Below, piece by piece: positions 1-64,000 of a stretch of 64,000 nucleotides of DNA. The stretch lies in contig JABAKD010000021.1 in assembly GCA_012845835.1 (NCBI GenBank), positions 4,960,706 through 5,024,705 on the forward strand, written 5' to 3'. The translations under genes and the position numbers were made by a program. Source of the stretch: Undaria pinnatifida. Its lineage: Eukaryota > Sar > Phaeophyceae > Laminariales > Alariaceae. The notes below the pieces were generated by a model. That model did not search any database, had not been told where the DNA came from, and saw only the letters and a list, made by a program, of their open reading frames with translations. How positions within the stretch are numbered: the stretch's first letter is position 1; every line of letters starts with the position of its first letter.

Positions 1-600
1 GCGAAACGCCAATAGTACATACCGGTACTATTATTAATACTACACCAGGTTTGTACATACCATCAGATACTATACGCTGGTGGATCACATGCACGCCCAG
101 CTCAGATCAGTCCGGCTATACATAGCCCAGCAGCGCAGCGTAGCGCCGTGCGGAGCCGTGCGGTGCGGTGCCGTGCCCTTCGCTGCGGTGCTGTGTCGCT
201 GCGCTGTGTGCTTTCTTTCGAAAATGGAGCAGTACCGGGTATAATGCGTGTTGTGTACGGAGTACAATTTTCCTCTTTTTTCTTTTTCTACATGTATTTG
301 ATCTTTCACGGCCCCCTGTTTTTTCCCCCACGCAAATTACCCCCATACAGTACTGCCGATCAGACACCGGTAATAAAAGCACACAGCACAGCTGAGCACA
401 ACAGGGCAATTTGCTCTGCACAAGCAGCTCTTGGCATTATCAAATCGCTGTTCGCACCAAATCATGGGTCTCTTCTTTCTGCCCCCTTTACATATGTTTT
501 TAGTTGCATTCTTCCTTGCCTTGCGCGAGCGTAGCGGGCGGCGTCAGCCGCCCGCGGAGCGGAGCCCTTGTAAAACCTACGCAGATGCTCCCAGCATATT
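1..600. other. No gene recognised; short GC-rich tract
   Basis: I see no coding signal on either strand. Positions 120-215 hold a degenerate GTGCGGTGCC / GCTGCG tract. A compositionally similar tract lies at 42880-42990. The remaining RGS exons of the receptor described below would be expected to the left of 2731, but I could not find them here. Confidence 0.4.
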
Positions 601-2350
601 TTCCATAATCCGAGAATACTTTGAGTGTAAAAGTACATGGTACTGCCAACAATCAGAGTATTTTCAGTACTGATGACCGACATACTGCGAGTACCGGGAG
701 TATAAGCAGTACTGACGGTCGAAATACTGCGAGTACTGGGAGTACAAGCAGTACAAAACTCCCAGTACAAGCAGCACTCGCAACACAAACACTGCAAGTT
801 CTCAAGAGCATGTATGTGCGGTACTGAACGCCGATAAACTGCATACGAGTAAAATACTCCCGAAAGTTACGACCACCTGCAGTACCTCGCAGTATGAAAC
901 CCTGAAATACTCCAAGTATTCTGGAAGCATCTGTACATCGTTGGTCAATAACGTCGCTAGGAGAGTTTGAGCTTCTTTTGATGCTCCTTTTCATGACAAG
1001 CTACTGTGGTGGCTGCGGTGCAGCGTTAGGGTGAAGTCTTCACTCCGCCTCCGCCTCCGGCTGAGGCCGCGGCTGCAGTTGTGTTTGTAACTGGCTGCCT
1101 CCACTGCTGCTGCTGTTGTTGTTGCTGCTGCTGCTCTGGTGCCTCCGCTGTAAATGAGGCGCTCTCTCCGCCACCGGAAGAAAGAGCGCTCCTTCTCGTA
1201 GGCTAGTCAGCTGCAACTAACTGCACACGGTCTACCGTTTCGTTCGATCTCAAGAGCGGTGACGGTTGATGCAGGTGTTTCTGGTCCTGCCAGTACTGCG
1301 GCGTCGGTGGACAGGGTATCGGAATTATCCGTGTGGTGGGACGTGCACCTTCGAATGTGTGGTGTACGTGCCAGTAGTGGCTCCTGAATGCTTCTGTACT
1401 TGAGACATTTTGGGGATACGCGCGAATACTGCGAGTGCCAGCGGAATTTATCTGGCTTTTGCCCTGCAAATACCTCCGCACTCGCAGAACTTTGGGGTTC
1501 GAAGCTGTGGACTCCCGGTACTTTAGGTATTTCAGGGTTCGATACTGTGAGTGCTCCCGGTACTTCCAAGTACTTCGGGGTTCGATACTGTGGATAATTC
1601 AAGCGTGCTTCCCAAGCATTTTGGGGTTCTGTACTTCTCATACTTTGATGCTTAGTCTAGAGTATTTAGGCACTTCGTTTTGCTCATACTGCCAATACTC
1701 GCAGTGTTTCACCATTATGTACTGCAAGGTGAAGCATGACGTCATACTCCCGAGAATATTTCGAGTATTGGAATTATTTGGTACCGCGAGTACTCGGAGA
1801 GTTGCCAGCACTGATGGCCGAGATACTGCGAGTACTGGGGGTACGAGCAGTACAAAACTCTTGAGTATTAAGCAGTACTCACAAGCGCAAGCGTCTTGAA
1901 TACTGCAAGTACCCAACATAATCAACAGCAGTACGTTGTATTGAACCCCGAATTACTGCAGTACGCAAGCACAATACTCCGAGTATTGTTGCAACCTGCA
2001 GTACGAAACCCTGAAATACTCCAAAAAGTATTAGTTCACCTCGCAGTACGAAACGGTGATATACTGCGGGTATCGACACTAAGAGTAGTACTATTAATAG
2101 CCGCCAAAATGCTTCCAAGTACCAGGAGTACTTGAAGTATAGAACCCCGGATTACGTCCAAGTATACTTGAAGGTTCCAAGTATCGAACCCCCAAAATAC
2201 TTCTAGTACTGAGTATCCACAGCCTCAAAACTCGAGGTACTGGCAGTACCGGGAGTATCTGCAGTACAGAACCCCGAAATTCTGCGAGTACACGGCTAAC
2301 CTGCAGCGCTTCTTCTCCGAAATACCTTACTTTACTCCCCGGTACTGGGA
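600..2350. repeat. Degenerate GTAC-rich minisatellite
   Basis: Short variants of GCGAGTACTGGGAGTAC and of AACCCCGAAATACTGC recur throughout, in both orientations because GTAC and AGTACT are palindromic. The stretch 1000-1200 interrupts it with CTG/CTC-rich triplet sequence. All reading frames are repetitive, and I see no gene. Confidence 0.7.
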
Positions 2351-2383
2351 GCATCTGTGAAAACCAACAAAAAAAACTGTGTA

Positions 2384-2451
2384 TGTAACAAGGCTTAGTT
2401 TGGCCTTTTGCAAGCGGTCAAACGGACTAATACCTCACTAATACCTTAACA
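2384..2451 (+). mobile_element. Solo LTR of the TRIM family
   Basis: This 68-bp sequence starts TGTAACAAGGCTTAG and ends ACCTTAACA. It matches the 84-bp terminal repeats of the TRIM at 40250-40622 apart from an internal deletion. It is flanked on both sides by TGTA (2380-2383 and 2452-2455), a 4-bp target duplication. That fits a solo LTR left by recombination. Confidence 0.75.
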
Positions 2452-2730
2452 TGTACCAGGTAAATCAGGTATGTTTTAGTGTACACGTAGGTAGTATGGG
2501 CTTCAGATGACCATACTAACAATCCATTCAAAATGTGTAAATGGTTATCATGGATAGTATGCCGTACTAAACGCCACACAAACCAAACAATCAAATATAT
2601 TTCCACAAAAAAAAAAGGTTCCCTTTAATCTTTTGACTGCCACTAGACACTATAGTCTAGTTACATGCCGTCAAGGTCAAGCAACACACAGCCCTGGCAC
2701 ATGGGCAAGGCGGATGAGGCACGAGCTTAC

Positions 2731-2835
2731 CTTGTAAAAGTCGGGCAGCTCTCTCGCCACCCTCAGCTCGGCGAACTTCTCGAACTCTTTCCGCAGTTGC
2801 TCCAGGGACAGCTGGTCCCTGAAGGAGGACCTCAT
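2731..2835 (-). CDS. Receptor exon 7: start of the RGS domain
   Basis: The exon has 35 codons and enters and leaves in phase 0. The acceptor TTTTAG follows a C-rich tract and the donor is GTAAGC. The peptide runs from MRSSFRDQLS to ARELPDFYK. Its pattern F-x2-FA-x5-A-x-E-x3-FY matches RGS helices 1 to 3 (in AtRGS1-type proteins roughly F-x2-FA-x5-A-x-E-x3-F). It directly follows ...LPTPAQ of exon 6, the usual short linker between TM7 and RGS. About 80 further RGS residues should follow downstream (lower coordinates), but I found no exon for them. Confidence 0.75.
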
Positions 2836-5800
2836 CTAAAAGCGTCATCAGGGGGGGGGGGGGGGAGGGGGGGGGGCAAAACAGAAAATAAGGGCATCAA
2901 CAACATCAAAACAAACAAAACACATAGGCGACGGTGCTACGCAGCACAAAAAACTGGAGTCTGTCTATCTATCTCCCTATCGCACTATGACCCCCCCCCC
3001 CCCCCTCCCCACTAACCTGTGCCGGTTTCCCTGTCGTAACATAGCCCCCACCCATCCTCACCCCCCCCCTATTAGGTGTAGGAACGGTGCTCCGTCTCGA
3101 AAGGGATGCGTGGTCGACGGTCAAAGGACTTAAGGCAGGCAATGAATCAGCCCCCCCCGCCCCCCACCTCCCTGCTAACGAACCTGTGCAGGTGTCGGGA
3201 GTGTGGAAAAGCCCTTGGTGTAGCTGAACAGGTACTCCTGATCCCCTATCACGTACCGGTAGATGGGGTTGGCTACCGGAGGCCAGAACAGGATCAGAGA
3301 TGCCTGTCCGATGGGATTGGGGTTGGGGTGGACATGCGAGTTGGCGATGGAAATGAGGGTGAGGTTGGCGTCCGGGTCGGGGGGGGGAGGCGGTGGTTTC
3401 CTTGCGTTATGAGAAATAAGCATAGGAGAGGCATACGGTCGGGGTTGGAGTTGAGGTTGAGATTGGCTTCGGGGTCGGGAGGGGGTGGTCTCCTCATGTT
3501 TCGTGAAAAGAGTCGAGCAAAACTGAAGGACACGCCAGCTGGTGCTGGCTGACGAATGCGGTTGAATTAATTTGACACACGACTTGTACGAAAATACGGG
3601 GAAGGGTGGTGAGATGAAGCTTTACTCTTGGAACCTCAGGCGGAAAAAAAGTGTCTGCCACTACGCCCGGAAATATAGGCAACATTTTACTTCGACATCC
3701 AAGTCAAAACGTTTCTTACATTTCCAAAAAATAGAAATGGCAAGAAAAACGACGATTGCAACCTCGGCTATGCCAAGCAACCCGTGCTGTTGGGACATTC
3801 TCTCATTTATTTATTTTATTATTTTTTACATAATCACTTTTTTCTTTCCAGCTAAACTCGCAAGAGGCGTTTTTACTCTCAGCGACCTTCTGGAAAAGCC
3901 GTGGTCACAGGTGCCTGTCCACCCTTCCCCCCCCCCCGGTACGTGCTTCCATTTTAATCGCGCATAGGGTTCAGAATTCCCATGTTTTCAGCTTTTCATG
4001 CTCGTCGATGTTCATCGATTTTTCGCTAACCCACGCTCTCGCTTTTTCCGCTCGTCATATTTTTACGCGAGGAAAAGTCCCTGCAAGTGCGAGTACACGC
4101 TCCGGGGAAATTGAATCCACGAACTACCTGGACTTTAGCAGACACGAGGCTCACCTGCTATACAACCGGGGGCGCCGGCTATGGCTATCATACACGGAGT
4201 GCCCGAAACCCAATGCTAGGACGTGCACAACACGCGCGCCGCATGATGCAAAAAAACTTCCCACATCGGGCAGATGACGGTCTAGATTCTTGATCACGAT
4301 GTAGATCATCTATCACGATCTACCACAGATCATCCATCACGATCTAGATCAGCAATCACGATCTATCATAGATAATCCATCACGATCTAACATGGACCAC
4401 CAATCACGATCTATCATAGATCGTCCATCAAAGTCTAAATAATCTATCACGATCTACATCATCTCTCACAATTTAGATAATATATCACGATCTACCATAG
4501 ATCATCTATATCCTGTATATCTGTCGCTGCGATACGATGCGCAGGATCTGTGAGGCACAGCTCCAACCGAGCAAACACGTGTTAGATCGCGCAGATCGCC
4601 CAGTTCCCACTCGGAAATATGATCTAGGCCGTGTAGACCAAAACAGACCAGGGACCTATCTACCTGCTCTTAGATGTTAGGATCTAGACGTTCAAATGAA
4701 TATATCGTCATCCGTCGCAAACTACCTGTGCAGCGCGAATCACAACATGGAGGGCCACGCATGGACCACCCTTTCTTGTTGTTTATTTCCCCCTTGTATC
4801 TGGGTCTCAAAAAGAGGTCAAGCGCTGTCTCGAACCGCCTCTCGTCACCACCCGACTGTTTACCGCGCGACACTCACGATGACGTTGTGGTACAGCACCC
4901 AAATCCTCCTGATCTGGTGGTTGGAGTCCAGCCAGATCGCTTCCAGGGGGAAGACAACCGTGCCCGTAATCAGGACGATCAGCAGTTGGGATACCTGTCA
5001 ATAGCAAACAGCATAAATATATATATATGATCATTTTGGGGGGGGGGATTCGGTCAGGAGTTTTTTCCCGTCTCGGCCTAAGTATGCGATTCTCGGAACT
5101 GGAATTCTCGGTCAAATAGCTTCGTTCGAGCGCCGTCTTCGGGGGGCGGCTCAAACGCCCCTCGCCCTGCCGTATCCGTTCCACACCTGGCCGGGATCGG
5201 GTACGTGGGCTGAGCGAGACAAGCGATAAGTGCGCAATTTTTTTTTTTTGGGCGGTAAACACCCGAGCTATTCTTGGATTTTAGCATTTGCAGAGCTTGA
5301 ACGAAAAACACATATGATACCTGGTATGGGAAAACATTTATTTCCACGTTGGCATTATTTCCAAATTGGCTTCGTATTTCGTCTTTACACTTTTTTCATT
5401 ATCACACCTCGAAGCGTTTGGCCTATTGTGCACATCGTACGACTGACTGTTGTGTCGGTGCTTTTCGATATCGGAGTTCAAGGTTAAATACCTTTGTTCG
5501 AGCGTCCGTTGTCTTCGAGGAGGGCCGTTCCCTACCCAACGACATCATGACACCCAGTGCACGTGCTGATTCTTCATCCTAGAGAGATACAACTTATTAT
5601 TATTGTGTGGTCACAGACTGTGAGACAGAGTAAACCAAACAATCGCAATTAATCAAGATGTAAAGCAAGTGAAACGCTAGCAGCGTACCGGGTACGAAAA
5701 CACAACAAAACAGGCCAGACCATAGAATAAATAGAAAACAAACACAACGAATGGAGTCACTCTTAAAAATCGCAGTACGAGAAACAATGTTTTGTCGGTC

Positions 5801-8800
5801 TTTTTCATCGCCGCTCCAAAGAGTCGTTCCGTATATAGTGGTCCAGGACCCACCATGCATTTTTCAGGACCGCATTTTAAATTGTTGTTGTTGTTGTTCT
5901 CACATTAACTCGCATAATCAAGTCCGTGGTCACAGGACAGTTTAAATATCCCACACTAATTCCATGTATATTTATCCCCACAAATGAAACCTGGATGCAC
6001 GTCTAAAGGTAGGTGTAATTATCAAGGTAGTAGTGTTTCGAACGCTTTGTTGTGTGGTTGCAAGAATCGCGCTGGCTACTGACTGTTGTTGCTGGTCAAA
6101 ACGTCGTGTGCGCCAGCGATTAATTGATGACAGTAAAACAAAATATAGGGATCTTCTTGAAAAAAAATGCCATCTCGTTCGCCAGGAATTAGCCGATGAC
6201 AGAGTGATAGGGATCTTCTTGACAATATCTCCTGTGCGCCACAGCAGTCGACGATATAGCAGTATTGTATAAAATAGGGATCTTCTGCACAAAATATGTT
6301 GTGGTACCCATCACTACGCATACGCACGTCAGACGCAAGTTAATCGGAAAAAAGAAAATAATAGAGAAGACAACAGAAGAAACAAAAGGGGTATTATAGT
6401 ACCCATCACTACGCATACGCACGTCAGACGCAAGTCAATCGGAAAAAAGAAAATAATAGAGAAGACAACAGAAGAAACAAAAGGGGTATTATATTCCGAT
6501 TCAAGATCACCCTGTGTCAAGCCGAAGCAGGCGCCCATTGCTCATATCTTTTGTGGGCAATATGTATGGCTGTTAGTATGCCGGGACATGGCGATTTGAC
6601 CGCTCTTCTTATGTCCCGAATGGCTTTATCGTGACGCTCTGGGCACCAACTGCATAGATTCATCCCGAGGTCGAGCGTTTGGTACGAATTGCGGCCGCAT
6701 GGCAATTTTTTGCCCTACGCGAGTAGTATGCAAGAAAACCCGCGAAAATATTAGCGAGCTTAGGTTTCTGACCCGATAAGCGAATGAAATAGGAAATTTC
6801 AGCGATTTTCTTCGGTGCCCCGCATAAGCAACGAAGAGGTCATTGTTCGGGCACAGCAAGTATTCCATGATTATTCGACCGTTATGCCAGTGAGTCAAAT
6901 ACGCACTGTTTTGGCGTAATTTAATATTTTTTTTTTTACTTTTTTTTTTTTTTTTTTTATCCTCAGGCGGATGGGGAAAAATAAAGCTTTAGCTCACCAC
7001 ACTTCCACGTATTTCTTTTTGACGGTTGGTTACTATGCTTGAGTCGTGCCAGTCTTAGTTCCACATATTATTATGTCGTTTTTGTTTGAACACCCCATTT
7101 TTGTATGAAATTAATTGTGCTTATAACCGGGGGGCCCTGAATTCCGCATACACATGGCTCTAATTCGTCCAATTATATTGCGTTTGGTGCTGATGTTATT
7201 GCTGTTCAAGAATATTTCATCCTCATTTCGAGCGTGCTTGCTCGACACGCCAACCTGATATAGGCTCAAAATCGTTGTTTTGTGAGACCTATCATGCGAA
7301 AAACTCATTGAACTGCGCTCGCATTGCAAATGTTTGCCGTATGCGAGAGGTATGCGAGAAAACCCGACTCGGTCGAAATAATTGTTAGCCTATTGGGTCA
7401 AAGCCTACCAGCCAACCACGAGAAATAAGCCAATGGAGTCGGGGTTGACACGCCGTGCGGGGAGGTATAGCGACCCGGGAGATCTTTATAGTTCCCGCGT
7501 TGCTGGGGCTGTAGAGATTCGGAGGATTTCTGAACCGGGGATGGGACCCTATCACCCCCGCGTGCGACGGAACTGTCCCCCATCGGTTGGTCAACCTCTA
7601 TCATCCTTCTACTAGTAGGGTGGGAGGCCGCTGTGGAGGTCGAACCAATCAGCGATTCTAGCCAATGGAACTGGGGTGTCCACACCGTGGGGGGCGATGT
7701 CGACCCGGGAGAACTCGGTTTTCTTCCCCCGTTTGTCTACTTTTTAGATATATATGGAATGACCCCTGGACCGGGGATGAGACACTATCGTCTCCGGGTG
7801 GAGCTGGCTCTATAACATACGAACCCCAGCCAATTGGAGATCGGCCGGTCGGTGGCATTGGGGATTTCCACACTGTGCGGGGAGGTATCGATCCTGGTGA
7901 TATATCCGTGTTCGTTCCCGGGTTGTCGGAGTTGTATATATGTGAATGGATTGTGATCCTGGGAATGGACCCTATCGTCCCCAAACGACGGTTACTTTTA
8001 TGTACGATCTCCGGCCAATGAGCGATCAGCAATCAGGCAAAAAGGTCATACCAGGAATTTTATGTTCACATGTTCGTCAAAAACTCGATCGAGCCTGAAA
8101 TTCTTAACTACCAAATTCTTCGTTCAGTGCTATCGCGTACTACTCATATTCCATCGACCAGACGAGAGTGGTCTACAGCAACAAGTAGCAGCATTATTAT
8201 AACAGCATTCGAGGAATTGAATGACGAAGGCAGCGACACAGTGTTTCACGCCTAAAATACCGTCAGCAAGTATCTCCACGATCACTATATACACAGAGAC
8301 GCAGTTGGTCTGCGAGCCTCGGATCTAGACAATAAAAAATAAAAATACACTCCAGCTGCTGTGAGATCGACATTTTGTCGAAACTCATCTTTGCAAGCTG
8401 TGTGTGATACTCCGATCGCGCGTATTATATTACGTTTTCATGCATGTATTAGCAGAAGCTGGACCAGTGCGCGCCTGCCAGCTGCTACGTAGAGAACATG
8501 CAGCAAACATTTGGCCATCCCTCTGCTGGCCCTGTACGCTTGGTTGAGTCGAAACGTCAAGAAACGCACTCGGAACGTCTCTTCGAGGTCAGACTCAAGC
8601 CCAGTCTGCGTGGGCTCGGATTTATCCGATCGAAATTTACATGATGAAGCTCGGAATCGGATTGACGCAAGAAACGGAGAGAGGGAGGAAACGATAGAAG
8701 TAGTAAGTACTCCACAGGTAGTCTAGATCAATCTCCTGGTACTACTTTACGTTCTACACGCGTAGACTATGTGTTGTGTGGTAACGGTTTTTACTCTATC

Positions 8801-11800
8801 GTATATTGAATCGAACAAGTCGAAGTGCTGCCTTGCCCTACCCGGAGCATGGGTGCCGCGAATGCCGGCACCCATGCGGAGCCTTTGTATATACGTATTT
8901 TTACGGCGGGTGTTTTTAATAGTGACATATGATACCAACTTTTTTCTTTTTTCGATTCGGTAGGAGTTGGTTAGAAAAACATATAGCTTGTACAATTAAA
9001 ACCGTCGTGCGTACACGTCACAATGCAAGGCCGACCCAACCCGCGAAAAATCGGCTAAAAAAGAGCAAAATTAGAAATAAATATGATGTCCTACCAGTAA
9101 ACATTTTAAAAAATGAAAAATACGCTTCAGCTGTGAGATCGACAAAAAATGATTGAAGAAGATCATTCCAACAACGTCAGCTGTGAGTTCAACGAATTTA
9201 GGGTCGATGCTCATCTTTGCAAGCTGTGTACTACATCGAACGCCCGGTTTTAGCAACTTCCATGATTGTGATCAAAACTCAGCTTTGCAAGCTGCGTGGG
9301 ATACTTCGATCGCCAGTATATATGTATGTACTAAATTTACTACTTCGCATTTTTTATTTATTTTTTTCTTGTGGTAGGTCGGTTGGCCTTGGTTTGTGCA
9401 TGAGGTTCATCGGTTTCAACACTATTTGTGAGAAAAATGTATATAAAATCAGCGTTCGACCCATATCTGTAAAAACAATTCGGGGCGCGCATCAATAACA
9501 ATGTCACCACTTTGAAATTTCCAACCCAAAAGATCGCAAGCACCCTAGAGAGCCACATGACGTTGAAGCCCCACATAACGTTAAATACCCACATAACGTT
9601 AAATGCCCACATAACGTTCAACACCCACATAACGTTTAACACCCACATAACGTTCAAGACTCACACAACTTTTAAGACCCACATAACGTTCAAGACCCAC
9701 ACAACGTAATAGGGGTGGGGATAGCTGCGGTCTTCCGGGACTTCAGAGTGAGCGGAAAAGTACTGGGGAAAAAACTGACGATTACGGCACCGGTCACACG
9801 AAGGCCCTCGGGCTGCTGAGGTAAAGCACATATTCGACGTGCAGCAGCGGAGCTTAGGGGCCTTCCTAACGAAGGAAAAAAATTACGATTCCTGGAAAAA
9901 AACAACTTAATGTTCTTCCTGACATTTCGAGATTCTGAAATGTCACGTGTTCAAAACAAGAATAAAAAATAAAACGAGTTTTGTTCTTGCCAGCGAGTCT
10001 CGACTTAACAGTAGATCGATTACATCGTAGGAAATTTTGAATTTATCAAACTACTCAAAGCCAGGGTTCCATGCCATTTTTGGTGTTCGTCAGGAATTGA
10101 TCCTTAGGGAAATGTGCGAACCGCCCCCCTCCCTCGCCCCCCATTCCATGGGGCGTTGTCGCCGTGCAGCCGGTACTCATTCACATGCTTCCTTCACCCT
10201 TGCCACATCAATCGTACTGCCTCGCGACCCCCCCCAATCCCTCCTCCCTTCTTCCGTCCCCTGCCCCCCCCCCAAGCCAGTCCCAATTATAGTGTTTTAG
10301 AACTCCCCCCTCCCCCTCCTTTCTCTCCCTGCCGTCGGTGCTCGTCCATCTGCTTTCTGCCCCTTTGCCATATCAATCATACGGTCTCGTAACCTCCTCT
10401 ACCCCTCCTCGCGTCTTCCCTCCCTCCCTCCCCTGCCCTCCCCCGAACCAGTACCAGGTGCCAATTATACTGTTTCGGAACCCCCCCCCCGCCCCCGCCT
10501 CTGTCCCTTTTCCATGGACTCGACCTACCAGGTATACGCAAGTCTAGGGTTGGGGTTAGTCCGGACCAAGGTGCAAATAATCGGCAGGGGGATTTATAGC
10601 TGACCCGTCCTGAGTCGCCTTTTCTTTTTCGCAATTCTGGATCATTATACAGGATGCGGTATGAAAATCGGGGAATTTGGTTTTGCCCACGTGTGCTTTC
10701 CAATATTGCGATAAGGAAAATACTACATTTAGACCCTGACCCTGACCCTCACCCCAACCCTACCCATACAATGTTGTCCGGAACAAAACCCGATTGTTTT
10801 TGTTGTTGTTGTTGTTGTTGTTGAAATTTCGGTCGACCGCATCAAAACTCGTACATGAAAATATTCGCCGATTTCCACACTGTATCCTAGATAGTAATCC
10901 AGACGTGTCGTAAGAGGCTACTGCCCGTCCTGCGTGCAGGTGGGGCCCATCTCATGGGGCATTTCTCACCTGGAGTCGGTACTCGTTCATCTGCTTTCTG
11001 ACCTTCCGCATCTGAAAGACCAAGAAAAACGCGCACACCACCGGTACGCAGCCGTAGACATAGAGGGCGGTATCGACGGGCTCGTACACCTCACACCAGT
11101 TGGTGCGTTCGTTGAAAAGGGACAGATTGTCGTCGATCGAGTACACGATCACCGGAGTGCTTTTGGTTTTGGTTTTGGTAAGGACCGTAGAAAAACAAAA
11201 GAGAACAGGGAAAACAAGGAAGGATAAAAACGTCAACCGGAGGGGGGGGGGGGGGGGGTAGAAAGTAACCGTTAAAAAAAGCGGAGGAAAGAGAGAAGAG
11301 GAAGGATAAAAACTGTTCAACGCGGAGGGGGGGCGGGGGTAACCGCTACGAAAAGACGAGGAAAGAGAGAAGAGGAAGGAATAGAAATGTTTAGCGCGGA
11401 GGGGGGGTCGAGGATAACCGTTAAAAAGAAGACGAATGAGACAAGAGGAAGCATGCAAAAGGTTTTAAGGAGAAGGGAGGAGAGGGGCGAGGGGTTCGGA
11501 TGGAGGTACAAATATTTTTCTTAACAATATGACCCCTCCCATTATGAAAAAACTCACCCACATAGTATATAACAAGTACCAACAACGCAGCTTGCAAAGA
11601 TGAGTATTGACCCGAAATTCGTCGAACTCACGGCTGACGTCCCTAAAATATTTTTATTAAATACCATTAGGAATGAGTTGGTGTGCTCGTTGAGCAGGGA
11701 AAAAGAGGCCTTCATCGATCGAGCACAAGAACATGGAAGTCTCTTTACTTTTTCTTTTTCGTGGTACAGCCAGAACACCAGAGAGGTAGGAGAAGGAGAA

Positions 11801-14800
11801 GGAAGGAAAGGAAGGAGAAACGCGTGTTAACCCCTTTAATGTTGCGCTCCTGGTGGAGACGGACTAGTTGGATTAGTATGGGATACCTTTTCCAGCAACG
11901 GAAGGATAAAGGGGTGGGAAGTGGGGAAGGAGAAGGAGGAAGGGGTGAAGGAGCAGTCAAGCAATTGGTATAATAAATTAATAGAATTTTGTTTTTGGGG
12001 AGACAAAATCTAGTCAACCTATGAACAGTCGGCCACTTACAGCCAGCCAACTCACGGCCTCGAGAAATTTGGCAAAAACTAAAAATACAAAACACGCTGC
12101 AGATACGAGATCGAGGATTTCGTCGTAACTGATCTTTGCAAGCTGTGTGTGATACTCCGATCGCGCGTGTTACGGGTTGTCTATGTCCTTATGAAGCCCG
12201 CCCCCCCCCCCTTTTGACCCCCCCCCCCCCCCCCCCTCTCCCCTTTTTAACTCCCGGCCCGTAGAACATCTCGCCCTCCCCTCACCGGTCACACGACTTA
12301 CAGGATCAAAATGACAAACTGATGCATTCCTTACACAGCCGTCAGATAATGTCCCCCTCAAAAACGGGTTTTAGAGTTTCCGCGCACAGATTGATCAGCG
12401 TCACCCTGTTGACCCTGGTACAAGCAACACTGCAGTTCTAAGGGGGGTCGCCGACCTATATCCTCAATGAGGATACACACCCAGTAATACGCGCGCTCGG
12501 AGTATCACACACAGCTTGCAAAGATGAGTTTCGACGAAATCGATCCCACAGCTGGAGTGTAATTGTTTTTTACCATAAAGGCTACAGGTCGGCCAACAGG
12601 GTGACACAAAGACTACAACCCTGATATATTTGCCCCCGCAAAAATATATGTTCAGCGAGTGTTTTTTTGCTTACGCAAAGCCCCAAACTATCATACTCAG
12701 CTCGCAAAAAAATGCTTTCATTCAAATCCTCATCTCGCCACGCGAGGTGTCTTTGTTTTTCAACTAACCCCTTTAGAACCCCAAAAACCCCTCCCCATAC
12801 TATTTTCAAGAAAATTGACCCAAAAAAACGGGTTTCCAGTTATAAAAGCGTTAAAACAATCAGCGAGACCTTCTTTTTCCCTTCTATTTTCGTTTTAATT
12901 TTTTTTTCGGAATGAATCCGTTTTTTGTGTGATTATCTGTGCACTCACAGCCATGGGAGCGTCAACAGCGCCACCTGCCCCGAGGCCGGCCACATGTCGA
13001 CCGAATGCCTAACAAGCATCTTCCAGCTGCGGTACACGCGCACCAACGCCACCGATATCCACACTCCCCACGCCGTGTATTGGAATAAGCTCACAAACCC
13101 GCACTGAGCTGCGCGCACATACAGAAAGACGGGCAGAGAGCAAGGGAGCCACGATATGGCTGGGTAAGCTGGTACGCCAATAGGCAGGCAGATAGGAAGG
13201 CGAACAGGGGTGCGGGGAAGGGGAAAGCAGGCGTGCAGGTAGGCATGAAGATAGGAACATAAGCATGGGGGAAAGCGGAGGAATAGGGGAGGGGGGGGGG
13301 GGGGGTTCATGGGGAGGATGCGTGCACACAGTAGGAGAAACCACATCGACCTCAACAAATGCGTGGCTTACCATTGCACCACCAGGGACGCGGGGTCCGT
13401 GTGTTGTCTGTGTTAAGATACGGCCTCGAAAGGCCTGTAATTATCCGAATTTGAGATGAGATGGGTTTCGTATGATAAGGTTGGCGGTTTATATTCGGGA
13501 AAGTTAGGAATTAGATCGGAGGCACGTGCCTCTGATCTCAGAAGCTATCCCGGGCTCTGGTGGAAACGAATAAAGCTACATCTCTACGAAGGAACGAAAG
13601 TGAGTACTCTCCGAGGACCTGCTCAATTGGCAGACCTGCAGGGGGCACTCTGTGTCACCCACCTGTACACTATGAATCCGTTTTTTCTACCCAACGGCAC
13701 CAATTACGAGGACAACAAGTGTGCGCGTGCTCTTCTCATAAAATAAATATTTTCGCCAAATCTACGCCCAGCGCAACAACCATTGTCCGGGCCCTTCACA
13801 TAAAACCAATCTTCCCACCCATCTACATCGAGCACAGCCAATGCCGATGCCTCCCAGAGAGACGAGCTATGCTACTGCTGTGGTCACAATCTACGAGACA
13901 TACACACACATTGCAAATGCAGAAAGGTGATTACGCCATGCAACATGCAACACCAGACGCGGCCTCCATCTTGGGGGAACCCTTCGGAACAGTTTGTCAA
14001 GTACGCGCGAGTAGGCGTTTCGCCCAAAATTACGAACAGCTTGGAAATAATGTGAACAACTGTACAAGCAACCAACAACTCTACCTTTGTCAGATCAAAG
14101 AAAACGATAATGGCGATTCTCAGCGCTTTTTCTCACTCAACGCATTTACAACTGGAAACCCCTTTTGGGGACAAATTTACTTGAATTTAGTATAGGGAGA
14201 GATTCGGGGGCTCTAAAGGGGTTAATAGCCATTTTTTTAGCCCAATACTTGACTACCTCAAACGGAGACGGATTTCCCCTGTTGACAATTTTTTTGGATA
14301 CGGACGCACAGTGTTTCGAAAGATGGGCGAACACCTCGAGCAAACTTTTCGTGAAAGCCGGTTCTTACATTCATACGTGCTGTAGCCACGGTAATACATA
14401 CTACAGGAAGTCGCAAACGTGTCAAAATCGCGGGTTTTGGAGCAGATTCTCTCCATTTTTTCCATTTTTTGGTGACGCTGGCTGGCAACTTTGACTGCAC
14501 GAAATCACCTCGCGAGTCATTTCTAGTTGCCTACGACTGCTGCCCGCTGCATCCGACGCCCTCACGTCTCACAGTGAGCTTGGCTGAAAATCGCGGGCTG
14601 TCGTTGCTGGTTAGGAGTGATGGAATGATGAGTGATGAGTGATGACATGTAGCTGCATTCAAGCGCAGCGCAACGTTCAGTCGGGGGTTGAGTCCTTTTC
14701 GTGTCCTTCTTGTGTCATTTACAGTTGTCTAAATTTGGACGATTTTCGACCACCCCAAGGTCGAGGTGCAGACCTCCGTTGAAAGAGTGCGGACGGCCGA

Positions 14801-17800
14801 TCTAGATACAATCACGAGCTGCTGTGGATGCAACAATATGCGCAATGACCCACTGTCTCGCCTCGGCAGTTGAAGGTCGGACTGCAGCGTGTTAACAACA
14901 AGGCGCAATTTACTGCACCAAATTAATACCTAGAGCTTATTAACAGAGCGAACCAAAAAACCGGGGATGGGGGATGGTGTAAGATCCCCGCGGCTTTAAG
15001 GTGCACTCCTCGTGGTCCGACTTTAGTGCGGTGTGTGCGGAATACCCTGTAGTGCGGGCCCCCAGATTATTTAGAGACGTGAAAACCGCTTATCACTCTG
15101 AAAAAGAAAAAAAAAACTGTTTTTCATTCAATCGTTTTCTAGTTTCAATTGTTTTTGGGCCGAAACGACAACAGCAGTAGCAGCAGTATCGATTCACAGC
15201 AACAGCAGTAGCAACAACAGCAGCATATAGGATAGGTTGGTACAAAGTAGTACAACAGAGGCACAATACGTCTCAATGGATGGAAGTATTGTGTGCGAGA
15301 CTCACCTATAAGGTCGCCGTCATGGCGGTCCACCACCCCCGATGCGATCAGCGAACCGAGAAAAGATACCACTCCGGCCAGTCCAGTTAGACACCTGTAT
15401 CACATCAATCGTCGTCGTCGTCGTCGTTTTTAGTGCTGTTCCAATTACCCAGCAATCAATCGAATTTGGCGTTGTTGTTATATTATATCATAAGTGAAAA
15501 ACGTCAGCTGTGAGTACGACTGATTGAATGGTTGAAACTCAACTTTTGCAAGCTGTGTGGTACATTTATGTTTCGCTAATATACAGTTAGTAGTTGCACA
15601 AAATTTTACGGTAGGTCGTTCGCGCGTGTTATATATTTGATTATCATGAAAGTTTTTTTTTATTTTTTTATTTTTATCCTCCGGCGGATGGGGAAAAATA
15701 AAGCTTTAGCTCACCACACTTCCGCGTATTTTCATACGCGTCGTGTGTCGATTTAACTCAGTTGCTTTCGCAGCCCAACGCTAGCTGGCGCACCCTTCGA
15801 GTCCCATTGTAGGTATAGCGTAAGCTGTCCCTATCATTGGTCCTCGTTACAACCCCGGCAGCGCAAGCTGCCGTTGTATACGGGTGCGTGTGTATGTCGA
15901 CCCGGCCTGTCCCCTGAGGGTCAGGTTCGGTGGAGATAGCCACCCGGAATGTCATCTTTCCGGGTAGTGTGGGACTTGCGCAAGCTCACCCACTAACAAA
16001 ACCCCTGGCCATGGGAGATAGCCTTCCGCCGGACTTGGTCCAGTTACGGTGAAAGTTGTTTTATGTATGAGAGACAACTTCCGCGCACACTGACTGGCAG
16101 GTTTTCTGCGGAATAATATATAATACGATCTCGGTTTCATATTGGGGAAAGGGTGCGCCCTTGACTCGTTTTTATTCGATCTACTTCCATTAGAATATTT
16201 GTACCTTTCCGTTTTCTCTTTCTCCCTCCCTAGACGTAACTCAGGTCCAGGATCACTTAAGCAGGTTCTTCTCCCCCTTCCCCACCATGGTACGTGTCTT
16301 CGTTTTTATCGCAACAAGACTTCAGCCCTTTCTTCCTTCGCCGACCCGCGTCGAATACAGTATAGCGCATACCCACGCTGCTAGGCGCTCTCAGCAGTTG
16401 ATTCCTTTGATTTCATATTTTAAAAAAGAAAAAACTCAAACGTGCCACCCACGTGAGATCCAAACTCCGAAATCATCTCTAGAGACGTTCGAGGGTAACT
16501 ACTAGATCACCGGGGCGACCGATGTTGCACTAACTTCAGCACGACGGCTCCCGGATTATTGTCCTGCTGTACCGACAGCAACGTAGGCACGTATCATATG
16601 TATGATATACCGCCCTACGTAGTGGGGACGGGGGAGGGGCGCCTTCTATGTTACCCCGGATCTGAGTTACGAAAGGGAAGGAGGTGGAGAAGCTGGGCAA
16701 AGCCGTCGTTAACGTTTTCAGAATAAATTGATTGGAAAAGAAGACAGAAGCTTAAGCTTCGAGTACTGCTGAGTGCGTATGGCACAACCTTCTTGCTTTT
16801 AACGATACACGTCATACTTCTACTCACTACTCTGTACAGCACCTGGTACAGGCGGAACAACAAATAAGAGACAGAAATACTGACCCAGACTGGGTTTCTT
16901 GTGCGGTTGCGTTCTACACAAACTTCGGTATCACGGCTGCACAATTCAATATGTGCCAACCAGCCTGTGCCTTCTCATTATCACCTTGTTTCTTATTAGC
17001 TGTGCTGTACTGTACATCGGCACCAACACTATCCTGTTTCTCAGGATATAGATATGACACATGCATACATGCCTTTTATAAGTGGTGTCGGTGGTTGGGT
17101 ATGATGTAGAAGAGACGGACCAATATTCAGTGTTCAATGTTCAATGACGTTGCACACCTCGGATAAGGTTGACACTTACTTAACGTTCGGCACCAATGTT
17201 ACGGTTCAGCAGGGCTTTTTGGCAACGTTCCATTACTAATAACACGTTATCCGATTTCTCGGTTTTGTGGTTACATGATGTTACCACGTTACGATATCGG
17301 CAGTAGATCGCTTGATGACAAGACGTTAGAGTGTTACGTTGCATCAGTATTGGCAGCAGCGTATTAACCCCTTTACAACTGGAAACCCGTTTTTGGGGAC
17401 AAAATTACTTGCATTTAGTATAGGGAGGGGTTCGGGGACTCTAAAGGGGTTAATAGTCTTACATTGTTAGGGTCGGCAGCCCGTGGCGTGTAACGTAATG
17501 TTGCGGTGTTAGCGAAATTCCCTGTTGCCATCTCAACACACGTTAGACGGCCAACGTACGTGCCCCACATAACGCTAACCTTATGTTACAAGTGCTGCCT
17601 TAGTTCGTACCACACTACGTTCAGTCGTGAAAAGGGGTCGGCAGTGCGTAGCCCGTAACGTAGTGTTTCGGTGTTTGCGGAATGCATAGCTGCTGTCTTA
17701 ACACTCGTTAGACGGGTAACATACATGTCCAATATCACGCTAACCTTTTGTTCTGTCTTAGCTCGTAATATATGACATACCAGGAGAGGAGGATACGCTA

Positions 17801-18582
17801 TCATCCACCCCCCCTCCCAGAAAAAAAAGACTTGCAAATATGCAAACCCGAAACAGGGGACAAAACAAAAATCCGCAATGACAACGCATCCGACATTTTG
17901 GGAAATCCCTCCATCCCGGGGACTCACAGGACTCAACCTACATATCCCTAATGTGCCTAGGGGGGAAGATTCATGGTGGTCTCTTCGGAATCAGAAACAC
18001 CGAAACATAATGGTACCCAACCGATGCCGCTTTTAGCGTAACACATGGTAGACCCCCAAGAGAGGAAACGGAAACGCAAATAACAGTACTGTACCAGAAA
18101 TTTTCAACTCCAACCGCTGTAACACGAAGTACCATACTGCCGTTACGATATCCGAATGTCTCTTGAGGTAACACAGCAGTGACGAGACATACTCTGTACC
18201 AGATAGTAACGAGGCGTTGGTCAGATAATACCATGTCATGTTTTCATGCGCCCGGGGCTATGGCGGGGTGTCCTGGCCAACTACACTTTACAAAACATTG
18301 ACAAACGACAACTTTATTATAGCTCGGTTCCAACCCCGAAACAACAAACTCAAACTCAAAATAATTTGAAGAAATCGGCACTTTCGGGCGATTTAGGGTC
18401 TTGTTTCTTTGAAAGTCGATATTTTTTTCGGGACCGGGGGAATAGAAATTGGCACAACCCAACCACAATTGGGTCAACGCAAACACCACCGTCATGTTAC
18501 ACGTATCTCAGCATTCAAGCTAACATCTACGGGGGTGTTACTTTGCGACCAGTTCTGACTGTAACTTAGTTAACGTGTTGGG

Positions 18583-18632
<50 letters not shown>

Positions 18633-21600
18633 CTCACATTAACTCGCACAATCAAGTCCGTGGTCACAGGACAGGCTCCAGTCACTCTGGAGCTGAGGAA
18701 TACCCCAGGGAAAAACACAAACAAACCAACGGTGGTACACGCATATATCACAGCTGACGCAATTCATGCCTCCACCAGAAACTTATAAAAGTGAAAGCGG
18801 GAGTCAGCCTACGATGTTCCAAGGTCCATACTGGTGCATACGTCTCACTACTCGCGCCTGGAAAAACCGACTATTATACCGATTGCCACCCAAGAAAGAC
18901 TATATTACACGTAGTACCTATCACTACGCATACGCACGACAGACGCAAGTCGATTGGAAAAAAAGAAACAAAGGAGAGAAAACAAGATAAAGGAAAGGAA
19001 AGAAAAGACAAGAAGGCGAAAAAACGAAAAAAAAAAAAGGAAAGAAAAGAAAGGGTTATCCGATCCTAAGGGGCCCCTTCGCGCAAACACTTTCAAGAGC
19101 ACTGCAGTCACCAAACCCGTTTTTTTTTCAGTTGAAAAACTCTTTCTGGTATAACTTCGACCTTTGTTACTCCCGACCGAAAACGACATTTCTCCAGTTC
19201 TAACGCTCAGACCATCCCCCTCGCGGCAGCTTTAGAGAGCGGTGGTCACAGGCAACCTTTTTTTGTCTGGCGCTGGGTCGATCTGATGCCGTTTTCACCT
19301 CCAAAAGTGGATCTTACTAGACACGACTCACCCATATCTCTGTGACCTGTGGACGAATTTGAAGAATGGAAGTTTGCCGCAACAGTACAGGTAGCATTAT
19401 GTCATTCGAACGATATTCTCCCCCCCCCCCCCCCCCATGCCTACCAGAAAGAAGAAAAAGATATGCCAGTAGTCGGGAGGAGGAGGGCGTGGCTACAAAT
19501 TTGTGCCCGTGTGGGACAATAGAGAGTAGGAGTCACATAGTAGGAGAATGTGAAATATACAAGGAGCAACGGGATGCCTTAGAAGAGGAGATGAGGAAAT
19601 TATACGGATGTGACATGGAAGAGTTTCGTAGACTAGAGAGTAGCGAGAAAACGATCGCTATCCAAGGAGATAGATGGTGGTCGCACATGGCAAAAGAGGA
19701 CGCGGGGATAGGACAAGCAAACAGTGTCTATGTAATACATGGAAGAAGCGTAACGAGCGCCCAAATGTTGGGGGTGTCTTTATTAGGAGTAGGAACGGTG
19801 CTTCGTCTCGAAAGGGATGCGTGGTCAATTGTCAAATGACTTCGAAAAGGCAATCAAAAAATGAGTACGCCCCCCCTCCCCCCCCCGATTCCGCGTGAAA
19901 GTTGATGTTTGCAATACCAGGGTATAAAGCAAGGAATATGTCAGAAAAAAGGTTGCCAGCCATAGCTGATAGGGCTGTATGAGAGAAAAAAAACAAAAGG
20001 GCGAACTGGAATAAGATGGGATAACGTAGTCAAGAAAAAATATGGAAGGAGTCAGGTCAGGAGGAGACCAAGAAGAGGCACTGCTGTCTATAGAGAAGTT
20101 TGGCGGGTACAAGACAAGAAGTAAAAGAGAGAATAGAAGAAAGGGAAAGGTCTACATGTAGCGCTAAGAAAAAAGGTGAAACATGGGGGGGAAAAAAAGA
20201 GGAATAGGGGGGTTTGAGAGAAGATACTGGAATGAAAACGCAGTTTATAAACTGTTCTAACGACGTCAGCTGTGAGGGCCCAGATTAATGAAGAGCACGG
20301 AAAATCGTAATTCGATTTCATATTTAAAATTTCATTTTAAACACACGAAAAATTCGACTCTGCTTCTTATCAAGGAACGGCGTAGTGAGTTTTGAAAACA
20401 AAAAAACGCAAAAGGGTCAACGAATACCCGTGGGCAACGACCGAGGCATGACTTGCGTTCTTCCCGGAGCGTCGCGGCTAGCGGCAGATTGTTTTGCCGG
20501 CAGCGGCTCGGAGGCTATGGCTCAGGGCGTCTCTTGGATGGGCTGGCGCCGCCCCGCCGCCCCGCATGGGCGGCAGCGACGGGGATATAGCGGTCGAACT
20601 TGTGAGCGAAGTCGTGATGTAGTGGTTGGTCGTGTAACTTTCGAGGTACAGGGCGACGAAAAACCGGGTCTGCGGCGGTCTCGATTGTTTTCGGGGCGTT
20701 GCAGGCGCTCTAGGTTGTGCCAAGGGCCTTCAGAGGCCGCGCTGCGGCTGCTCCGGTGGTCCTACTTCTCGCAATGGTGGCTTTTCGCCTCTCAATCAGC
20801 CGACGACATGGCACATATTCGCGTGGGCGACTTCGGTTACATGGAACATGCCATGCCTTGTAGGTGCACGAGCTCCCCGAATTGAATTTCGATTTTCGAC
20901 TAAATTCGACCAAATAAGTCTTTCTTTTACTTTGAAGAAATTGATTTTTCGTGATAATTCTGAGAATGCCTGCTCGGTGATTCATTTTGTGACCAATCAG
21001 GTGCAAATGAAATTCATTTCTGAACAAAAAAAACGACTTTCGATTTGACAAGTTCCTCGTTTATCTGGGCCCTGAGTTCGACGAATTTAGGATCAATACT
21101 ATTGCAATCTGCATACTAGTTTTCGCACGGCCCAATGGACTACGCGAAAAAGCGGAAACTGCGATTTCGTCTAGGGGACCTGGACCTACCGGAAAGAAGA
21201 AAGATATATGCCAGTATTCGGGAGGACGTGGATGCACGCATGTGCCTGTGTGGCACGACAATAGAGAGTAGGACTCACAGAATAGGAGAATGTGAAATAT
21301 ACAAGGAGGGTGTGTTAGTAGAGGAGATGAGGAAATTAGATGGATGCGACACGGAAGAGTTTGATAGACCAGAGAGTAGCGGGGAAACGATCGCCACCCT
21401 AGGAGATAGATGGGTGCCACAGACGGCAAAGCAGGAAGGGGATAAGATAAGCAAACAGTTTCTATGAAATATTTGAAAAAAGAGTAACGAGCGCCCAAAT
21501 GTTGGAGGTGACTCTATTAGGAGTAGGAACGGTGCTCCGTCTCGAAAGGGATGCGTGGTCAATGGTCAAATGACTAACGCAACCAATAAATGAGTAAGCC

Positions 21601-24600
21601 CCCACCCATTCCCCTTCGATCAATACAAAAAAAGAGTACTCGTGTCTTGTAGATAAACCTGGTACGTGGTACAATAACGGCATATCACGACTCCTTACCG
21701 AACACGACAGAGGTACATGTTAACTAGGCCTCAAACCATCTGCCGACCAACGTACAGCGTGTTCGGTATGCTCTCTTATCAATAGGAGGTGTTGCGGCCC
21801 TTGGATCTGCAAGAGAGGGCAGACATGACTGTGTTTGAATCAAATGAAATTGCTCAGACGCAAGCGTTTTTTAATATTCCGGAGGTCCTGTTTGGTTTCT
21901 ACACCCTGCTATAGCCGAGTAGGACGTTGCGGACGGTCGAACTACAAGTAGTAGACGCCCAGGTAAGTTCGCCTACTCGGCGTTCTCGTCGAAAATCTGA
22001 GATAAAACAGTATCAGCAGCTTGAGAAACCACGACACTCTCCTTAACCTTATGCGAGAGTGCTACAGGTATATCCAGAGCTTCATATATCTAACATTGTT
22101 AGCAAGTTAGCGAATCGGTTGAAAGTGGTCTTGTGTATGTTATGTTGTTACCGTGCGAGTCTGGGCGAAGCGTAATGTTTGTGGGACGATGTTTGCACAT
22201 ACCAATCACAGCGTAACACTATCTTGCCGCACCAGAGCCGACGAGATTCGGAAGAACCATACCTGTAGCGGTGCTGCGTTACACTTTTTTTTTTTTTTTC
22301 ATCCTCCGGCGGATGGGGAAAAATAAAGCTTAAGCTCACCACACTTCCACGATTTTCATACGCGTCGTGTGTCGATGCTGCGTTACAACCTTCGTGTACA
22401 CCACACATTTGCAGCTTATGTAAACGTGTGTTCCTCGAATGCTAACACTATGGTAGAGCGTTACGAAGCCGCCGTGTTTGGCCCTATAACTTAGCTACAT
22501 GCTAAGTGTTATCGGAGTGTCACGTTATCTGAGGTGTGTAAAAATGTTCGATAGTGTGCAGGACCAGGTTGTTCACGTCAGTCACCTGGGACAAACACAA
22601 GGGTACTGCACACTGCGCTCGTATAACCAAGAGCCAGGGGCCGACAAGAGCCCGAACAAGCCAGACTATGCAGGCTACGACGCGTTCACCACTCCATGCT
22701 CCTCCGATGCCTTGGATGGCGGAAACGGAAGCGCGACGACCACACCCTATCGTACGCCGACGCGCTTGCCAAGACAGCTTCCGAGAGCATAGAGGCGATA
22801 ATGCGCAAACGGAGGATATTGTTTGCGGGATTCGTAGCACGTATGGGGGAGGAGCCTCTGCCACATAGGGTGATGTTTGGGGAGCTTGTTGGGGGTAAGG
22901 GCTACTCAGGGGGGGAAGAGAAGGACTGGATGGCTCATGTGAAGGAGGATATGTCGGTCTTTGGAATGAAATTCGAAGGGTGGCGAAAGGCTGCTCAGAA
23001 GGCCGGCAGATGGTTTCGACGAGTAGAGGAGGGAGCCGAGTTGTTCATGCGGAATTGTCATGAAACGGAGAGACACAAAACTGCAGAGCGACGCGAGAAG
23101 GCTGCGGCAGCGCCATCCACCGTTGGCATCTCTAAGCGGCCGGGGAAAGGGGGGAGGGGCGGAGGGGGGAGGGGGGGAGGGGGGAGGGGGGAATGGGGGA
23201 GGGGGGAGGGGGGGCGTCATGCCCAAGAGGCTGAAGTCTGGGGCTGGCCATCATCGTCTTGAAATTTGTGGGCCTTCCAATGGCCGTCACAAGATAGCGT
23301 AAGACCGCCCTGACTTTTTCGCCATGTTGGGTTCTCTCCCCAGTGCCATTGGTGATGGACTTGATACCCTCTATGAGCCCAATGACGTCTTTAGTCAGTT
23401 CCTATGGTCTGCTAGTATGACATTTTTTTCTCTTTTCCTTTCCTTGCTTCCTCTTCTTGTCTTGTATTTTCTTGCTTCCTTGTCTTTTCTTTCCTTTCCT
23501 TTTTCGTTCTTCGCTTTCTTGTCTATTCTTTCCTTTCCTTTTATCTTCTTTTCTTTTCTTTGTTTCGTTTTTCCAATTGACTTGTGCCTGTCGTGCGTAT
23601 GCGTAGTGATAGGTACTGCGAAAGCAACTGAGTTAAATCGACACACGACACGTATGAAAATACAGTAGCGGCTACGGTTTAAGATAACTTTTTTAAGAGA
23701 AAGTACGGATTTAAGAGAGAGGAATTGGCTTGTACCAATCAAAATCGATTCAAGAGAGAATTCCTATTGCTTCCGAGATTCTCTCTTAAATCGAACCATT
23801 TGGAAACCACGTGGACACACACATCACACACACAGATTGTGTTCAGGCTGACAGTCGTGAGGGTAGCGTTAGTTTCTTGGGTTTGTGTTATTTGTAGGGC
23901 GAGTGATGTCTCGATAATGTGAATTTTTTTTTTTCGTTGACTCGTGTTTTGTCGGGGGTTTAAATCGATGGGATGAGAGGTTGAGGGTGTTGTGTCGAGG
24001 GTACGGTGGGATGAAGGGGTGCAGTGTGTAAACGGGTGCGTCTTTCTTGAGTGCTGGTGCATTCGTAGCCTCGTGTTGTCCTTCTAGAAGAGGTGCGAGC
24101 ATGAAACACACCTATAAAACAACAACAAAACCACTACTGTACCGACTTTGCGTGTCCACGTGCAAAATGTGCATCGCATGACACGACGATGATTTATTTT
24201 CCAAGCGCAGATCCACCAAAATCGCACCACGTACTTGGGTCCACGTGCTCGCCAACCAAGAGAATGAGCCGTGTTTGGAGGTAGCCCGACGTGGTAACGC
24301 TTGCTGCGTTACGCGGCATTGAATGATACACTCTCTACGACCTCCTACGCCATATAGTTCGGACAAGAGCGTCTCTCTCTGGCGCGCTTTTGATTTGGCT
24401 ACGGTATAAGAGAATATTCTCTTATACCGTAGCCGAGACGGTATAAGAGAAAGCCGGATTTAAGAGAGAGAAATTGGCTTGTACCGACCCTCTCTTAAAC
24501 CGTAGCCGGTACTGTACGTGGAAGTGTGGTGAGCTAAAGCTTTATTTTTCCCCATCCGCCGGAGGATGGAAAAAAAAAAAAAAAAAAGATAGGTACTGCT

Positions 24601-27242
24601 GCTGCAGTTATACGTGGTAGTCTTTTTTGGGTGGCAAGCGGTATAGTCGGTTTTTCCAGGCGCGAGTAGTGAGACGCATGCACTAGTATGGACCTGGCAC
24701 ATCGTACGCTGACTCCCGATTCCACTTTTATATGTTTCTGGTGGAGGCATGAATTGCGTCAGCTGTGATATATATGCGTGTACCATCTTTGGTTTGTTTG
24801 TGTTTTTCCTGGGGTATTGCTCAGCTCCAGAGTGACTGGAGCCTGTCCCGTGACCACGGACGTGATTATTGTATGCGAGTTAATGTGAGAACAACAACAG
24901 CAACAGGAAGCGCACAGCGCACAATCAAGCTCTGTACGATACGCAGAACGATATCTTATGAATGCGAGAAAAAAAGATTCGTACTGGTGGGTGTGCTGGT
25001 TTGTATATGTCCCGTTTTTGTATCCATTGCGTATGGCATTGCATGGCAAACACCAGGTATAACCTTGCGAGCAGGGTGTCGAGTACGGCAAGCAGTGGTA
25101 CAACTACCACCTGTATTTGCGATGTCTCTGTTTCGTAGAGTGTGGTCACAGACCTTGTCTCTCTAGGATGAGGCATCAGCACGGTCACCGGGTATGCTGG
25201 GTGTGTCGAAAGAGCATGCGGGGCGCACACGCGCATACAAACCGCACACGAAGATACACCATTAAAAAAATAATTCAACGCCACACGGATATTTTTTCCC
25301 GAGACCCCGTAAAAAAACAAATAAATTGATGGAAATAAAATTCGAATAATAATTTTAGGTGGCACAAGCCACGCACCGCAAGGCACACGAACAAAATTTC
25401 CCCACCTATTAAAAGTTCAAGTACCAACAGAAAAACAAAGTACATACTCGTACGATGGTACATATACCGGTATGTTTTTTAAACAAAAGAAACGGACCCC
25501 TCCAGAAAAACTCACCCACACACTGTACCTTGTAGATATTACAAGTACTGTACCAACAACGCAGCTTGTAAAGATGAGTATTGACCCGAAATTCGTCGAA
25601 CTCACGGCTGACGTCTTTTAAATATTTTATACAACCGTGCGAGCAGTAGTCTACGGAGACAGCAGTGGCAAGCGGCACCACCTAGCAAATACAGCATGTA
25701 CCAGCAGCAGCACCACCAGCAGCAGGCAGCGCATACAGCATTCAACAGCAGCAGCAGCAGCAGCATCAGGCAGTGCATTCACTATACCTGGTATATTGTT
25801 GTTCTCACATCAACTCGCATAATAATAAGAATAAAGTCCGTGGTCACAGGACATGACCCCTTTTGAGGCCCGCCCGTGTATAGCGACTATCAATAGCCAA
25901 TATAGCGACCGAAAAAACTGCACTTCATTGCGATATTTTCAAGCGTTTGCCAATACAGACTACCGTGAGCGCGCAGCAGCAGTGTACGAGTAGGATCATG
26001 CCGCGCCCGTCCTGTACGAATCTTTCTTTGCTGTTGCATGTGTCGTTCGGACACCAATTTGATAATCGACAACCCAAAACCAGCACTGGCAGGTGCCGTG
26101 ATCATCAATTTTCGTCGTCAATTATTCTCTAGAAGGGGTCGACTCGTGTCACAATAGATGTGAACGGGAAAAAAGAATAAAAAACGAGAAACCAGGTACA
26201 GCAGTACAAGTACCGTAATTCAATTTAAACCGTTTCCCCCACCAACTCTAAGTAACAAGAAATTAAACCGTTATCCACACAAATTCCAAGTAGTTTTCAC
26301 TCCAAAAACGTGGGTGCAGTTCTGAAAAAAAAAAAATGTGAGATCGAGGAGTTCGTCGAAGCTCATCTTTGAAAGCAGCATGCAATCCTTCGATCGCGCG
26401 TGCAATGTACGGGATGGGTGTGTCCTCGTGAAGGATACTGCAGAATAGCTCGGTGACTCCTCCTATCAGTTAGTGCTACTAATGTACCTGTGGGTGAAGC
26501 AGTATGGTTCGGTTGCTAAACAAAACTCCGATTGTAGATAGAGGTATGTACGTAGAAATCAGATCAGGATGGCGCCGGGCAATTCACCACCAATTCCAAA
26601 TTCTCGAGCAAATAAATTGGAATTTGCTGCGAGTATACCTGGGCACCGAGTATAATATTTCCAACGACCAGAGCTGTGAAGGTCTGCGATATATCCTATG
26701 CACATCGGGGGTTGGTGGAGAGGAGACAAAACGAGCGAGCGAGTGAGAGCGTGCTAGCTCGAGGCAGCATTTCATAATACATTGACTATACAGCTGCATT
26801 TACCAGCGAGGGGGGCAAGCGCGTACGTACGCACACATCTCAAAGGATGGCGTACGAATCCGATGTTGTCTCACAAACTGATCTGCCTATACATGATAAT
26901 GTACGCGCGATGAAAAACAACCTACAAACAGTGCGAACACAACCAACGCCAAAACGAAAACACTCCAGACGCAAAAAAACACCATAAAAAGCAAATCAGA
27001 AACAACAAAGCCATTTTTTGCGGCACTTACACGAGGGAGATCTGACGAACGCAGTACGGCGGCCACGACCGACACTTCCACAGGTGCCCCACCGCGAGTA
27101 GCACCAAGATCTGATAGAACCCCGTCACACCGAGGTGGGCATAGTCGGGTCCTTTGAGCGAGGTCCACAGATCATCATCGTCCGCAATGTCTTCGCTGCT
27201 ATCGTATCTCAATCCTCTATGCCACATTTCGTCTCTCCACAT
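2731..27242 (-). CDS. Seven-transmembrane receptor with RGS domain (spliced, 3' incomplete)
   Basis: Exons, 5' to 3': 27242-27031, 15394-15306, 13108-12949, 11159-10970, 4994-4878, 3303-3184, 2835-2731. Together they give 993 nt, 331 codons, with no stop. Junction phases are 2, 1, 2, 0, 0, 0 and every split codon closes properly. Predicted helices: TM1 36-55, TM2 66-91, TM3 104-124, TM4 144-161, TM5 183-203, TM6 220-240, TM7 248-276. Cys103 at the top of TM3 and Cys176 in EL2 could form the classical GPCR disulfide. A basic VRVYRSWK follows TM3, and NPIY (268-271) sits near the end of TM7. Residues 297-331 resemble the first helices of an RGS domain. By family knowledge, 7TM-RGS proteins sit in the plasma membrane and accelerate GTP hydrolysis by a G-alpha subunit. 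The ligand is unknown. The rest of the RGS domain was not found in the window. Confidence 0.85.
3073..3150 (+). pseudogene. LINE 3'-end fragment in intron 6
   Basis: The sequence GGAACGGTGCTCCGTCTCG, followed by a stretch that reads RLERDAW in translation, is nearly identical to the ends of the LINE fragments at 19427-19842 and 21133-21610. As in those copies it is followed by a C-run. It is a 5'-truncated remnant lying between exons 6 and 7. Confidence 0.65.
3184..3303 (-). CDS. Receptor exon 6: TM7
   Basis: The exon has 40 codons, phase 0 at both ends. The acceptor is CGGACAG; the donor, GTTCGT, is weaker than the GTGAGT/GTAAGT of the other introns. It encodes the second half of TM7 with NPIYRYV, an NPxxY-like end, then a soluble linker ending in LPTPAQ. 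Continuing past the donor meets a stop (TAG) after two codons, so splicing is required. The intron to exon 7 is only 348 bp. Confidence 0.8.
3556..3650 (+). mobile_element. Diverged SINE copy
   Basis: A diverged relative of the SINE at 22284-22375 and 23620-24587. The shared order is TTGACACACGAC, GAAAATACG, GGTGGTGAG, AAGCTTTA, then GGCGGAAAAAAA at the tailed end. It is old compared with the other copies and lies in intron 5. Confidence 0.5.
4278..4515. repeat. Minisatellite with ATCACGATCTA core
   Basis: About ten degenerate tandem copies, 20-33 bp each, built on ATCACGATCTA and CATAGATCATC. They lie in intron 5 of the receptor, upstream (on the minus strand) of exon 6. No coding frame is kept. 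Confidence 0.8.
4878..4994 (-). CDS. Receptor exon 5: TM6 and start of TM7
   Basis: The exon has 39 codons, phase 0 at both ends. The acceptor is TATTGACAG and the donor GTGAGTG. It encodes QLLIVLITGTVVFPLEAIWL, a hydrophobic helix with a central proline typical of TM6, then a short loop and IWVLYHNVI, which continues into exon 6 to complete TM7. Confidence 0.85.
5047..5245 (+). repeat. Dispersed repeat, second copy at 40838-41035
   Basis: About 180 bp are shared with 40838-41035 in direct orientation. Common blocks are GTCTCGGCCTAAGTATGCGA, GAACTGGAATTCTCGGTC, TTCGGGGGGCGG and CGCCCCTCGCCCTGCCGT. A weaker fragment occurs near 5478-5530. I cannot assign it to a transposon class. Confidence 0.7.
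5881..5945 (+). repeat. 5' fragment of the GTT-headed dispersed repeat
   Basis: A (GTT)n run is followed by CTCACATTAACTCGCATAA and TCCGTGGTCACAGGACAG. This is the head of the repeat that is complete at 18582-19050 and 42200-42575. Here homology stops after about 65 bp. Confidence 0.7.
6295..6493 (+). repeat. Tandem duplication of the GTT-repeat tail
   Basis: Two almost identical 100-bp units (6295-6394 and 6395-6493) both start with a TACCCATCACTACGCATACG block and end in AAAAGGGGTATTATA. The block is the 3' part of the GTT-headed repeat. Confidence 0.75.
6941..7016 (-). mobile_element. SINE copy with A-tail
   Basis: A T-run on the plus strand precedes TCAGGCGGATGGGGAAAAAT and GCTCACCACACTTCCACG. 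On the minus strand this is a short SINE ending in poly(A). Related copies are at 15651-15771, 22284-22375 and 23620-24587. Confidence 0.65.
7425..8025. repeat. Three degenerate tandem units of about 200 bp
   Basis: Units at about 7425-7615, 7655-7830 and 7845-8025 share this order: GCCAATGGA or similar, CACACCGTG, GGGGAGGTAT, GACCCGGGAGA, a Y-rich middle, then ACCGGGGATGGGACCCTATC. The forward frames read alike in units 2 and 3 (HTVxGGxDPG), but stops interrupt unit 1. It lies in intron 4 of the receptor. Confidence 0.7.
8340..9300 (+). repeat. Copies of the TTTGCAAGCTG dispersed repeat
   Basis: Copies lie at 8340-8435, 9120-9240 and 9265-9310. Each carries CAGCTGTGAG, then a 30-bp block ending CTCATCTTTGCAAGCTG. 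The family is described at 39594-40065, where the longest copy is. Confidence 0.7.
9562..9708. repeat. 18-bp tandem repeat, about 8 copies
   Basis: The unit is CCCACATAACGTTMAASA. Because 18 is a multiple of three, both strands stay open: the plus frame repeats THITFN and the minus frame NVMWVF. This is a repeat, not evidence of a gene. It lies in intron 4. Confidence 0.85.
10146..10211 (-). pseudogene. Decayed copy 1 of the end of receptor exon 4
   Basis: Read on the minus strand, the segment contains RKHVNEYRLH, against RKQMNEYRLQ at the 3' end of exon 4. The flanking intron start (plus strand ATGGGGC) is also similar. The donor GT is lost. It lies about 760 bp downstream of exon 4 in intron 4 and is repeated in tandem with copy 2. 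Confidence 0.5.
10324..10372 (-). pseudogene. Decayed copy 2 of the end of receptor exon 4
   Basis: The plus strand has TCCATCTGCTTTCTG within a block that differs from exon 4 at only a few of about 38 positions. Minus-strand translation gives RKQMDEHRRQ, against RKQMNEYRLQ. A one-base insertion upstream breaks the frame and the donor GT is gone. Copies 1 and 2 are about 180 bp apart within C-rich sequence. Confidence 0.6.
10970..11159 (-). CDS. Receptor exon 4: end of TM4, EL2, TM5
   Basis: The exon is 190 nt: one base completing Leu154, then 63 codons, leaving in phase 0. The donor is GTGAGA. The acceptor, CCAAAAG, lacks a good pyrimidine tract. It encodes TPVIVYS (end of TM4), a 20-residue extracellular loop with NWCEVYE, where Cys176 can pair with Cys103, then TM5 (ALYVYGCVPVVCAFFLVFQM) and the basic intracellular MRKVRKQMNEYR. 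Confidence 0.85.
11214..11455. repeat. Three tandem units of about 70 bp
   Basis: Units share GGAGGGGGG, TAACCGTTAAAAA and GAGGAAAGAGAGAAGAGGAA. They lie in intron 3 just upstream (minus strand) of the exon 4 acceptor. Confidence 0.75.
11520..11665 (-). repeat. TTTGCAAGCTG-family copy
   Basis: Minus orientation. It contains AACTCACCCACATAGTATAT, CAACGCAGCTTGCAAAGATG and the conserved GAATTTCGGG block, ending with GACGTC. One plus-strand frame reads SIDPKFVELTADV, as in other copies. Confidence 0.75.
12095..12565. repeat. Inverted pair of TTTGCAAGCTG-family copies
   Basis: A plus-oriented copy (12095-12175) and a minus-oriented copy (12487-12565) flank 310 bp that include long C-runs. Both carry TGTGTGATACTCCGATCGCG beside the TTTGCAAGCTG core, a sub-type shared with 8340-8435. 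Intron 3. Confidence 0.7.
12768..12850 (-). mobile_element. piggyBac-like MITE, degraded copy
   Basis: This is the reverse complement of the element at 17368-17449: CCCCTTTAGAACCCC at one end, CGGGTTTCCAGTTATAAA near the other, and TTAA at 12851-12854. One target TTAA has become CTAA. Confidence 0.6.
12949..13108 (-). CDS. Receptor exon 3: TM3 and TM4
   Basis: The exon is 160 nt: two bases completing Ala101, 52 codons, and two bases of Leu154. The acceptor is GTGCGCGCAG and the donor GTGAGTG. It encodes Cys103 followed by GFVSLFQYTAWGVWISVAL (TM3), the basic VRVYRSWKM at the inner end of TM3, a short loop, and GQVALLTLPW (TM4). Confidence 0.85.
13411..13660 (+). mobile_element. Solo LTR of the Gypsy element
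   Basis: It starts TGTTAAGATACGGCCTCG and matches the LTRs at 29197-29465 and 33423-33691 for about 245 bp, with scattered substitutions. The last 20 bp diverge. There is no internal region beside it. It lies in intron 2 of the receptor. Confidence 0.85.
13661..14140. other. No gene assigned; cysteine-rich reading frame
   Basis: One plus-strand frame contains CYCCGHNLRDIHTHCKC (about 13868-13920), a zinc-binding-like pattern that could be a relic of a transposon protein. The frame is not open at useful length and I do not recognise a family. Confidence 0.25.
14141..14221 (+). mobile_element. piggyBac-like MITE, one end eroded
   Basis: About 90% similar to 17368-17449. It has an intact right end (CTAAAGGGG then TTAA at 14222-14225), while the left TTAACCCC is eroded. 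Confidence 0.65.
14226..15300. other. Intron 2 sequence, nothing recognised
   Basis: I see no exon-like or repeat-family sequence here apart from CAG-type triplets near 15170-15225. Confidence 0.4.
15306..15394 (-). CDS. Receptor exon 2: TM2
   Basis: The smallest exon, 89 nt: one base completing Val71, 29 codons, and one base of Ala101. The acceptor is TGATACAG and the donor GTGAGTC. It encodes CLTGLAGVVSFLGSLIASGV, a hydrophobic helix, then the charged VDRHDGD. Only this frame is open. Confidence 0.8.
15651..15771 (-). mobile_element. SINE copy, near full length
   Basis: A T-rich run (the tail in minus orientation) is followed by ATCCTCCGGCGGATGGGG, the common body and CAGTTGCTTTC at the far end. 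That end matches the 5' end of the copy at 23620. It lies in intron 1. Confidence 0.75.
15775..17360. other. Intron 1 sequence, nothing recognised
   Basis: There are several short open frames on both strands (for example the minus strand at 16651-16959), but none has family similarity, supporting splice phases or a conserved copy elsewhere. Confidence 0.4.
17368..17449. mobile_element. 82-bp piggyBac-like MITE
   Basis: TTAA at 17364-17367 and 17450-17453 flank perfect inverted ends CCCCTTTA / TAAAGGGG. Duplicated TTAA with CCC...GGG termini is the hallmark of piggyBac-type elements. There is no coding capacity. Related copies are at 14141-14221 and 12768-12850. Confidence 0.75.
17468..17770. 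repeat. Two tandem units of about 165 bp
   Basis: 17468-17612 and 17636-17770 share the order GGTCGGCAG, GTAACGTA, TTGCGGTGTT or similar, CGTTAGACGG, ACGCTAACCTT and CTTAG. The second unit is diverged. Intron 1. Confidence 0.6.
17771..18580. other. Intron 1 sequence, nothing recognised
   Basis: I found no gene or repeat family in this stretch. Confidence 0.35.
18582..19050 (+). mobile_element. GTT-headed dispersed repeat, complete copy
   Basis: The order is: (TTG) repeated about 17 times, CTCACATTAACTCGCA, GGTCACAGGACAGGC, CTGGAGCTGAGGAAT, TGCCTCCACCAGAAAC, CTACTCGCGCCTGGAAAA, CTACGCATACGCACGACAG, then a purine-rich tail of AAGG/AAAG repeats. Further copies are at 42200-42575 and 23400-24905 (both minus), with fragments at 5881, 6295 and 25793. 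A non-LTR retroposon is possible because one end is a simple repeat tail. The type is unproven. Confidence 0.7.
19427..19842 (+). pseudogene. LINE-like ORF2 C-terminal fragment
   Basis: The frame reads LPERRKRYASS, then CPCG-x-IESRSHIVGEC, a CxCG...H...C zinc-binding pattern like that at the C-terminus of many non-LTR retrotransposon ORF2 proteins. It continues through EEEMRKLYGCDMEEF to a stop after RLERDAWSIVK. The 5' part is missing and a C-run sits at the truncation point. 21133-21610 and 3073-3150 are copies of the same family. Intron 1 of the receptor. Confidence 0.65.
19895..20160 (+). pseudogene. Further degenerate LINE segment
   Basis: Broken forward frames contain a segment EKFGGYKTRSK and a basic Glu-rich tail. 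In LINE proteins I would expect such a segment upstream of the zinc pattern, so this piece seems displaced. Several stops interrupt it. Confidence 0.35.
20440..20885. other. GC-rich segment with unrecognised open frames
   Basis: A GC-rich island in AT-richer intron sequence has long open frames on both strands (plus 20385-20885, 166 codons). Neither has a recognisable family, and both are rich in Arg/Ala/Ser as expected from composition. Confidence 0.2.
21133..21610 (+). pseudogene. LINE-like ORF2 C-terminal fragment, second copy
   Basis: It begins slightly further 5' than the first copy (MDYAKKRKLRFRLGDLDL), then CLCG-x2-IESRTHRIGEC and EEMRKLDGCDTEEF. A frameshift or stop at about 21467 breaks it before the shared RLERDAW end at about 21540-21570. 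Confidence 0.65.
22284..22375 (-). mobile_element. SINE copy with 12-bp target duplication
   Basis: TGCTGCGTTACA occurs at 22272-22283 and again at 22376-22387, exactly flanking a T-run (the poly(A) tail on the minus strand) plus the SINE body. A tailed insert with a 12-bp perfect duplication is the signature of LINE-driven retroposition. Confidence 0.85.
22580..23262 (+). pseudogene. LINE-like reverse transcriptase C-terminal fragment
   Basis: From 22696 one frame reads RCLGWRKRKRDDHTLSYADAL, RKRRILFAGFVARM, MFGELVGGKGYSGG and EKDWMAHVKEDM, then WRKAAQKAGRWFRRVEEGAE. This R-RRxLxFxG...GxRxxGGxxxxWxxxxxxDL...W-x2-A order is the post-RT region of many non-LTR elements. The upstream catalytic RT is not found. 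It ends in a long G-run. Confidence 0.6.
23663..24514. mobile_element. Mariner-like non-autonomous TIR element, 852 bp
   Basis: Ends are CAGTAGCGGCTACGGTTTAA and, inverted, CAGTACCGGCTACGGTTTAA, one mismatch. It is flanked by TA (23661-23662 and 24515-24516), and removing it with one TA restores the SINE sequence GAAAATACGTGG. CAGT termini and TA duplication fit Tc1/mariner. Subterminal TTTAAGAGAGAG and TTGGCTTGTACC recur at both ends. No transposase frame is present. Confidence 0.8.
24397..24434. repeat. Perfect 38-bp palindrome
   Basis: GGCTACGGTATAAGAGAAT is followed at once by its exact reverse complement, with no spacer. The sequence is a variant of the TIR of the surrounding element, so two TIR-like ends stand head to head inside it. 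Confidence 0.9.
25400..25622 (-). repeat. TTTGCAAGCTG-family copy, extended
   Basis: Minus orientation. The extended parts AATTTCCCCACCT, ACCCCTCCAGAAAAACTCAC and GTACCAACAACGCAGCTTG lie in the same order as in 34970-35172, 35285-35670 and 39594-40065 (reversed). Confidence 0.65.
25640..25860 (+). repeat. CAG triplets and GTT-repeat fragment
   Basis: 25690-25770 is rich in AGCAGC triplets. 25793-25860 carries the GTTCTCACATCAACTCGCAT and GTCCGTGGTCACAGGACA head of the GTT-headed repeat, with a short AATAAT insertion. Confidence 0.65.
25861..27020. other. Intron 1 sequence near exon 1
   Basis: A diverged TTTGCAAGCTG-type copy is at 26325-26410. The plus strand has an 80-codon open frame at 26504-26746 that I cannot assign. 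Nothing else is recognised. Confidence 0.35.
27031..27242 (-). CDS. Receptor exon 1: N-terminus and TM1
   Basis: The start is taken as the ATG at 27242-27240, the first ATG in an otherwise open frame. It gives a 35-residue acidic extracellular N-terminus (IADDDD), TM1 (LGVTGFYQILVLLAVGHLW) and the basic WKCRSWPPYCVRQISL. The donor GTAAGT leaves two bases of Val71, which exon 2 completes 11.6 kb away. TTTCAG directly before the ATG could instead be an acceptor, in which case a further upstream exon exists. Confidence 0.75.
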
Positions 27243-27650
27243 ACTGAAAGTATACGAGACCTCGTACCACAATGTACGTAAAAATAATAACCGTTTTATT
27301 CCACTATTAGAATAAAACAATTTCTTATATTTTCGTACAAAGTGGCACAACTCCAATTTGTCGCCGGCAAAAAATAGGAGGCGGATGAAGAAGCGCTTCC
27401 TCTCTTCCTCCCGCTGCTCACTCCTATATACCTCCCAGAACCAAAGCAACGCTCTCGATGCCGAGATCCGCTCCCTGATACCCTCGCCTGCCCCCACCAC
27501 CAGATACAGCAGTCCTCCTTCCCTAGACCAGGTGTGTTTCGCTTTCTTCCTCTCTCGGCTGCGGCTGTGCGGTTCCTTCCTTCCTGTGTTGTGATACTTG
27601 GGGCGTACTACTCATCTCTCATGTGTTTTGGTTTGGGCGTGTGTTTTTGT
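27243..27650 (-). promoter_or_regulatory. Upstream of receptor start: promoter, UTR or extra exon
   Basis: The receptor frame stays open upstream of the ATG for more than 100 codons but has no further ATG. An AT-rich stretch (27270-27345) precedes the start codon. On the plus strand, a 49-codon frame from ATG 27384 to a possible donor GTGTGT at 27532 (MKKRFLSSSRCSLLYTS...) is an alternative, giving a divergent neighbour. I cannot decide between these. Confidence 0.3.
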
Positions 27651-29190
27651 TTCGTGTTTTGCTGCATGTTTTGGCGTTTTTTTCTCGTTTTTTTGTTTTA
27701 TTATCTTCGTTCGCAGAATCTTAGTCTTCCTAGACTAAAAGACTGGGTTAGGTATCCATGCAGTGGTTATCTCCATAGCAACTACCTGGTAGACCACTAT
27801 GTATACCACCAGTATACCCAATCGCACTTTTATACTGCTGGTACTATCAATAGTATGATAATGGGGGGTTCCCGCCGGGCCAAGTGATTAGGCCGGCACT
27901 ACTATGATATAAAGGAATCGGTAGCTAGGAATCAGGCACAATAAATACTATTTCAATAGTATTAATAGAGACCTTCACTGCTATGTATCCACATGTCAGA
28001 TAGTCAAATAGATGTGTGTCCTCGTGACTACCTGTATACGTACCTTGCTCGATTTCGCTCGTGCGTGATGACCCTGAACCGATCCAAACCATCAAACATA
28101 TGTTCTGATTCTCTTACAATCATCAAGGATCGAGAGATCTGTTTTCATTTTTTGAAAAAAGTGCATTTTGAATGGTGATTGCACGTCGTCGGTGATACTC
28201 TTCTTGCCCCTTCCTGCTCGTCGCGTGGTACATAGCCTATGTGTTTGCTCTTCTTTTTACCGCTTCTTTCTACGTGGACATCCAGCGTCGGTGCCAACTC
28301 TTCGCCCTAGAGGGACACATACATGCTCTGTTGTCAGAGATCATATAATACAGCGCAAATGCCGGAAGGAGATTTGACATGCTGCTGCCAACATGCCAAC
28401 GGGTCGGGAGTCGGGAATCAGAATTATGCGGTATGATACCAGGGTATTGAATAAAAATATTTCAAGGACGTCAGCCGTGAGTTCGACGATTTTTTTTGGG
28501 TCAATACTCATCTTCGTTGCAGCTCAAGAGATTCTGGATTATTAGTTTTCGAATGCCGGCGCGTTTTTACGGCGGTGCCCAAGGAAAAACCTGCGAAAGC
28601 AGAGGCACGCCGCGCAACGCAATACAAAAAACCCCGCCAGGGGGCGCGCGTTTAACCCAAAATTATAACTACGAAAACCCCCCCAAGCGAAAACTTAATA
28701 CGTTATTATCAGGCTAACCCGAAAAAACCCATGCCCCGCTCCTTCCCTTGTGGGGCTATAACAAAACTCTCACACCCCACCCCGATCTCGTCTGCCACTT
28801 GGACGAGTCTGGGGCAGACACAACGACGTCGGCCTAATTTAAATTTGTATTCTAGTTTGGCCGTTACCCTACTACCGTTATTCGAATCCCAACCACGCCT
28901 CCACAAACTCCGCATTCCTGCGTAAAGCTACATTTTGCAATGTACTAAATTTAAAGCAGTATGCGAGGGTGAGTTTTCGGGAGGGGTCCTATTATTTTGT
29001 TTCAAAAAATATATATATATACAAGGTTCCCCTCCGGGAAGTAAGCGCCTAGGGGAGTGGCGCAAGGACACATTCTTACTACCCGACGCAAAATGACCAT
29101 TTTTGTTGTACATCATACAAAAAAACTTGACCGGAAAAATAAAAAATACTGAATTAATTAGCATTTTACCCGCACAACAAGTACTTCTTG
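27651..29190. other. No gene recognised
   Basis: Contains a TTTGCAAGCTG-family copy at 28466-28525 (plus). A short block CAAGGTTCCCCTCCGGGA at 29022-29039 recurs at 36678-36695. No exon is supported. Confidence 0.4.
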
Positions 29191-29196
29191 GGTGTA

Positions 29197-29465
29197 TGTT
29201 AAGATACGGCCTCGAAAGGCCTGTAGGTGTCCGAATTTAAGATCATTTGGATGGGTTTCGTATGATAAGGTTGGCGGTTTATATTCGGGGAAGTTAGGAA
29301 TTAGATCGGAGGCACGCGCCTCCGATCTCAGAAGCTATCCCGGGCTCTGGTGGAAACGAATAAAGCTACATCTCTACGAAGGAACGAAAGTGAGTACTCT
29401 CCGAGGACCTGCTCAATTGGCAGACCTGCAGGGGGCACTCTGTGTCCCCCACCTTTAATTTCACA
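29197..29465 (+). repeat. Gypsy 5' LTR
   Basis: TG...CA ends (TGTTAAGATACGG ... AATTTCACA). It contains an 11-bp perfect hairpin, AGATCGGAGGC / GCCTCCGATCT with loop ACGC, around 29303-29328. Confidence 0.95.
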
Positions 29466-30628
29466 TGTGGCGTCGACGGCAGGACAGAAAAGAAAAAGAA
29501 AAAAACGCCAAAAGCACTGTCTTGGGTGGGCTCGTGCCCCACACCGAAAGCACTGCTTTGGGTGGACTCGAACCCCTCGCCGAAAGCACTGTCTTGGGTG
29601 GGCTCGTGCCCCGCACTGAACATGCTGCCTTGGGTGGGCTCCCTCTCACCTCTACCGCGTGTCACGATTTTCGCACACACGAGCCACGTATAAGGATTGA
29701 CGGCCTTTCTGCTTCCCCGGGGAGATTCGTCGCTCGTGTTTCTGCCTCCGTCGCCACTACCGAAGGCTGTACCGGCCGCGGGTCGATTTCACCTGCCGCC
29801 GACACTGTTTTCGCTTCGGTTTTTGCCATACCCATCGAGGGCGGCACGGGCTCCGCAGAAGCCCTGGCTGCAGCGATGCCCATCGCACAGCCGACTTATC
29901 TATCCCGGAGTTCTTTACAGGACACGGCCCCCGCCGCGACCACCGGTTCGACTGTGTCCGTCTCCGCCATGCTTGGCACTCCAGCCCCTCCGTCGTCGAC
30001 GACGCGCCTACTAACAGCAACAACAACAGGTAATGCACCCCCATGCACCCCCGCTGTAGATTATGGATTCGGGCTCGGCGGGGCCCCTCGGCCATCTTCC
30101 AGACGAGGTACAACCCCGCCGGGAGTCCCACGGCCGCGGCCGACCCCGTCGACCGCCGCGACCCCTGCTCTTGCCGACTCGCCGGTCCGCACGGTGCCAC
30201 TACCGTCCGACCGCGACCACGCAGAGCCTATACGGGAACTCCTCTCTTACGGCTCACGCCTTCTCCTGGTGACACGCCGACTGCATATACAAGGTCGGAT
30301 GCCCTCGGCGACGCTGCTGAGTTGCGGTTCGCGGATTCCGTCGCGCGTTATTCACATGCCGATTGGAAGCGCGAACAACACGCAGAGCCGACGTGCCACG
30401 CCACGATACGTTACATCTCTACCGGCCGGCCGTCGGCCCTGCCACCCGACTTCTTGGCATGCTCCCCCTCGGCCAAGCGTCCCTCCCTCTCACACATCCA
30501 GGAGCTGGCGGGTAAGGGTCGACTACATACAACCGACGACGACATCGTCCTACTCGTCCGTAACACGACACTCCCGCCAACAAGCTCTGACAAACCGAAG
30601 TTTGTGGGGCGAGCTGCTTGCTTGCTAA
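29465..30628 (+). CDS. Gypsy ORF1, low-complexity, gag position
   Basis: 387 codons rich in Ala, Pro, Ser and Thr. The first ATG overlaps the last base of the 5' LTR. Residues 18-60 consist of a 36-bp tandem repeat (about 3.3 copies, 29519-29640) encoding variants of VLGGLVPHTES. No zinc knuckle or capsid motif was seen. The pol frame is offset by -1 and overlaps the second half, so only about the first 180-260 codons are likely to be used in this frame. Gag identity rests on position only. Confidence 0.4.
   Translation: MWRRRQDRKEKEKNAKSTVLGGLVPHTESTALGGLEPLAESTVLGGLVPRTEHAALGGLPLTSTACHDFRTHEPRIRIDGLSASPGRFVARVSASVATTEGCTGRGSISPAADTVFASVFAIPIEGGTGSAEALAAAMPIAQPTYLSRSSLQDTAPAATTGSTVSVSAMLGTPAPPSSTTRLLTATTTGNAPPCTPAVDYGFGLGGAPRPSSRRGTTPPGVPRPRPTPSTAATPALADSPVRTVPLPSDRDHAEPIRELLSYGSRLLLVTRRLHIQGRMPSATLLSCGSRIPSRVIHMPIGSANNTQSRRATPRYVTSLPAGRRPCHPTSWHAPPRPSVPPSHTSRSWRVRVDYIQPTTTSSYSSVTRHSRQQALTNRSLWGELLAC
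29468..29485 (+). promoter_or_regulatory. Primer-binding site, tRNA-Ser-like
   Basis: TGGCGTCGACGGCAGGAC begins two bases after the LTR. Its complement ends in CCA and has the T-stem CCTGC seen in eukaryotic tRNA-Ser 3' ends. The identical 18 bases follow the TRIM 5' LTR at 40336. Confidence 0.75.
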
Positions 30629-30753
30629 ACGACGAGCCAGTTCGCATCTACGTTCCCCTGCTCATGCGCCCTTGGATCATGCAAGCTTGTCACTCGACGG
30701 CCTCCTGCCACCTTGGCACCACGCGCACGTTGCGCATGCTGGAGCGTTTTTAG
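30043..30753 (+). pseudogene. Gypsy pol part 1: linker and integrase zinc domain
   Basis: The frame reads through a region typical of the RNase H to integrase linker (DWKREQ, YISTGRP) and the first half of the HHCC zinc domain (ACHSTASCHLG). It ends at TAG 30751-30753, where most Gypsy integrases have an aromatic residue before WW. The next 13 codons and the rest of pol continue in the same frame, so the TAG is a single in-frame nonsense codon. Confidence 0.7.
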
Positions 30754-30765
30754 TGGTGGATTGGC

Positions 30766-32553
30766 ATGAGTCTGTGCACCCGGTGGTGGCTTCGCCACTG
30801 CTTGAAGTGCCAAGCGCGGAAAACCCCACCGCTAACTGTCCGCTGGCCCATCATCACAATGCCTCTGCCGGAAGGTCCAGGTATCGCCGTCAGTGTTGAC
30901 TACTTCGGCCCCCTTCCGGTCACACCACGAGGCAACACCTTCATCCTGCTGTTCACCGATCGCTTCAGTCGTCGGGCCGACATGTTCCCCGTCACTGCCG
31001 CTGAGTTCACCGCGGAGGGTACAGCCAATATCCTGGTGAACCAATACATCCCCTTGTGGGGGTGCCCGCGCACCATACTCTCGGACAACGGACTGCAGTT
31101 CTGCTCCAAGCTTTCACAAGCTGTATATCAGCTGTTAGGTGTACACAAGCTTGCTACAAGCTCACACCATCCCAACTGTAACGGGGGCGTTGAGCGGTTA
31201 AATCACACTATGGCACAAATGCTGGCTGTGGTCGTCAACGAGCGACAAGACGACTGGGATTTGCATCTGCCCCACGTCGAATTCGCTTACAACAACTCTG
31301 TCAGCGCGGCGACGGGTTTGGCGCCCAACGAGGTCCACATGGGCAGACTCCCACGGCTCCCCCTGACGATTTTTGACCGCAAAGGTGTCGTCGGACACCA
31401 GAGTCTGGCCCGTGACCACCTGGCCTATTGCGATTTGGCCACCGACCGGCAAAAGCGCGCGAACGACATTGTCCGCGCACACCACGCCCTCACCGTTTCC
31501 CGTGTTAACCGCAGAAACTCCGCCCTCGCCGACGCGCTGCGTCCAGCACCTAACTTCACTGTGGGTGGTTGGGCATGGGTATACAATTCTGCCTCTACCA
31601 TCCGCCAGGGTGTGAAGGCGAATACCGACGCCAAGGTACTCAAGGCCAAACTCGCGCTTAACTGGACGGGCCCATACAAGGTCCTGGCCGTCGGTCCCTG
31701 CTCCGCCGCCGAGACCCCGGACGGCTCGCCGCTCGGGAGCAACCTCCTTTATTTGGACCTCCCTTCCGACCTGCCTGGTTCGGACGCTCGTCGGCGTGTG
31801 GCCATCGAGCGCTGCAAACCCTGTGCCAACCCCCACGACAGCGGGGACATGCCCAAATACCTACCGGCGGGGCTGACACAGTATGTGCTCAACAAATTTT
31901 CCAAGAAGTTCCCGCCGTACCACGTCACTCAAGACGACGTTTCGACTCCCCTTCAACGGCTGGAGGTGGAGCAGATCACTGGTCATCAGTCGGTACGGGG
32001 GCGAGGTGGCGTCATCGCGGTGCTATACAAGACGCATTGGGCGGGACTCTCCAAACCGTCCTGGGAGCGGGAAATGGACCTCCACCTCTCCCGCTCCCAC
32101 ATCTTGCGTTATTGGGCCGGAACCCCGGACCAGCACCTCCAAACCAACCGCCTTTACCGCCGAATGCGGATCGGGGCGGCACAGCGTGAGCTCTCCCGCA
32201 ACAACGGGGAACGTTTCCTAGCGCCGGGCTACGCCTGTGTTCCCCGCACCGATTGGCTCCGTCGCTACCACGACACAGTACTCCCTAAGGGAGCACACTT
32301 TTGGTACAAGGGAGACGATGGTTTATGGTGGCTAGGAAAAATCAGCGCGAGCACTACCGAGGACAAGGTATACCTGGTCCGCTTTCTGGGCGACCCGGGA
32401 CCGATTAAACTCCCTCTTCCCCCAGCGCGCTACACGACTTCAACGGGAGCCGTACGAGGCTCTTGGTGCTTGCAAGTTGACATCGCCAGTGCGTTTCCTC
32501 GGGAAATCCAACGTAACCTAGACGAATCTCGAGGCGCGGCCGTGGCCAGTTGA
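30766..32553 (+). CDS. Gypsy pol part 2: integrase, chromodomain, Tudor-like domain
   Basis: 595 codons from the first ATG after the TAG. Zinc residues complete in HCLKCQ. The catalytic triad is D45 (VDYFGP), D107 (SDNG) and E143 (GGVERLN), with correct 35-residue spacing. A GPY-like region follows (NWTGPYKVL). The chromodomain is at about 394-450 (LQRLEVEQITGH ... YKTHWAG ... SWERE). A module at about 508-560 (GAHFWYKGDDGLWWLGKIS ... VYLVRFLGDPGPIKL) has the pattern of Tudor/Agenet or PWWP-type chromatin readers. A chromodomain tail is known to target chromoviruses to heterochromatin. The second module is unusual. Confidence 0.85.
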   Translation: MSLCTRWWLRHCLKCQARKTPPLTVRWPIITMPLPEGPGIAVSVDYFGPLPVTPRGNTFILLFTDRFSRRADMFPVTAAEFTAEGTANILVNQYIPLWGCPRTILSDNGLQFCSKLSQAVYQLLGVHKLATSSHHPNCNGGVERLNHTMAQMLAVVVNERQDDWDLHLPHVEFAYNNSVSAATGLAPNEVHMGRLPRLPLTIFDRKGVVGHQSLARDHLAYCDLATDRQKRANDIVRAHHALTVSRVNRRNSALADALRPAPNFTVGGWAWVYNSASTIRQGVKANTDAKVLKAKLALNWTGPYKVLAVGPCSAAETPDGSPLGSNLLYLDLPSDLPGSDARRRVAIERCKPCANPHDSGDMPKYLPAGLTQYVLNKFSKKFPPYHVTQDDVSTPLQRLEVEQITGHQSVRGRGGVIAVLYKTHWAGLSKPSWEREMDLHLSRSHILRYWAGTPDQHLQTNRLYRRMRIGAAQRELSRNNGERFLAPGYACVPRTDWLRRYHDTVLPKGAHFWYKGDDGLWWLGKISASTTEDKVYLVRFLGDPGPIKLPLPPARYTTSTGAVRGSWCLQVDIASAFPREIQRNLDESRGAAVAS

Positions 32554-33422
32554 CTTCCAAGCCACCACCGCTTCTCGATAGTTCTTCATTTTTTTGAGGT
32601 ATGAGTTTTGCGTCTTTATCTTTGGGTCGTTCGTAGTGTCCTGAGGGTCTTCATCGAGTTTTGGGGCGGTTCTTTCCATTTTTTTTTTTTTTTTTTTCTG
32701 TCCTGCCGAACCCCCTGCTCAGTGCCGGGTCAGGGTTCGGGTAAAACGCCGCTATCTGAGGCGCAGGGCTGTCGCCTTTTTGTCATTGTTCAATTTCGCC
32801 CTGCCGACGCCCTCCTCAGCCCAGAGCCGGGGGGCGACCAGTGTACGGGTCTGTGTGTCTTCTTTTATGTTTTGTGTGTTGTATTTGTTCTGCTTTGTTT
32901 TTTTTTCGTCTAAACACTTCCTCCCCTAGCGGGGCTGTAGGTGTTGACACCTTCCATCCCGGGTATTCGTCGTTTCCTCGTCTAACCCCCCGCCTTGCCG
33001 ATGGCCCGCGGGAGGTTTTTCGCATGACTTCTCCCTTGTGTTAGCGCCTGTGTTCCCCTACATATCGACGAGGGCTCGCCTCGCCATAGTACCTTTTCTG
33101 TGGTTGGTTTACCGTAGAGCTTTTCCTGCCCCCCCCGCCACACCGGCGGCATGCGGCAGGTTCTAGAGCCTTTTCTGCCCCCCCCGCCACACCGGCGGCA
33201 TACGGCAGGTTTTTGATGGGTGACTATTGCCTTGCTGTAGGGTCTGCTTTTCTTTCTACTGCTTTTCTTCGCGTGTTCCTGGCTCCATAGCCAGACGGTT
33301 AGAGGTGTGGGAGTGGGGTTTGAGGAGCCGCATCTTCGACTCATGGTCTAGTTCGTAGAACCGGAGTTTCCCCGAATCTCCCATATTTCTGCATATATAT
33401 GTGACTCATCAGGGTAGGCTAG
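32554..33422 (+). other. Gypsy 3' untranslated region
   Basis: 870 bp with T-runs and two tandem copies (about 33122-33165 and 33172-33213) of CCGCCACACCGGCGGCAT with a C-run before it. Just before the LTR, GCCGCATCTTCGA and CATCAGGGTAGGCTAG resemble the 3' end of the other Gypsy family at 39040-39076. Confidence 0.7.
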
Positions 33423-33691
33423 TGTTAAGATACGGCCTCGAAAGACCTGTAGGTATCCGAATTTAAGATCATTTGGATGGGTTTCGTATGATAAGGTTGG
33501 CGGTTTATGTTCGGGGAAGTTAGGAATTAGATCGGAGGCACGCGCCTCCGATCTCAGAAGCTATCCCGGGCTCTGGTGGAAACGAATAAAGCTACATCTC
33601 TACGAAGGAACGAAAGTGAGTACTCTCCGAGGACCTGCTCAATTGGCAGACCTGCAGGGGGCACTCTGTGTCCCCCACCTTTAATTTCACA
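33423..33691 (+). repeat. Gypsy 3' LTR
   Basis: 269 bp. It differs from the 5' LTR at three positions, all G/A (or A/G) transitions. It ends AATTTCACA and is followed by the TGTA duplication. Confidence 0.95.
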
Positions 33692-33695
33692 TGTA

Positions 33696-34500
33696 CTCGA
33701 TATAGGCGTGCCCACGACCGATGTGTTGTTGAGAAAATTCACACACAACGCCATTTAGTCTTGACGAACAGACAAAACTTTTACACAGTATGATATGTAT
33801 GATTTCGAGAAGAGCGTCATAATTCGAACTCCAGCTTACTAGGGACCGCCAGGAAGCGAAAAGGGGCACGTGTGGCGTGGGATGCGGCACGTATTGAGAA
33901 CGAGGGAGCAAGAGGAGGACAATAACACGTACGTGACATATGCTATGTGTTACGGTTCTGTGACAGTTTCAAGAGTTGCTATGACAGAGGCGTTTTCGTG
34001 ATAGTAGGGGCCGCGATATTTACGTCCCCTCCCTAAGTCGGGTGTGGCTGCCCCACCCGGACACTTCACTGCTTCCCTTTTTACCCACTTCACTTTTTCA
34101 ACCAAGCATCAACCATATTCTCACAATTCCTTGGGTCCACGTTCATAAACCTTCGGATCAGCAATCAAGTTACCTTTTTCACACTACCTTCTCGGGAAGC
34201 TTCCCATCTTGAGCACTTGCACAAGGGACTTGCTCTCTTTCTCCGAGGAACGCTCAAGCGCCTTCTGAACTCGGTCGTATCGGGCCTTCGGAGGTCAGTC
34301 ATTATGAATACCTGGGGCGTGCCACATATATGGCCTTTGTGTGGACCTTGCGATGCTAGTAGGCTAGATACCCTCGTCTTCTTCGCCATGCATATCCTCG
34401 CATGTCTCATCCTGAGTGCACCCTGACCTCCCTTCGGAGGCTTCGATTCGTGACATGGTGTCCAATCCGAGAATCGAACTCGGGTTTTTTCGATTCGTGA
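33696..34500. other. No gene; tRNA-like antisense fragment at the end
   Basis: 34456-34484 is the reverse complement of a tRNA 3' part: a perfect T-arm (CCGAG / CTCGG around TTCGATT) followed by an acceptor-like ATTGGACA and CCA. No 5' half is present. TTCGATTCGTGACA lies on both sides. It could be a tRNA-derived repeat or an unusually long PBS. Confidence 0.35.
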
Positions 34501-34969
34501 CATATGTCATAAAAAACAACTCGCCGCCGTAAAGAGAGGATACGGCACGCGCACGCACATGGTCCTACCTTTAGCGTTTTTCCCTCCGCACGTTGTCTGC
34601 TGTCTGCCATCTGCGATCTTCGCAAAAAAAACAGAAAAAATACTCGTTAAAGAACTGCCTCTGTGGACGTACATGTACAAGGATGGGTTGGTATCTAAAT
34701 TGTTACTATTAATTACTACACAGGTCCCTATGTTTCCGCATCGATGGACACGCGCACCCAGAGCGGCAGCAAAGCAGAAACGTGCGGTATGGTGGGGTGA
34801 CAAATTATGACAGGCTCCGACATAAGCAACTCGCCGCAGCATACAAGTAGCGAGGACACGCCAAGCGCACATAAATAGTGTTACCTACTGCTGATGCTGT
34901 GCAGCAGGGTTGTCGCGTTGTGCTCTTCACATGTTATCTGTTGTCTATCATCTGCGAACGTACATTATA

Positions 34970-35172
34970 AATCCAAAATTCCGCACCTAAAAAAGTAAAA
35001 ATAATGACACCAATCAATGTAGACTAGTGGAGAAAAACATTTGTTTATAAAAGAAAAGGACCCCTCCCAAAAAAAAAATCACCCACATCGTAGCATAGTA
35101 CAAGTACCAACAAGCAGATTTAAAATATGAGTACTGACTTGAAATTCGTCGAACTCACACCTGACGTCCTGA
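34970..35172 (-). repeat. TTTGCAAGCTG-family copy, minus
   Basis: Order as in 39594-39860 reversed: AATTCCGCACCTAAA, GGACCCCTCCCAAA, AAGTACCAACAAGCAG, GAAATTCGTCGAACTCA and TGACGTCC. Confidence 0.65.
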
Positions 35173-35284
35173 AAGTATATACGTACATGTATTTAAATAT
35201 TGGAGTGACAGCGTATCAATTTGGAACCGTGGGTTCGTGTCCCACAGAGTTTTTATTCTTTTTGGGGTGGGAGTAGCTGACTTT

Positions 35285-35670
35285 AATTCTCGAATGCTGT
35301 AATAAGAGCAACATATAGATAACTAATACTCCGGAGTAATATTCTGCATTCGTACTCTTCCCGATATTAAAGCCGGGGGGAGAAAAAACAAGATAAACCG
35401 CCTATCATACATTTGATAGAGCAGTATAGTGGAAACTACAGCAGAAATAAAATTATGAAATAGATGTGATGTTTCACCTAGCTCAAAATTCCCCACCTAA
35501 AGTATAAATACCAACACTTACGATTATAATAGTCTAGTGGACAAAAAATAAAGCACCTCCCAAATAAAAAATCACTCATTCATATAGTATATTACGAGTA
35601 CCAACAACGCAGCTTGCAAAGATGAGTATTGACCTGAAATTCGTCGAACTCACGGCTGACGTCCTTGGAC
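35285..35670 (-). repeat. TTTGCAAGCTG-family long copy, minus
   Basis: The reverse complement of 39594-40065 over most of its length, including CTCTTCCCGATATTAAAGC, AGCTCAAAATTCCCCACCT and GCAGCTTGCAAAGATGAGTA. It shows that the family is at least 400 bp long. Confidence 0.75.
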
Positions 35671-35789
35671 ATTAGTTATAAAATAGTGTTGCCTACCGCT
35701 GCTGCTGTGGGGTAGAGTTGTAGCGTTGTCCTCTCTTGGTATGGTACGATATCATATACGAAGCACACCAGCATGAACATGAATATAAA

Positions 35790-35824
35790 AATCGTTTGAG
35801 TACTAATATGGTATTCAAACGATT
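35790..35824. repeat. Inverted repeat AATCGTTTGA / TCAAACGATT
   Basis: 10-bp perfect arms around 15 bp. A second version with 9-bp arms and a longer loop lies at 36108-36145 in the tandem copy of the segment. Arms are kept while the loop differs. Confidence 0.75.
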
Positions 35825-38780
35825 CTTACACTTTATTTACGCCGACATGTCACTTGACACTTGGTAGAAGCAGCAGTAGCAGCAGCAGCGAGAGGTAGTG
35901 GCGTATAGTCGGGTAGAGCATCGCAGGCTTGCGTTGTGCTCTCCGCATGTTGTCTGCTGTTTGTCATCTGCTATCTTACATAAATATAAATGGTGTTGCC
36001 TACCGCTGCTGCAGTGCGGCAGAGTTAGTTGTAGCGTTGTGCTCTCTTGGTGTGATACGATAACACATAAGAAGCGCACCAACATGAACATGAATAATTC
36101 AAGAAGAATCGTTTGAGTACTATTAATAATGTGATATTCAAACGATCCTTACACTTTGCACCGGCATGTCACTTGACAGAAGCAGCGGAAGCAGCAACAG
36201 CGAGAGGTAGTGGCGTATAGACGGGTAGAGCATCGCAGGCTCCGATCGAAGTAATCACCTACTACAACAGCAGCCGCACGCGCATAGAGTTGCAGGCTGC
36301 TGCTGTTAGGGGGCTGGACTGCTGCTGGGCGGCAGGATCGTAGCGTGGTGCTCTATGCAAAAATAGGGAAATGTGCGTGTACCCTTTACGTGCGGAAAAA
36401 CACCGGTTTGCATCCAAATCTTACCTGCGTACGCGGGGATAGGGGATTCAGAAACTCAATCCCCGGGGATGTTGCGGAAACCCGGGGATTTGCCTTTCGT
36501 GTGCCCAAGGCCAAAAGTTTATAAAGTTATAAAAGGCTTGCCGCGCGCGACACACTGCACGGATCGCGTCCAAACCTCCGGCATTGTGCCCACTCCATCC
36601 GACGTTTCGGACAAAGGTGCGAGCACGAAGAGATGTGCCCGAAGAAGAGAACAAAAATGGCAATTGTACATATATACAAGGTTCCCCTCCGGGAGGTGCC
36701 TAAGGGAGTGGCGCAAGAACGAAACCCAAACATCCAACATCTGACTGTCTGTGGGCAAATAAGATGCACCTGGTGGTAGTAAAAACTATGTTCTTGTCCG
36801 AAGCTCGAGAAGCGGAGTGTGGGGAGGCGCCCTCCCGGGTACGGTTCGCTCTCTCGCCGTCGTGGTGGAGAACCGTAAATAAGTGGTGATCCCATCAGTA
36901 CGTACGTGTCCAGCGCCAGTACTCGTACGATGGGAACTTTTTATACGGGCGACTCTTATGCACTAATTTTTGCGTGGTAAAAAATAAAAGGACGAATAGG
37001 TGGATTTTCAACCGGCAAAAAAACAAATCAGCAAGTGTTCCGTGGGCCGTCTTTCTATCGTGGTTTTGATGTTTTTTCTTTGTTTCCTGTTTCGTATGGA
37101 AATCAGCAATTTCAGAATAGGTACTCTTCGTGTCTTCTTGTTGAGCTAGATATTAAACTTGACGAGTGATACACGCCAGGATGGGCAATCATCCCCCTTC
37201 ACCGCCCGTTCGTCGCAGAGAGTGCGCGGAATGAGGAACTGTAGGGCTTCTATTGTCGCTGAGACAGAGAAGCCCTTCCTCATGGAGCATCAGTGCCTAT
37301 ATTATCCACTGCTGTTTGCTTCTTAGATTCAAGAAAAAATACGCTGGATTGTTTAGATCGTTGCCCGATTCAAAATCGTCCCCTCGTGGAGACGAAAGTA
37401 ACTCGCCTCAGCATAGCGAGGACTCGCCAAGCGCACATACATGATGTGTCCCACTACTGCTGCTGTGCGGCAAGGTTGTACACGTAGCGTCGTGCTGTCC
37501 TCATGTTGTCTGGTCCCTGTCATCTGTGGTGTGAGTAAAATCTCCGACCCATAACATTAACCCTATGTTATGCACGTAAAAACACTCTGCCTACTTGGAA
37601 GTAAATGTAAGGATGGGTTGGTATATAAGTTATGACCAGAAAGTTTCCATGTTACCACCCGAATTGGCGCGATCTATGGACATGCAATGGAGATGCGCAC
37701 GAAGTGGCAACACAGCGGAAATATGGGGTATGGTGGGGTGACGAATGGCACGCTCCGATCAAAGAATCAGCTACTACAACAGCAGTCACACGCGCATAGA
37801 GTTGCAGGCTTTTGATGCTCGGGGGCTGGACCGCTGCTGGGCGGCAGGATCGTAGCGTGGTGCCATCAGCGCCTATATCCACTGCTGTTTGCTTTTCATA
37901 GTCGAGCAAAATTACGCTGGATTGTTTTGATCGTCGTCCGATTCAAAATCGTCCCCTCGTGGAGACGAAAGCAACTCGCCTCAGCATAGCGAGGACTCGC
38001 CACGCGCATGTACATGATGTATCCCACTACTGCTGCTGTGCGGTAGGGTTGTAAACGTCGCGCTGTGCCGTCCTCATGTTTGATACCTGTCATCTGTGGC
38101 GTGAGCCAAAATCTCCGACACAAAACAATACCCCTTTGGTATGCAGTACGGAAACATACTGCCTCTTTGGACGTAAATGTAAGGATGGGTTTGTATATCA
38201 ATTATTATTGAAAGGTTACTATATTACCGACCAAATTGGCGCGATCTATGGACATGCAATTGAGATGCGTCCGAAGCGGCGGCACACCAGAAATATGGGG
38301 TATGGTGGGGTGACAAATGCCACGCTCCGATAAAAAAATCAGCTACTACAACAACAGCCACACGCGTAGTATACAGTTGCAGGCTGCTGCTGCTAGGGGG
38401 CTAGACTGCTGCTGGGCGGCAGGATTAGCGTGGTGTTCTGTGCAAAAAGAGGGAAGGAAACGTGTACCCTCTACGAACAGGAAAGCCCGGTTTGCATCAA
38501 AGTTTTACGTACGTACGCGGGGATAGGGGATGCAGAAACCCAATCCCCGGGGATGTTGCGAAAACCCGGGGATTTGTCTCAAGTGTGCCCAAGGCCAAAA
38601 AAGTTTAAAAGGCTTGCCACGCGCGACACACTGCACGGATCGCGCCCAAACCTCCAGCAACGTGAGCCCGACGGTCGAATTGTGCCCACCCCACCCGACG
38701 TTTGGGACAAAGGTACGAGCACGAAGAGATGTGCCCGAAAGAAAAAAAAAATCACAACTATACATATACATATACATATT

Positions 38781-39593
38781 CGCATCCTTGCGCTCAGTGG
38801 CCGCGCTCTTCGTGTTATCGTAGGCCGGTTGCTACTGGTATACCGCAGGTACATACCCTTTCTCGAGCTCTCATGGTTGTGAGCTCCATCATAGGGTTGT
38901 ATAACTTGCAATGAGGCGTTTAAGCCTCATTATTACAAGGTGTGGGGGAATCTATAGCCTCATTTTCGTTTGTTTCGAATAGCCGCATCTTCGATCCCAT
39001 TTCCAATTCTGGATGTTTTGTTGACATCCTTTGATGGGCAGGTGATCTGCATCTACGACTATTCAGGGTGGGCTAATGTAATAGAGTGTCAGTATATCTG
39101 GCAATAGATTCGGTAAGATAGTCCGCAGAGTCATGGTCTATTGGCCACAAGAAGATTCTCATGAACGGAATATTCTAAGTAGAGCGGATGACCCGTAGAA
39201 ACTAGCTAGCTTATACCGCAAGAGCGTTCTCGGTAACCGAACGTTCTTCCTCTGGACAAGATAGATAGAAGTAAGCGCGTTAGGCGCTCATGGGAATATA
39301 GAACGTCTGGGAGAACGTTCCTTGTACGTTCCATAGGTAACGGTCCGGAAGGGAGCACAGCAGCAATGCTGGGGTGAAGCGAACTCTGTGAGCTTCACGC
39401 CAACCCCGTGCTCTCACTCCTCCTCCTCCTTCTCCTCCTCCTCCTCCTCTTCCTGTCTCCTCGAGCTTGTCATAGCTCAACGCCGATAATGAGAAATCTA
39501 TGAAGAAGAACCGGTGCTGTCTCCAAGCGAAGCTGATACCCCTGCGTCCTTTCCCTCCCACCTTCCGGCACCACGACTCCTTCACAATAAACA
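38781..39593 (+). mobile_element. 3' end of a second Gypsy family (tail plus LTR)
   Basis: Internal tail 38781-39076, then an LTR of 517 bp (39077-39593; TGTAATAGAGTG ... CAATAAACA). The tail ends GACTATTCAGGGTGGGCTAA, alike in order to the 3' tail of the element at 29197. An inverted, diverged copy is at 46189-46975. The LTR contains a CTCCTCCTC tract. Confidence 0.7.
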
Positions 39594-40065
39594 AATATTT
39601 TAAGGACGCCAGCCGTGAGTTCGACGAATTTCGGGTCAATACTCACCTTTGCAAGCTGCGTTGTTGGCACTTGAAATATACTATTTATGTATGAGTGAGT
39701 TTTTCTGGAGGGGTCCTATTAAAATATACCTGGTATACAGTCTATATATACCTGGCATAAACTCTAGACTAGTAGTCTAGTCTATATGTTTTGTTTTTCT
39801 CCACTATTATAATGGGTAGTGTCAATTGGTATTTTTACTTTATTTAGGTGGGGAATTTTGAGCTAGTAGTTCTAACACCATATCTACTTCATAATTTATT
39901 ACTACTGTAGCTTCCACTATAGACTATTATTGCTCTATAATACGTATATACTATGTTGCATGGTAGGTAGTTTATTTCGTTTCTTCCCTCGCTTTAATAT
40001 CGGGAGGAGAACGAGTACAGAGTATTACTATTAATAGTTATCTATTATTAATACTTCGTAGTATG
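39594..40065 (+). repeat. TTTGCAAGCTG-family reference copy
   Basis: The longest plus-strand copy: GGACGCCAGCCGTGAGTTCG, then GAATTTCGGGTC, CACCTTTGCAAGCTGCG, GTGAGTTTTTCTGGAGGGG, GGTGGGGAATTTTGAGCTAG and CTTTAATATCGGGAGGAG. At least 14 copies or fragments occur in the window in both orientations. The minus frame of the core reads SIDPKFVELTA in several copies. Confidence 0.75.
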
Positions 40066-40219
40066 TGACACCAGCAGGGCATTTATTTGCCGGAATTGCG
40101 CCGCTTTTATTTTGCTTGCGTTCCGGTGACGCGCAAGGGGTGCCCATGACGCACACTGATTGTGTACAAGACGAAGGGGGTTTCGCCCTGCATTGGTTGG
40201 TTGCTTTTCCTTGGGTAAT

Positions 40220-40241
40220 GGTTAGGGTTAGGGTTAGGGTA
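40220..40241 (+). repeat. Interstitial TTAGGG tract
   Basis: Three perfect TTAGGG units in the context GGTTAGGGTTAGGG. TTAGGG is the telomere repeat of animals, many fungi and many stramenopiles. The TRIM begins 9 bp to the right. Confidence 0.85.
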
Positions 40242-40249
40242 TAAGAATG

Positions 40250-40622
40250 TGTTATAAGGCTTAGTTTGGGTAAGCTATTGGTTAACCTTTGGCAAGTGGT
40301 CAAACGGACTAATACCCCACTAATACCTTAACAAATGGCGTCGACGGCAGGACCATGGGTTTTTGGGTCGTGGGTTCGATCCCCACATCCACCATAATAA
40401 ACTTTTTCAGATTTCCCCATGGCGAACTTGAAAAATACTCTTCCTGGTACCCCAGGGAATGAAACGGCTTGGATATATTGACAGGTCCGCCCGTATATCC
40501 GGCCGACCTGCTATCCCGCCGTTTCAGGGGGGGGAGAGTGTTATAAGGCTTAGTTTGGGTAAGCTATTGGTCAACCTTTGGCAAGTGGTCAAACGGACTA
40601 ATACCCCACTAATACCTTGACA
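40250..40622 (+). mobile_element. TRIM (miniature LTR retrotransposon), complete
   Basis: LTRs 40250-40333 and 40539-40622, 84 bp each with two differences, TG...CA ends. PBS 40336-40353 (TGGCGTCGACGGCAGGAC). Purine tract 40525-40538 (CAGGGGGGGGAGAG) before the 3' LTR. Target duplication AATG at 40246-40249 and 40623-40626. The 205-bp internal part has no coding capacity but contains a T-arm-like hairpin (GTGGGTTCGATCCCCAC). Confidence 0.9.
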
Positions 40623-40837
40623 AATGCCAACCATTTTCTCGAAAAAAAACCGGTAAGGTGTCCTCCCCATATATACTAGACGTTTTTTACCAACAGCGAT
40701 GGTTGGGTGAACGACAGCTGGTTGTGCGGTGTGATGTGGGAGAAGCAACAGACACATGATGCAAAATTCAGTTCAGACGAAGGCATAAACATATATAAAA
40801 TCATTCCTTGAATATAGAGCCATTCCTTGGTGTCATG

Positions 40838-41035
40838 GACTTTGGTCCGGAGTTTTTTGTCTCGGCCTAAGTATGCGATTCGCGGAACTGGAATTCTCGG
40901 TCGAATATGGCTTGGTTCGAGCGCCGCCTTCGGGGGGCGGTTCCAACGCCCCTCGCCCTGCCGTGTCCGTTCCGCACATCGACGTGAACGCGGACGGGCG
41001 CCGAGCGAGACGAGCGAGTGTCGAGGAGGAATTTT
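40838..41035 (+). repeat. Dispersed repeat, second copy of 5047-5245
   Basis: Carries the same blocks as 5047-5245 in the same order. The 3' part differs (GACGTGAACGCGGACGGGCG here). Confidence 0.7.
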
Positions 41036-41128
41036 GGAAAAATTGTTGAATCTTAATGGCTGCAACGCCTGAATGATTTACAAAATTGGCATCATTTCCA
41101 AACGGTACGTGATAATGTTTGGAATTTT

Positions 41129-41815
41129 GCGTACCGGGTGAGAACAGCAGTATGTACGACGAGCATGAACGCCAACTGACGGCATTGGCAAACACACAAC
41201 ATCAGGTGCATGCAGCAGCAGTAGCCGAAGGGCGAAACTTCTAGCACATACTGCTGCAACTAGTAGCAACCAAAACCACAGCAGATAGCTCAAAGTGCAG
41301 TACGAGTGCAGGTGGCAAGTTTAGTCGTACACGCATCACTCTGTCCAATAGTCTATATATAACAGCATCTCAAGCAGGTAGAAGAGCCGTCTCTTCGGCC
41401 TTTGGCCTTGGCTTTAGCACGGCCGCTGACACTCCAGGCAGCCTCTGCTGTAGGTATGAACGAGTGCGGTTGATCCGCAGCGAACTATCCCGCTGTGCTC
41501 GCCTCTATGTGGCCATTGTCCATGCCATTTCATGTCACCTCCCTTCTGTTTTGAGCTCGTCGTCGTGCCGTCGAGGTACGAGGAAACCCGTACGTACTGG
41601 GTGAGAACAGCAGTATGTACGACGAGCATGAACGCCAACTGACAACATTGGCAAACACACAACATCAGGTGCAGCAGCAGTAGCCGAAGGGCGAAACTTC
41701 TAGCACATACAGCAGCAACTAGTAGCAACCAGAACCACAGCAGATAGCTCAAAGTGCAGTACGAGTGCCGTTGGCAAGTTTAGTCGTACACGCATCACTC
41801 TGTCCAATATATAAG
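41129..41815. repeat. 225-bp direct repeats about 240 bp apart
   Basis: 41129-41345 and 41591-41813 are about 94% alike (GGTGAGAACAGCAGTATGTA ... CATCACTCTGTCCAATA). Minus frames begin MSYLLWFWLLLVAAVCA in both, but an indel of 4 bases changes the frame after 28 residues, which argues against a conserved gene. No TG...CA ends or PBS were found. Confidence 0.75.
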
Positions 41816-42199
41816 AACCGTTTTATGTTCATATTGATGGAGAAAAAAATACCAGGTCGTATTACATTTATTTCCTGTAAGAATGATACGTCGTACGAGC
41901 GGACGTTCTGATTCTGGTGCCGTGAGACCATCGAGCACACCGCATGTTTTACCCAAACAAGAGCCAACAAGAGGCAGCGCACAGGAGCCCCCAACACAGA
42001 GACACGTGACAACCACGGCCAGCTGTCGGTCGCGTAATTGTCCGGTGGTCCGTGCTTCGGTGGGTGTATCGGAAGTCGTTCGTAGTACTGCTGTAGATCG
42101 TCGAAAAACCACGTGGCATCGTGCTGGTGGCAAGACTCGCCAGTAGACCCCCCAAAATTTATTTACCTTTTCTTTTTCTTGGCCCCATGCACCCATTTA
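41816..42199. other. No gene recognised
   Basis: Open frames of 87 (plus) and 133 (minus) codons overlap here without recognisable family or splice support. Confidence 0.3.
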
Positions 42200-42575
42200 T
42201 TTCCTTTCCTTTCTCTTCTTTGTTTCTTTTTTCCAATTGACTTGCGTCTGTTGTGCGCATGCGTAGTGATAGATACCACGTGTAATATATACGTGGTAGT
42301 CTTTCTTGGTTGGCAAGCGGTATAGTCGGTTTTCCCAGGCGCGAGTAATGAGACGTATGCACCGGTATGGACCTGGCACATCGTAGACTGACTCCCGATT
42401 TCACTTTTATATGTTTCTGGTGGAGGCATGAATTGCGTCAGCTGTGATTTATGCGTGTACCACCTTTGGTTTGTGTTTTCCCCCTAGGGTATTCCTCAGC
42501 TCCAGAGTGACTGGAGCCTGTCCTGTGACCACGGACTTGATTATGCGAGTTAATGTGAGAACGACAACAACAACA
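42200..42575 (-). mobile_element. GTT-headed repeat, complete copy, minus
   Basis: Uninterrupted reference for the split copy at 23400-24905. From left: the CT-rich tail, CCAATTGACTTGCGTCTG, ATACGTGGTAGTC, CAGGCGCGAGTAATGAGACG, CACGGACTTGATTATGCG, and GACAACAACAACAAC at the head. Confidence 0.8.
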
Positions 42576-42599
42576 ACTAACTGAAATATTGCCTGTTTC

Positions 42600-43900
42600 T
42601 TGACCTTTCAGCTGCTTCCTGCAAACTTGGTTTTTCTGCCAACACGATTGTGAACTTTTTCGCGATTTTTTCTTCCTTTTTGTCTAGTAAGTTGAACTTC
42701 CTACTGCCGCTAATTGCCGCCTGACAGCTGTGCATTAGTTGCGGAACGGTCCAGCTTTAGCTTTTCTTTGATTCGCACCATTTGTTTTGTACTTGACGAA
42801 GCTTCAACGGCTGAGATCTGGGCTTGGCTCATCAGCTCGACACCGCCCAGCACCCCATCGCAGCGCTATAGCTTACAGCAACGAGGCGCCGTGCAGTGCC
42901 CTGCGATGCCCTGCGGCTCAGCTCAGCAGCGCACCGCTAGCTCAGCAGAGCGACGCGCTATGCTTTGCCGTGCTCTGCCATCGCGGTCGTTCGTTATTCA
43001 TGATATCTAAAACTTCGCGTACGCTGATATTTAGGTATTTGGCGCTTTATTCTGTATATATCGCGTCAACCATCGTAATATCATACAATATGGGGGAGGG
43101 AATGTAATCTCTACCTGGTATGCAAAGATCCTGTTTTTTTTTAATCATTTGTCAGCCGGCCGCCCCGGTGGCCTATTAATAATAGTGGTTTTACCCTCGA
43201 ATACTACTAACGTTTGGTTGTCCTTGAGTTCGACACCCACCACGATGAGATTTGACTTTATTTGCAAAAATGCAAAAAAAAAACAGGCATCAATCAACTG
43301 CTGAGAGCGTCTAGCAGCGTGGGTTGGTTCGACGCGAGTCGACGAGGGAAGAAAATGCTGGATTCTCCTGGCGGTAAAAATGAAAGCACGTGCCGAAGTG
43401 GGGAGGGAGGAGGAGGGCCCGCTATTGACCCCGGATCTGAGTTACTACTGGGAGGGAGCGCCAGAGTGGTGCGGGGATAATAAATGGGATGAAGAAAAAA
43501 AATGTTGCAAAGGTATATTATTATTACTACCAGTAAATAATATGTCAGTCTCTAGGAAATACGCACGGCACTATCAGCAGTCGTCATGGTAGAGACACTC
43601 CGGATATTATGCATTGAGGGGACGCGTCCAATTTCGACGACGTGAAAGCCCCCACGAAGAAAAGACAGCAGACACACATATCCCGCCTTCCCGAGAAAAA
43701 GCAGAGAAGAAGCGCTACGCCAACCTCCCGTACGAGCAAAGCCACCCCCGCACCAATCTTAGACAACGCCGCCTCAACGAGAGATCGCCCTCCTCTTCTA
43801 CGTTTTCCTCCTCGCCCGCGACCACGCAGACCAATCAATGCGACAGCCTTCACGTAACAAACAAAGCAATCTTCTTCCAAAACCTCGCCGGCTGACATGT
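42600..43900. other. No gene recognised; short overlapping frames
   Basis: 42880-42990 is a GC-rich CTGC/CAGC tract. At 43584-43964 both strands are open (minus 126 codons; plus two frames of about 70-93). The plus frames are Arg/Pro/Ser-rich. I cannot tell whether any is coding. Confidence 0.3.
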
Positions 43901-43904
43901 CCTT

Positions 43905-43947
43905 ATGTCGACGTTTGATGCAAACCGACTTTGCATCCTGTCGACAT
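43905..43947. repeat. Nested perfect inverted repeat (43 bp)
   Basis: Outer arms ATGTCGAC / GTCGACAT and inner arms GATGCAAA / TTTGCATC, with loop CCGAC and an asymmetric interior loop (4 and 2 bases). 16 base pairs in 43 nt. Confidence 0.9.
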
Positions 43948-43949
43948 CG

Positions 43950-44470
43950 AACCTCCATTGCCACGGGGACAGCAGTGCAGTCTCTTCATTAATGCCAAGG
44001 CCTCTTTTGTTTCGCCTAGAGGCGACGCAGGTTCTCAATAATACTCTTTTCGGTATTTTTGTTTGATAGACGCCAACTTCTACTTGACGGCGCATTTAAT
44101 AGTTTGTTTCGCCTATCCTTGCCTTCTTTTTTACTGTATAATATTACGTTTTTTCTTTTGTCAAAGCATGACTTTCAGAATCCCATGTTCGTATGAAACT
44201 CTTGGCATTACTTTAAAGTTCAATGCATGCCAAATCGGACAGCTACACCGGATTGGGGAATTGTTGGAACAAAAATGTCTTCCGCCGAACAGACTGTTTG
44301 TGTTGTTGCGTCCCTCTCGACCACACCCCGTCATCCCGCCCTTCTTCGGTGGCAAGCAACGTAGAAAAAGTAGTGTTGGCAAAAGCTACGCAAGCAGCAC
44401 ACCAGTAGACTAGACTATAGTCTAAATATATTCTTGTTCGGGAAAATGTTTGCTGGTTGTGTAAGCGGCG
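43950..44470. other. No gene recognised
   Basis: AT-rich sequence with short frames only. Confidence 0.35.
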
Positions 44471-44479
44471 GGAGCAACG

Positions 44480-44578
44480 GCAGCGCTGGGCGGCAGCAGC
44501 AGCAGCTGCAGCAGCAGCAGCAGAGGCAGCAGTAGCAGCAGTAGTAGGAGTAGTAGTAGCAGCAGGAGGAGGAAAAGT

Positions 44579-44621
<43 letters not shown>

Positions 44622-44660
44622 ATCGACAACAACCACACACACAGCAGTAGCAGTATACGA
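44480..44660. repeat. CAG/CAN triplet tract
   Basis: AGC triplets with interruptions. The purest run is 44578-44617. The minus strand is open because of the repeat (poly-Ala, poly-Cys or poly-Leu by frame), which is not evidence of a gene. Confidence 0.9.
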
Positions 44661-44669
44661 GCAGCGGCA

Positions 44670-46185
44670 CAGAAGAAACAGATGCAGCTATTATTAATGA
44701 ATAGCTGCAGATTTTTGCCGAATCTCCTTTTAGAGATGGATACAAAATAGTCTACCGGTACTATTTAATACTACTGTTGTACCTGGTATTGCTGTGCCAC
44801 GCATGTATAGCACGCGCACATACAACCGCCGCCATCGTTGCGGCTGGCGCATACAAATCCACCGCAGTACGTCCCGCAGTACGTACTATTAATAGGTCCT
44901 CTCGCATACCGTACACCAGAAGATATATCTCTGTCCCATACAGGAGGAGCAGTGAGTGGTTTACAAAGCGCTTGTACTTGCATGTCTCAGGGGTCACCAG
45001 GTTGGTTATGGTGAAGAATCGGCACGGACAATGGATGTCGATGGGACCATCATACAACAAAGAAACACACCACAACCCGCACATCGGCCGCCAGAGCATC
45101 GCCGACAGACAGCAAGGTATAATACACCTGGTATTCAGAGCGCATCTATTTATAGATACTCGTACTACGTCGATCTTAGTTTTTTACTGGTGTATGTACC
45201 GTAGATGGTTGTTTTGGAGTTGTATTTCATGGCGCAGGCAGAATACGTCCTTGGTCGTGTCCGTGTGTGGACGGCGATAGTCGTGCCAGTGTGTTTTTCA
45301 TTCTCCATGAAATAATTCGAAGGATGGGCGGGCCGCGGGCAGATCACGGGCACGCGGGACCACCGGGAACGGCTGCTATTATACTTGCTGCCTGCTGTAC
45401 TCCGGCCGTCCGGTACAGCAATCAGGAGTATCCTAATAGGTACCAGGTACCACAGTGTCAGGTACCTGTAGGTACACACAAGGGCTCTGCTGTGCGGGCG
45501 GCTGACGCCGCCGGCTATAAACTCGCGTAAGGAAGGATACAACTGAATAAAAAAGTGAACGCAGATGTTTGGAAGAGTCGTGATTTGCATGGTGCAACTA
45601 GCGATTTCACAATGCTAAGACCTGCTGTGCAGAGCTGACTGCCCTGACTACTATGCTCTGCTTGGCGCTTGTTGGCGAGATGTTACGTTCTGATCGGCAG
45701 TACGGGAGGGTATATTTCGCGGGGGGAGGGACTGAAACCGAGAAGACCGAGAAGGAAGACACGGGTTAACCAAAGAAAGCGAAAATGCGATTACACAAAC
45801 AGTAGATCATTCGCCATTTTGGCTATTGGCCAAACAGTAGGTCATTGAAGATGCCAATGATACCCATTGTCGGCCCCATTGGGCTACGAAAAGTACCCAT
45901 CGATACCTATCGCAGGCAACAATAATATGTCTCCGTTTTTTGGATTAGGATCCTCCTATCGATTGCCTGTTGACCTGTGGAACCTATTGTCCAGGGTGTG
46001 CTATCTACCAGGTACGTCAGGGTAAGTAGGTATGCAAAAGTATCCATACCCACAGCAGTACACAGGACACCTACTGCCAAAGTACCTGTGTATGTAGACT
46101 AGTCTATCGTTGAAGCCACAATTCCGATTACAATAGACAGCGCCCAAAATCAATTGTAGCCGCAATTCCGATTTTGATATAGACA
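44670..46185. other. No gene recognised
   Basis: The plus strand has a 167-codon frame (44777-45280) with no recognisable domains. Several ACCTGGTA and GGTACC palindromes recur. Nothing is supported as a gene. Confidence 0.3.
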
Positions 46186-46188
46186 GCA

Positions 46189-46975
46189 TGTGAAAGAGTC
46201 GTGGTGCCGGAAGGTGAGAGGGAAAGGACGCAGGGGTATCAGCTTCGCTTGGAGACAGCACCGGTTCTTCTTTGTAGATTTCTTAGTACTGGCACTGAGT
46301 CATGAGAAGCTCGAGGAGACAGGCGAGGAGGAGGAGGAGTGGGAGCACGGGGGTGGGGTGAGGCTCACAGAGTTCGATTCACCCCAGCATTGCTGCTGTC
46401 CTCTCCTGGACCTTTACCTATGGAACGTACAAGGAATGTTCTCCTAGATGTTCTATATTTCCATGAGCGCCTAACGCGCTTACTTCTATCTATCTTGTCC
46501 AGAGGAAGAACGTTCCATTCCCGAGAACGCTCTTATAAGCTAGCCAGATTCTACGGGTTATCTTCTCCACTTAGAATATTCCGTTTAAGAGAACCTTCTT
46601 GTGGCCAATAGACCATAACTCTACGGGCTATCTTACCGAATCTTTTTCCAGCTATACTGACACTCTATTACATTAGCCCACCCTGAATAGTCGTAGATGC
46701 AGATCACCTGCCCATCAAAGGATGTCAAGAAAACATCCTGAATTGTGAAGGGGATCGAAGATGCGGCTATTCGAAACAAACGAAAATGAGGCTATAGATT
46801 CACCCACACCTCGTAATAATGAGGCTTAAACGCCTCATTGCAAGATATACAACCCCATGAAGGAGCTCACAACCGTGAGAGCTCGAGAAAGGGTATGTAC
46901 CTACGGTATACCAGTAACAATCGGCGTGCGAAAACACGAAGGGCGCGGCCACTGAGCGCAAGGATGCGAAGGGAG
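46189..46975 (-). mobile_element. 3' end of second Gypsy family, inverted copy
   Basis: Reverse complement of 38781-39593: LTR 46189-46672 (484 bp) and internal tail 46673-46975. It is clearly diverged from the left copy, including different lengths of the purine tract. No 5' LTR was found to the right, within the window. Confidence 0.65.
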
Positions 46976-49900
46976 CCAAAGAGAAAGGTATAGACGCGTA
47001 AACCAAGTCAAAAGAGAAGAAGGGGAACACGTGTCACGCTGTGAAGGCCACACGAGTTTACGGCCTGAAGCGTGGTGCCGAAGGGGCGGGCGATCGATTC
47101 ATTTGCCGGAGGATAATAGAGAAATCAAGAAACACTGCCTAAACGAAGATCATGGACATCCGCTACGTTGAACATGGACAGCTGACGTGGGGCCATCGGT
47201 CAAAGAGAAACGATCAGGACGCGAAGAAGTACGCAAGCGTCGGGCCATTGGTCGAACGGCAGAAGAGCAAGAGCCTGAAACAAGAGAAAACAAAGAACAG
47301 TGCCTGAAATAATGTCAGGGTCCGCAAGGTTGGCCTGGAAGGCTGACGTGGGACCATTGGTCGAAACGAAAAACTATAAAGAACCAGTACGCTGAGGTGT
47401 AACGGAAGTACAGGGGCCGTAATATGGGACCTAGGAGGCTAGCATAAGGCCCTTGGTCGAACTGTAGAACGGGAAGCCGAGGCAACCAAAACAAATCGCA
47501 AAAACGCAGTGAAAGACAACACGTAATCAGTGGCACAGACAACACCAAAATGGTGGTACTGGAGGCGTGTGTGATACGCCGGAAAGCTGAACCGAGGGGC
47601 AACAGTGGGGTACCCTTAGAAGCTATCTGGGTACAGTACCAGAAAAACGGGAAGAGATAAGTGGTGAGGTCACCTAGCCAAAGCAATACGCAAACAAAGA
47701 CGAAACTGAAACCTAGACACAGAAAGACGGAAGGTACGATCGGAAGCTGGAAAGAGAGTCGACACATGACACCTTGAGAGGCAAACTAATAACGGGAACA
47801 ATGTCAGCAAACGTAGCGAGGCTATTCAACCATAACAGAGCCAGCCAAAAATGGGGTCAACAAGAAGATACTCGTTCGAAGCAGAGCTGGAAGTGTCTAG
47901 CTCCAGAAAGAATGTAGGGAGCAGAGAAGACAATATGAAGAAAGCCGCAGCTAGGTACTATACGTCGGGGACACGGGGTCGCTAACGTGGAGCAACCCTA
48001 AAAAGGTAACCGAGACAAATGCACGGGAAAACAGGAAGTAGGTAAATCGTGTCACAACAGCGTACCGCAGCCTGACAAAAAAAAGGAGGGTCCATAGCAA
48101 GGGACCTTGAAAGGCTACTTTAAGAAAACAAGCAACACTAGATACGTAGCGAGGGCATTCCTCCGAAAGCGATTTCGCCGAAAGCATAACCAAAAAGGGG
48201 GTCAACATGGAAACGACCTATATGGGCTGCGAAGCCAAACTGGAGTCAAAACGTGGGACCGATGCGATAGATACGCCAACAAGTCAAGAGAAAAGCGGGG
48301 GCCAAGAGGGGACGGCCTGTGGACTGCACAGTCAGGACGGGCTGCAAAGCCATGATTAAGGCCGGTGTAGTTGAACCCTATGGGCGGGTATGCCGAAAAG
48401 AATCAAGAAAAAGTGGTCGAGAGAAACAAGACCTGTTAGCTGCAAAGCCAGGACGGGGATCAGTGTCGTTGGGCCGTAGGGACATGGGTGCCAAGAGAAA
48501 AAGGTAAGAAAGAGTGGGCCAGGGGAATGGATCCGCTGACTACAAAGCTAGAACAGAGCCCGACAGCAAGGAGCTCTACGGGGCAGGTACGACTAAACAA
48601 AGTAGAGGCCAAAGAGAACCGACAGATGGGCTGGAGAGTCAGCACGGGACCGCTAACGTGGAGCTAAGGGGCGCTCTCAATGTGAAACCAGTGGTCGATA
48701 ATGGGGCCGTAGACAGTAGCAATAGCTGAAATGCCGTAATACCAAGTGGTTGGGGCTAAAGTGCGGCGACGTCAGTCGTGGGAAAAAGTACGCCAAGAAG
48801 CAAGAAAGGTCCAACAACAAAAGGGAAGTATGCCAAGGGGCAAGGAAAGTCCAGCAACAAGAAAGGAGATAATGCCTCGCGAAAAACGAAGAGAAATAAC
48901 GCGGGAAGCATCTATGTTGTCGCCAATCGCATAAGGCGAGGTGAAATCGAGACGATGGAAAACCACTACATGGTTCGGAAGCGCCATGTTTCGTCGGTAT
49001 GCACGACACTTGGGCAGGCTACATCGGCGGTAGAAGACGGAAGCAAAACCACAAAGGCGAACACTCGTCGTGCTGTAGAAAAGTAGAACAACTTGGGCAC
49101 AAGTTCAAGATCAAGGCGCCCATGAAGATCACCAAAAAACGAACCAATGCCATACTTTGAATGCGGCAAAGAAGACAGAAGGCATTCTATTACGGAAAAA
49201 CGTTTTTGGAGCCTCAACGATAGTCAGACTTTGAAGGGGTACTTTGGGGAGCCGCGAGGCGATACCACTGACTACACTGGAGCCTACCAGGTAGAATTGC
49301 ACTGAGACAGTAGGGTCCAAATACAATACGCGCACTAGGCGTTCACGAACAAGTTCTCCCAGAAGAAAGGAGAGAAGGCTACTACTGTCGGTCGCTAGCT
49401 GCGCATAGCTATATCCAATAAGGAGCAAGCGCGTCCAGAAATAACAAAAAAAATAAATAATACCCGCGTTGCATGGACGCGAAAGCGGAAGGTATAGGTT
49501 TCGAAAAAGCACAAATGCCAGAGTCGGGAGTAAATACGTTCCGAAAATGCACACACTGCAGAGGGGAGGGGGTGTACGTTCCCATTCGGCACATAGCGCA
49601 GGGGGAAGGAAAACTAAGATACAAAAAACAAGCTAACACGATATTATTTTCAACTCATACCGTGAGAGCGGTAAAAACGGGATCTTAACACAACGGAGGG
49701 CTCAGAAACTCTGCGAAAGAGCACACACATGGTACAGACAATATCTCGGCTGAGAAGGAATCACACGGAAGTGTTACGATGTCGCGGGCTGATACTGTAA
49801 GCCGGACAGAGGGAAGGGGCAAATCACGTACAGCTATAAAAATGCTGGCGGGGCGTATGCACAGCGTGCAAGCGAAGTTCAGGCTAATAAGGATCAATCA

Positions 49901-50830
49901 AAACTACCATGTTTTCGGCGGTTGATACTATAACGAAGCCTAGAGGGGGGGGGGCGTAAACAAACAACGGACCAGAAAATTCTAGCAAAAAGTTGATGTC
50001 GTGAAACTCTGAAAATGTGGCCTACTATAGAGCCATTCCTACTGGAAGCTAAGCGACGAAAAATCGGGGAAAACATACGCGAAAACACTTGAATCTCCAA
50101 CCGAGAAGAGGGGACTTGTGCAGGGCGATATGACGCAAACAAGGTGGACAACACGCATCAATAAGCACATACGGCGTGCGTAGTGCAGAAAACAGAAGAA
50201 GGGCCAGAGCACATACCAGGTATACCACATTGGTAACAGAACAAATACGACGCCTCAATAAGCACTTATGACGTACGTAATGCAAAGAGCTGAAGAATCG
50301 CCAAGATGGGCATATCACAGCGGGTTTGGAGACATATACGATGCCCAAATATGCACCTATTTCGTACGTAGTGCAGGAAGCAAGAGAAAGGCTGACAAAA
50401 AAAAATACCACAGCGGGTTCGCGGACTGCGAAACAAGGGTACGCTAAACCGACGAGAGGAAACGAAAACACGGCAGGTTTGGGCCAAGTTACGAAAACGG
50501 GGCAGACTAAACCGGCACAAACCGGGAGACGGAACCATCACAAATTTTCGGCCTGGTTACGAAAATGGAGCCAGCTAAACCAGTGGCTGGAAGGCCAGGG
50601 TAGCACACCGACGCAAGTACGCAAACATATGGGCTGGTCAAAAGTAGGACAACCCGAAAAGTCAAGGCAAAGAAGAGGCACCTTGAAACTAACTGAACAA
50701 CAAAATCAAACCCGAAAGAGAAAATCAAGAAGCCAATGCGCACAAAACAAATCCCATGAAAAAACTCAAGAAGGAACTCAAGAAACATGGTTAGGGGGAG
50801 AAGCAACAAGACAAAAGGGCAAGTGCGACT
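46976..50830. repeat. Purine-rich degenerate repeat tract
   Basis: The plus strand is A/G-rich. GGCTGACGTGGGACCATTGG and shorter relatives (GCTAACGTGG, CCATTGGTCGAAC) recur at irregular spacing (for example 47177, 47343, 47435, 47970, 48645). From about 50050 a unit with GACGTACGTAATGCA repeats. Many short frames occur on both strands and none is recognisable. It lies beside the inverted Gypsy tail and may be its non-coding interior, which is a guess. Confidence 0.5.
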
Positions 50831-50929
50831 CAACGCGATAATACCCTGGCTGAAGATATCCCTGTCGCGTGGCGTTGTAGATATGCCGATCCGTAGAGGG
50901 TGCTCCGCGAAGTTGTGCAGTAGACACGC

Positions 50930-51579
50930 CGTAGGTTGATCCTGGAACCGGGTGGTGTAGGGTCTGAAAAAAAATCCGATGAAACGTGGCTAGTGGTCGT
51001 ACTAGGGTGTACTGCAGCGCTCCGATTGCAAGACAGTGACGTCGTGGTGTTCGCGGATGATGTGGTAGGAGCGCTGGAGACGGATGATGGTCCAGTAAAA
51101 CGCGTTGAAGAGCTCCGAGGACGAGCCAGTGAGGGCGGGGTGTTCGCGGACGATGCAGTAAGAGCTCTGTGACGGAAGAAGACGAGGCTGCAGGAGCTCA
51201 GGTGAAAGGTGGAGCTCTGACGAAGGTGGAGCTCTGGTCGCGAAGCTCAGGTGACGACGGGTGACGACGAATCTTCGTGCAGGAGGAGTTCTGGTCGCGA
51301 AGCGCAGGCGACGACGAAGCTTTGTCGAAGATGGAGCTCTGAAAAAGGTGGATCTCTGGTCGTGAAGCTCGGGTGACGACGAAGCTCTGGCGAAGGGTGG
51401 AACTCCGGCGAAGGTGGAGCTCTGGTCGCGAACTCAGGTGACAAAGAAGCTCTGGTGAAGATGGAGCTCTAGTCGCAAATCCCAGGTGATGACGAAGCTC
51501 TGGTGAAAGGTGGAACTCCCAGGTAACGACGCAGCTCTGGTGAAGATGGAGCTCTAGTCGCAAAGCTCAGGTGATGATG
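50930..51579. repeat. Tandem array, left part (GAAGCTCTGGTGAA)
   Basis: Units of roughly 40-60 bp built from GTGGAGCTCTGGTCGCGAAG and CTCAGGTGACGACG. The array continues at 57822-57900 after the Copia element, which therefore inserted into it. 50990-51170 carries a related, more diverged unit (TTCGCGGAYGATG). Confidence 0.8.
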
Positions 51580-51999
51580 TGTTGGTGATAGCGGCAGTGT
51601 GTATCGGCCGAGCTGCTGTAGATCATCTGATTGGATAATTTGAATATTGAATTGTCAATTGTAGTAAGTTGATGCTGGATATTCTGGGAATATTCTTTGT
51701 GGTACTTCGGTAGGTTGTACACAGGTACGAGCTATACAATGGACCGCAGGTGTGTGTGTCGGTACATTGGTATGTGGTACATTGGACACTTATCCAGTAG
51801 GAAGGTTCAGGCATTGTTGCTGTAGGTCTGACTATCAGGCTATTGTCATGTTAGGGGTATTGTTTGTGGTACGGAGGGTGAGGTTGTGCGCGCCCACGAG
51901 CGCCCCCACCCTGCTCACTCCACCTTGCCTACCTGTCTCAGAAGGGCAATTGCTCAATAATACAACATATTTTCCCCAGAAGCCACGAGTTTACCAACA
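51580..51999 (+). repeat. Copia 5' LTR
   Basis: Starts TGTTGGTGATAGCGG and ends TTTACCAACA. The palindrome ACGCTATAGCGT follows immediately. A standard TGG-initial PBS is not seen, so the primer may be a half-tRNA. Confidence 0.95.
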
Positions 52000-52090
52000 C
52001 GCTATAGCGTCAAAGGTGTCTACTGCTCCGTCGTCCCCTTGGACTACACTAGACTGCTGTACGAGAGAGGCCTGATCAACCTGTCTCATC

Positions 52091-52816
52091 ATGGCTGAAC
52101 CCGAGACACCTGCGGGTGGCCGAGTTCAGAGTAATCCGCAGGATGTTGGTGAGAGGATGGTTTCCCTAGAGACGCAGTTGTCCCAACTTACGACTCTAGT
52201 CACGTCGCTTGTTGATCAACAGAAGGAGCAAGTGGAGTCCTCTGTGTCTGCTGTCGCGCCGGGAGGCGGCGGAACAGAGTATGCTGGTGGTACGCATTCT
52301 ACCGATGATGCTACTGGCAGGACCGCGGGAGGTACGGGCGGCGATGCCCAAGGCTTTGGCGTGTCCAGCATGGGGGTTGGGAGTAGTAGTCTTGCTGGCT
52401 CAGGCTTGAACCCTGATGTATTCGCTGTTAATCGTTCCTCTGCTGGTGGTGCAAGCTTTGGTTCGATTGGGATTGGAAGTGGGGCTGTAGGTAGCCAGTC
52501 TTTCGTTCCCGGGACTGTAGGTAGGGCTCTCGGAAGCCAGTCCTCTGTTCCTGCCGAACCTACTCCGTCGAGCAGGTGGTGGGAAAGTGTCGCCAGTGGA
52601 AACAATCTGATTCCTGGGGCCGGCATTACTGATACAGGAGAGAAGTTGGGTGGGGGTCCTTTCAAAGTTCCCAAGGCTTCTGTTTTCGATGGGACAGACG
52701 GGTCTTACCCCTCATGGTCGCAGAATTTTCTGCTAAGTGCCCGGCACAACAATCTGTTTGAGGCGTTTGTTTCCGAGAGACTGAGATTCCGATTGCTGAC
52801 ATTGGTTTCGACTTGA
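52091..52816 (+). pseudogene. Copia gag, N-terminal part
   Basis: 241 codons from MAEPETPAGG. A Gly/Ser-rich region is followed by a UBN2-like gag start (VFDGTDGSYPSWSQNF). The true frame shifts near 52770-52785 (GTTTCCGAGAGACTG), after which this frame soon stops. Confidence 0.75.
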
Positions 52817-53045
52817 CCCCCTGGGTAGAGAAAGGATTCAGTGTGGGTGTGCTGCGTCAGGCTGAGATGGCATGGTGGTTTCTGTTCGACTGCTTGAAGA
52901 AGGATAGTCTGAAAACTATGGTTCGCCACGCTGGTTCTTCCAGCAAGGATGTTCGAGTGCTAAAATATCATTTTCTGCCATTGAGCCAGAGTCAGATTCG
53001 TGTGCAGGAGGAGAAACTCAATCACTGCGCATGCGTTCGAATGAG
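52783..53045 (+). pseudogene. Copia gag, middle part
   Basis: Continues gag in another frame (IADIGFDLTPWVEKGF ... WWFLFDCLKKDSLKTMVR), as in UBN2 gag domains. A second shift near 53025-53030 (AATCACTG) moves the sequence to the next frame. Confidence 0.65.
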
Positions 53046-54005
53046 AATCCCTCGATCTTCTTTGCATCTGTGAGAGAGACGCTTGGTGTGCTTCAAATGC
53101 TGGAAGTCAGGAAAGATGACAGAGAGGTGTGCAACCTGATGCTCGAGGGGCTGTCGCATGAACATAAGACTCTGCGTGAAACTCTGGTGGTGTTCTGCCC
53201 GAATGACCCGTCGTTCATAGAGACTAAAGTGCGTGAACGGTACCTCGACTTGCAGACTCAAGGTGGTCCGAAGAAACACGGTGTTGCTCTGATGTCTAGG
53301 CCTGAGAAGAAGAGTGCGAAGAAGCAGAACTACAAGTCAAGGTCTGACTCCGAGTCTGATTCATCTAAGAAAACGGCGTTTCAAGGGAAGTGTTTCAAGT
53401 GTGGGGAGGTCGGTCACGTGAAGAAGGACTGTCTGGCTCGTGTGATCGCTCATCCCTCCCAGACCGGATCATACGAGGACGCCAAGAATGAAAACGGTGA
53501 GATATCTGAGTTGTTAGTGCTTCTGTCCCAAACTGACTCGGACCTGAGAAATACCTGGAATGATACCATGGTGTTTCTGTCCCAAAATCTCTCAAACGAT
53601 TGGAGTGATGACACGTATCTTGCATCGTGGTATGACTCTGTACTGGTGAATAGGGTGAATTCTTATGGTGCTGATATTCCAACGCTGTATAGTGAAGTGG
53701 CGGACAGGATAAGGAACTATGTCGGTAGTGATCGTGTTATTCGTGATTCTATTCGTGAATATGCCACTCTCACCAAGAAGAGGTGTTTCGAAGATTGGTA
53801 TGCAGACACAGATACCGCTTTCCACATGACAGATTCTCTCTCGTGTATGAAGGATGTGAAGCCTTGCCACAAGAATGTAAAGGGAATTGGTGGCGTGACT
53901 TGTGAGGTAGCTCTTTCAGGAACTCTGGAATTGGTGTTCGTGTCTGCTGACAACGAGTTTTTGGTAGAGTTGAACAATGTGCTGTACTGTCCCAAATTGG
54001 GGTAA
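53031..54005 (+). pseudogene. Copia gag end, zinc knuckle and protease
   Basis: 324 codons. After the gag core comes CFKCGEVGHVKKDC (53392-53433), a perfect CCHC knuckle. The protease site reads WYADTDTAFHMT where Copia proteases have D-S/T-G, so the catalytic glycine is an aspartate. The frame ends at TAA 54003-54005, followed by a T/C-run (CCTTTTTTTCCCCC). Confidence 0.8.
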
Positions 54006-54070
54006 CCTTTTTTTCCCCCAGCGCAGAATTTGATGGCGAGTCATGTAATGGTCTTGGTGGTCCTCGTGGT

Positions 54071-55942
54071 GTGATGACTGCTTTCCACGGACATGTGACT
54101 TTTGAGAATTTCGATGGCATACTTGTTGCGACTGCGTATCGTGTGGGTGATGACTCTATTGGATCCGTGTTGGCTGCCCTCACTCCTTCAAACCCCAAGC
54201 ACGAAACGAGTATGGATGTGAATGACTTTCATAACATTTATGCTCACTCACATGAAGGATTGCTTCGTACTACTGCAAATCGACTGGGTATCAAGTTGAC
54301 TGGTAGCCTAGATGCTTGTACGGGATGTTCGATGTCGAAGGCAATTAGAAAAGGGATTGCTCGTGAAACTAAATGTAGATCAGATAAAAAGTTAGGGAGA
54401 GTTTATGTTGACCTGGGAGGGAAGAAGGCCGTTGTGTCCATAGGGGGAAGGTATTACCCCATGATTGTGAAGGATGATTTCACAAGGCGTGCATGGATCT
54501 ATTTCCTGAGAAGTAAATCAGACGCTGCGAGTGCTTTCCGGAGTTTTCTTGCTAGTGTGCGTGCTGATGGAATCCCATCATTGGTTGAGATTGTTAGATC
54601 TGACAATGGAGGGGAGTTTTTCGGTGGAGAATTTGCATCTATGTGCAATGAGCTCTTGATTAAGCAAGAGTTCACCCCAGCTTACAGTCCTCAATACAAC
54701 GGTGTTGCAGAGCGTGGCTTGGGATTGATAGAGGAGGCCGCAATGGCGGCTCGTGTTCAGGCGAAAGTTCCTTTTGGGCATGTACAGTTACCTAAGACTG
54801 ACAGACTCTGGGCTGGGGCAATGCAGTGGGCTTGCGAGGCACTTAATCACACGGCTTGTTCTGCTAACCCCGATTCCAAGTCGCCGTACGAAATGTGGTA
54901 TGGGGAAGCTCGTCCTGCTAAACCTTATCAATTTTCGAAACCGGCGTACTGCAAGTGGCAGCGACCGTCGAAGCTGTTTCCGAAGGGTGATAGTTGCTTT
55001 TATGTCGGTCCTTCGAGAGACCACCCGCGTGATTGTCATAGAGTACTTACGAGGGTTGGGACTTTTCAGGAAACGAGGGATGTAACGTGGGAGGCGTTGC
55101 CGTCACAACTCCCTCCACCGCAACCTCTGTTGCCGATAGAGATCGCGGAGGAGGGAGGGGAGGAAAGTGACAACGATGTAGAAGCCGAGGTATGGCCGCT
55201 TGTAGGGAGGGGAGTTGCCCACACACTGTTGCGAAATAACGCGGCAGTGGTCCCCTCTGGTGCAGCAACGAACGAGGTAGTGGTCCCCCCTGGTGAAGCA
55301 GTCGATGTGGTTGAAAGTGTTGACGCAGAGAGTGTAGGTCGATCGCCGTTTGCCCCCTCTGTGCCATCTTCACCCGTTCCCTCTGTGTCGTCTCCAGCAC
55401 CTGAGTTCACCGATAGTGAGGGGCTGGGAGGGCAAGATGTGGGGGAACTAGAGTCGATGGGTCTTGAAGAGCAGGATACAGAGTCTGTAGGGCCGGGAGG
55501 GCAGGAGGCAGAGGCAGAGGCATCTCCTCCAGTTGCTCGTCGTCCGCGGCATGTAGCTGAGCTAGCTGATTTCAACAACCCTGCGCGTGAGAATGATGAA
55601 GTAAGAGAAGGTAGAACTCGCGCGCAAACCCGTGCAGTTAACCAGCAGAATGTATCTAGCCTTGTGGCCACTCTAGGGCCCGTCTGCGCAACAGAGATAA
55701 TATATGCGCTGTTGGCGGAGCAGAGAGCAGGTGACGCAGTGGAATTGCCGAAAGAACTAGTGCAGGACGTAGAGTCTGAGCCTGATAGCTATCAAGAAGC
55801 CCGGCAATCGAAGTACGCCACGATTTGGGATGGAGCTATGTCTGCAGAAGTTGATGGCTTGATAAGGGCAGGAACGTTCACGTTAGCGGTAAAGATCCCA
55901 ATATGCTGTAACGTGATAGATGCTAGATGGGTTTTCAAATAA
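54071..55942 (+). pseudogene. Copia integrase and RT start
   Basis: 623 codons. Zinc domain H-x3-H with C-x2-C (HSHEG ... CTGC). Catalytic D at about 115 (VDLGG), D at about 177 (RSDNGGEF) and E at about 213 (GVAERG). Then an acidic, Pro/Ser-rich linker (about 350-500) and the RT entry motif ARWVFK, where TAA (55940-55942) stops the frame. The same frame continues as the next entry. Confidence 0.85.
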
Positions 55943-57325
55943 AAAGCAGACGAGACAGGAAAGATATTGAAGGCCAAGGCTAGGCTTGTCGCGAAGGGCT
56001 TCAGGCAGAAGTATGGTGTATACTATCTTGAGACTTTCTCGCCTACTGCAAATCCTGCATCAATTCGATTGTTGGTAGCATTGGCGTGCAAGTATGATTT
56101 GGAATTACTCCACTGGGACATTGAGCAGGCGTTTGTTCAGTCGAAGTTGGATCACGAGGTGTTCATGAAGTTGCCTCCTGGCTGTGGTTCGATGTCAGGA
56201 AAGGTTGTCCGTCTGAACAAGAGTTTGTACGCATTGAAGCAGGCATCTAAAACATTTTACAAGAGGCTAGTATCGGATCTAAAGAGGATTGGTTTCGAGC
56301 AGTCTCTGTGTGACCCCTGTGTGCTGCGTTTCATGATGGGAGACGAGGTGATAGGGATGGTCGCGATTCACGTGGATGACATTCTGTATGCAGGAACTAA
56401 GAGTCTTGCCAAGGTGGTTGTAGAAGCTCTAGGCGATTCTCTTCCTACAAAGAATTTGGGTGAGGTCAAGTTCTTTCTTGGTTGCGCATTTATTCGCGAC
56501 CGCGAGGCTGGCATGATTGAGATTTCTCAGGAGAGTTACATCAGGAGTGTGCTTGAGAGATTCAAAATTTGTCGCACCAGCTCGATCCCTGCTTCCCCTG
56601 CTAACGATAACAGGTCCGTGATGGAGGATGAGGAGGCAGGAGATGTGCCGTTCCGAGAGGTAGTGGGGTGCCTGATGTGGATCGCCAATGGGACGAGGCC
56701 TGACATCTCGAATGCTGTGCGGGCGGTGGCGAGGCACTCTCATGAGCCAAAGAAGAGAGACTGGAAGGCAGCTCAGAAGATTCTGAACTATCTTCTGGAA
56801 ACGGCACATCTAACTCTGAAGTACAAGAGAGACAGTACGGTTGATGACGTAGGCACGTTGGTGTACGTAGATGCAGACTTTGCCAGCAAGGCCACTGACC
56901 GTAGATCAGTTTCGGGAGCACTAGTTATTGTGGCTGCCTGTCTTGTAGATTGGCTTTCTTGGACGCCGAAATGCGTTTCGCAGTTGACTTCTGAGGCAGA
57001 GTATCTTGCGATGGGCGATGGTGTGAAGGAGTCTCTGTTTGTGAACGGAATACTTCAGTTCTTGAGGCCTAGTGTAGAGCCTCGTAAAATTGACGTCCTT
57101 GAGGACAACGAGGGAGCGATTGCGCTTGCAGAGAATCCGCTTAGCTCGAGCAGGAGTAAGCACATCGACGTGAGGCACCACTTTCTTAGAAATCTGACCG
57201 AGGAGGGTGTGATCGAGATCACGCATGTTCCCAGCGAAAAACAACATGCGGACATCCTCACGAAGGCTCTGCCGAGAAGTATTTTTGAAGTTCACCGTGA
57301 CTTTGCATTTGGCTCTAGGAAGTAG
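55943..57325 (+). pseudogene. Copia reverse transcriptase and RNase H
   Basis: In frame with the previous entry after the nonsense codon; the first ATG is at 55967. RT: ARLVAKGFRQ, DIEQAFVQ, LNKSLYALKQA and the catalytic HVDDIL. RNase H: DADFASKATDRRSVSG, SEAEYLAM, EDNEGAIALAEN and SKHIDVRHHFLR. It ends at TAG 57323-57325 with full family length, so this part looks undamaged. Confidence 0.9.
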
Positions 57326-57396
57326 GAGTCTGATTTTTTTTTGTTTGTCATACTGCATGTTGTGGGTCTGGTAGATACAACAGCCCCTGGGGAGGG

Positions 57397-57816
57397 TGTT
57401 GGTGATAGCGGCAATGTGTATCGGCCGAGCTGCTGTAGATCATCTGATTGGATAATTTGAATATTGAATTGTCAATTGTAGTAAGTTGATGCCTGATATT
57501 CTGGGAATATTCTTTGTGGTACTTCGGTAGGTTGTACACAAGTACGAGCTATACAATGGACCGCAGGTGTGTGTGTCGGTACATTGGTATGTGGTACATT
57601 GGACACTTATCCAGTAGGAAGGTTCAGGCATTGTTGCTGTAGGTCTGACTATCAGGCTATTGTCATGTTAGGGGTATTGTTTGTGGTACGGAGGGTGAGG
57701 TTGTGCGCGCCCACGAGCGCCCCCACCTTGCTCACTCCACCTTGCCTACCTGTCTCAGAAGGGCAATTGCTCAATAATACAACATATTTTCCCCAGAAGC
57801 CACGAGTTTACCAACA
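57397..57816 (+). repeat. Copia 3' LTR
   Basis: 420 bp, preceded by the purine tract CTGGGGAGGG (57387-57396). Confidence 0.95.
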
Positions 57817-57821
57817 TGATG

Positions 57822-57900
57822 AAGCTCTGGTGAAAGGTGGAACTCCGGTGAAGATGGAGCTCTAGTCGCGAAGCTCAGGTGACGACGAAGCTCTGGTCAC
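57822..57900. repeat. Tandem array, right part
   Basis: Continues the array broken at 51579: GAAGCTCTGGTGAAAGGTGG and CGAAGCTCAGGTGACGACG. Confidence 0.8.
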
Positions 57901-60900
57901 GGTGTTCGCGCGGCAGTGGGGGGGGTTCGATGATCTTGGGGGTGTAGCCGCAGGTACTGGCGAGAAAAACCGTAGTCGGAAGGGCTGTCCACAGTTTCCA
58001 GCGGCGGCGGTGGAGCGATGACGGCTCTGGGAAAATAATGGTCCGACGAAGGATGAGGAGGGCCAAAAAGGGATGACCCAATGGTGGGCGCTGGGGAGAA
58101 CGAAGGACGGCCTGAAATCCAATCCAGGAGGAGCGCCAGGGTCTTCGGCGTCTTTCTCGGAGCTGGCTAGCGAACCGGAGGCGATGTCATGGGCCGAAAT
58201 AGACCCGACGGAGGTTTTGGCGCGGAGAAGGGGTCGACGGATTTTTGGTATGGTCCGCAGTGGTGAGTTGCCAAAAGTATTTCCAGCGAAACGTGGTGGT
58301 GCATGGGGCAGGAGGGAGGGGTTTAAGCCCACCCCAGTCAATGCCTAACAGGAAGGGTGCACGGTTTGCGCGTCGCCGGTGGATGGGGGCGGATGGTGAT
58401 GGTGGGTCGAAAGGAAGGGGGAACTAGCCCACCCAAAACGATACCCGGGATGGGATGCTGACATATTTCGACGTGGGCAGCGAAGAGGCCGTGGAACGGC
58501 TCGATTGCTGGCTAAAAAGGTCCCACACGTACCAGGCTCGGGAGTTTCAAGAGCCCGAGAAAAAAAAAAAAAAAACTCGGAAGAAGGGGGCGGTGGAATG
58601 GTAGAAGTGGGTCGTAGAGGACAGGTAGCGAGCCCACCCAAACCGATAGTCGGTTCGAAACGCTCATGCCCGGAAAAAAAAATTAACTCCAACTCAGAAT
58701 ATGGGAGCGGCGGGATGTGGTGGTGGGTTGGGAGGGACGGGGGAACGAGCCCATCCAAGTCGATGCCCGGGTCGGAGTGGTCATAACCGGAAAGGAACAA
58801 AACCACAGGTTCAGATGGTAAACCTATATAAATGTTAGGGTAGGGGGGGTGGCGACAGTGGCGTCACAGACGTGCCTTCAGGGACGGGTAGGGGTTGCCT
58901 AGGTTCAGGTGGCAATATTACAGGGCTGTTGAGGCAAAAAGGGGGTGGTGGCATTGGTGTCGCTGATATGTCTTCCGGGACGGATGAGGATTCGCTACCG
59001 TTGGGTTGGAGGGGAACTGTTCGGTGTTCACTGGCAACGGAAACGGAGTCAGTCGATGGTTGGACAAGAAGAACACGTACGACAAGAAAAAAAAAACACT
59101 GGGGAATAGATTGCCGTGGTGGCGAACCAAGGTGGATATGAGAAAGGCGGTGTAGACGGAAGCATCGACGCGCGAGCGCCGGTGAACTGTGGTTGGGAAG
59201 GTCGTCCGTGGTTGTGTCGTCGAAGAAAGCTGAAGGGCCGTAGGTGGCAAGGATCCGGTTAATGGGGGGGTAGCTAAAGAGCTGGGTGGGGAGCGATAAA
59301 TCGCGGGTTTGTTGTGGTTGGGGAAAGACGGAAAACTCGTCGTTGGCCTGGGTACGCTGGTGGGTAAACTGAAAGGCTGACCGGGAGGTGTCGTTGGTAG
59401 CTTGGTATGGGCGGGATAGTTTGGGCCAAGGTAGCCGTGAAAAGGGGGCGGTAGGGGCTCCAACGTTTGTCGAAAGGAGAACCAACCAGGCCGTGAGGAG
59501 GAGGGCGGTTGCTTTCTCCGGATGGTCGGCGGTGTCGGGGACAGATCGGTGACGAGTTCAGTGAAGCCAACCCAACCAGATGGAGGGGATGGCTGCTATC
59601 CTCGAGTCCGTAGGAAACATCGCCAGGCGGTGATCTTCGGCGGGATATACGGGACCCAAGCACAGTGGCTCTGTTGGGTCACGTGTGGTCAGAAGCGTGC
59701 AGGCGGTGGGCCGTGGTATGGGCGGGATTGGCGGAGACCGGAGCAAGGCGGCTCTTAGGTAACACGTCGGGGTGGAGAAGGGCATGGGGTGTTCGGCAGG
59801 TGCGCCTCGGTGGTAATGGAGGGGGCCGGGACGGAGGTGCTCCGTGGAAACCGGTCGCGTTGAAGAGGGGGCGCGGCAGAGTTGTTCTGTCGCGTTGGAA
59901 AGGGTCGGAGCGAGGTCGGTAGTATGAGGGGTCGGTTAGAAATGCCGAGACCGAAGGGGATGACTCGTTTGCAACGCGGCAGGTTAGGGGGAAAAGGCGG
60001 CTGCCAACCGAATAAAGCGGTTATTGCTTCTGCCTATGGATGGGATTGCCAGTCTCGGGTGTACCGTTGCCGAAGCTAGAGATACGAACTGGGAGGGCGG
60101 TGGTAGACGTCGAGGGTCGTTGGGTGGTGGTACGGGAATATTTTCCGGCGTTTGTCGGCCTCGAAACCATTGTCCCAGGTAGGTAATAAAAGAGCTCCGG
60201 TGTTTGTCGACCTCGGAACAAATGTCCATGGCTGGTCGTAGGAACGGTTCCGATACTTGGTCGAAGCCGGAATGAGCTGCGGGGTCGTGGTGTTGCAAAA
60301 AATGCCGGTGTCGGGCGATGTCGGAAACTACTCCACACCGTGATAAAAAAAAACCGTAGAGGAAGAATCCGAAAGAGTGGCACTGCTAAAGGTTGAACAT
60401 CCCAGAAGAGGTAGTTCGGTGTAGGCTGGCTGCGGTGAGCCGCCAAGCAGTGGTCAGTTGCGGCTGTCTGTAGGACTGTCGCGTGGCAATGGCGAGGGTG
60501 CAGCTGGCTGATTCAGAGAAAAGAGCCGGCTGGATCTACGTGATCGCAAAGGGAGTCTCGGTATTGTATCACCGAGGCTCTGGGAGGGTCTCCGTGGGTG
60601 GCGTTTAAAGGAGCGGGGCGAAGATACCCTGGGGGTCCTGTCTCCAAGCGGCGCTGGATGAGCAGGATAGGACTCGCAAGGAAATGCTGTACCTGTGGTC
60701 CGTGTCCACGCAATCCACGAGGGTTGCGGGGAAGACGGGGCAGGGGGCTCAGGGCATATCCTGGTCAACTATGATCGCGAGTCTTCCGTCGTCATGACGG
60801 GATTGTTCCTTGGGCCTAGGGGCAGTGGTGCTATCAACACCGTGGCAGCGAGTGGGGATCCGTCGTTCGCGGGCCCAACTTTGCCACTGAAAAACGCGCA

Positions 60901-62700
60901 CGTCTTAGGACGAGCGCGGGTGGAGCCGCCGGTAAATAGGCGAGGCGGGCTCAGGATGCGATGGCCCGAATTTGGAATCAGAAGTTTCGCGCTGTGGTCC
61001 GGAACCGCTGGTAGCCGTAGTCTTCGGCAAGTAGCGTTGCTCATGGGTGGAAGGCGTCGAGTGGAGCATCTCAGTAGGGCTCGACGTCTTGGCCCCCTCG
61101 CACCCACACCTCAAGACCATCGCTAGAACAAGGGGATCAGGCTTGGACAAGCGATATCGTATGTATGGGGCTGGGCGGGGGGGGTAGGTTGTTGGGGGGC
61201 GGGGGCGTGGGTGGAGCTCGTTCTTTCAAAGTTGAAGCTAGAACCTCGTCCGCAATTAGATGGCCTGGCGCTGGTAGTGCTGTGTCGGTTGATCAGCGTC
61301 TAGCGTCCAGGGATTTGTGCCTTGATGGTTATCGGCCGGCCACGCTGGTGCGGTCGATGTTGTCGTCGTTGTCGCAGCAGTTGCCCGAGAAAGAAAGGCG
61401 ATCATGGCGCTTTACCCCAAAAATAGGTGCCACGGCATTTTCAACGAGCGGCACTGGTTGTCGCGGGTTATTGCCGGGTGATGGCGCCGGGTGCACGGTC
61501 CGCGCGTTTTCGCAACTGCCAAAAGTAAAACCAACATCCTGAAGTATGCCCATACCTGGGTTGAGCGCACGAGAGGCGTAGCGGTGTGGTTACAGTGCGA
61601 GAGTGTCGCTGGCACGATGCAGGCGTCAGAAGAAACGCCAGAAAGCAAGCGGAGTGATACTCGATGGCCAGGTGGTTGATAATGATGCTCGTCGCAGGTT
61701 GTGTCCCGTATCGCAATATGTGGTGGTTGCGAGCCACCACTTTTTGCGGTTCGTGAGACAGACGCAGGCGTCGTGGGCGTCAGAATTCGGGTGGTCGCGA
61801 CCGCCGTCGCGGCCACTACGGATAGGATGGCGTCTGCGTCGTTGGGCGACTTTGCTGTCGCTGTTACTGCGGTCAACATCGGTGATGTAGGTGGTAGGCG
61901 GAGAAGAATGGTGGTGTAGGTGGTAGTCGGAGAAGAACGGTGGTCTTGACCCGAGCAGTAGGTGATGCGGGGGGGGTGCGTGCGGCGTTTTTGGGGGCTA
62001 GTTGCGGAGGGCGTATGCGGCGTTTTTAGGCCGTGGGTTCACGGAAGGGAGTCGGAATTGCAAGGAAATCGACCGAACCGGCAGATTACCGCAGACGGAG
62101 CGTAGTTGGGTAGGTACGACGTGGCCAATAACCGAAAAAATATTTTACCGCAGACAGGGGTGTCTTTGGGTGCCGCCCGGTCGAGACCGTGGGTGCGCCG
62201 TATGCAGTTGTGAGTGAGTACCAGCAAACAAAAGCAGGAGCGAATGGGCGCAGGAGGTTAAGCGCAGTGATGGGCGGGCGAATCTGAACCGTAGTGGTGA
62301 TAGACGCGGCCGCGTGGGGTGGGCGGCTATGGGAGCCGGGGATGGGATGTGAACAGCAACGTTTCGGTTGGGGCGGTAGTCGTGGCTCAGATGGGGGGTG
62401 TGGGGGTGTGTGCAAGAGACGATCAAACTCGAGTACACGAGCTGGTAGTGCACAAAGGGCTGTAGACACGGTGGCATAATATGTAGAAGCCATCGCGGCG
62501 CTGGTCTCATGGATGCCGTTGCGGCGACACACTCTGTGGTAGTCGTCGCTGTACTTGTGGCGTTGTTGCGATCCCCCACGGAAAAAAAAATTAACCTCTT
62601 GCCCTCCGGTGCTAAACAAAAATCGCAGTCGCATCAGGTGGGCGTCTCTCGTAGAGGGATCCGTCCTCCTAGTCTCGGCGTGTAAGGTAGCTGTACCAAA
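57901..62700. repeat. G-rich degenerate tract, no gene recognised
   Basis: The plus strand is rich in GGTGG and GGTCG words. At 58370-58800 three degenerate tandem units (about 125-175 bp) share GAGCCCACCCAAA, GATGCCCGG and GGTGGTGGGT. At 60115-60290, CGGTGTTTGTCGACCTCGGAA-like words recur. The minus strand is open for long stretches (for example 58835-59485) because of its Pro/Ser/Thr-rich composition. Confidence 0.5.
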
Positions 62701-63850
62701 CGTCGAGGGATCCGGTTTGACTGAAATGGGTCGGGGTCAGTGGCGGCGGTGAAAATGCCGTCACGACCCCAGCCGCAAAAATGCGCTCCGGGCATTATTT
62801 CGATTTTATGGAACAAAATGACAAGGTCCTTCACAGTAACTGTACCACCCATGGCTACAGCAGAAGAAGAACGCGAAGCACACTGTTCATTGTGAGCGTT
62901 GAGGGGTTGGGTCCTGGTTGGTGCGGGATTTACCGCGAAGGTGGGGGGGGGTCTATGTTGGTCCGGAATGGATAGGGAAGGTATCGCACGCACCGGAGTA
63001 GAGAAGTAGGATGTAGTACAAGTAGTTTTCGAACGTCACCAAGAAGACCGGAGGGTGATAGATGATTGTAGAGATTCCCGGGGGAGGAGCGTGGTGCTCG
63101 GGAGATGGTTAGAACCACCGAGTTATCCAGTCGAAAAAAAAACAGATTCAGACCTTACAACACGGACAATATGTGTACCTCTTGTACCCGTCGATAACCT
63201 AAGCTATATTTGAGGTTTTTCCGAAGCACAAATCCGGACCTAAAAATGACGGTGTACTTCCGGGGTACACTGTTTTAAAAATACCGGGGGTGGTTCCGTG
63301 TAACACGCGAAATATACTCGTGAAAAAGATAGAGAGATGGCACTCGGAGCGCGGCGCACTCGGAGTGCGGTTGTAGTCAACAGAATTTTGCTCAAGCACG
63401 ATCCTAATACAGTTTGGGTCATTCCAACGCTGCATCAGGTCGGGGATGCGTAACAGCGAAAACGGAATCCTCATAAAAATAGCTCAAACACGCGTGGGGT
63501 ATTAAGCGTATTGACGAGGCTTGTGGCACCTTGAATCTTACCCTCACAGAGGTTTTCCAAATAGAACACAGTGCACCGTAAGAGGATTTTATAAAATACT
63601 ACCGATATTATACAGTGGGATGCTCGACGTGTAATACCGTTGTTCGCGCATTCTGGGGTTGAAATCCCCAAAGATTTAATGCACCGTGACAAAGCAATCA
63701 TTGTCAATTGCGTTAGTCAGCATTATTTGCAGCGCGTGTTGATGCTCGTGACAAGGCGATCGTGGGTGCATGACCATTTTTGATATCAACAGTAGATATC
63801 GATTAAATGCAACGCGCGGCGAAACCAGGGACACGCATTATCGCACCGAC
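62701..63850. other. No gene recognised
   Basis: Short frames only. GCACTCGGAGCGCGGC and GCACTCGGAGTGCGG form a short tandem at 63341-63372. Confidence 0.35.
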
Positions 63851-63854
63851 ATAC

Positions 63855-64000
63855 GGCAGTGTCACGAAACTGCCATGGGACTGCCATGCACGCCCCTCGT
63901 GAGGTTTCATGCCACTCGCATGGAACTGGCGTGGGACCGTCGTCATGGGACTGCCAAGGGATTGCCACGGGGCTGCCAAGATGCTGCGAAGGGGCTGCCA
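63855..64000. repeat. Tandem GGGACTGCCATG repeat at the right edge
   Basis: CATGGGACTGCCATG, GGGATTGCCACGG and GGGGCTGCCAAG follow each other with a 12-15 bp period. The array runs off the window. Confidence 0.8.

Follow-up and report, generated by a model that had tools for sequence, protein, structure and literature searches.

We asked whether seven short exons, scattered over part of a 64-kb stretch of genomic DNA (hereafter the window), encode a seven-transmembrane (7TM) receptor that carries its own RGS domain, and what such a protein would do in the alga that holds it. Complex multicellularity arose in brown algae separately from that of plants and animals, and their signal sensing is poorly known. 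A preliminary description of the window had proposed such a gene and stressed how rare the fusion is in animals, a rarity that is beside the point because the relatives of this gene are brown algae. The window corresponds to C28:4960706-5024705 of a genome of 511,146,479 bases in 68 contigs, which was searched as a whole.

Gene structure in the window and its left flank

Seven minus-strand exons between positions 2731 and 27242, of 212, 89, 160, 190, 117, 120 and 105 nt (993 nt), join in phase into 331 codons without a stop (Table 1); the exon set first proposed for this locus, with its 11.6-kb intron, was thus rebuilt exactly. Introns 1-6 measure 11636, 2197, 1789, 5975, 1574 and 348 bp and are GT-AG in all six cases. 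The weakest acceptor among exons 1-7 is that of exon 4 (AAAAG), and the codon joined at this border yields a Leu-Thr-Pro run that agrees with the relatives described below. The claim that no long open frame is visible was worded too strongly, since exons 1, 3, 4 and 6 lie in stop-to-stop frames of 194, 140, 170 and 148 codons, but it stands in that none of these frames bears gene-like marks. The extent of the repeats was likewise overstated at 24.5 kb, and repeats are indeed present in the introns, as four tandem arrays and copies of repeats D1 and D5.

The rest of the gene had been expected left of position 1, and exons 8-10 together with the start of exon 11 were found there, in the adjoining 10 kb (L003; the window coordinate is the L003 position minus 10000). 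Exons 1-10 read through 430 codons in phase without a stop, and the joined protein including exons 8-11 comprises 537 aa with an approximate C-terminal end, for a gene length of about 34 kb, the end of exon 11 being approximate. Intron 9 is GC-AG, with the donor gcaaga. Two database models, Laminaria digitata P0009 (about five residues short) and Hapterophycus P0017 (which ends), break at this same position, suggesting that these relatives share the rare GC donor and that gene predictors misread it.

The start of the last exon occurs in three tandem copies, each directly after a CAACAG acceptor. The two extra copies are identical to exon 11 at 61/81 and 56/81 nt and each reaches its own stop; a fourth copy, near L003 3550, is degenerate. 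Alternative C-terminal tails and decaying duplicates are both possible readings of the extra copies.

The window also contains a 272-nt repeat in three copies, one of them inside receptor intron 2, and a Copia-type retrotransposon whose terminal 300-nt direct repeats are 99% identical and whose interior matches integrase and reverse transcriptase (RVT_2 E=5.6e-43). A further open frame matches the integrase core below cut-off (rve E=2.1e-6) and is probably an LTR-retrotransposon remnant, and two inverted repeat arms of 437 nt, 92% complementary, lie 7.3 kb apart. Rfam and tRNA scans of the 64-kb window gave no match.

Table 1. Positions of gene parts, repeats and candidate family loci
Feature	Position	Strand	Basis or remark
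Exon 1: start codon, short N-terminus, TM1, TM2 start; ends in phase 2	window 27031..27242	-	tblastn with brown-algal relatives; GT donor
Exon 2: most of TM2	window 15306..15394	-	tblastn with brown-algal relatives; splice sites
Exon 3: TM3 (Cys103) and TM4 start	window 12949..13108	-	tblastn, splice sites, alignment
Exon 4: TM4 remainder, extracellular loop 2 (Cys176), TM5	window 10970..11159	-	tblastn, splice sites, alignment
Exon 5: TM6 and TM7 start	window 4878..4994	-	tblastn, splice sites; Laminaria digitata P0009 starts here
Exon 6: TM7 and linker	window 3184..3303	-	tblastn, splice sites
Exon 7: RGS domain start, residues 297-331 (Pfam match from 302)	window 2731..2835	-	tblastn
Exon 8	L003 7555-7625	-	brown-algal relatives
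Exon 9	L003 6136-6216	-	brown-algal relatives
Intron 9	L003 6135-4971	-	GC-AG
Exon 10	L003 4826-4970	-	brown-algal relatives
Exon 11 start	from L003 3375 downwards	-	brown-algal relatives; predicted 3' end approximate
Last-exon start, three tandem copies	L003 4558, 4278, 3375 (window -5442, -5722, -6625)	-	CAACAG acceptor
272-nt repeat, three copies	window 13407-13678, 29197-29468, 33423-33694
Open frame with integrase core match	window 30754-32550	+	rve
Inverted repeat arms	window 38779-39215 / 46534-46970
Copia-type retrotransposon	window 51579-57695	+	RVT_2
Candidate family locus	C28 near 2.87 Mb		P0009 match, part of TM6-TM7
Candidate family loci	C32 near 7.17 and 7.22 Mb		P0009 match, part of TM6-TM7
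Candidate family locus	C37 near 5.85 Mb		P0009 match, part of TM6-TM7
Candidate family locus	C56 near 8.21 Mb		P0009 match, linker and RGS only
Candidate family locus	C61 near 18.14 Mb		P0009 match, linker and RGS only

Brown-algal relatives

Queried with the joined translation, a set of 5.8 billion proteins returned 10 hits at E<=10, and a second search with an alignment of nine hits returned 22 at E<=1, the first ten included. Every one of the 17 named relatives comes from a brown alga (Ectocarpus, Scytosiphon, Ascophyllum, Laminaria, Discosporangium or Hapterophycus), and the unnamed ones are two eukprot and three lgn entries; all 17 are annotated as 'unnamed protein product' and 10 are marked partial or short. 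Identity to the window protein was 59-69% for eight nearly full-length relatives, 90% over 115 residues for the Laminaria digitata fragment P0009 (88% over 223 columns in a later alignment) and 30% for the distant Ectocarpus paralogue P0019. When these eight nearly full-length relatives (of the 22) were aligned back to the window by tblastn, all eight matched all seven exons at E<1e-3; none of the 61 off-model matches in the window (E<10) fell below 1e-3 (best 0.1), and none of 20 dinucleotide shuffles of the window gave a match below that value (best 0.035). The proposal that the exon series exceeds chance is therefore upheld.

Inspection by eye revealed that borders of the database models coincide with exon borders: P0006 starts at exon 3 and P0009 and P0017 at exon 5, P0010 is without exon 6, and P0020, P0021 and P0022 correspond to exons 4-5, exon 4 and exon 7 alone, respectively. 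Since models start and end at the same borders, intron positions appear to be conserved among the brown-algal relatives. P0005 departs from the family directly after exon 7, also by eye. A first tree of 18 of the 22 relatives left its deep forks open. The second, of 15 rows (the window protein and 14 of the 22, with P0005, P0010 and P0017-P0022 excluded as short, misread or distant), resolved two well-supported subfamilies and assigned the window gene to the P0003 subfamily, where it is paired with Laminaria digitata P0009 at a support of 100/99, a pairing that points to a kelp as the likely source.

The RGS domain

Upon joining the flank exons, PF00615 (RGS) matched the protein at residues 302-413 with 28.4 bits against a cut-off of 23.9, giving a complete RGS domain whose first 30 residues are encoded in the window. 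This agrees with the earlier placement of the domain's start in exon 7. An RGS or 7TM profile match had been named as the check on the proposed architecture, and the gene passes it fully once the flank is included but partly on the window alone: the window exons remained sub-threshold for 7tm_3, and exon 7 alone (35 aa) gave no Pfam RGS match because it is too short, a gap that exons 8-10 close. Given that eight relatives match all seven exons, that exons 8-11 follow in the flank and that the RGS domain scores above cut-off, the locus is, as far as its sequence can tell, a 7TM-RGS gene of a kelp-like brown alga.

Pfam RGS was also found at E<=0.01 in 17 of 18 relatives. Against solved structures the algal profile matched 25 animal RGS chains at E<=1 (best RGS16, 3.4e-6), and the window's RGS region alone matched such chains weakly (12 at E<=1, best 0.021). 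The RGS Glu encoded in exon 7 is kept in 20/20 relatives covering the site and the EVN-type Asn in 15/15 aligned algal relatives, a conservation that would favor a catalytic reading and which we count as supporting. The EEN Asn of animal RGS16 is Leu in the window protein and in 15/15 algal relatives, and its KDS Asp is Asn in 14/14 algal rows covering the site. By analogy with RGS4, we take the positions named here to be important for G-alpha contact, and the two departures from animal RGS16 leave GAP activity uncertain. L001 and L002, both picked up as RGS matches in the initial search of the genome, look like other RGS proteins and were set aside, because a tblastn with six proteins (E<=0.01) yielded one weak match, P0019 to L002, at E 0.008.

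The seven-helix part

AlphaFold2 was run on an alignment of 18 brown-algal proteins with Ectocarpus P0003 first, and the model is therefore of P0003, not of the window protein, which aligns to P0003 6-332. Seven ordered helices, as originally proposed for the window protein, were seen in this modelled relative (32-57, 69-89, 104-135, 143-163, 181-208, 213-242 and 244-276). Within residues 31-280, 19 of 25 ten-residue blocks had a pLDDT of 70-87; the mean pLDDT overall was 57.5 and the pTM 0.49, with a low-confidence RGS region. The predicted TM3/EL2 cysteine pair corresponds to C103 and C176 of the window protein. The TM3 site is Cys in 13 of the 22 relatives and a gap in nine, the EL2 site Cys in 19 and a gap in three; the EL2-site Cys of P0022, which covers exon 7 only, is probably a misalignment.

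The 7TM fold modelled for P0003 was nearest to class C receptors. Foldseek returned four matches at E<=0.001, three to GPR158, including the top one, and one to mGlu2, with modest TM-scores and with class A and adhesion receptors also among the best 50 at close E-values; in the VIA re-examination of these matches, 48 of the 50 listed rows were class C by title and two named no receptor. The Pfam class profile 7tm_3 stayed below its cut-off of 33.5 bits throughout (19.3 for the window exons, 17.5 for the full joined protein, at best 31.6 among ten relatives scanned) and reached E<=0.01 in 11 of 18 relatives. A sequence search of solved structures with the window exons gave no match.

The likeness to class C GPCRs (GABA-B, mGlu, GPR156, GPR158) thus lies in the 7TM bundle fold of the Ectocarpus model and in sub-threshold 7tm_3 matches; unlike them, the algal protein is without a large extracellular domain and falls below the 7tm_3 cut-off. 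Its N-terminus before TM1 spans about 30-40 residues, and no Venus-flytrap ligand-binding domain was matched by Pfam at E<=1 in the joined protein. That domain is not universal in class C, since GPR156, which with GPR158 and GABA-B we take to be a class C receptor, presumably has none. The GPR158 entries contain RGS7 as a protein of its own, whereas in the algal receptor the RGS is fused. For putative diatom receptors, passages of one report name class C as the closest class, in the vicinity of GABA-B (PMC3727952).

Comparison with other 7TM-RGS proteins

Arabidopsis AtRGS1 and its plant orthologues share with the algal protein an N-terminal 7TM part, a C-terminal RGS domain and a short N-terminus, and within the RGS domain also FY for FW and Asn for Asp (five plant rows, one animal row). 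They differ in that several algal proteins have long tails and several related places occur in the algal genome. Comparison of the RGS parts by hhalign gave E=1.9e-14 over 105 columns, and that of the whole algal profile with plant RGS1 gave E=3.6e-13, resting on the RGS part. For the 7TM parts alone the probabilities were 0.2% and 0.8%, so that profile comparison does not support a shared ancestry of these parts in algal and plant proteins; the better of the two weakly scoring alignments does bring the cysteines of TM3 and of loop 2 into register. A model of plant RGS1, with a mean pLDDT of 48, was too poor for fold comparison. In 20 plant RGS1 proteins taken from 120 listed, RGS was found in 20/20 and 7tm_3 in 1/20 at E<=0.01, and precomputed labels place 7tm_3 on 19 of the 120 listed.

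Naegleria fowleri, likened here by description, has a multigene family of 7TM proteins with C-terminal RGS domains, several of them unlike the algal protein in having large extracellular domains; passages of the same source report many G-alpha genes beside this family and GAP activity for several of its RGS domains (PMC9283941).

G-alpha sequences and further loci in the genome

The same genome yielded 21 G-alpha matches, which fall into six places, each on a different contig; in the control, one of 14 genomes gave a match, which was below cut-off. The switch-I glycine of G-alpha is reported as needed for RGS action (PMC9283941), and the switch-I motif with this glycine is readable in four of the six places, being absent from the stretch read in the other two. 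In Ectocarpus, six G-alpha paralogues are expressed in gametes, according to an excerpt of PMC3879662. Searching the genome with P0009 identified seven places at E<1e-3, namely the window locus and six candidate family loci (Table 1). P0003 and P0014 of Ectocarpus sp. 6 come from contigs of equal length (1,963,932) and so probably lie on one contig, as do the two C28 loci here.

Proposed mode of action

Alongside the gene structure, homology, complete RGS domain and same-genome G-alpha sequences documented above, we consider it probable that this kelp-like gene, intact as read, encodes a 7TM receptor with a cytoplasmic C-terminal RGS domain that acts as a cue-controlled accelerator of GTP hydrolysis. 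An extracellular cue would be sensed by the 7TM part through its helical bundle and short loops and would alter how accessible or how active the tethered RGS domain is; at the plasma membrane, this domain would speed the hydrolysis of GTP by G-alpha. Because the RGS domain would speed this hydrolysis, the receptor may set the off-rate of G-protein signalling. AtRGS1 of plants has been proposed to work in this way, as a GTPase accelerator under receptor control, and the same is likely here; the shared architecture makes the comparison a well-founded one.

The protein could instead be a class C-like GPCR of the conventional type, a GEF that would activate G-alpha and whose built-in RGS domain would serve fast shut-off or kinetic sharpening. 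The class C character of the nearest solved folds, the weak 7tm_3 matches and the several G-alpha places in the genome would suit such a receptor, as would GPR158 as top Foldseek match, other GPR158 entries being titled complexes with RGS7-Gbeta5. Weighing against it are a short N-terminus in which no large ligand-binding domain was found and the report, in sections of PMC3386157, that plant G-alpha under 7TM-RGS control self-activates without a GEF, and we regard this role as unlikely. A purely tethering or scaffolding role of the RGS domain, in which it binds active G-alpha without speeding hydrolysis, might be read from the two positions at which the algal rows differ from animal RGS16; the Asp-to-Asn change is, however, present in 5/5 plant RGS1 rows, and AtRGS1 is reported as a GAP in portions of PMC9283941 and PMC3386157, which leaves a scaffold quite improbable.

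Open frames that line up by chance, or a dead copy of the gene, might account for the huge introns, the weak exon 4 acceptor and the GC-AG intron 9, but either is extremely improbable given the seven-exon matches of all eight tested relatives, the silence of the shuffles, the stop-free reading through exon 10 and the close agreement with Laminaria digitata over 223 columns. The receptor-controlled accelerator is the reading we prefer.

Novelty and significance

Proteins of 7TM-RGS architecture are already on record for plants and Naegleria and reportedly also for Trichomonas, as stated in parts of PMC9283941. No published description of a brown-algal 7TM-RGS family was found in the openly licensed literature searched, preprints excluded, and as far as that literature shows its description here is new; besides the papers cited above, passages of PMC3307776, PMC4700764, PMC5784254, PMC7058681 and PMC12716839 were likewise silent on it. 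Read jointly, a kelp-like genome with up to seven genes for receptor-RGS proteins and about six for G-alpha, the combination of a class C-like 7TM part with a plant-like RGS domain, and possibly alternative tails from the tandem last-exon copies might mean that brown algae independently run plant-like receptor-GAP signalling at scale, an idea that we put forward tentatively and consider rather doubtful. A receptor family with its own G-protein off-switch, together with several G-alpha genes, provides testable candidates for brown-algal sensing, and brown algae become a further lineage in which to ask if 7TM-RGS fusions are of ancient date or have several origins.
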